21,326 nucleotides of DNA. Origin: a virus. The position numbers were made by a program, and so were the translations under genes. Under the pieces are notes generated by a model, which was not told where the DNA came from, searched no databases, and saw only the letters and a program-made list of their open reading frames with translations. The stretch spans positions 1 to 21,326 of IMG/VR virus record IMGVR_UViG_3300013306_000061. The stretch is one strand, 5' to 3'. This document shows positions 1-21,326 of this stretch, piece by piece; position 1 is the stretch's first letter, and each line of letters opens with the position of its first letter.

Positions 1-1377
1 CCGACCGAGGAGTACGCCGTCATCATGGACGGGACGCCGAAGAAGCGTGCGGACCTGTACACGAAGATCAAGGACACCCGGCCCGACTACGTGATCATGG
101 GATACCCGAACGTGGTCGACGACTGGAACAGTGTGCGCCGGATCAAGCCGGGGGCCATCGTGCTCGACGAGGTCACGGCGATCAAGACCTTCAAGGCCCA
201 GCGCACCCGCAAGATCAAGCGCCTCACGGCCCCGTTCCGCTACGGCCTGACCGGCACGGCGGTGGAGAACGGCAAGCCCGAGGAGATCTTCTCCCAGATG
301 CAGTGGATCGACGACTCGGTGCTGGGCCGCTTCGACCTGTTCGACTCGACCTTCATCGTCCGCAACGGCTTCGGGGGAGTGGTCCGCTACAAGAACCTGG
401 GCGTGCTGCACCAGAAGTTGAAGGACGCCATGGTCCGCAAGACGGCGCTGGACCCCGACGTGGCCCCCTACATGCCAGAGTCGGTGTCTCGCAAGGTTCC
501 TGTGACGATGGACGCCAAGACCAAGAAGGCCTACAACGTCCTGGTGGCCGACCTGCTGGAGCAACTGGCAGCCGTGAAGCCGGGCTCGGGCGGTGACTTC
601 GACGTCTTCAACCACTACCACGGCAGCGGGGACTTCGACGAGAACACCCAGCAGGGCCAGATCATGGCGCGCATGGGGGCCATCGACATGCTCCTGAACC
701 ACCCGGACCTACTGATCAACTCGGGGATGAACTACCAGGAGTCGGAGAAGCAGCGCCAGGCCGGGGTCACCAAGAAGAACTGGCCGGGCAGCAAGTACGC
801 CTACGAGGTGTGGCAGAGCGGCCTGCTCGACGACATCACAACGACTCCGAAGTTGGACGTCTGCATCGAGGAGATCGAGGTCATCCTGGGGCAGAACCCC
901 AAGAACAAGGTGATCATCTTCAGCGTCAACCCGGACATGCTCGAACTGATCGACGACCGGCTCCCCGAGGGGCTCGCCGTCCTGTACCACGGCAAGATGA
1001 ACGCCGGGCGCAAGGCAGCCTCCGCAGCCCGCTTCATGCAGGACGAGGACTGCCGGGTGTTCCTCTCCAGCCACGCTGGCGCGTTCGGCACCGACCTGTA
1101 CATGGCCAACCACCTGATCAACTACGACCTCGCCTGGTCGTCCGGCAAGCAGGACCAGATCAACGCCCGACACGCCCGAGCGGCCTCCACGTTCTCCACC
1201 GTCTTCATCCACAACCTGTTGACAACCGGCACCACGGAGGTCCGGAAGTACGCCTCTCTGGCCCAGAAGCGCCGGGTCGGAAGCGCCATCATGGACGGTA
1301 AGGGTGCGGATGATAAGGGTCGGATCGACAACGACCTAGAGACGCTCACGGAGTACCTGAAGGGCCAGCAGGTCTGA
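1..1377 (+). CDS. SNF2-like DEAD/DEAH-box DNA helicase, 3' part
   Basis: The reading frame is open from base 1, so the 5' end, including the expected Walker A motif, lies outside the window; an internal ATG at 25 is probably not the start. Visible superfamily 2 landmarks are a Walker B-like LDEVTAIK (DE at nt 166-171), motif III LTGTAVEN (nt 244-270) and a motif V/VI block with GAFGTDL followed by QDQINARHARA (about nt 1078-1180). The order and spacing match the SNF2-like helicase/translocase proteins common in actinophages; these are ATP-driven enzymes acting on duplex DNA in replication or recombination. The box is DEVT instead of DEAH. The gene ends with TGA, 12 bases before the next small ORF. 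I am confident of the superfamily and not of the exact role. Confidence 0.88.
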   Translation, partial: PTEEYAVIMDGTPKKRADLYTKIKDTRPDYVIMGYPNVVDDWNSVRRIKPGAIVLDEVTAIKTFKAQRTRKIKRLTAPFRYGLTGTAVENGKPEEIFSQMQWIDDSVLGRFDLFDSTFIVRNGFGGVVRYKNLGVLHQKLKDAMVRKTALDPDVAPYMPESVSRKVPVTMDAKTKKAYNVLVADLLEQLAAVKPGSGGDFDVFNHYHGSGDFDENTQQGQIMARMGAIDMLLNHPDLLINSGMNYQESEKQRQAGVTKKNWPGSKYAYEVWQSGLLDDITTTPKLDVCIEEIEVILGQNPKNKVIIFSVNPDMLELIDDRLPEGLAVLYHGKMNAGRKAASAARFMQDEDCRVFLSSHAGAFGTDLYMANHLINYDLAWSSGKQDQINARHARAASTFSTVFIHNLLTTGTTEVRKYASLAQKRRVGSAIMDGKGADDKGRIDNDLETLTEYLKGQQV

Positions 1378-1389
1378 GATCCTGGGGGC

Positions 1390-1512
1390 ATGAGAGATCC
1401 GCTCGAAGTCATCCTCGCCGAGGCTGGATCCCTTCCGCCAGAGGAGCAGGAGGACTGGGATCTACCGCCACTGCGTGCTCCGCTGACCCGTCTGGCGCAC
1501 GGCGGGAATTGA
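1390..1512 (+). CDS. small acidic hypothetical protein (40 aa)
   Basis: This short ATG-to-TGA frame encodes 40 residues rich in Glu, Asp, Pro and Leu, with no recognisable domain. It fills the gap between the helicase and the promoter region at 1513-1585. A G-rich run (GGGGG at 1384-1388) lies just before the ATG, but it is too close to be an ideal ribosome-binding site. Codon use is typical of the neighbours. Small genes of this sort are common in such phages; the alternative is that the stretch is untranslated 3' sequence. Confidence 0.45.
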   Translation: MRDPLEVILAEAGSLPPEEQEDWDLPPLRAPLTRLAHGGN

Positions 1513-1519
1513 TTCCCAG

Positions 1520-1527
1520 AACCGGTT
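1520..1527. promoter_or_regulatory. AACCGGTT palindrome, operator candidate 1
   Basis: This perfect 8-bp palindrome overlaps the -35 box of the promoter at 1526-1555. A further half-site GAACCGG follows at 1532-1538. The same palindrome recurs in three other intergenic regions of the window. A regulator bound here would cover the -35 box. The operator role is inferred. Confidence 0.5.
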
Positions 1528-1555
1528 GACAGAACCGGAACGTAGCAACTAGGTT
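1526..1555 (+). promoter_or_regulatory. sigma70-type promoter: TTGACA, 18 bp, TAGGTT
   Basis: A consensus -35 box TTGACA (1526-1531) is separated by 18 bp from TAGGTT (1550-1555), a typical actinobacterial -10 form. It sits in an intergenic gap and points at the gene starting at 1586, with transcription expected near 1562. It is the best promoter match in the window, and it overlaps the AACCGGTT palindrome. The spacer holds GAACCGGAA, also seen in the weaker candidate at 14209-14237. Confidence 0.7.
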
Positions 1556-1585
1556 TGCCTCACACCCACTCGTGAGGAGCCTGAG

Positions 1586-2041
1586 ATGCCCAACTTGAAC
1601 TTCGACGTCCGGATGACCAACTCGGCCAACACCGTCGGCGAGAACCGCTCCGTCGGGGTCCGCATCGAGGACCGCCTCTCGGGTGAGGTGATCGTGGACA
1701 TCGAGTTCACCCCTGACCAGTTCGTCGCCCTGCTGTCCAATGCGGGTGTCAAGCAGAGCGGCTTCACCACGGGTCACCCCGAGCGCGTCGGCAAGGTGCT
1801 CCGCGTGGAGTCCTTCGAGATCACGCGGGAGATGCTCGGCGACGCCAAGTACGGCGACGACAGCGAGGCCGTGGCGCAGAGCCTCGCCGAGGAGCACCTG
1901 TCCGTCCTCAACGACACCACGCCGGGCCACCGGCTGCGCTACGTGAGCCGGAACAACGCTGGCGGCTTCAAGGCCGTCTTCGACCGCTGGGAGAACCCGA
2001 CCGAGGACGACCTGGAGAAGGCCGCAGGTCGCCGCTACTGA
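1586..2041 (+). CDS. hypothetical phage protein (151 aa)
   Basis: I do not recognise this protein. The ATG start is set by AGGAG at 1575-1579, six bases upstream, behind the strong promoter at 1526-1555. The N-terminal half looks like beta strands (FDVRMTN, VGVRIEDRLSGEVIVDIEF), followed by a mixed acidic and basic C-terminal half. There are no cysteine clusters, membrane segments or signal peptide. Its place as first gene after the promoter suggests an early-expressed gene. The gap to the next gene is 30 bases and contains the next ribosome-binding site. Confidence 0.85.
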   Translation: MPNLNFDVRMTNSANTVGENRSVGVRIEDRLSGEVIVDIEFTPDQFVALLSNAGVKQSGFTTGHPERVGKVLRVESFEITREMLGDAKYGDDSEAVAQSLAEEHLSVLNDTTPGHRLRYVSRNNAGGFKAVFDRWENPTEDDLEKAAGRRY

Positions 2042-2071
2042 CCCACACCACCACTAGCACCGGAGGATCAC

Positions 2072-2410
2072 GTGAACGTTGCAACCATGCTCGGAATCAC
2101 CTGGGACGGCGTACCGGCTGGCCCGTACCGACTTCAACCCCACGCGGTCAAGATGGCCGCGAGCAAGGGCTTCACGCGCGAGCAGGTGCTCGAAGCAGCG
2201 AACACGCCCTCCCACACGTACGCCAACGGTCGCTACCCCGGCCAGTTCCGCCACATCAAGGGCAGCGTCTGCGCCGTGGTCAACCCGGCGACGAAGAGCG
2301 TCATCACGGTCTACCTGAACACCCTGGAGACCGAGGTGCGGCCCGACCAGAAGGATCCCGACGCTGTGCGCTTCGCCAGTCGGAAGTCGCTAGCAGCCGG
2401 AAAGGTGTGA
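2072..2410 (+). CDS. small protein resembling DUF4258 (112 aa)
   Basis: The gene starts at GTG with GGAGG (2062-2066) five bases upstream. Residues of about 24-85 follow the layout of DUF4258-type small alpha/beta domains: an early His-Ala (HAVKMAASKG), a helix with FTREQVLEAAN, an Arg-containing loop, then CAVVNP and a closing strand VITVYLN. That fold is related to RelE/BrnT-like toxins in some proteins, but no antitoxin partner is evident here and the toxin idea is not supported further. It is followed by the GAACC/GGTTC repeat cluster at 2413-2450. The family match comes from pattern memory only. Confidence 0.8.
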   Translation: MNVATMLGITWDGVPAGPYRLQPHAVKMAASKGFTREQVLEAANTPSHTYANGRYPGQFRHIKGSVCAVVNPATKSVITVYLNTLETEVRPDQKDPDAVRFASRKSLAAGKV

Positions 2411-2412
2411 TA

Positions 2413-2450
2413 GGTTCTGGGAACCGGTTCGGGAACGCGCTTCCAGAACC
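2413..2450. repeat. inverted repeat GGTTCTGG/CCAGAACC around GAACCGGTTC palindrome
   Basis: An 8-bp perfect inverted repeat (2413-2420 and 2443-2450) encloses the 10-bp palindrome GAACCGGTTC (2421-2430). In all, five GAACC/GGTTC-type half-sites lie within 38 bp (starting at 2413, 2421, 2426, 2433 and 2446, the fourth imperfect). It sits in the 99-bp gap before the gene at 2510. It could be a multi-site operator or an RNA hairpin that ends transcription. No U-tract follows it, which favours a binding-site role. Confidence 0.55.
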
Positions 2451-2509
2451 GTCCTGCCTCCTGCTTCTACCCCCTGCCTGATACCAGAACGACCGAAAGA
2501 GAGAACAGC

Positions 2510-2992
2510 GTGACCACCACCATTGACCAGAACACCAAGCCGGTCCGGCGAGTTCATACGAAGGGCCCTCGCGTCAGCAAGGCGGGCGTCATCGCCAAGT
2601 TCACGCAGTGGGCCGTCCTGAAGCACGAGGTCACCGAGACCACGAAGCGCCAGAACAAGTTGCGCGACGAGATCTCGACCTACCTGGAGGCCAACGGCTA
2701 CCAGGACGACAAGGGCTCGTTCATCATCGACCTGCCTGAGCCGCTGCTGGCCGGTGGCAAGACCTACACGGCCATCAAGCGTCAGCGCAAGACGTCGCAG
2801 TTCTTCAAGGAGGACGAGGCGACCGCGCTGCTGGAGGCCAAGGGCCTGCTGGCCGAGGCGCAGACCACGCTGACCTACCTGGACCAGGACAAGGTCTACG
2901 TCCTGAACCAGGAGGGCAAGATCACCGACGAGGAGATCGACTCCTTCTTCGGCGAGAACGAGTCCTTCGCGTTCACCCCGGTGACGGAGTGA
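2510..2992 (+). CDS. hypothetical phage protein (160 aa)
   Basis: I do not recognise this protein. The GTG start follows the purine-rich GAAAGAGAG. The N-terminal 25 residues are basic; about residues 27-65 are charged and probably helical, possibly coiled-coil (FTQWAVLKHEVTETTKRQNK). A central beta-like section (KGSFIIDLPEPL, KTYTAIKRQRK) is followed by a helical stretch and an acidic C-terminus. It overlaps the MerR-like gene by four bases (GTGA), so the two are probably translated together. It belongs to the block leading to the ssDNA-binding protein, so a replication-linked job is possible but unproven. Confidence 0.85.
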   Translation: MTTTIDQNTKPVRRVHTKGPRVSKAGVIAKFTQWAVLKHEVTETTKRQNKLRDEISTYLEANGYQDDKGSFIIDLPEPLLAGGKTYTAIKRQRKTSQFFKEDEATALLEAKGLLAEAQTTLTYLDQDKVYVLNQEGKITDEEIDSFFGENESFAFTPVTE

Positions 2993-3435
2993 CGACGGAG
3001 GCCCTCGCCTCCTTCCAGCAGATCGCCCAGGAGTACTACCCCGGTTCGTCGCGCCCGATCATCAGGCACCCGAACCGGAGCAGGGACACCGGCCCCGAGG
3101 TCACCGCCTCGTGGGACCGGAAGCCCCGCACGTACCCCGTCGGCGGCGTGGAGCGCGAGTTCTTCACCATCGGCCAGTTGGCTGAGGCCCTGGGCCGCAA
3201 GCCGGTCACGCTCCGCAAGTGGGAGCGCGAGGGGATCATCCCCAAGGCCACCTTCCGAGCACCGAGCGAGCACGTGCAGGGCGTCCGCCGCCTGTACTCC
3301 CGCGAGCAGGTCGAGGGCATCGTCAAGATCGCCAAGGAAGAGGGCGTCCTGGTCTCCCACCAGACGCCGATCACGCAGACCCAGTTCACCAACCGGGTCG
3401 TCGCCCTGTTCACCTCACTCACCTCAGGAGCCTGA
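2989..3435 (+). CDS. MerR-like helix-turn-helix DNA-binding protein
   Basis: The 148-residue product carries a MerR-type winged HTH at about residues 56-115: FFTIGQLAEALGRKPVTLRKWEREGIIPKA, then a basic loop and RRLYSREQVEGIVKIAKEEG. In the family the TIGQLAE helix pair and the R-K-WE-G-I/L-P pattern bind DNA. There is no long coiled-coil dimer helix or effector domain after the HTH, unlike full MerR regulators, so it resembles the short phage excisionase/MerR-like proteins. Start GTG overlaps the previous stop. It may control phage promoters, and the AACCGGTT sites would be natural candidate targets, but nothing shows that directly. Confidence 0.85.
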   Translation: MTTEALASFQQIAQEYYPGSSRPIIRHPNRSRDTGPEVTASWDRKPRTYPVGGVEREFFTIGQLAEALGRKPVTLRKWEREGIIPKATFRAPSEHVQGVRRLYSREQVEGIVKIAKEEGVLVSHQTPITQTQFTNRVVALFTSLTSGA

Positions 3436-3436
3436 C

Positions 3437-3655
3437 ATGCACGGAAGCCCCAAGCCCGTCGAGCGCGTGGCCACCCCCGCTGGGCGGCTGCTCGGCGAGG
3501 CCCTGGTCGCGGCTCAGGAGAAGACCGGCCTGTCCCTCGTCGAGATCCTCGACCAGTCCCACGTCCTGGAGGAGTGGCCCGAGGACGAGACCTCCGACGG
3601 TGCGCTCGTGGACATGGTCTACGCGTTCACCAAGAAGGCCAAGGCCAAGGTCTGA
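3437..3655 (+). CDS. hypothetical protein (72 aa)
   Basis: I do not recognise this small protein. The ATG lies one base after the stop of the MerR-like gene, with CAGGAG (3425-3430) just upstream as the ribosome-binding site. The product is largely helical and acidic in the middle (residues about 17-62) with a short Lys-rich C-terminal tail (FTKKAKAKV). It overlaps the next gene at TGATG. It has no membrane segment or metal-binding motif. Confidence 0.8.
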   Translation: MHGSPKPVERVATPAGRLLGEALVAAQEKTGLSLVEILDQSHVLEEWPEDETSDGALVDMVYAFTKKAKAKV

Positions 3656-3924
3656 TGGCTGAGGTCACACGATCCCTGAAGCACCACGTCTCGATGGGCA
3701 ACTACGAGTGGGTGGAGTACGGCGCGACCGTCTCCCTCACCCCGGCTGACCTGCCCGAGGGCGTCGAGTCCGACTTCGCGTCGATGCTCGACTTCGCCGA
3801 CGAGGTGCTCCAGAACGCCCTCGCTCCTGACATCCAGGACGCGTGGGCAACCACCGCTGACGACAAGTCCTTTGTCGGCATGCACCCGCTCAACACCGAA
3901 CCCACCAAGAAGGGCAAGAACTAG
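3655..3924 (+). CDS. hypothetical protein upstream of the ssDNA-binding protein (89 aa)
   Basis: The frame is open back to 3574, but the ATG at 3655, overlapping the preceding stop as TGATG, is the sensible start. The product begins with a beta-strand-like segment (MGNYEWVEYGATVSLTP) and continues with a helix rich in acidic residues (residues about 42-65). It ends one codon before the ATG of the ssDNA-binding protein, so the two are almost certainly co-translated. The position suggests a replication accessory role; the sequence itself does not name one. Confidence 0.8.
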   Translation: MAEVTRSLKHHVSMGNYEWVEYGATVSLTPADLPEGVESDFASMLDFADEVLQNALAPDIQDAWATTADDKSFVGMHPLNTEPTKKGKN

Positions 3925-4782
3925 ATGCCGCGCGAGACCATGACCCGACGTCGCCGCCCCGTGAGCGACGACAAGTACGACCCGACCCCGGACGAGTCCG
4001 GCGACGAGGGATACGCCGACGACCAGGACGAGGCCCCCAAGCGGGGCAGCCGTCGTGGATCCGCCCGCTCCGAGGAGAAGCCCTCGGGCCGACGCGGACG
4101 GGTTCATACCGAGGACGGTGACGAGGACGAGAAGCCTCGTGGCCGTCGGGGCAACAGCGCCCGTGACGAGGACGAGGACGAGTCGGCTCCCCGTCCCAAG
4201 GCTGGCAAGGGCTGGGGCGCGTTCAGCAGCCAGAAGTCCGAGAGCAGCGAGTACGCCGAGAACCTGAAGATCGACGACAAGGGTGCTCAGTCGCTGATCA
4301 AGTTCCTGGACGAGGGACCGTTCGCGGTTTACTCCCAGCACTGGATCGAGCGCAAGGGCAAGAAGTCGTTCAACTGCATCGGCAAGGGCTGCCCGCTCTG
4401 CGACAGCCTCGGTGACAAGCCCCGCCTCCAGGCGGCGTTCAACGTCATCGAGTTCCCGGAGGACGGCGACCCGAAGGTGCTCGTCTGGACCGTCGGCACC
4501 AAGGTGGCCACGCAGTTGGAGAACCTCGCCAAGGAGGAGCGCACCAAGCCGCTCAACCGCGACGACCTCTACTGGGCGGTCTCCAAGTCCGGCAAGGGCA
4601 CGGCGACCACGTACTCCATCCAGGCCGTCAAGGAGCGCGACCTGGAGGACGACTGGGACACCCAGCCGCTGACCGAGGACGAGTTCGTGGCCCTCGACGA
4701 GCAGGCGTACGACGACAGCGAGATCACCTACCAGACCAAGAAGGCGCTGCGCGACATCGCCGACGAGGTGCTGGACGACTGA
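3925..4782 (+). CDS. gp32-like ssDNA-binding protein with zinc site
   Basis: The 285-residue product has a disordered, highly charged N-terminus of about 100 residues with alternating acidic and Arg-rich patches, then a folded core. The core carries H139, C151, C156 and C159 (H-x11-C-x4-C-x2-C), close to the His-Cys-Cys-Cys zinc site of T4 gp32, and an acidic C-terminus ending DEVLDD, as expected of ssDNA-binding proteins that recruit partners by an acidic tail. Such proteins coat single-stranded DNA at the fork and in recombination. Its place just before the polymerase agrees. The basic and acidic N-terminal extension is unusual, since T4 gp32 has only a short N-terminal arm. A downstream start at 3940 is possible. 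Confidence 0.8.
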   Translation: MPRETMTRRRRPVSDDKYDPTPDESGDEGYADDQDEAPKRGSRRGSARSEEKPSGRRGRVHTEDGDEDEKPRGRRGNSARDEDEDESAPRPKAGKGWGAFSSQKSESSEYAENLKIDDKGAQSLIKFLDEGPFAVYSQHWIERKGKKSFNCIGKGCPLCDSLGDKPRLQAAFNVIEFPEDGDPKVLVWTVGTKVATQLENLAKEERTKPLNRDDLYWAVSKSGKGTATTYSIQAVKERDLEDDWDTQPLTEDEFVALDEQAYDDSEITYQTKKALRDIADEVLDD

Positions 4783-4822
4783 TCCGGCGCGGGTGGATAC
4801 GCCGCCCGCACCCTGCCCCACC

Positions 4823-4859
4823 GGCCCCCGCTGACTCACCTGGCCAGTCAGCGGGGGCC
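4823..4859 (+). terminator. 14-bp hairpin between ssDNA-binding protein and polymerase genes
   Basis: A perfect 14-bp GC-rich stem (4823-4836 and 4846-4859) with a nine-base loop lies between the stop at 4782 and the polymerase start at 4888. It is followed by a C-rich, not U-rich, stretch. High-GC hosts often use such U-poor hairpins to end or slow transcription, so a terminator or an RNA-stabilising 3' end is likely. No separate promoter was recognised between it and the polymerase. Confidence 0.7.
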
Positions 4860-4887
4860 ACCCCCCCACCACTTGAAGGACACCGCT

Positions 4888-6840
4888 ATGCCCGTAAGCA
4901 CCGACGTCATCTTGACGCCAGACCGCCTGGAGGAGGTGGTCGACCACTTCATGCAGCACGACGCCTTCGCGTTCGACGTCGAGGCGCAGGGTGAGAACCG
5001 GGGAGTCCCGTCCCGAGCCACGCTCTCCTGGATGGGTCTCGCGACTCATGGCATGACGGTGTCGATCCCCTTCGGCCACCCGAACGGCAACCGCCTGATC
5101 AGCAAGGCCACCCGGCGCAAGAACCCCCTGACCAAGAAGATGGACCTGATCCCCGCTCGGTACGACGCACCGCCAGAGCAGATGCGCCCGAGCGAGGTCT
5201 TCCGGATCGTCGAGCCGCTCTTCTTCAGCGACCGCATCAAGATCGCCCACAACGCCACCTACGACCTGATCTCCACGGCCAAGTACTTCGGCGAGATCGC
5301 ACCCCCGGAGTACAGCGACACCATCGTGCTCCAGTGGCTGCTCGACGAGAACATGAAGCAGAAGGGCCTGAAGGAACTCGTCAAGCGCTACTACGGCGTG
5401 GTCTACGACAACGAGAACGTCGGCAAGTGCGTCGAGGCCTACCCGTTCAACAAGGTCGCCCACTACCAGTTCATGGACGCCAAGTACACGTGGATGCTCT
5501 GGAAGAGGTTCCAGCGCAAGATCGAGGAGCAGGGCCTGAGCAAGGTCCGCGACCTGGAGATGGACGTCCTCGGGGTGCTGCTGGACATGGGCATCGAGGG
5601 AGCACCGGTCGACGAGGCTGCCATCCACGAGTTGGAGGCCGACCTCTCCGAGCGCATCGTCGAGATCGAGGGCCGGGTCTACAAGGCCGCAGGCAAGGTC
5701 TTCAACATCAACTCCACCCAGCAGAAGGCCAACCTGCTCTGGGGCCCGAAGGAGGAAGGCGGGCAGGGCCTGAAGCCCCGCAAGCCGACCGACGGTGGCC
5801 TGAAGAAGCAGAAGGCTGGCCAGAGCCTCCAGCCGGTCGACTACAGCACCAACGCCGAGTCGCTGGAGTACTACCCCAAGAACCCGCTCGCCGGGACGCT
5901 CCTGGAGTACCAGGAGGTCAACAAGTTGCTCGGCACCTACGTGCAGGGCTACCTGGGCGTCGAGGGCGACCCGAAGAAGCCCCGCCGCATCTTCGACGGT
6001 CGGATCCACGCCGACTTCGTCCAGTACGGCACGGTGACCGGTCGCTTCTCGTGCCGCGAACCCAACCTCCAGAACATCCCGCGCCCCGGCACCGAACTCG
6101 GCACGAAGATCCGTGGCCTGTTCATCCCGCCGCCCGGCCACAAGTTGATCGTCGCCGACTACGGCCAGATCGAGTTGGTCGTCCTCGCCCACTACCTGGG
6201 CAGGGGCGCTCTGTTCGAGGGCTTCATGGAGGGCGTCGACCCTCACACGATGACCGCCGCCGGGGTGCTCAGGAAGGATCCGTCCGAGGTTCTACCCGCC
6301 GAGCGCCAGGCGTACGGCAAGTCGATCAACTTCGCCGTGGTCTACGGCGCGGGCCCGGACAAGGTCGCGGCCATGGCTGGCATCACCAGCAAGGAGGCCA
6401 AGAAGTTCCTCGGCATCCACATGGAGTCCTTCCCGGAGATCTACGCCTTCAAGGACGAGGTGATCGCTCGGGCTCGCAGCCGCAAGCCCCCGCACATCAC
6501 CACGCTGCTGGGCCGCAAGCGCCGTCTCCCGACGATCATGTCGAGCGACTGGGGTCTGCGTGGCTACGCCGAGCGTCAGGCCGTCAACAGCCTGATCCAG
6601 GGCTCGTCGGCTGACCTCATCAAGTTGGCCATGATCCGGCTCAACAACGCGCTCCCCGAGGACATGCGACTGATCCTCTCGGTGCACGACGAACTCGTCA
6701 CCATCTGCCCGGACGCACGGGTCGAGGAGGGCTCCGAGATCGTTCGGGAAGCCATGCTCGGCGAGGGCATCACCCGGCTGCTGAAGACCCCCGTAACCAG
6801 CGACCTGAAGGTCGTATCCCGATGGAGTGAGGCCAAGTGA
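4888..6840 (+). CDS. family A DNA polymerase with 3'-5' exonuclease domain
   Basis: This 650-residue enzyme is the replicative DNA polymerase. ATG 4888 is chosen because AAGGA lies seven bases upstream; the frame also contains a TTG at 4873. The exonuclease domain shows D30/E32 (FAFDVEA), N122/D126 (HNATYDL) and Y193/D197. The polymerase domain shows motif A ADYGQIEL (D424), motif B R473, K478, F482 and Y486 in RQAYGKSINFAVVYG, and motif C SVHDE (D601). All catalytic residues are present. There is no 5'-3' exonuclease domain, normal for phage polymerases. Phe at position 482, matching F762 of E. coli Pol I, predicts discrimination against dideoxynucleotides. It overlaps the next gene by GTGA. 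Confidence 0.97.
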   Translation: MPVSTDVILTPDRLEEVVDHFMQHDAFAFDVEAQGENRGVPSRATLSWMGLATHGMTVSIPFGHPNGNRLISKATRRKNPLTKKMDLIPARYDAPPEQMRPSEVFRIVEPLFFSDRIKIAHNATYDLISTAKYFGEIAPPEYSDTIVLQWLLDENMKQKGLKELVKRYYGVVYDNENVGKCVEAYPFNKVAHYQFMDAKYTWMLWKRFQRKIEEQGLSKVRDLEMDVLGVLLDMGIEGAPVDEAAIHELEADLSERIVEIEGRVYKAAGKVFNINSTQQKANLLWGPKEEGGQGLKPRKPTDGGLKKQKAGQSLQPVDYSTNAESLEYYPKNPLAGTLLEYQEVNKLLGTYVQGYLGVEGDPKKPRRIFDGRIHADFVQYGTVTGRFSCREPNLQNIPRPGTELGTKIRGLFIPPPGHKLIVADYGQIELVVLAHYLGRGALFEGFMEGVDPHTMTAAGVLRKDPSEVLPAERQAYGKSINFAVVYGAGPDKVAAMAGITSKEAKKFLGIHMESFPEIYAFKDEVIARARSRKPPHITTLLGRKRRLPTIMSSDWGLRGYAERQAVNSLIQGSSADLIKLAMIRLNNALPEDMRLILSVHDELVTICPDARVEEGSEIVREAMLGEGITRLLKTPVTSDLKVVSRWSEAK

Positions 6841-7310
6841 ACACCCCCTACCGAGACCCCCGCACGCTCGTCGACTGGGACGACCTGGACCTGGGCCCGA
6901 TCCTGGACATCCAGACCACCCCGGTGACCGAGGCCATGCCCGCGATCCGCAGCCGACTCGTCTGGGATCTCGTTCCCGACGACAAGGTTCTGGATTGGGC
7001 AGCCGGTTTGGGAATAAACCGACCGTCCGTGAACGTGGCCTCCTACGAAGCCGCTTCCGCTGGCCTACGGCGGGCCATGCTAGAGCCTTTCGCCACCATC
7101 TTGATGGCCATGGCAACCACTTCGGCGGAAGTGATTTCAGCCGCTAGGATTATGGGACGCGCTGAATCGGATCCGGCCCCCGGTAGCACGCTGGTTGTGG
7201 TCCCGGATGACGACGAGACCGGCCCGGCTGTCATGGCTGCGGCGGTCGCGATCATCGCGAACCTGATCGACCTCGATGTACTCACCTTTGGAAAGGCGCT
7301 CGAACTGTGA
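6837..7310 (+). CDS. hypothetical protein with atypical codon use (157 aa)
   Basis: I do not recognise this protein. GTG overlaps the polymerase stop by four bases. The N-terminus is acidic (PRTLVDWDDLDLGPILD), while the C-terminal half is rich in Ala, Met and Ile with long apolar helices (LEPFATILMAMATTSAEVISAARIMG, positions split by Ser/Thr, and VMAAAVAIIANLIDLDVL), more like a helical bundle than a membrane protein. From about 6980 to 7200 the DNA is less GC-rich and uses codons rare elsewhere (TTC-GCC-ACC mixed with GAA, AAT, TTT, ATT), and it holds a TAGGAT at 7145-7150 and a small hairpin at 7118-7133. Regulatory signals for the downstream genes may be embedded here. Confidence 0.8.
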   Translation: MNTPYRDPRTLVDWDDLDLGPILDIQTTPVTEAMPAIRSRLVWDLVPDDKVLDWAAGLGINRPSVNVASYEAASAGLRRAMLEPFATILMAMATTSAEVISAARIMGRAESDPAPGSTLVVVPDDDETGPAVMAAAVAIIANLIDLDVLTFGKALEL

Positions 7311-7771
7311 ACTTCTGGGCAACCCAACTGGGCGGCACCCCCGCCCCGGCACCGGCACAGCAGCCGAGCATCGCGGGCTACCCGAACGGCTACAGCCCGA
7401 GCCCCTTCTACCAGCCCCCGGCGCAGCAGCATCAGCAGCCGGTCCAGCAGCACCAGCAGGTGCCGCAGCAGAACGACGGCGAGTGGGGAACCATCGAGGG
7501 CTCGTTGAAGAAGGCCCGCTCGGCCTCCCTCACCGAGACCTGTCCCGAGTGCGGGAGCGGCGACTTCTTCAAGCCGCAGGGCAACCCCAACGCGATGTCG
7601 CAGTGCTACACGTGCGGCTACAACCCTCGCTTCGGGCACACCACCGCAGGGGGTGGGATGCCGTCTGGAGACACCGGCCCCACCCAGGCAGCCCGACAGA
7701 CCGAGTCCGGCGGACGAGGCGGCGTGAGCAACTACCGCCCGCAGCAGGTCATCGGCAAGGTCGGCGGCTGA
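7307..7771 (+). CDS. zinc-ribbon protein with Pro/Gln-rich N-terminus
   Basis: The 154-residue product begins with about 60 residues of Pro/Gln/Ala-rich sequence, including repeated QQHQQ units, and then has a zinc ribbon CPECGSGDFF and CYTCGYNP (two CxxC pairs about 19 residues apart). A flexible Gly/Thr-rich tail follows. Zinc ribbons of this shape bind DNA, RNA or protein. Its position between polymerase and ribonucleotide reductase suggests a replication-linked adaptor. The GTG start overlaps the previous stop; GGAAAGG upstream is rather far away (about 11 bases). The CAG-rich repeat in the DNA encodes the Gln tract and is not a separate repeat element. Confidence 0.82.
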   Translation: MNFWATQLGGTPAPAPAQQPSIAGYPNGYSPSPFYQPPAQQHQQPVQQHQQVPQQNDGEWGTIEGSLKKARSASLTETCPECGSGDFFKPQGNPNAMSQCYTCGYNPRFGHTTAGGGMPSGDTGPTQAARQTESGGRGGVSNYRPQQVIGKVGG

Positions 7772-7834
7772 GCACTTAGCACGACCCCGTAGTACCCCTT
7801 CCATCTGACAATCACCCCCTCCTTTGGAGTTGCT

Positions 7835-9460
7835 TTGAGCACCCCTGAAACTGCCATGTCTCCGTTCGCCGAAACGATCATGAAGCAGAAGTACCTGCAC
7901 CCCGGCGAAGAGACCTGGCGCGACATCGCGAACAGGGTTGTGCCCACCGTCCTCGGCCCGATGTTCCCCGAACTGGTCGACGAGATGACCGAGGCCGTCG
8001 TGGCTCGGAAGTTCATGCCCGGTGGCCGCTACCTCTACGCCACCGGCAAGCGGTTCCACCAGACCCAGAACTGCCTCCTGATGCGTGCTGGCGACAGCCG
8101 CGTCGAGTTGGCCGACCTGATGAACCGGGTCACCAGCGGCCTGATGACCGGCGCTGGCGTCGGCATCGTCTGGTCCGACCTGCGCGAGGAGGGTGCGCTC
8201 GTCAAGGGCATGGGTGGCGAGTCCACCGGCCCCCTCGCCTTCATGCAGATGGTCAACGAGATCGGTCGCCACATCATGCAGGGCGGCTCGCGCCGCGCCG
8301 CGATCTGGGCCGGGCTGCACTGGAATCATCCCGACGTCTTCAAGTTCATCACCCTGAAGAACTGGTCCTCGGACATCGTGGCGATGAAGGAGAAGGACTA
8401 CAACGCCGTCGCGCCGATGGACATGACCAACATCTCGGTCATCCTCGACACGGCCTTCTTCGCGGCCTACGAGGACGAGACCAACGAGATGCACGACTGG
8501 GCCCAGAAGGTCTACTGGTCGGTCGTCGAGCAGATGCTCACCACGGCTGAGCCGGGCTTCTCCATCGACGCCGGGGAGAACGAGGGCGAGAACCTCCGCA
8601 ACGCCTGCACCGAGGTCACGAGCCACGACGACAACGACATCTGCAACCTCGGCTCGCTCAACATGGCCAAGATCGACACGGTCGAGGAGTTCGCCCGCCT
8701 CGTCGAGGTCGGCACCGCCTTCCTGCTGGCTGGCACCGAGTACTCCCTGGTCCCCTACGAGGGCGTGGCCCAGACCCGGCAGAAGAACCGCCGCCTCGGG
8801 CTCGGCATCATGGGCGTCTACGAGTGGCTGGTGAAGCGGGGCTACCGCTACGAGCCGAACGACGAGTTGGGCCTGTGGCTCGACGAGTACGCCAAGAGCA
8901 CGGAGATCTCCCACCGCTACGCCGACCGCGCTGGCATCAGCCGTCCGGTGAAGACGCGGGCCATCGCCCCGACCGGCACCATCGGCATCCTGGCCGAGAC
9001 GACCACGGGGATCGAGCCCTTGTTCGCAGCGGCCTACAAGCGCCGCTACCTGAAGGGCCAGGAGTGGCACTTCCAGTACGTCGTGGACGCCACCGCTCAG
9101 CGCCTGGCCGACCAGTACGGCGTGGACCCGGACAGCCTGGAGACCGCGTACGTCCTGGCCTCCGACCCCGAGCGCCGGATCCGGTTCCAGGCCTGGGTGC
9201 AGCAGTGGGTCGACCACGGCATCTCCAGCACCCTGAACCTGCCGGGCTGGATGGAGCAGGACTTCACCCACAAGGAGTTCGGCGGCTTCCTCATGAAGCA
9301 CCTGCCGAACCTGCGCGGCGTGACTTGCTACCCGGACGGCGCACGAGGCGGTCAGCCGCTCAACGTGGTGCCCTACTCCGAGGCCAAGGCCCAGATCGGC
9401 ATCGAGTACCTGGAGATCGGCAACGACCAGGCCTGCGTCAGCGGGGTGTGCGGCGTATGA
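7835..9460 (+). CDS. nrdJ: class II (adenosylcobalamin-type) ribonucleoside reductase
   Basis: This 541-residue enzyme makes deoxynucleotides from ribonucleotides. It shows the family's thiyl-radical motif N256-A-C258-T-E260, redox cysteines C80 (QNCLLM) and C270 (DICNLGSLN), the phosphate-binding APTGTIG (residues 378-384), and a C-terminal CVSGVC pair (C534/C539) that passes electrons to the active site. The lack of a class I radical subunit gene next to it and the compact length favour a B12-dependent class II enzyme. Translation starts at TTG: TTTGGAG at 7823-7829 is five bases away, while the first ATG (7856) has no such site. It overlaps the thioredoxin gene by ATGA, coupling enzyme and reductant. 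Confidence 0.92.
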   Translation: MSTPETAMSPFAETIMKQKYLHPGEETWRDIANRVVPTVLGPMFPELVDEMTEAVVARKFMPGGRYLYATGKRFHQTQNCLLMRAGDSRVELADLMNRVTSGLMTGAGVGIVWSDLREEGALVKGMGGESTGPLAFMQMVNEIGRHIMQGGSRRAAIWAGLHWNHPDVFKFITLKNWSSDIVAMKEKDYNAVAPMDMTNISVILDTAFFAAYEDETNEMHDWAQKVYWSVVEQMLTTAEPGFSIDAGENEGENLRNACTEVTSHDDNDICNLGSLNMAKIDTVEEFARLVEVGTAFLLAGTEYSLVPYEGVAQTRQKNRRLGLGIMGVYEWLVKRGYRYEPNDELGLWLDEYAKSTEISHRYADRAGISRPVKTRAIAPTGTIGILAETTTGIEPLFAAAYKRRYLKGQEWHFQYVVDATAQRLADQYGVDPDSLETAYVLASDPERRIRFQAWVQQWVDHGISSTLNLPGWMEQDFTHKEFGGFLMKHLPNLRGVTCYPDGARGGQPLNVVPYSEAKAQIGIEYLEIGNDQACVSGVCGV

Positions 9461-9729
9461 GCAAGCACATCATCCTCCAGTTCCACGCGGACTGGTGTGG
9501 CCCCTGCCGGGTCGTGACCCCGATCCTGCGAGAGATCGTCGAGGAGAGTCGCGGCACCCTCAGCCTGGTGCGGACCGACGTCGACAAGTACCCGACCGAC
9601 GCGGCGAAGTGGGAGGTCAAGGGCATCCCCACCGTGATCCACCTCGACGAGGAGGGCAACGAGATCGCTCGGATGGTCGGCGCACAGCCGAAGACCCTGC
9701 TGAAAAAGAATCTCAAACTCGCAGGCTGA
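9457..9729 (+). CDS. thioredoxin-like redox protein (90 aa)
   Basis: The product is a short thioredoxin-fold protein with the classical active site WCGPC (residues 13-17), the cis-proline loop GIPTVIHL and a conserved Asp strand (VRTDVDKYP). It is slightly shorter than E. coli thioredoxin. It starts inside the stop of the ribonucleotide reductase gene (ATGA), so it is very probably the dedicated electron donor that reduces the reductase's C-terminal cysteine pair. The gene ends 15 bases before a strong hairpin. It contains the rare pair AAA CTC for Lys-Leu near its end, which avoids an AGCT. Confidence 0.95.
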   Translation: MSKHIILQFHADWCGPCRVVTPILREIVEESRGTLSLVRTDVDKYPTDAAKWEVKGIPTVIHLDEEGNEIARMVGAQPKTLLKKNLKLAG

Positions 9730-9743
9730 AGTAGCAACTACGC

Positions 9744-9787
9744 GGCTGGACTCGAACCGGTTTCACGAATACGGTTTGAGTCCAGCC
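9744..9787 (+). terminator. long hairpin containing AACCGGTT after the reductase/thioredoxin genes
   Basis: GGCTGGACTCGAACCG (from 9744) pairs with CGGTTTGAGTCCAGCC (to 9787): 16 pairs with a single G-U and a loop of about 12 bases. It lies just after the thioredoxin stop and before recA. The left arm and loop include the palindrome AACCGGTT (9755-9762). It probably ends the reductase transcript, although no U-tract follows; it may also hold an operator. The 10-mer GTAGCAACTA (9731-9740) just upstream is identical to 1542-1551. Confidence 0.72.
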
Positions 9788-9820
9788 GTTTCCACCTCCC
9801 ACCACCCACATTGGAGCCCC

Positions 9821-10978
9821 ATGGGTAACATGCAAGAGGCCCTCGCCGTGATGGCGAAGGTCAACAAGGAGTTCGGCGCGGACGCAATCGTCGTCGCCAC
9901 GGACATGGCGATCCCCCGCCGGTTCACCACCGGTTCCGTGAGCCTCGACGTCGCCCTCGGTGGCGGCTGGCCCGCGAACCAGTGGAACGAGGTCATCGGC
10001 CTGGAGAGCCACGGCAAGACCGCCGTGTGCCTGAAGACCATCGCCGCCAACCAGGCGCTCGACCCTGACTTCCTGACTCTCTGGGTCGCCGCCGAGCACT
10101 ACGACCTGGACCAGGCCGAGGCCCTGGGTGTCGACAGCAGCCGCGTCATCGTTCTACCCACCCAGGAGATGGAGGTGGCGCTGGAGAAGATGCTCGACTT
10201 CGTCGGCTCGCGCGCTGTCGACGCTGTGGTCCTGGACTCCTACCCGGCGCTGATCCCCGCCGAGGAGGAGGGCAAGGGGATGGACGAGAGCGTCATGGCT
10301 ATCGGCGCTCGGCTGATGGGCAAGTTCTTCCGCAAGGCCGGGAAGGCTGGCAAGCGGAATCTACGCGACCCGTACGACGCCCCGTTCCTCGGCCTGATCA
10401 TCAACCAGTACCGGGACGCCATCGGCTCGTTCAGCCCCCACGGCACCCCGAAGACCACGCCGGGTGGCAAGGCCAAGAACTACGGCTTCTACACCCGCGT
10501 CGAGGTCCGTCGTGACGAGTTCATCGAGGAGGCCCGGCCCGGCAAGGGCAAGGTCAAGGTCGGCCAGACCATCAAGGTGAAGACGATCAAGAACAAGTCG
10601 AACGCGCCCCAGCAGGTCGCGAGCATCGACTTCTACTTCCGTGACGCCCCGATCAAGGGCTTCGAGCGCGGAGACTACGACACGGTCAAGGAGATCGTCG
10701 TCATGGGCGTTCTGTTCGACGTCATCAAGCAGTCCGGCGCGTGGTTCTCGTTCGAGAACGGCGAGGTCGACGACAAGGGCAAGCCCCGCTACCGCTGGCA
10801 GGGCGCACCGGCAATGTCCGAGTACCTGCGTGGCGACCTGAACCTCCAGGACGAGGTCACCGCCGCCGTCATGGAGGCCATCGCCAACAAGGACGTCGAG
10901 CGAGTCAGCGCAGAGGACGTCGAGGCTGCCGAGAACGCGGGCACCAAGAAGGTCACCCGCCGCACGAAGGCCGCGTGA
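9821..10978 (+). CDS. recA: RecA-like recombinase
   Basis: The 385-residue protein follows the RecA ATPase core: Walker A GLESHGKT (residues 60-67), catalytic Glu in AAEH (E92), Walker B AVVLDS (D139), and the L1/L2 DNA-binding region around INQYRDAIG and TTPGGKAKNYG. It forms filaments on single-stranded DNA and promotes strand exchange, probably with the ssDNA-binding protein and nucleases of this window. ATG 9821 is chosen because GGAG (9813-9816) sits four bases upstream; the frame extends to 9776 inside the hairpin. The C-terminal 40 residues are charged and differ from bacterial RecA. A longer insert (about residues 225-260) follows the L2 region. Confidence 0.93.
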   Translation: MGNMQEALAVMAKVNKEFGADAIVVATDMAIPRRFTTGSVSLDVALGGGWPANQWNEVIGLESHGKTAVCLKTIAANQALDPDFLTLWVAAEHYDLDQAEALGVDSSRVIVLPTQEMEVALEKMLDFVGSRAVDAVVLDSYPALIPAEEEGKGMDESVMAIGARLMGKFFRKAGKAGKRNLRDPYDAPFLGLIINQYRDAIGSFSPHGTPKTTPGGKAKNYGFYTRVEVRRDEFIEEARPGKGKVKVGQTIKVKTIKNKSNAPQQVASIDFYFRDAPIKGFERGDYDTVKEIVVMGVLFDVIKQSGAWFSFENGEVDDKGKPRYRWQGAPAMSEYLRGDLNLQDEVTAAVMEAIANKDVERVSAEDVEAAENAGTKKVTRRTKAA

Positions 10979-11202
10979 GGGGGGACGTCGCGCTGGCGGT
11001 CTGTCTCATGCTCGCCTGCGCGTACATCCTCCATCAGCACCGCAAGATCCTCCGTCTCATCGACCGTTTGGAGCGCAACCGTGGCCATCACGTCACTGAA
11101 GAAGAGCCAGCGCCAGGAGAAGGCAACAGCGAAACGATTCGGCGGCTCCGTCAACGCGGGGTCGGGCAACGGCTGGGTCAGGAAGAACGACGTGCGGACT
11201 GA
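10975..11202 (+). CDS. small single-pass membrane protein (75 aa), overlapping the next gene
   Basis: GTG overlaps the recA stop (GTGA) with AAGG at 10967-10970 upstream. Residues 5-19 (VALAVCLMLACAYIL) form a probable membrane segment, followed by a basic, charged tail. The last 122 bases overlap the resolvase-like gene in another frame, which is large for this genome. Either a real protein has its tail inside the next gene, or only the 5' part matters and this is a chance frame filling a 102-bp gap. No family was recognised. Confidence 0.5.
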   Translation: MRGDVALAVCLMLACAYILHQHRKILRLIDRLERNRGHHVTEEEPAPGEGNSETIRRLRQRGVGQRLGQEERRAD

Positions 11203-11413
11203 CGACATCTCGTTCGAGATGAAGTACACCGACGCCAAGTCCTACTCGCTGAAGGCAGCGGACCTGCGCCTCGCTGAGCGGCACGCGCTGCTCGACGGCA
11301 GGGAGATGGCGTTCGGGATCTCGTTCTCGGGCGAGCGTGACTACGTCGTCGTCCCCGCCGAGTACTTCGAGCGCCTGCACGACGCGCTTCATACGAAGGG
11401 CGGGGACGCCTGA
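11081..11413 (+). CDS. PD-(D/E)XK Holliday-junction-resolvase-like nuclease
   Basis: The 110-residue product has the layout of the small phage resolvase/PD-(D/E)XK family: RQEKATAKRFGGSVNAGSGN, then DVRTDDISFEMKYTDAKSYSLK with the catalytic D...E-x-K, then an alternating helix and strand part ending YVVVPAEYF. Such enzymes cut branched DNA; the protein probably resolves recombination intermediates made by RecA. GTG 11081 has TTTGGAG eight bases upstream and cannot be much later without losing the conserved N-terminus. It overlaps the WhiB-like gene by one base (TGATG). Confidence 0.83.
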   Translation: MAITSLKKSQRQEKATAKRFGGSVNAGSGNGWVRKNDVRTDDISFEMKYTDAKSYSLKAADLRLAERHALLDGREMAFGISFSGERDYVVVPAEYFERLHDALHTKGGDA

Positions 11414-11799
11414 TGGTGATGCACCTCCGCATCCCCGCGCCGCGCTGGCACGGTGGAGGCGACCCGCTGAAGGAAGCGCACTGCTACTCCTTCCCGGTCT
11501 CTCGGGCCTACGACCCCTGGTTCGGGATGGTCGACGGCAAGTTCGACATCTCCGAGCAGGACGAGGCGATGAAGATCTGCAACGGCATCGACTCAGGCCG
11601 GGTCTGCCCGCTCCGACAGGAGTGCCTCGTCTTCTCGCTGAAGAACAACTGCGGGGACGGGATCTGGGGCGGCATGCACGAAGAGGACCGGACGCAGATG
11701 CGTCGATTCATGAAGGAGAAGGACTGGGCATGGCACGAGCCGACGCTACGCGAGCACGAACTCCCGGTGGACGACGACGGGTCAAGCCTGTTGGTCTGA
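11413..11799 (+). CDS. WhiB-family regulator with altered cysteine spacing
   Basis: The 128-residue protein shows the WhiB hallmarks: C24, C56, C65 and C71 as cluster ligands, CPLRQECLVFSL after the third Cys, and the G-[IV]-WGG turn (GIWGGM, residues 83-88). Canonical WhiB proteins have C-x2-C-x5-C; here it is C56-x8-C65-x5-C71, a six-residue insertion between two ligands, and there is an extra Cys at 80. WhiB proteins carry an [4Fe-4S] cluster and act with the main sigma factor in actinobacteria. A phage copy probably redirects host transcription or mimics a host WhiB. ATG overlaps the previous stop. Identity as WhiB is secure; the altered spacing is directly visible. Confidence 0.88.
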   Translation: MVMHLRIPAPRWHGGGDPLKEAHCYSFPVSRAYDPWFGMVDGKFDISEQDEAMKICNGIDSGRVCPLRQECLVFSLKNNCGDGIWGGMHEEDRTQMRRFMKEKDWAWHEPTLREHELPVDDDGSSLLV

Positions 11800-12968
11800 T
11801 GTCGGAACTCGCCGCAGCGAAGAAGGTCAAGGCCTCTCTGCTCGGCGACATCCAGGCCCACCTCCTGAAGGAGCACCAGAAGCCCACCGACCGCCGCCAG
11901 GACATCCTGCACCCCAGCGAGATGGCCAAGGCGGACTGGTGCCCCCGACAGTCGTTCTACAGGCTGTCGGGGGCTACGGCCACCAACCCGGACAACGACA
12001 AGTTCTCGTTCGCGCTGGAGACGATCTTCGCCGAGGGCCACGAGATCCACCGCAAGTGGCAGCAGTGGCTCTGGGACATGGGTCGGCTCTGGGGCAAGTG
12101 GAAGTGCCTGATGTGTGGGGCCGAGTGGTACGACACCTCTCCGCAGGGCTGCGCGAGCGGCTCGTGTCCAGGCGACAAGGGTGTCCTGGTCTACCGCGAG
12201 GTGCCACTGGAGGCCGAGGCCAAGTACCTCATCGCCGGTCACGAGGACGGCGCTGACAACAAGACCAACAGCCTGGTCGAGATCAAGTCCATCGGCCAGG
12301 GGACGCTGCGGTTCGAGGAGCCCAGCCTGCTTCGCAAGTGGCAGGTCGAGACCACGGACGGCAAGAAGGTCTACGACCTGGACGGGCTCTGGAAGGACAT
12401 CAAGCGCCCGCTCAGCAGCCACGTCCGCCAGACCATGATCTACCTCGCGCTCTGCCGGGAGATGGGCCTTCCGTACGACAAGGTCACGTTCCTCTACGAG
12501 TACAAGGCCAACCAGCAGGTCAAGGCCTTCGAGTTGAAGTGGTCGCCCGAGATCGTCGAGCCGCTGCTCGAACAGGCGCTCGACGTCAAGTACTCGCTGA
12601 AGACCGGCAAGCCCCCCGCACGACCGTCCTTCACGGGGCGAGACACCACCACCTGTCGAGGCTGCGCGTTCCTCGACCTCTGCTACGAAGGAGAAACCGA
12701 TGACTCGACGAGTCGTTCGGCCAATGAAGAACCTGACCCTGAGTATGGGGACAGCCTCGCTGGAGGCGGCTCGGCGACTCGAACTGCAAGGGCTCGACGT
12801 GCCGATTCGACCGAGGGACGACGTCCCCGATCTGCCCGAGGACATCACGGATCTGTCGGACGCGGAACTGATGGGGACGTTCGTTCGGCTGACGCGCTGG
12901 ACGGAGTACATCGGGGCTCAGTTGGCAGCGGCCCAGGTCGACGAGAAGTACGCCGACGCTTCACTTGA
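11799..12968 (+). CDS. Cas4-like Fe-S PD-(D/E)XK nuclease with central zinc ribbon
   Basis: The product resembles Cas4/AddB-type nucleases. C48 (ADWCPRQSFYRL) and C286-x2-C289-x5-C295 match the four cysteines of their [4Fe-4S] cluster. The nuclease core shows D150/D153 (GHEDGAD) and E161-x-K163 (LVEIKS), then a QxxxY-like RQTMIYLALC. Between them C103-x2-C106-x11-C118-x4-C123 looks like an inserted zinc ribbon. The recognisable domain ends near residue 298 (CYEGE), but the frame stays open for 91 more residues of low-complexity Arg/Ser/Gly sequence that lie entirely over the next gene. That tail may be an untranslated-looking by-product of the lost stop. The protein probably processes DNA ends for recombination; there is no CRISPR array here. 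Confidence 0.85.
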   Translation: MSELAAAKKVKASLLGDIQAHLLKEHQKPTDRRQDILHPSEMAKADWCPRQSFYRLSGATATNPDNDKFSFALETIFAEGHEIHRKWQQWLWDMGRLWGKWKCLMCGAEWYDTSPQGCASGSCPGDKGVLVYREVPLEAEAKYLIAGHEDGADNKTNSLVEIKSIGQGTLRFEEPSLLRKWQVETTDGKKVYDLDGLWKDIKRPLSSHVRQTMIYLALCREMGLPYDKVTFLYEYKANQQVKAFELKWSPEIVEPLLEQALDVKYSLKTGKPPARPSFTGRDTTTCRGCAFLDLCYEGETDDSTSRSANEEPDPEYGDSLAGGGSATRTARARRADSTEGRRPRSARGHHGSVGRGTDGDVRSADALDGVHRGSVGSGPGRREVRRRFT

Positions 12969-13221
12969 CAAGATCAAGGCCCTATCCGCCGTGGCGAATA
13001 TGGCTGAGAAGACAGTGACTGCGGCCAAGGCTCGGGCCTACGAGGACCAGGCGTTCATCGAGGCCCAGGAAGCCGTCCACGCGGCGTACGCCTTCCGGAA
13101 GTTGACCGAGTCGATCTACACCGCGACCGACAACAAGGCCGCGCTGCTCTCCCGCGAACTCACCCGCCGGGTGAACCGCAACGACCGCGACTCTCGCGCC
13201 AACGGAAGGTTCGGATCATGA
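12700..13221 (+). CDS. hypothetical helical protein (173 aa), overlapping the Cas4-like gene
   Basis: ATG 12700 has a strong GAAGGAG six bases upstream (12687-12693), and the frame shows the normal codon bias, so this is a real gene despite a 269-base overlap with the Cas4-like frame. The product has an Arg-rich first 40 residues, then LPEDITDLSDAELM and long helices (residues about 55-160) with many Ala and Glu. Its layout recalls a group of actinophage proteins of unknown function that sit near recombination genes; no catalytic motif is visible. It overlaps the HAD-like gene by ATGA. Confidence 0.88.
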   Translation: MTRRVVRPMKNLTLSMGTASLEAARRLELQGLDVPIRPRDDVPDLPEDITDLSDAELMGTFVRLTRWTEYIGAQLAAAQVDEKYADASLDKIKALSAVANMAEKTVTAAKARAYEDQAFIEAQEAVHAAYAFRKLTESIYTATDNKAALLSRELTRRVNRNDRDSRANGRFGS

Positions 13222-13757
13222 GGATCGGCGTGGACGTGGACGACGTCCTGTTCCCTTGGGGCTACCGAGCGCACGCGCTCTGCAAGGCAGCCGGGATCAC
13301 CAACGGCAAGCAGGTCACCCAGTGGGAGGCGCACCTGGACTACGGCGTGCCACTCCAGTCGTGGCTCGACGCTGTCGGCCCGATGGTGGACGACGGCTCC
13401 TACCTCGCGGCCCCGTACGAGGGCGTACAGGACGCGCTGGCGCGGCTCCAGGCAGCCGGGCACACCATCCACCTCGTCACGGCCCGTGGGGGCTTCTCTC
13501 GCGGCTCGGAGATCCGCCAGCAGACCATCCAGTGGCTCAGCGACTGGGAGATCCCCTACGACGCCCTGACGTTCTCCAAGGACAAGACCGTCGTCAACGT
13601 GGACGTCTTCATCGACGACAGCCTGAAGAACTACGACGCGCTCGTGGCAGCCGGGGTCAACACCTACCTCGTGAACCAGCCGCACAACGGCCCGTGGTTC
13701 GACCGCCGTCAGCGGGTCAACTCCTTCGTCGAGTTCGCGGACCTGCTGTGCCAGTAG
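13218..13757 (+). CDS. HAD-superfamily 5'(3')-deoxyribonucleotidase-like protein
   Basis: The 179-residue product carries the HAD motifs: DVDDVL (D6 nucleophile, D8 acid), HLVTAR (motif II Thr), a Lys (FSKDKT, motif III) and DVFIDDS (motif IV metal ligands). Length and cap layout suit the small 5'(3')-nucleotidase branch of the family, which removes phosphate from nucleotides. Together with ribonucleotide reductase and dNMP kinase it would tune the deoxynucleotide pool, although a DNA 3'-phosphatase role beside the RNA ligase is also possible. ATG overlaps the previous stop. The substrate cannot be read from sequence. Confidence 0.8.
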   Translation: MRIGVDVDDVLFPWGYRAHALCKAAGITNGKQVTQWEAHLDYGVPLQSWLDAVGPMVDDGSYLAAPYEGVQDALARLQAAGHTIHLVTARGGFSRGSEIRQQTIQWLSDWEIPYDALTFSKDKTVVNVDVFIDDSLKNYDALVAAGVNTYLVNQPHNGPWFDRRQRVNSFVEFADLLCQ

Positions 13758-13891
13758 TCCGCCGCAGGCACACCCTCCCGTACTGCACCTGCACCAAGCA
13801 GAGCCCCTCCTTCACCTGCCTGGAGGGCCGCTGGGTGCACGTCTGCTGCCGTCGCGAGTCCAAGGTCGCCTGGCTGCGTCGATGGGGCTGA
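13748..13891 (+). CDS. small Cys-rich protein (47 aa)
   Basis: GTG 13748 lies in the last codons of the HAD-like gene; the frame encodes 47 residues with an Arg-rich start and cysteines arranged C-x-C ... C ... CC (YCTCTK, FTCLEG, HVCCRR). This looks like a small metal-binding knuckle, with a basic N-terminus that might touch nucleic acid. The next gene starts within its end (ATG 13882). No clear ribosome-binding site was seen, so translation is probably coupled. The function is unknown. Confidence 0.6.
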   Translation: MPVVRRRHTLPYCTCTKQSPSFTCLEGRWVHVCCRRESKVAWLRRWG

Positions 13892-14313
13892 AGCAGCGCA
13901 AGCACACACGACTCGCCCAGCCCCGGCCCCCGTGGGAGTGGCGAGAGACGGCCAACAAGGGAGCGCCCCGCACGCTCCTGTCCAACCACAAGAACCCGGT
14001 CACCGTGTCTCTCGGGGGAGCACGCGTGGTGGCCGGGCAGTTCGACTGGATGCTGCGGCTCTACCAGCACAAGGGAGCCACCAAGCAGTCCAGGTTCTGG
14101 CAGGACGAATCCGGATCGGACTTCGTGGCGTACTTCGCCGAGGAGTGGGATCGGATTTCTGAAAAGGCCTGCTGGCTCGAACTCGTGGATCCGGATACCG
14201 AATCGGTTTTGCGAACCGGAATCAGATCTGCTAGAAAGTACGGAACCACCGCTGACACAGCGCGCGGCCCGATGTGGGTCGTCCCGCTGGATCTCTATTC
14301 GCTTCACGACTAG
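13882..14313 (+). CDS. hypothetical basic protein (143 aa), low-GC 3' end
   Basis: I do not recognise this protein. The ATG overlaps the end of the Cys-rich gene by ten bases. The first 35 residues are basic (MGLKQRKHTRLAQPRPPW), followed by a mixed domain with aromatic residues (QFDWMLRLYQ, FVAYFAEEWD). From 14141 to 14250 G+C falls to about 53% by hand count, and codons such as GAA, GAT, ATT, TTT and AGA appear that the neighbours avoid. The probable promoter at 14209-14237 lies in that stretch, which may explain the odd codon choice. Confidence 0.82.
   Translation: MGLKQRKHTRLAQPRPPWEWRETANKGAPRTLLSNHKNPVTVSLGGARVVAGQFDWMLRLYQHKGATKQSRFWQDESGSDFVAYFAEEWDRISEKACWLELVDPDTESVLRTGIRSARKYGTTADTARGPMWVVPLDLYSLHD
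14209..14237 (+). promoter_or_regulatory. putative intragenic promoter: TTGCGA, 17 bp, TAGAAA
   Basis: TTGCGA (14209-14214) and TAGAAA (14232-14237) are spaced by 17 bp. The -35 box and spacer contain GAACCGGAA, the same string as in the spacer of the strong promoter at 1526-1555. It lies inside the 3' part of the gene ending at 14313 and would drive the membrane protein and RNA ligase genes. The match to consensus is moderate. Confidence 0.4.
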
Positions 14314-14323
14314 GAGACACCAC

Positions 14324-14518
14324 ATGAGCCACCTTCATACTCGGGGCTACGTCAGCCCCAGCCCCCGGCGGAACGCGTTCCTCGCTGCCCAGCGCAAGCG
14401 GAACCGCCGCCACACCCTGGGAGGCATCGCCATCGTCCTGGGCGCTGTCCTGGCCAACCTGATCTTCTGGCCCGCCCTGGTCTTCCTCATCGTCGTCGCC
14501 GCGAAGTGGGCTGCCTGA
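14324..14518 (+). CDS. small membrane protein (64 aa)
   Basis: ATG 14324 follows TAGGAG (about eight bases upstream). The first 30 residues are strongly basic (RRN, KRKRNRR-type clusters), followed by a hydrophobic stretch at residues 32-60 (from LGGIAIVLGA to FLIVVAA) that is long enough for one or two membrane passes, broken by a Pro. The positive-inside rule puts the N-terminus in the cytoplasm. It ends in TGATG with the RNA ligase gene. The role is unknown; a link to lysis is not supported, as the endolysin is 6 kb away. Confidence 0.78.
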   Translation: MSHLHTRGYVSPSPRRNAFLAAQRKRNRRHTLGGIAIVLGAVLANLIFWPALVFLIVVAAKWAA

Positions 14519-15144
14519 TGGCGCGCAAGGTCCAGGAGGGCTATCCGGCCTGGGGTTCGACCCCTCGCCTGCACCGGGGATACATCGTCACCGAGAAGAT
14601 CGACGGCACCAACGGGCTGATCTCCATCGAGGTCGTCGACCCGACCAGCGTTGGTTCGACCGGACTGGCCGTTGTCGTCCAGACCGGGGAGGCCACCTAC
14701 CTCGTGCGAGCAGGCTCCCGCACCCGCTGGCTCGGCGACGGCCAGGAGAACCATGGCTTCTGGGCCTGGGTCAAGGAGAACGCCCTCACCCTCGTGAACG
14801 ACCTGGGCGAGGGCCTGCACTACGGCGAGTGGTTCGGCAAGGGGATCAACTCGGGCTACGGCCTCGACGAGAAGTACTTCGCCCTGTTCAACAGCCACCG
14901 CTGGGAGGGTTCGTCGTTCACCACGCCGAACCTGACGGTCGTACCGGTCCTGCACAAGGGTGACAACGCGGCCAACCTCAACGAGGTCGTCGAGAACCTC
15001 ATCGCCGACCTGGCGACGTTCGGCTCGCACGCCCGTCCGGGTGCGCTGGCCGAGGGCATCATCATCTTCCACGTCGCCTCGGGCCAGAAGTTCAAGGTCA
15101 CCATCCAGAACGACGAGAAGCCCAAGTCGCTGGTGAACGCATGA
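14518..15144 (+). CDS. Rnl2-like ATP-dependent RNA ligase
   Basis: The 208-residue product belongs to the nucleotidyltransferase superfamily: motif I EKIDGTN with nucleophile K27, motif III-like YGEWFGKGI (residues 102-110), motif IV AEGIIIF (E179) and motif V FKVTIQ (K191 or K193). It would join RNA ends through AMP intermediates, and in phages commonly repairs RNA such as tRNA cut by host defence nucleases. It is shorter than T4 Rnl2 and lacks its C-terminal domain. ATG 14518 overlaps the previous stop; an in-frame GTG at 14506 is less likely. No polynucleotide kinase was seen, but the HAD-like phosphatase is close. Confidence 0.85.
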   Translation: MARKVQEGYPAWGSTPRLHRGYIVTEKIDGTNGLISIEVVDPTSVGSTGLAVVVQTGEATYLVRAGSRTRWLGDGQENHGFWAWVKENALTLVNDLGEGLHYGEWFGKGINSGYGLDEKYFALFNSHRWEGSSFTTPNLTVVPVLHKGDNAANLNEVVENLIADLATFGSHARPGALAEGIIIFHVASGQKFKVTIQNDEKPKSLVNA

Positions 15145-15464
15145 ACATCATCGGCGACCCCGGCTACTACCCCATGGACGTCCAGCCTCCGGTGCCCAGC
15201 AAGCCCGAGCCCACGATCAAGGCCGTCCCGAACGGCTACGGGATCAACTCGAACTCGCTGAAGATCCACGTGACGCCGACCAAGCGCTGGGCCGTCGCCC
15301 GCCGCTCGGACGACGACATCGAGTTCGTCCTCGCTCAGCACGTGCGGATCATCGACGGCTGCCTGCACTTCTACGACCAGGAGGACGCGTACATCAGCGC
15401 GGACGTCGTACTGCTCCTGGCGGCGGGCACCTGGCGCACCTGCGCCCCGGCGGTGGGCGGATGA
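15141..15464 (+). CDS. hypothetical protein (107 aa)
   Basis: I do not recognise this protein. ATG overlaps the ligase stop (ATGA). The first 30 residues are Pro-rich and probably extended, then there is a compact alpha/beta part with strands (LKIHVTPTKRWAVARRS, IEFVLAQHVRIIDGCLHFY) and a final Ala/Leu helix. It has no metal or nucleotide motif. It overlaps the next gene by four bases. Confidence 0.8.
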   Translation: MNIIGDPGYYPMDVQPPVPSKPEPTIKAVPNGYGINSNSLKIHVTPTKRWAVARRSDDDIEFVLAQHVRIIDGCLHFYDQEDAYISADVVLLLAAGTWRTCAPAVGG

Positions 15465-15871
15465 TCCCCTACCTGCTCCTCATCCTCCTGCTGGCTGTCA
15501 GCGGGGCCCTGGCCTTCGCGTGGCACGTCCTGCGCCTGGCCCAGCAGGAGATCGACCGCCTGGACGACGTGGTCGAGACGCAGGGCCTGGAGATGGTCCG
15601 ACTCAGGGCCCGCGACCTGGAGGTCAAGAAGCACGCCGAGACGCTGCTGATCCACATGGCTCCGCTCGTCGAGAAGACCGACTGGATGACGGGTCGCTGG
15701 CACGGCAAGTTCAACGAACTCGTCCGCCTGGAGAACCAGCGCAACCAGGCGGCAGAGCACATCCGCAAGGCGCTCTTCGAGATGCCCGGCATCCGTGACT
15801 TCACCAAGGCCCACGGTCGGGATCTCTTCAAGGGCGCAACCACCCAAGGACTCAGGAGCCTCATCGGATGA
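15461..15871 (+). CDS. membrane-anchored coiled-coil protein (136 aa)
   Basis: The protein begins with a hydrophobic segment (residues 2-21, PYLLLILLLAVSGALAF) that would anchor it in the membrane, then a long charged helix (residues about 25-75, LRLAQQEIDRLDDVVETQG and following) with coiled-coil heptad spacing, and a more mixed C-terminus. This architecture suggests an inner-membrane protein with a cytoplasmic rod, but the family is not known to me. Start and stop overlap both neighbours as ATGA. Confidence 0.8.
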   Translation: MIPYLLLILLLAVSGALAFAWHVLRLAQQEIDRLDDVVETQGLEMVRLRARDLEVKKHAETLLIHMAPLVEKTDWMTGRWHGKFNELVRLENQRNQAAEHIRKALFEMPGIRDFTKAHGRDLFKGATTQGLRSLIG

Positions 15872-16449
15872 CCAAGATTCATCTCCCGCGCGTCGTCGGA
15901 GTTCACGGCGTCGCGCGTTCAGGTAAGGACACCATCGGCGAGGGGCTGGCGAAGCACGGCTACGAGCGCGTCTCGTTCGCCGACCCCATGCGCCGGGCGC
16001 TGTACAAGATGGACATGATCATCGGGGCGGACACCAAGGGTCGGCTCTGGAGGCTGGCCGAGGTGGTCGACGACATCGGCTGGGACGACGCCAAGACGGC
16101 CATGGACAGCGAGCCCCGTCGGCTGCTCCAGGTCTTCGGCACCGAGGTCGGTCGCGACATGTTCGGCGAGAACTTCTGGGTCGACCAGGCCCTGAAGATC
16201 GTGAACGCCCGGCCCGAGCAGCGGTTCGTCTTCACCGACGTCCGGTTCGAGAACGAGGTCGAGGCCGTCCGCAACCTGCCCGACTCGTACCTGCTGAAGG
16301 TGGAGCGGCCCGGCGTGGTGTCGATCAACGGCCACTCCAGCGACCGGTCGCTGCCGAACCACCTGTTCGACTCCTCGGTCATGAACGACGACACCATCGA
16401 GTACCTGCACGCCACGGTCCTTGATCATCTCCGGTGGGTCCACGGATGA
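15868..16449 (+). CDS. deoxynucleoside monophosphate kinase
   Basis: The 193-residue product has a P-loop GVARSGKDT (residues 14-22) and follows the phage dNMP kinase family (T4 gp1-like): FADPMRRALY near the substrate site, RLLQVFGTEVGRDMFGENFWVD, and the strand VFTDVRFENEVEAV. It phosphorylates dNMPs to dNDPs, feeding the nucleotide pool together with the ribonucleotide reductase and the HAD-like protein. The P-loop differs from GxxGxGKT by having Asp after the Lys, which is usual in this family. It overlaps both neighbours by ATGA. Confidence 0.88.
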   Translation: MTKIHLPRVVGVHGVARSGKDTIGEGLAKHGYERVSFADPMRRALYKMDMIIGADTKGRLWRLAEVVDDIGWDDAKTAMDSEPRRLLQVFGTEVGRDMFGENFWVDQALKIVNARPEQRFVFTDVRFENEVEAVRNLPDSYLLKVERPGVVSINGHSSDRSLPNHLFDSSVMNDDTIEYLHATVLDHLRWVHG

Positions 16450-17003
16450 TCTACATCGGCATCGACCAGTCGTACTCGGGCTTCGGCCTGGTCGGCTACA
16501 ACTTGGAGACCGGGGACCACCAGGCCGTGCTCGGCAAGTTCGACCCCAAGAAGTACGGCACGGGGATCGACAGGCTCTACGAGATCGACCAGTGGCTGGA
16601 GGAGGAGATCTCCGGGCTCAACGAGGGTCGCCCCTCGCTCACCGGCCACGTCTGCATGGAGGGCTACGCGCCGGGCTCGAAGTTCGGTCGTGAGAAGGCG
16701 GGGGAGTTGGGTGCCACGGTCAAGATGACGCTGCGTAACTGCCTCCCGGACCCCGTCAACTACCCGACCATCGTCAGCCCGACCGGCCTGAAGAAGTACG
16801 TGCTCGGCAAGGCAGCCTCGGGCAAGAACGTCATGCTCCTGGGTGTCTACAAGAAGTGGGGAGTGGAGTTCGCCAACGACAACCTGGCGGACGCCTACGC
16901 CCTGGCACGGATCGCAGCAGCCATGGACGGGGGTGGCAGCCTGGTCTACGAGCGGGACGTCATTTCCGCCCTGACCCGACACACGGAACGCCTCAATTCC
17001 TGA
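16446..17003 (+). CDS. RuvC-like Holliday junction resolvase
   Basis: The 185-residue protein has an RNase H-like fold with the RuvC catalytic set: D7 (YIGIDQSYSGFG), E72 (VCMEGYAPGSKFGREKAGEL) and D145 or D149 (NDNLADAYALARIA). It should cut four-way junctions or other branched DNA before packaging. With the PD-(D/E)XK protein at 11081 the phage has two unrelated nucleases of this role. ATG 16446 overlaps the kinase stop, while the frame extends to a GTG at 16434. The last codons are AT-richer and the intergenic hairpin follows at once. Confidence 0.87.
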   Translation: MIYIGIDQSYSGFGLVGYNLETGDHQAVLGKFDPKKYGTGIDRLYEIDQWLEEEISGLNEGRPSLTGHVCMEGYAPGSKFGREKAGELGATVKMTLRNCLPDPVNYPTIVSPTGLKKYVLGKAASGKNVMLLGVYKKWGVEFANDNLADAYALARIAAAMDGGGSLVYERDVISALTRHTERLNS

Positions 17004-17013
17004 ATCGGATTCT

Positions 17014-17088
17014 TGTTAGTACTCCTGGTCGGATTTCCCCTACCCTCGGGTGAGGATTACAAATCGGATTCGACCAGGAGTACTGACA
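17014..17088 (+). promoter_or_regulatory. inverted repeat hiding the ribosome-binding site of the SpoVS gene
   Basis: A 14-bp perfect inverted repeat (17018-17031 and 17071-17084) extends outward through a G-U, A-U, G-C and A-U to 17014/17088, and inward by wobble pairs to about 17036/17066. The right arm contains AGGAG (17076-17080) and the first base of the ATG at 17088. In an RNA that includes both arms the start would be shut. The direct repeat AATCGGATTC (17003-17012 and 17062-17071) flanks the left arm. A weak promoter inside the loop (TTCCCC 17035, TACAAA 17058, spacer 17) would give an RNA lacking the left arm. G+C is about 50% over 16991-17080. Confidence 0.75.
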
Positions 17089-17375
17089 TGGCCACGACTG
17101 ACACTGAAGACCGGATTCTCCGCGTCAAGGGGTCGTCGGCCCCGTCTTCCCTCGCCTCCGCGATCTCCCACGGCGTCTCCGACGGCCAGAACGTCGTGAT
17201 GCGCGCCATCGGCGCTGCCGCCGTCAACCAGGCCATCAAGGCCGTGGCCATCGCCCGGTCCTTCGTGGCCTCCCGAGGCATCGACCTCCACTGCATCCCC
17301 GCCTTCCACACGGTCGACGTGAACGGCGAGGAGATGTCCGCCATCGTGATCAAGGTCTTCCCGGCCAAGAACTGA
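17088..17375 (+). CDS. SpoVS-domain protein (95 aa)
   Basis: Nearly the whole protein matches the stage V sporulation protein S family: ILRVKGSSAPSSLASAI, then AIGAAAVNQAIKAVAIARSF, then GIDLHCIPAFHTVDVNGEEMSAIVIKVFP. In bacteria SpoVS is a small dimeric protein with an Alba-like, nucleic-acid-binding fold that affects spore development; its biochemical role is unsettled. Here it may alter host development or chromosome structure, or help expression of late genes. Translation starts at ATG 17088 with AGGAG seven bases upstream; that site is inside the inverted repeat. It has its own intergenic leader, rare in this compact window, and so is probably regulated separately. Confidence 0.9.
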   Translation: MATTDTEDRILRVKGSSAPSSLASAISHGVSDGQNVVMRAIGAAAVNQAIKAVAIARSFVASRGIDLHCIPAFHTVDVNGEEMSAIVIKVFPAKN

Positions 17376-17384
17376 TTCTCAGTC

Positions 17385-17394
17385 AAACCGGTTT
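17385..17394. promoter_or_regulatory. AAACCGGTTT palindrome, operator candidate
   Basis: This 10-bp perfect palindrome containing AACCGGTT lies in the 58-bp gap between the SpoVS gene and the gene at 17434. TAGACT (17401-17406) downstream could be a -10 box, but no convincing -35 box was seen. The site resembles those at 1520, 2421 and 9755. Confidence 0.5.
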
Positions 17395-17433
17395 CCGCCC
17401 TAGACTGGATTTGATTCAGCCAGGAGGCGTGAA

Positions 17434-17700
17434 ATGAACGGTGAAGGCCGTAGTGGTGAGTTCCTCGGTGGTGCTTACGAGGTCAAGAAGCCGTCATTCC
17501 AGACCCAGCAGCAGGGCGCTGGCAAGTCGTTCGCGTTCAAGTCCGTGCTCGACAACGTCCAGCCGTCGGGTAACGGGGCCTCCGTGGCCGACCGGGCCCG
17601 CATGTACAAGGGCGGCAAGTTGGGCTCGATCAACGGGCGCTCGGTGGACACGGACGCCAAGGCTCAGTGGCTGGATTCCCCGTACCGGACGTTCGGATAA
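17434..17700 (+). CDS. small Gly/Ser-rich hypothetical protein (88 aa)
   Basis: ATG 17434 has a strong CAGGAGG (17421-17427) six bases upstream, pointing to high expression. The product is Gly, Ser, Gln and Lys-rich (residues 20-60 in particular) and looks largely disordered, ending with WLDSPYRTFG. No family is known to me. It opens a run of four tiny basic proteins (17434-18443) that share low complexity and lack a hydrophobic core, followed by a structured hairpin. Such proteins could be virion or DNA-associated, but this is only inferred. Confidence 0.8.
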   Translation: MNGEGRSGEFLGGAYEVKKPSFQTQQQGAGKSFAFKSVLDNVQPSGNGASVADRARMYKGGKLGSINGRSVDTDAKAQWLDSPYRTFG

Positions 17701-17708
17701 GGACAGAG

Positions 17709-18041
17709 ATGGCGAAGAACACTCAGAGCGAGCCCAAGGGCAAGTTCGCAACCCAGGGCACCTCGGTGGCCAAGTCCGTCGCGAAGTCGCAGTCGGCTGC
17801 CCCGCAGAAGGGCATCCTGCGTCCGCGTGGCGGTTCCAAGGGCGGGATGCTGGAGGGCGCGACCGCGTCCCACAAGGCGAACGTCCAGGAGCGTCTCGGC
17901 GCGAAGTTGGCCCCGCAGGCGACGCTGTACGCGCCCAACGCGGCTGAGGCCAGCGCCACCCAGCGCAACGTCGTGACCGTCCCCTCGGCCATCGGCAACC
18001 GCGACTTCTACCTGCGTCGCCAGTACGGCCAGGGCACCTGA
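17709..18041 (+). CDS. basic low-complexity protein (110 aa)
   Basis: ATG 17709 follows AAGGAC about four bases upstream. The product is rich in Lys, Ser, Ala, Gln and Gly (VAKSVAKSQSAAPQKG, RPRGGSKGGM), strongly basic and probably disordered except for a short C-terminal part (NRDFYLRRQYGQGT). The ORF is open upstream to 17667, but the ribosome-binding site fixes this start. Without a recognisable fold I cannot name a function; a DNA-condensing or virion-internal role would fit its composition. Confidence 0.8.
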   Translation: MAKNTQSEPKGKFATQGTSVAKSVAKSQSAAPQKGILRPRGGSKGGMLEGATASHKANVQERLGAKLAPQATLYAPNAAEASATQRNVVTVPSAIGNRDFYLRRQYGQGT

Positions 18042-18042
18042 C

Positions 18043-18249
18043 ATGGCTCGTCACCGTTCGGAGTTCCCGCAGACCCAGAACGCGCGGGTCCGCGAGAACG
18101 CTGAGCGACTGGCGATCACGTCGCCTCTCACGAGGAACATCAACGAGATCAACCGGTCGGATCCCAAGGGCGCGGCTGCTCAGGCGTACCTGGGCCTGCA
18201 CCGGGGAGCCAACTTCGCAGGCGGCTTCGAGGCCGCAAGGAGCAACTGA
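18043..18249 (+). CDS. small basic hypothetical protein (68 aa)
   Basis: ATG 18043 lies one base after the previous stop, and the gene ends overlapping the next start (TGATG). The product is rich in Arg, Asn and Ala (HRSEFPQTQNARVRENAERL, ending GGFEAARSN), with a few helices and no conserved motif that I know. The upstream ribosome-binding site is weak, so translation is probably coupled to the gene before it. Confidence 0.75.
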   Translation: MARHRSEFPQTQNARVRENAERLAITSPLTRNINEINRSDPKGAAAQAYLGLHRGANFAGGFEAARSN

Positions 18250-18443
18250 TGGACATTCTGCCCAAGGGCCGTCAGGCCAAGCCGCTGAAGTTGGGTCGGG
18301 CTGCTCGCGCCGACGACCGGCGCTTCCAGGCCAACAGCGAGGGCTCTCGCTCCAGCCAGTTCGGCCAGGGCTGGGCCTCCGCGTCCAACCCCGAGTCCGC
18401 TGCCCAGGCCCGTCACGCCGAGCGCGAGTGGGGCCGGGCCTGA
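18249..18443 (+). CDS. small basic hypothetical protein (64 aa)
   Basis: ATG 18249 overlaps the previous stop. The sequence is Arg, Ala, Ser and Gln-rich (LKLGRAARADDRRFQANSEG, ending AEREWGRA) and lacks hydrophobic segments. It is the last of the four tiny basic genes before the hairpin at 18464-18515. The function is unknown. It is kept as a gene because its start overlaps the stop before it and its codon use matches that of its neighbours. Confidence 0.75.
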   Translation: MDILPKGRQAKPLKLGRAARADDRRFQANSEGSRSSQFGQGWASASNPESAAQARHAEREWGRA

Positions 18444-18463
18444 GCCCACCTGCAAGTCCGTCT

Positions 18464-18515
18464 AGGGGCTGGATGCTCCCGGCCAGCCGAACCGGCTCCG
18501 GGGCCTCCAGCCCCT
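18464..18515 (+). terminator. long stacked hairpin after the tiny-gene run
   Basis: AGGGGCTGGA (18464-18473) pairs perfectly with TCCAGCCCCT (18506-18515). Inside, CCCGG (18478-18482) can pair with CCGGG (18498-18502), and AGCCG/CGGCT (18485-18489 and 18493-18497) form the tip. The 94-bp gap before the next gene is nearly filled by it. It is probably a terminator or an RNA-stabilising end; no U-tract follows. Confidence 0.72.
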
Positions 18516-18537
18516 GTCGCGTCCAAGAGAGGTTCCG

Positions 18538-19062
18538 ATGAGCAACTGGTCATACCTGCCCGGCGTGGATCAGCCCGGCTCGAACGTGCGCGCGAACGGT
18601 GGGGCTGGCACGCAGGCCCTGCGCTTCCGTGACGGGCTCGACGCTGCCCGCTCGGCCATGGGCGACCGAGTCCCCTCAGCGGAGTACCCCGACGGCTACC
18701 TGGGCACGATCCAGTCCCGTCGCGAGGACCGCGTGCTGAACAAGGTCAAGCAGAAGTTGAACGACCGCTCGTACCAGCGGGGCGTGCACAAGGGCGAGCG
18801 GATCGACCCGAGCGACTACTACTGGCCGGACGAGATCAACCCGCAGATCGGCCTGGAGTACGAGGCTCGCGGGCTGAAGTGGCGGGCCAAGGGCAGCACG
18901 GTCAGCGAGCGGCTGGCCCACATGGGCAAGACCGAGGTGGCCAGCCCTGCAGAGGTGGCAGCGGCCCGGCAGATGTACGGGCTCACCGACCCCGGCACCC
19001 CGAACGAGATAGACCCCATCCGCCAGCAGCGGATGGCCAAGTTGATGCCCTCCTGGAGGTAG
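18538..19062 (+). CDS. hypothetical protein (174 aa)
   Basis: ATG 18538 follows AGAGAGG about seven bases upstream. The product has a Gly- and Asn-rich N-terminus of about 40 residues, then charged helices (VLNKVKQKLNDRSYQRGVHKGERID), a Trp/Tyr motif PSDYYWPDEINPQIGLEYEA, and a helical C-terminus. I do not recognise it. Its position between the tiny basic genes and the gene at 19067 hints at a structural or assembly-linked role, but the sequence does not prove it. Confidence 0.85.
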   Translation: MSNWSYLPGVDQPGSNVRANGGAGTQALRFRDGLDAARSAMGDRVPSAEYPDGYLGTIQSRREDRVLNKVKQKLNDRSYQRGVHKGERIDPSDYYWPDEINPQIGLEYEARGLKWRAKGSTVSERLAHMGKTEVASPAEVAAARQMYGLTDPGTPNEIDPIRQQRMAKLMPSWR

Positions 19063-19066
19063 GCAG

Positions 19067-19843
19067 ATGGCAGCCAAGAAGCCGCTCGACATGAGCAACC
19101 CGCGCCACTTCAAGGTGGCCGTGCAGAACGTCCGCAACGTGCACGACAGCGCCGACGCGGCCACCCAGGAGGCTGGGCGCACGTGGTATCCGCAGGTCCA
19201 CGACGCGGTCGCCAAGGGCGTCAAGGGCACCTCGACGTCCGAGCGGGCGGGTGCTGGGCTGGTGTCCGCTGTCTCCCCGAACATGGACTGGGAGGGTGGC
19301 AACATCCACGCGCTGCGGGAACTGCACCGGCTGAAGGCGGCGGACTTCGCCAACATCAACAAGGGTGACCGCACCTCGCTGAAGGGGCTCAGCATCTCGG
19401 CTGCGTACGGCAGCGGCATCGAGAAGGCCCACCGGATCATGCAGGGTGAGGATCCGGACCACGTCCTGACCGGCCCGAAGACGAACGCGTTCTTCCACAA
19501 CATCCACGAGCCGCACGTCGGCGGTCCGGTCACGGTCGACGGGCGGGCGTACGACATCGCCCACAACCGGCTGCAGACCTGGACGGCTGACCGGGGGATC
19601 TCGGGCCAGATGCACACCCCCAAGGGCGTGGTCACCTCGGCCCACGTGCGCTACAACCGGGTCGCCGACGTCTACCGGTCTGCAGCCTCCGCGATCTCGC
19701 AGGAGAGCGGCCAGGAGATCCACCCGCACGACGTGCAGGCGGTCACCTGGGAGCAGGGCAAGCGGATCGAGCGGTCGGGCACTACGGCGTCGGGGCAGCC
19801 TCGGAAGGTCGGGGTTCGTCGGATGGGTCAGCCGTACCTCTGA
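19067..19843 (+). CDS. phage protein of unknown function, DUF7178-like pattern (258 aa)
   Basis: ATG 19067 follows GGAGG at about 19055-19059. The product has a recognisable pattern seen in many actinophage proteins: a WYPQVHDAV helix, AGAGLVSAVSPNMDWEGGN, a helix, TGPKTNAFFHNIHEP, VTVDGRAYDIAHNR, and a closing HDVQAVTWEQGKR. I recall a DUF7178 family of this kind, but cannot confirm it. The SP-x-x-W and VTVD motifs could form a ligand- or nucleic-acid-binding site; no activity is known to me. Its last 62 bases lie under the minus-strand gene at 19782-19973. Confidence 0.87.
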   Translation: MAAKKPLDMSNPRHFKVAVQNVRNVHDSADAATQEAGRTWYPQVHDAVAKGVKGTSTSERAGAGLVSAVSPNMDWEGGNIHALRELHRLKAADFANINKGDRTSLKGLSISAAYGSGIEKAHRIMQGEDPDHVLTGPKTNAFFHNIHEPHVGGPVTVDGRAYDIAHNRLQTWTADRGISGQMHTPKGVVTSAHVRYNRVADVYRSAASAISQESGQEIHPHDVQAVTWEQGKRIERSGTTASGQPRKVGVRRMGQPYL

Positions 19844-19973
19844 TCCTCTGGACGGTCCGCCAGGCGATGGCTTCCTGGGCCACGACGTCGTCCACCTCGT
19901 CATGGGTGTACGGCTCGTTGGCCCGCTTCAGCGCCCGGTAGATCGTCTCGAAGTCTTCATCAGAGATTTCCAT
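19782..19973 (-). CDS. minus-strand small protein, probably leaderless (63 aa)
   Basis: This is the only minus-strand gene I accept. Reading leftward from ATG at 19973, it encodes a compact helical protein (MEISDEDFETIYRALKRANE, then HDEVDDVVAQEAIAWRTVQRI) and a Pro-rich tail that overlaps the end of the gene at 19067. It fills a 176-bp stretch with no plus-strand gene. TAGGAT on the minus strand (plus 19981-19986) is either a -10 box seven bases from the ATG, giving a leaderless mRNA, or part of a ribosome-binding site AGGA. Starts at 19982 or 20003 would add a few residues. No family was recognised. Confidence 0.6.
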   Translation of the reverse strand: MEISDEDFETIYRALKRANEPYTHDEVDDVVAQEAIAWRTVQRIRGTADPSDEPRPSEAAPTP

Positions 19974-19980
19974 AGGCACC

Positions 19981-19986
19981 ATCCTA
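19981..19986 (-). promoter_or_regulatory. TAGGAT -10 box for the minus-strand gene
   Basis: TAGGAT read on the minus strand is the actinobacterial -10 consensus, and the seven-base distance to the ATG at 19973 is that of leaderless genes. The -35 region is weak (CTTTCA at a 17-base spacer). The same bases can act as AGGA for translation, so the promoter reading is one of two options. Confidence 0.45.
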
Positions 19987-20019
19987 ACCGTTCCGCACGA
20001 CATTGAAAGGGCCGATCAG

Positions 20020-20316
20020 ATGCAGTCAGCAGATGGGCAGTACGACTACTCGCGGCCCTGGCAGAGCAACGAGGAGCGGCTCACGAGTCAGGCCCTGGGA
20101 GCCATCGCTCAGATGCCTGCGGCGGTCATCCAGCAGATCCGACCGCCGCTCCCGCGAGTGCAGTTGTTCCCGCCTCGAACCGGTTACCGGGTGGACGCAT
20201 TCGGAATCCGAGACGTCGTGAATGTCTCGACCATCTATCCGGGCTCCCGAACCGACTATTCTGGAAGCAATTCCGGATACCAGGGAACCTCGACTCCGTC
20301 TCTCGGTTTGATGTAA
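20020..20316 (+). CDS. hypothetical protein (98 aa), low-GC 3' half
   Basis: ATG 20020 follows GAAAGGG about eight bases upstream. The product has a Gln- and Asp-rich start, a Pro/Arg/Val middle (IRPPLPRVQLFPPRTGYRV), and a Ser/Tyr/Gly-rich tail (SRTDYSGSNSGYQGTSTPS), so it may be partly extended or disordered. From about 20170 to 20310 the DNA is less GC-rich (about 56% by hand count over 20191-20310) and holds another AACCGGTT (20178-20185). I do not recognise the protein. Confidence 0.8.
   Translation: MQSADGQYDYSRPWQSNEERLTSQALGAIAQMPAAVIQQIRPPLPRVQLFPPRTGYRVDAFGIRDVVNVSTIYPGSRTDYSGSNSGYQGTSTPSLGLM
20178..20185. promoter_or_regulatory. AACCGGTT palindrome inside a coding region
   Basis: This is the fifth copy of the 8-bp palindrome and the only one within a gene (20020-20316). 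It lies in a patch of lower G+C. It may be a chance copy or a site controlling the endolysin region downstream. Confidence 0.35.
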
Positions 20317-20324
20317 GGACACGC

Positions 20325-20495
20325 ATGAGCAAGAGCCACAAGCCGCACCGGGCAGACGACAAGAGGAACCCCGGTCTCGGCGACAACGTGAAGACAACCG
20401 TCCGTCAGGGCGAAGGCGCGGGCCACCGGCTCGTCGACCTGTTCAACGACCGGTCCAAGGGTCGCAACGGCAAGGGCAAGAGGAGCGTCAAGTAA
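20325..20495 (+). CDS. very small basic protein (56 aa)
   Basis: ATG 20325 has AAGGAC six bases upstream and the frame ends at TAA 20493-20495, overlapping the next ATG as TAATG. The product is strongly basic (Lys, Arg and His about 18 of 56) with KGRNGKGKRSVK at its C-terminus and no hydrophobic core. It could be nucleic-acid or virion-associated. The ribosome-binding site, codon use and start-stop overlap make it a real gene. Confidence 0.75.
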   Translation: MSKSHKPHRADDKRNPGLGDNVKTTVRQGEGAGHRLVDLFNDRSKGRNGKGKRSVK

Positions 20496-20731
20496 TGGCA
20501 TACCCCCAGTCGCGTTCGATGAACGCAGAACTCAACGAGGGTGCGACCGACGGCAAGTACAAGAAGGTCATCGCGAACCGTGGTGGCGTCGTCGAGCCCA
20601 GCACCTACAAGAACCGGGTCGACCTCGACGGTCACTACTACGGCATCCACGAGGAGCCGGTCAAGATCCGTCCCGACGGCAAGGCCGTTCATACTCCGCT
20701 GTACGTGCCGACCGGTGAGGCGCAGTACTGA
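20495..20731 (+). CDS. hypothetical protein (78 aa)
   Basis: ATG 20495 overlaps the previous stop (TAATG), and its own stop overlaps the endolysin start (TGATG), so it is translated together with both. The product is mixed, with a Tyr/His-rich middle (STYKNRVDLDGHYYGIHEEPVKIR) and strands near the end (KAVHTPLYVPTG). No family was recognised. Its tight link to the endolysin could mean a role in lysis or late expression, but no membrane segment is present. Confidence 0.8.
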   Translation: MAYPQSRSMNAELNEGATDGKYKKVIANRGGVVEPSTYKNRVDLDGHYYGIHEEPVKIRPDGKAVHTPLYVPTGEAQY

Positions 20732-21326
20732 TGACCGTCTACAGCCAGAACGGCTACGTCGCCAACAACGTCGGGCTGACCAAGGTCTACACGGTCCCGA
20801 AGTCCAAGGTGAAGTTGCGTCTCCGCAAGGGCGACGTCGCTGCTGTCCTGCTGTACGTCGCGGCCTGGGTCGACCAGAACGTCGAGGACATCGACACCCG
20901 CGCGGGCGTCCGTGGCTTCGACGTGGCCGACGATTGGTCCTACGCTGAGCGCCCGATCCGGGGCCAGACGAAGACCCTCAGCAACCACTCCTCGGGCACG
21001 GCCATCGACATCAACGCCGTGCGCCATGGGCGTGGCGTCCACGGCACCTGGACCACCGCTCAGAAGGCCAAGATCCACGCCTTCCTGAAGACCCTCGACG
21101 GGGTCGTGCGCTGGGGCGAGGACTACTCCTCGGCCTCGGTCATCGACGGCATGCACTTCGAGATCGTCGGCTCCCCGGCCCAGGTCAAGGCGGTCGCCAA
21201 GAAGATCGGCAAGACGGGCTCCAAGAGCCGCACGGCCATCGCCTCGATCCTCGCGGTGCTGGCCCTCTCGGCTGCTGGGTACGGCGTCAACACGGCCACC
21301 AACCCTGGCCCGCCCGCCCCGAAGCC
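20731..21326 (+). CDS. M15-family peptidase endolysin, 3' end beyond window
   Basis: The frame is open to the last base, giving at least 198 residues. It shows the M15 D-Ala-type peptidase motifs: SNHSSGTAIDIN with zinc ligands H86 and D93, and DGMHFEIVGSP with catalytic D139 and zinc ligand H142 (D-x2-H as in the T5 endolysin). It cuts peptide bonds in the cell-wall cross-links and so breaks the host wall at the end of infection. Residues about 168-184 (RTAIASILAVLALSAAGY) are hydrophobic, followed by a Pro/Asn-rich stretch, so a membrane anchor or linker may come before a second domain. ATG 20731 overlaps the previous stop. Confidence 0.9.
   Translation, partial: MTVYSQNGYVANNVGLTKVYTVPKSKVKLRLRKGDVAAVLLYVAAWVDQNVEDIDTRAGVRGFDVADDWSYAERPIRGQTKTLSNHSSGTAIDINAVRHGRGVHGTWTTAQKAKIHAFLKTLDGVVRWGEDYSSASVIDGMHFEIVGSPAQVKAVAKKIGKTGSKSRTAIASILAVLALSAAGYGVNTATNPGPPAPK

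Follow-up and report, generated by a model that had tools for sequence, protein, structure and literature searches.

Why should 21,326 bases of phage DNA hold not one copy of a four-letter palindrome, and what could have removed it? By direct count AGCT is absent from the window, as the whole stretch of that length is called here, where a second-order Markov model predicts 67.1 copies and base composition 68.3; an earlier note on this DNA had reported the absence against an expectation of about 66, and it is borne out. Given this Markov expectation, and given that the called genes hold 0 copies against 47.9 expected over 200 synonymous-codon shuffles (sd 3.6, minimum 37), neither composition nor codon usage nor protein sequence explains the loss. 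The observed/expected ratio is below 0.1 with more than 15 copies expected, the range that defines site elimination, and this phage's longer contig stands at 1/168 (paired counts of a word are observed/expected throughout).

The coding frames are bent around the word, as that note had proposed. Leucine following an AG-ending codon is written TTG in 21 of 21 cases in the called genes, in agreement with the more than 20 it had seen, and never CTN, whereas at other positions CTN is used 401 times and TTG 7 times. The six-base words it had cited at eight example positions were all found within 3 bases (words being compared, frames apart), and the ordinary restriction palindromes that it had listed as present, GGATCC, CTGCAG, GCATGC and CCATGG, occur in 7, 3, 3 and 8 copies in the called genes.

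AGCT among other missing sites

The window is also without GCCGGC, CCGCGG, CTCGAG, GGCGCC, CGATCG, CCCGGG and CGGCCG, so that 7 of 25 testable 6-bp palindromes are wholly missing, against none of 943 non-palindromic 6-mers; in the longer contig the missing hexamers number 9. Counting AGCT, eight or more sites have been eliminated from the window, and AGCT is no single special toxic word. Of the earlier proposal of selection against an AGCT target, the restriction target stands as the best-supported reading, and what falls away is the singling out of AGCT. Its list of AluI-, SacI-, PvuII- or HindIII-like targets survives in its first member: because no sequence context retains AGCT, whether within the SacI, PvuII and HindIII hexamers or outside them, these hexamers are ruled out as the true target, which is the 4-bp, AluI-like word AGCT itself.

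Gene content, relatives and host

All genes of the window discussed here lie on the plus strand. It opens with a SNF2-type DNA helicase, its start cut by the window edge (1..1377; Pfam SNF2-rel_dom and Helicase_C, phrog_62), followed by a MerR-like helix-turn-helix protein (2989..3435; Pfam MerR_1, 4.9e-7), a single-strand DNA binding protein (3925..4782; phrog_14578, in the place of the annotated SSB of GiJojo) and a family A DNA polymerase I (4888..6840; Pfam DNA_pol_A, 1.7e-92; Streptomyces phage homologues at 52-53%), which served as the marker for finding relatives. Next come a ribonucleotide reductase (7856..9460; Pfam Ribonuc_red_lgC, 71% to phage BRock), the RecA/UvsX-like recombinase on which both trees were built (9821..10978; Pfam RecA, 1e-39) and a WhiB-like transcription factor (11413..11799; Pfam Whib, 2.1e-9). 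A Cas4-like exonuclease lies within an open frame (11337..12968) that the gene caller missed and that has no Pfam match; the phrog_2506 match (9.6e-33) covers residues 178-453, and the true start is probably downstream of 11337. The remainder encodes a 5'-deoxynucleotidase (13218..13757; Pfam NT5C), an RNA ligase (14506..15144; Pfam RNA_ligase), a deoxynucleotide monophosphate kinase (15868..16449; Pfam DNMK), a RuvC-like resolvase (16434..17003; phrog_159, 6.7e-27), a SpoVS-like protein (17088..17375; Pfam SpoVS, 4.9e-28), a DUF7178 protein (19067..19843; Pfam DUF7178) and an M15 peptidase endolysin that runs off the window (20731..21324; Pfam Peptidase_M15_4, phrog_1512). The window has no tRNA genes.

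The nearest named relatives are the Streptomyces phages GiJojo, BRock and pSt2308, which share with the window, in largely the same order, the helicase, SSB, polymerase I, RNR, RecA, WhiB and Cas4 genes (names after the GiJojo annotation), the RNR being 69-71% identical. In 42-kb stretches of these phages AGCT lies close to its expectation or a little below it (GiJojo 187/242, BRock 187/233, pSt2308 196/250), and GiJojo and BRock are without CTGCAG and GGATCC instead. WhiB is an actinobacterial family, and since a WhiB-like homologue occurs in all 24 records compared, the host is probably an actinobacterium. The phage is probably lytic. Among the window proteins scanned against Pfam and phrog, which represent a fragment of the genome, there was no integrase; one weak excisionase/regulator match, that of the MerR-like protein to phrog_66 (4.1e-5), counts against a lytic lifestyle. 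One scan of bacterial genomes did not find the window's host; its matches lay in Nonomuraea, Herbidospora and an Acidobacteriaceae MAG, with AGCT at 77/67, 93/74 and 16/22. In genomes from the phylum of Nonomuraea, the two nuclease families sampled, XhoI and NaeI, occur in 23 and 3 of 396, respectively.

Elimination across related phages

The reach of the elimination was gauged on 12 records (613,124 bp, GC 45-67%), which include the longer contig (G001) and exclude the window, which overlaps it, and G012, a relative of G011 with AGCT at 0/59. AGCT occurs 4 times in this set against about 2,005 expected, the records being non-independent in that G015 and G016 are close kin of each other and of G009. 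Two of the four survivors lie outside called genes, against about 279 expected there, part of that DNA being coding because the gene caller misses some genes. Five short avoider loci, each counted alone, have no AGCT either (L003 0/18, L004 0/20, L014 0/17, L015 0/45, L042 0/27).

Palindromes dominate what is missing. Taking a 6-mer as near-eliminated when it is observed at 10% or less of an expectation of at least 8, 65 of 344 palindrome tests qualify when summed over the 12 records, against 9 of 15,841 for non-palindromes; four of those nine are CTCAAG, one of the words covered by the degenerate palindrome CTYRAG. Gapped and 5-bp palindromes are gone too, TCGNCGA from G008 and CCAGG/CCTGG from both G009 and G004, with 0 copies each. 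GCCGGC and CCGCGG are missing in both G001 and G009; CCCGGG and CGGCCG stand at 0/30 and 0/34 in G001 and at 92/83 and 107/105 in G009. The AGCT-free G004 and G002 have eliminated none of 30 and none of 6 6-bp palindromes, respectively, CTCGAG in G002 being above expectation (24/15). AGCT is the sole word eliminated in all avoider records, whatever their GC or other missing sites, and the RecA proteins of the group are only about 50% identical.

In the first RecA/UvsX tree (95 rows, of which L002, L003, L004, L005, L011 and L038 were dropped as duplicates, leaving 89, 67 of them distinct), the AGCT-free records form three separate groups. Two relatives in Streptosporangiaceae assemblies have normal AGCT counts (77/67 and 93/74), as expected if their DNA is methylated or their host is without the enzyme, and both nest, with moderate support, within an AGCT-free clade. 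The Acidobacteria phage Tunturi_3 is near normal over its first 50 kb (247/283); its place in the second tree, of 30 chosen rows, gives little information, the branch of its recombinase being very long. The earlier note had asked about related phages and had held that a host and relatives with normal AGCT counts under the same codon usage would speak against selection. AGCT is gone across the group and such relatives do exist as sister lineages, but the majority of the ones examined have other palindromes missing: 8 of 10 relatives without AGCT elimination have lost, for example, AGGCCT, CTGCAG, GGATCC or CTCGAG, the other two having no eliminated palindrome (G024, 0 of 52; G028, 0 of 30).

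The selecting agent and its alternatives

What is observed is an absence of AGCT that is specific to palindromes, spans called genes and the stretches between them, changes along the tree and is accompanied by other eliminated sites. The best reading of the missing-site pattern is classical type II restriction-site elimination, extreme in its completeness and in the number of sites, and selection against a restriction target is favoured because the eliminated words are nearly all palindromes, some of them degenerate or gapped, in a set that varies by lineage. It is very likely that this is a phage of an actinobacterium, probably lytic, purged of the sites of several host type II restriction enzymes, AGCT, an AluI-type specificity, being the one purged most thoroughly and over the widest range. 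The selection would have come from type II endonucleases of the hosts, including one that cuts AGCT. A phage lineage that meets several such enzymes in its hosts would run a chance of being cut at every unmethylated site on entering DNA, mutants creating sites would be lost, and synonymous changes, such as TTG for CTN after AG-ending codons, could remove sites while leaving the proteins unchanged. Neither of the two methylase families searched, PF00145 and PF01555, was found in the 13 avoider records, several of which are fragments; PF01555 was equally missing from every one of the 22 records scanned for it, non-avoiders among them.

However, the loss of AGCT at GC contents of 45-67% and in three tree groups is too wide for one host's enzyme, and needs either AGCT enzymes common in hosts or repeated gains. 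It is conceivable, though unlikely, that AGCT has a single cause, phage-borne or near-universal in hosts, apart from lineage-specific restriction enzymes, which would then explain the other missing sites; a fast-evolving phage nuclease and a conserved, undescribed actinobacterial AGCT defence are the candidates.

A phage-carried AGCT-specific nuclease, directed at host DNA or rival phages while its own genome stays site-free, is in itself quite improbable. It would travel with the lineage and would suit the elimination of AGCT in every avoider record, but none of 212 gene clusters in 24 records is common to all avoiders and absent elsewhere (several records are fragments, and the comparison rests on called genes, some of which are missed, so it is not exhaustive). 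Moreover, the lineage-dependent loss of other palindromes would require many such nucleases, and AGCT-normal elements nest inside the AGCT-free clade.

The pattern reveals selection on a word and leaves the identity of the enzyme unspecified, so another palindrome-reading host defence, for instance a phosphorothioate-linked one, or an mRNA-cutting toxin reading AGCU could be imagined as the agent. Either is very improbable, given that the many palindromes, degenerate and gapped ones included, best fit the ordinary type II range, and a purely mRNA target is at odds with the scarcity of AGCT outside called genes.

Mutation is a still more remote prospect, by which C5-methylated AGCT would decay through deamination to AACT or AGTT. 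AACT is indeed over-represented in all eight of the GC-rich avoiders looked at (1.22-1.84 times expectation) and two half-depleted relatives encode C5 methylases, but the four GC-rich AGCT-normal relatives have a comparable AACT excess (1.44-1.51), and the avoider G004 has a ratio of about 1.0. Decay would leave a remnant larger than 4 in 2,005, and would not explain GCCGGC, CCGCGG and the other missing words; PF00145 methylases are found in none of 13 avoider records (several being fragments). No supporting point was found for an origin in chance, codon usage or faulty assembly, and such an origin is already refuted: every one of the 200 synonymous shuffles yields 37 or more AGCT, records of many different IMG source numbers share the absence, related contigs of the same collection have normal counts, and another record (possibly of the same sample) matches the window sequence at 99.98%.

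Comparison with known systems

Staphylococcal phage K reportedly has a large lytic genome free of GATC, and shares with the window the complete lack of one 4-bp palindrome; the site and the host phylum differ, and further sites are missing here. Broad-host-range Streptomyces phages, in the work of Cox and Baltz from 1984, reportedly plate where the phage is without the enzyme's sites. The window phage is likewise proposed to be an actinomycete phage in which the missing sites reflect the restriction enzymes of its hosts, although plating was measured for theirs and this one is known from sequence alone.

According to Rusinov et al. (2018; PMC6286503), roughly one viral genome in ten shows complete or near-complete site elimination, the sites being mostly orthodox type II and the phages mostly non-temperate. 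The window resembles these cases in an observed/expected ratio under 0.1 at an expectation above 15 and in its palindromic type II sites, and the host-resident relatives L179 and L180 do not share in the AGCT elimination. It differs from them in that one 4-bp site is gone across so divergent a group; in this phage, seven further hexamers are missing from the window and nine from the longer contig. No report of AGCT-free actinophages was among the matches listed in the open-licence literature, and the part of PMC9516812 considered holds nothing on site avoidance. AluI is given as an example of an AGCT enzyme in an excerpt of PMC12707154. Outside the actinobacteria, m4C is described in a Nitrosoarchaeum, where it lies at AGCT, and in a Methylopumilus, where the motifs contain AGCT (PMC6329791, in part).

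Significance

The window fits as a striking case of a known phage strategy against DNA-cutting defences. The missing palindromes can be taken as the negative image of those restriction enzymes that the lineage has faced, readable even from uncultivated contigs, and they predict that its past hosts had an AGCT enzyme as well as enzymes of seven or more other specificities. With AGCT-normal, host-resident relatives lying inside an AGCT-free clade, the tree could help to date when site avoidance arose and was lost, and the predicted specificities could be of use in assigning hosts and in choosing broad-host-range actinophages.

AGCT in the window and its gene content

The window, 21,326 bases long, contains no AGCT, against about 67 copies expected from trinucleotide counts, so that the absence recorded in the earlier note is borne out and is strongly non-random. 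When the called genes were shuffled among synonymous codons 200 times, with each called protein fixed, a mean of 47.9 copies and a minimum of 37 appeared. The coding frames are indeed bent away from the word, as had been proposed: in the called genes, leucine after an AG-ending codon is written TTG in 21 of 21 cases, whereas in other contexts it is CTN in 401 of 408, and the words cited as examples were found within 3 bases of their given positions.

The window is a virus record in its own right, and its positions 220 to at least 20,975 match the end of a 47.5-kb contig (G001) at 99.98%. Every one of the 33 genes called in the window is encoded on the + strand, and the products include a SNF2-type helicase, SSB, DNA polymerase I, ribonucleotide reductase, RecA-like recombinase, WhiB regulator, Cas4-like exonuclease, RNA ligase, dNMP kinase, RuvC-like resolvase and M15 endolysin, together with a SpoVS-like protein of a sporulation family (17088-17375; homologues in 20 of the 24 records compared). 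An 875-codon open frame on the - strand (3619-6246), opposite the SSB and polymerase region, is in all likelihood a side effect of high GC. Streptomyces phage GiJojo has largely the same gene order in its replication region, except that the RNA ligase is placed elsewhere; its ribonucleotide reductase and those of pSt2308 and BRock share 69-71% identity with that of the window. Since a WhiB-like gene is present in 24 of 24 records compared, the window among them, the hosts are most likely actinobacteria.

Distribution among related phages

The word is missing from three separate groups spanning a GC content of 45-67%. Observed and expected counts are 1/168 in G001, 0/384 in G008 (106 kb), 0/295 in G009 (101 kb), 0/199 in G004 (GC 45%), 0/182 in G010, 0/167 in G013, 2/154 in G011, 0/117 in G014, 0/118 in G016, 1/106 in G015, 0/72 in G003, 0/59 in G012 and 0/42 in G002. 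Pooling 12 of these 13 records (G001 in, G012 out) gives 4 copies against 2,005 expected in 613,124 bases; DNA outside called genes holds two of these four, against about 279 expected. AGCT is normal in the related phages G005 (447/421), G017 (297/264), G006 (213/184) and G007 (216/183), as well as in G018 (630/672), G024 (564/551) and G019 (388/507).

Some low-GC relatives are half-depleted, for example G028 (143/288). Ratios of about 0.4-0.6 are seen in G028, G022 and the single loci L051-L053, L055, L056, L059, L079, L084 and L097; in both long half-depleted records searched, G028 and G022, a C5-methylase is present as a match in two pieces, and it may give protection in place of site loss or while such loss proceeds. 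GATC is wholly absent from the low-GC loci L046, L047, L054, L109 (0/75) and L110, a second 4-bp site eliminated in parallel, and AGCT is only moderately reduced there (about 0.45-0.85 of expected).

In a RecA tree with 89 rows, 17 of them AGCT-free, 3 changes account for that label, whereas shuffled labels require 15.3 on average. The number rises to 4 in a second tree, built from 30 selected rows, because AGCT-normal elements from the Nonomuraea typhae and Herbidospora galbida assemblies (77/67 and 93/74) nest within the AGCT-free clade of the window, with moderate backbone support (bootstrap 91-92). These two scaffolds, L179 and L180 respectively, represent relatives of the phage group inside Streptosporangiaceae assemblies; L180 has normal AGCT, yet lacks GCCGGC (0/24) and CCGCGG (0/16).

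Elimination of other palindromes

AGCT is not alone, and the lists of eliminated sites differ between lineages. The 12 records retain GCCGGC at 1/351, CCGCGG at 6/291 and CTCGAG at 25/357, 24 of the 25 in G002. GGCGCC (38/262) and CGATCG (73/240) are eliminated in most of them, both being near normal in G011 and G014 and CGATCG also in G013. The window has none of these five, nor CCCGGG (0/14) or CGGCCG (0/16), the latter two being at normal levels in G009. G013 has neither AGGCCT nor CACGTG; AGGCCT, CTGCAG and GGATCC are missing from several AGCT-normal relatives.

As a control, 6-mers without AGCT and with an expectation of at least 8 were scored as eliminated when observed at no more than a tenth of it. 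Summed over rows, this holds for 65 of 344 palindromes and 9 of 15,841 non-palindromes in the 12 records, and for 28 of 374 and 4 of 17,658 in ten others with normal, slightly low or half AGCT; two or more palindromes are eliminated in eight of these ten, and none in G024 and G028. Among AGCT-free records, none of 30 tested 6-bp palindromes is eliminated in G004 and none of 6 in G002. CTCAAG accounts for four of the nine non-palindromes and forms with CTCGAG the degenerate palindrome CTYRAG, eliminated in 4 of 19 records. A degenerate-word scan also flags WACGTW in G009 (2/26).

Further losses involve gapped or odd-length words. G008 (L115-L120) has no TCGNCGA against about 113 expected, possibly reflecting an unusual gapped restriction specificity, and no TCCGGA (0/40). 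CCAGG/CCTGG is completely absent from G009 (L121-L126) and G004 (L030-L032), which suggests elimination of CCWGG. GGGNCCC is strongly reduced in G001 (2 against about 20), G008 (3 against about 43) and G013 (0 against about 26), as is TCCNGGA in G013 (1 against about 26).

Restriction as the likely cause

The dNMP kinase encoded in the window belongs to an enzyme class also known from phages with modified bases; protection by such bases, however, would relax the selection so evident in site loss. No PF00145 methylase was found in any of the 13 avoider records, and PF01555 was negative in all 22 records searched, avoiders or not, and therefore does not separate the two. No gene family tracked the AGCT-free trait, in a comparison weakened by fragmentary records and missed genes.

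Host type II restriction enzymes would cut phage DNA lacking protecting methylation, and recognition sites would thereby be lost. Nearly all lost words are palindromes (plain, degenerate or gapped), their list varies from lineage to lineage, and they are depleted both inside and outside called genes, a pattern that type II restriction would be expected to leave. Selection against a restriction target, as first suggested from the sequence, thus holds up as the best explanation of the absence of AGCT. The loss of this particular word in three groups may mean that AGCT restriction is common among their hosts, or may point to some additional cause that they share.

XhoI-type nucleases occur in 23 and NaeI-type nucleases in 3 of 396 sampled genomes from the phylum of Nonomuraea. 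Relatives of at least two predicted enzymes therefore exist among possible hosts, though family membership need not mean identical specificity. According to PMC6286503, site elimination affects about a tenth of viral genomes, chiefly at orthodox type II sites and in non-temperate phages. Overall, the window is an extreme case of this already known site elimination, and not a new kind.

Follow-up and report, generated by a model that had tools for sequence, protein, structure and literature searches.

The window, by which we mean the whole stretch of 21,326 nucleotides analysed here, belongs to an actinobacterial-type phage, the same one as the 47.5-kb IMG/VR contig 3300013308_000027 (the sister contig G001), with which it is 99.98% identical over 21.1 kb. 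Its genes run in the order RNR, RecA-like, dNMP kinase, RuvC, an 84-nt gap, SpoVS, several small genes and the endolysin, and Table 1 collects the positions of the features discussed below. The SpoVS product scores 97.2 bits against the PF04232 profile and so passes its curated cut-off of 24, and the 110- and 174-aa products encoded downstream of it have, when compared by eye, recognisable counterparts after SpoVS in relatives (PSAEYPDGYLGTI...GVHKGERIDPSDYYWP is common). A longer SpoVS reading from the TTG at 17013, which lacks a well-spaced Shine-Dalgarno sequence (SD), was rejected; the closest homologs start at the position of the ATG. The next gap (17376–17433) is promoter-like (CGGTTTCCGCCCTAGACT) ahead of an AGGAGG SD and carries a weak hairpin. 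Downstream of the window, in G001, a 508-aa protein matches the queuine tRNA-ribosyltransferase family (PHROG 887), which suggests a queuosine-type modification of DNA or tRNA.

Table 1. Features of the RuvC–SpoVS region and its surroundings (window coordinates)
Feature	Position	Strand	Sequence or evidence
RuvC-like Holliday junction resolvase, source of read-through RNA	16446..17003	+	PHROG 159, E 6e-26
Direct repeat copy 1, near-palindromic	17002..17012	+	GAATCGGATTC
Left arm (anti-SD arm) of hairpin	17014..17034	+	TGTTAGTACTCCTGGTCGGAT
Candidate -10 element TACCCT (TAnnnT), in loop, predicted	17041..17046	+	-47 from start codon; 53/67 relatives -10-like there
Predicted transcription start region GAGGA, in loop	17052..17056	+	inferred from -10 position and conserved purine-rich GGGAG-like stretch
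Direct repeat copy 2, end overlaps right arm	17061..17071	+	AAATCGGATTC
Right arm of hairpin, spans SD and A of SpoVS ATG	17068..17088	+	ATTCGACCAGGAGTACTGACA
SD AGGAG of SpoVS	17076..17080	+	sequence
SpoVS gene, 95 aa	17088..17375	+	PF04232 E 5e-28; PHROG 35646; PDB 2eh1 relative
Small genes of putative SpoVS-led operon	17434..19062	+	17434-17700, 17709-18041, 18043-18249, 18249-18443, 18538-19062
Endolysin, ~3.4 kb downstream, cut by window end, complete in G001	20731..21326	+	PHROG 1512, E 4e-31

The two arms form an inverted repeat of 21 pairs, two of them G-U, with 33 nt between the arms, and both the SD and the A of the SpoVS ATG (17088) lie inside the right arm. The initial annotation of this DNA had described 18 pairs, out to 17014/17088 and covering AGGAG and the A of the ATG, and this is what the outer 18 positions (17014–17031 with 17071–17088) hold, as 17 Watson-Crick pairs and one G-U pair (17017/17085); the inward continuation by wobble pairs that it also described consists of three further pairs, one of them G-U (17032/17070), which bring the total to 21. 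An RNA of positions 17005–17095 folds at -44.9 kcal/mol (z of -5.8 against shuffles), and the fold of 17000–17120, proposed at the outset as a check, is stable as well, with a z of -3.9 and 0 of 200 shuffles equally good. With the SD region held fixed and only the sequence before it randomised, none of 200 shuffled versions matched the repeat score of the window, and among the 111 SD-bearing candidate starts of the sister contig this repeat has the top SD-covering score (49, against 31 for the runner-up distinct locus). Because of these z-scores, shuffles and rank, the inverted repeat over the SpoVS SD is confirmed as real and not a product of chance. A search of Rfam families gave chance-level matches only, far under the gathering scores. 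The left arm was also considered as the ribosome-binding site (RBS) of a leftward gene, and this was rejected in the window, where the mirrored SD has no start codon after it; in one relative, L007, the left arm does read as the start and SD of such a gene.

Two other features that had been said to set the region apart, its lower G+C and a direct repeat, are also present: the RuvC–SpoVS gap has 50% G+C against 65% for the window, and GAATCGGATTC and AAATCGGATTC are the two copies of the repeat. Further copies related to GAATCGGATTC lie near 17030 and 17112, around the candidate promoter, and may be sites for a regulator; the leaders of L016 and of the group of Streptomyces phage BRock contain motifs like them.

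RuvC is followed by SpoVS in most of the ~80 viral contigs that were found with RuvC, and the same order occurs in Streptomyces phages BRock, GiJojo, LuckySocke, Alone3 and pSt2308. A tblastn search of phages with SpoVS gave no match at E 1e-5 and was run again at a lax limit. Many low-GC phages have ~0.4–1.2 kb of other sequence between the two genes, which are near neighbours in most. From the viral contigs and phages we obtained 116 distinct SpoVS leaders, which fall into 67 non-redundant clusters. A repeat that covers the SD is enriched in these leaders, reaching p ≤ 0.05 in 25 of the 67 clusters (Fisher 7.8e-15), and a repeat score of at least 20 is found at 34% of SpoVS starts but at 7% of the starts of other genes at the same loci, of which 176 were scored. 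The left arm mostly begins 43–53 nt ahead of the start codon. Independent repeats are present in L059, L134, L135, L170, L203, L205–L207, L026 and L038, and all of them span the SD; their arms are, for example, TAGTTCCTCAT/ATGAGGAACTA in L059, CCTTTGTTTC/GAAACAAAGG in L134, GTACGCTCC/GGAGCGTAC in L206 and L207, TTCCATGTGCTTTCCCC/GGGGGAAGCACATGGAA in L135, TTTTAGACC/GGTCTAAAA in L026 and TTACCTCTA/TAGAGGTAA in L038. The stems of low-GC relatives are mostly 8–13 bp long and have no U-tract, and they still lie over the SD.

In one clade, aligned as A3 and made up of related sequences, covariation is 0.228 against 0.118 in shuffled alignments (0 of 500), and the in-register pairing exceeds all slid versions in both the share of paired cells and the covariation score. 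The left arm of L140, L149 and L171 has changed to TTAGTCC, which pairs with GGACTAA one step downstream and leaves the SD covered. In L140, L149, L154, L171 and L175, a left arm of TTAGTCC or a near variant pairs with GGACTAA and no longer with the usual partner of the clade, AACCAAAGG, in what amounts to a partner switch. By these comparisons, relatives keep pairing over the SD at a nearly fixed position, with compensatory changes, while its letters change. The expectation that a repeat of importance would be retained in relatives is thus borne out by the enrichment and the compensatory changes, and its converse, that relatives might have the repeat destroyed, does not hold in general: ~40% of clusters keep the pairing at p ≤ 0.05 and the other ~60% miss that level, and the BRock group, L012 and L005 have a terminator-like hairpin in its place.

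The 74 clusters of SpoVS genes from bacterial genomes show no enrichment of SD-covering repeats (Fisher 0.82). The one with the highest score, L209 of Actinomadura atramentaria, has the same sequence as the viral contig L135 and is for that reason taken as phage sequence. The SD-covering feature belongs to the phage gene and not to SpoVS generally. The L135/L209 sequence lies in a region of 88 kb that is classed as viral, within a 759-kb scaffold of A. atramentaria DSM 43919 (NZ_KB907208.1), and this apparent provirus of a cultured strain has a SpoVS gene with a strong lock over SD and ATG. Among the loci with a lock it is the only one seen in a cultured strain.

The standard sigma-70 scan finds no promoter in the gap because no -35 element is recognisable, and the evidence for the -10 element is its position and comparison among relatives. 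A -10-like hexamer is present at -52 to -42 in 53 of the 67 clusters, where windows of equal length elsewhere have a mean of 16, and a conserved purine-rich GGGAG-like stretch, which plausibly marks the transcription start region, lies 13–17 nt past the first base of the -10 in relatives. The presumed start in the 67 phage leaders reads GGGAG or is GAGGG-like, and in low-GC phages it is often inside a small inverted repeat such as TTACGTAgggagacccactaTACGTAA. The predicted start falls between the arms in most leaders, so an RNA begun there would contain little or none of the left arm.

Opening the SD of the window is predicted to cost 17.3 kcal/mol in the read-through RNA and 4.1 in an RNA that begins at the predicted start in the loop; when the sequence upstream in the long RNA is shuffled the cost is 4.9, and the local RNA folds weakly (z of +1.5). 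These values agree with the initial proposal that RNA reading through from RuvC would hide the RBS and that RNA begun in the loop, where TACCCT lies, would be open. When shuffling in the 67 clusters was confined to the part of the leader before the predicted start, the mean SD opening cost fell from 5.0 to 2.7 kcal/mol, with 2.1 for the local RNA (Wilcoxon 1.6e-8; p ≤ 0.05 in 29 of 67), in a test that was built around the proposed mechanism and used clusters related to one another. Start codons and -10 elements were chosen by a rule, and leaders lacking a -10 were taken to start at -35. In these modelled folds, across clusters, only sequence upstream of the predicted start closes the SD.

Some relatives have a different arrangement in the gap. 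BRock, GiJojo and LuckySocke, the three that were folded, each carry a hairpin that is very stable and U-rich on its 3' side (z of -3.6 to -5.2); these hairpins are missed by the terminator scan, owing to its loop and arm limits, and folds were used instead. The BRock group has a -10-like TACAAT hexamer after the hairpin and ahead of SpoVS (at -43/-44 in two cluster representatives), and the SDs of the Streptomyces phages are not locked, with opening costs of 1.0–4.4 kcal/mol. The hairpins of L012 and L005 are followed by U-rich sequence, and the SD of L012 is not locked; L005, whose start codon is uncertain, is the exception among terminator-bearing leaders. BRock, GiJojo, LuckySocke, Alone3 and pSt2308 thus share with the window the gene order and a -10-like hexamer before SpoVS, whereas in the first three a U-rich-sided hairpin precedes the promoter and the SD is unlocked. 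The simplest reading common to both arrangements would be that each shields SpoVS from read-through, the one by terminating the RNA and the other by locking it.

Could the hairpin of the window itself be the transcription terminator of the RuvC operon, with the downstream gene served by its own promoter and the cover over its SD incidental? Terminator-like hairpins with U-rich sides are found at the same position in BRock, GiJojo, LuckySocke, L012 and L005, strong GC-rich stems that lack a U-tract occur elsewhere in the sister contig, and long stems of that kind have been proposed as terminators in actinobacteria. However, TGGCCACGAC and no U-tract follows the stem after 17088, an intrinsic terminator scan of the window found none at the site, and the 33-nt loop differs from the 8–12 nt of several intergenic stems of the same contig. 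A terminator, moreover, would have no reason to extend over the SD and start codon of the gene that follows, yet even the short stems of the low-GC relatives cover the SD, and we consider this explanation unlikely. Very stable stems with 8–12 nt loops and C-rich, not U-rich, tails lie at 4823–4859 and 9743–9788 of the window and at more sites in G001, and are possibly a phage-wide terminator style; the stem at 9743–9788 resembles a T-arm, but a tRNA was rejected there since ARAGORN finds none.

A slightly less probable reading is that the palindrome acts as DNA, forming with the GAATCGGATTC repeats a site for a dimeric repressor or activator, possibly SpoVS itself, around the SpoVS promoter. 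The arms do flank the candidate promoter, and GAATCGGATTC, itself nearly a palindrome, occurs more often in the window than expected (14 times against 4.5, with both strands of the near-palindrome counted). The mismatches across relatives, read on the sense strand, are 11 G-U and 10 A-C; G-U shows no excess of the kind that strand-specific RNA selection would give, as might be expected of an operator, and the count does not tell an RNA element from a DNA palindrome. An operator would nevertheless be expected to keep its letters rather than its complementarity and would not track the position of the SD, and the arm sequences are wholly different between lineages, with compensating changes. Least probable, and to our minds very much so, is that the 21-bp stem is an RNase III site at which read-through RNA is cut to split the RuvC and SpoVS messages: stems of about two helical turns, as this one is, are substrates of the enzyme, but the 8–13 bp of most relatives is too short for a typical substrate, and a cut in the right arm would remove the start region of SpoVS.

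The best explanation, to which we give a probability of roughly 0.7, is an RNA lock that acts in cis and encloses a promoter. RNA reading through from the replication genes (RuvC and those upstream) would carry both arms and form the 21-bp stem, which would bury the SpoVS SD and start codon, and no SpoVS would be translated from it. A promoter with its -10 in the loop would start RNA near 17054; this RNA would be without the left arm, its SD would be open and SpoVS would be translated. The local promoter would thus be needed for SpoVS and perhaps for the small genes as far as the endolysin. We infer that this promoter is active, where it starts, that translation from the long RNA is repressed and that the local promoter acts later. 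Against the lock stand the RuvC stop codon, which ends 11 nt before the left arm, where a terminating ribosome could disturb folding, the lack of a recognisable -35 and the share of clusters above p 0.05.

The lock is probably a real timing switch like that of the T4 lysis gene. A broader and more tentative idea, to which we give somewhat less than even odds, is that a very wide group of actinobacterial phages, which includes low-GC members that are probably freshwater, delays SpoVS to a set point of the infection by means of an RNA lock that evolves fast, rebuilds itself and has been exchanged for a terminator in some lineages. If this is true, early SpoVS would be costly and SpoVS would mark or drive the switch to the next phase. 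In the literature examined, viral SpoVS appears as a sporulation auxiliary gene, and a partial literature search found no earlier description of the RuvC–SpoVS leader. The present findings point to SpoVS, usually listed in viromes only under that heading, as a phage gene whose timing is closely guarded, and the changing letters, kept pairing and position, and terminator-like substitutes form a natural series in which the evolution of such locks can be tested.

Similar locks are documented in T4-like phages and for one Bacillus gene. In T4, longer RNAs of the early or middle period lock the SD and/or AUG of e (lysozyme), soc, 49 and I-TevI/II/III into a helix, and a late promoter sits where the 5' strand of the helix is encoded, so that the short RNA lacks that strand (PMC3014915, PMC2988022). 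The T4 e, soc, 49 and I-TevI leaders and the window have in common the locking of the SD in a long RNA, predicted by folding for the window, and the long polycistronic context; the candidate -10 in the loop would give the window the nested promoter layout as well. T4, however, uses gp55-dependent late promoters (TATAAATA), and repression has been measured there, whereas the -10 of the window is of the host-like TAnnnT form and is predicted; TATAAATA is absent from the RuvC–SpoVS gap, which has TACCCT instead, and the window differs further in its gene, SpoVS, in belonging to phages that infect actinobacteria and in its unrelated sequences. The comparison with T4 e, soc and 49 drawn in the initial annotation thus holds for the mechanism, where predicted folds support a reading like that of e and I-TevI, and fails for homology and for the T4 late promoter. 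In Aeromonas phage Aeh1, a hairpin in read-through RNA sequesters the RBS of mobE, near a late promoter, as experiments showed (PMC2988022); this hairpin layout is like that of the window, which is known by prediction, and the gene, phage group and promoter type are different. Read-through RNA of Bacillus subtilis sigG can fold into a large hairpin that transcripts from the sigG promoter itself cannot form, although read-through is reported not to be required for sigG expression and the RBS hairpin that was studied is a 5-bp one in its own leader (PMC5942855). The read-through-only hairpin is common to sigG and the window, and sigG is a cellular sporulation gene. Here the same logic is seen at one gene position in dozens of diverged leaders from phages of actinobacteria.
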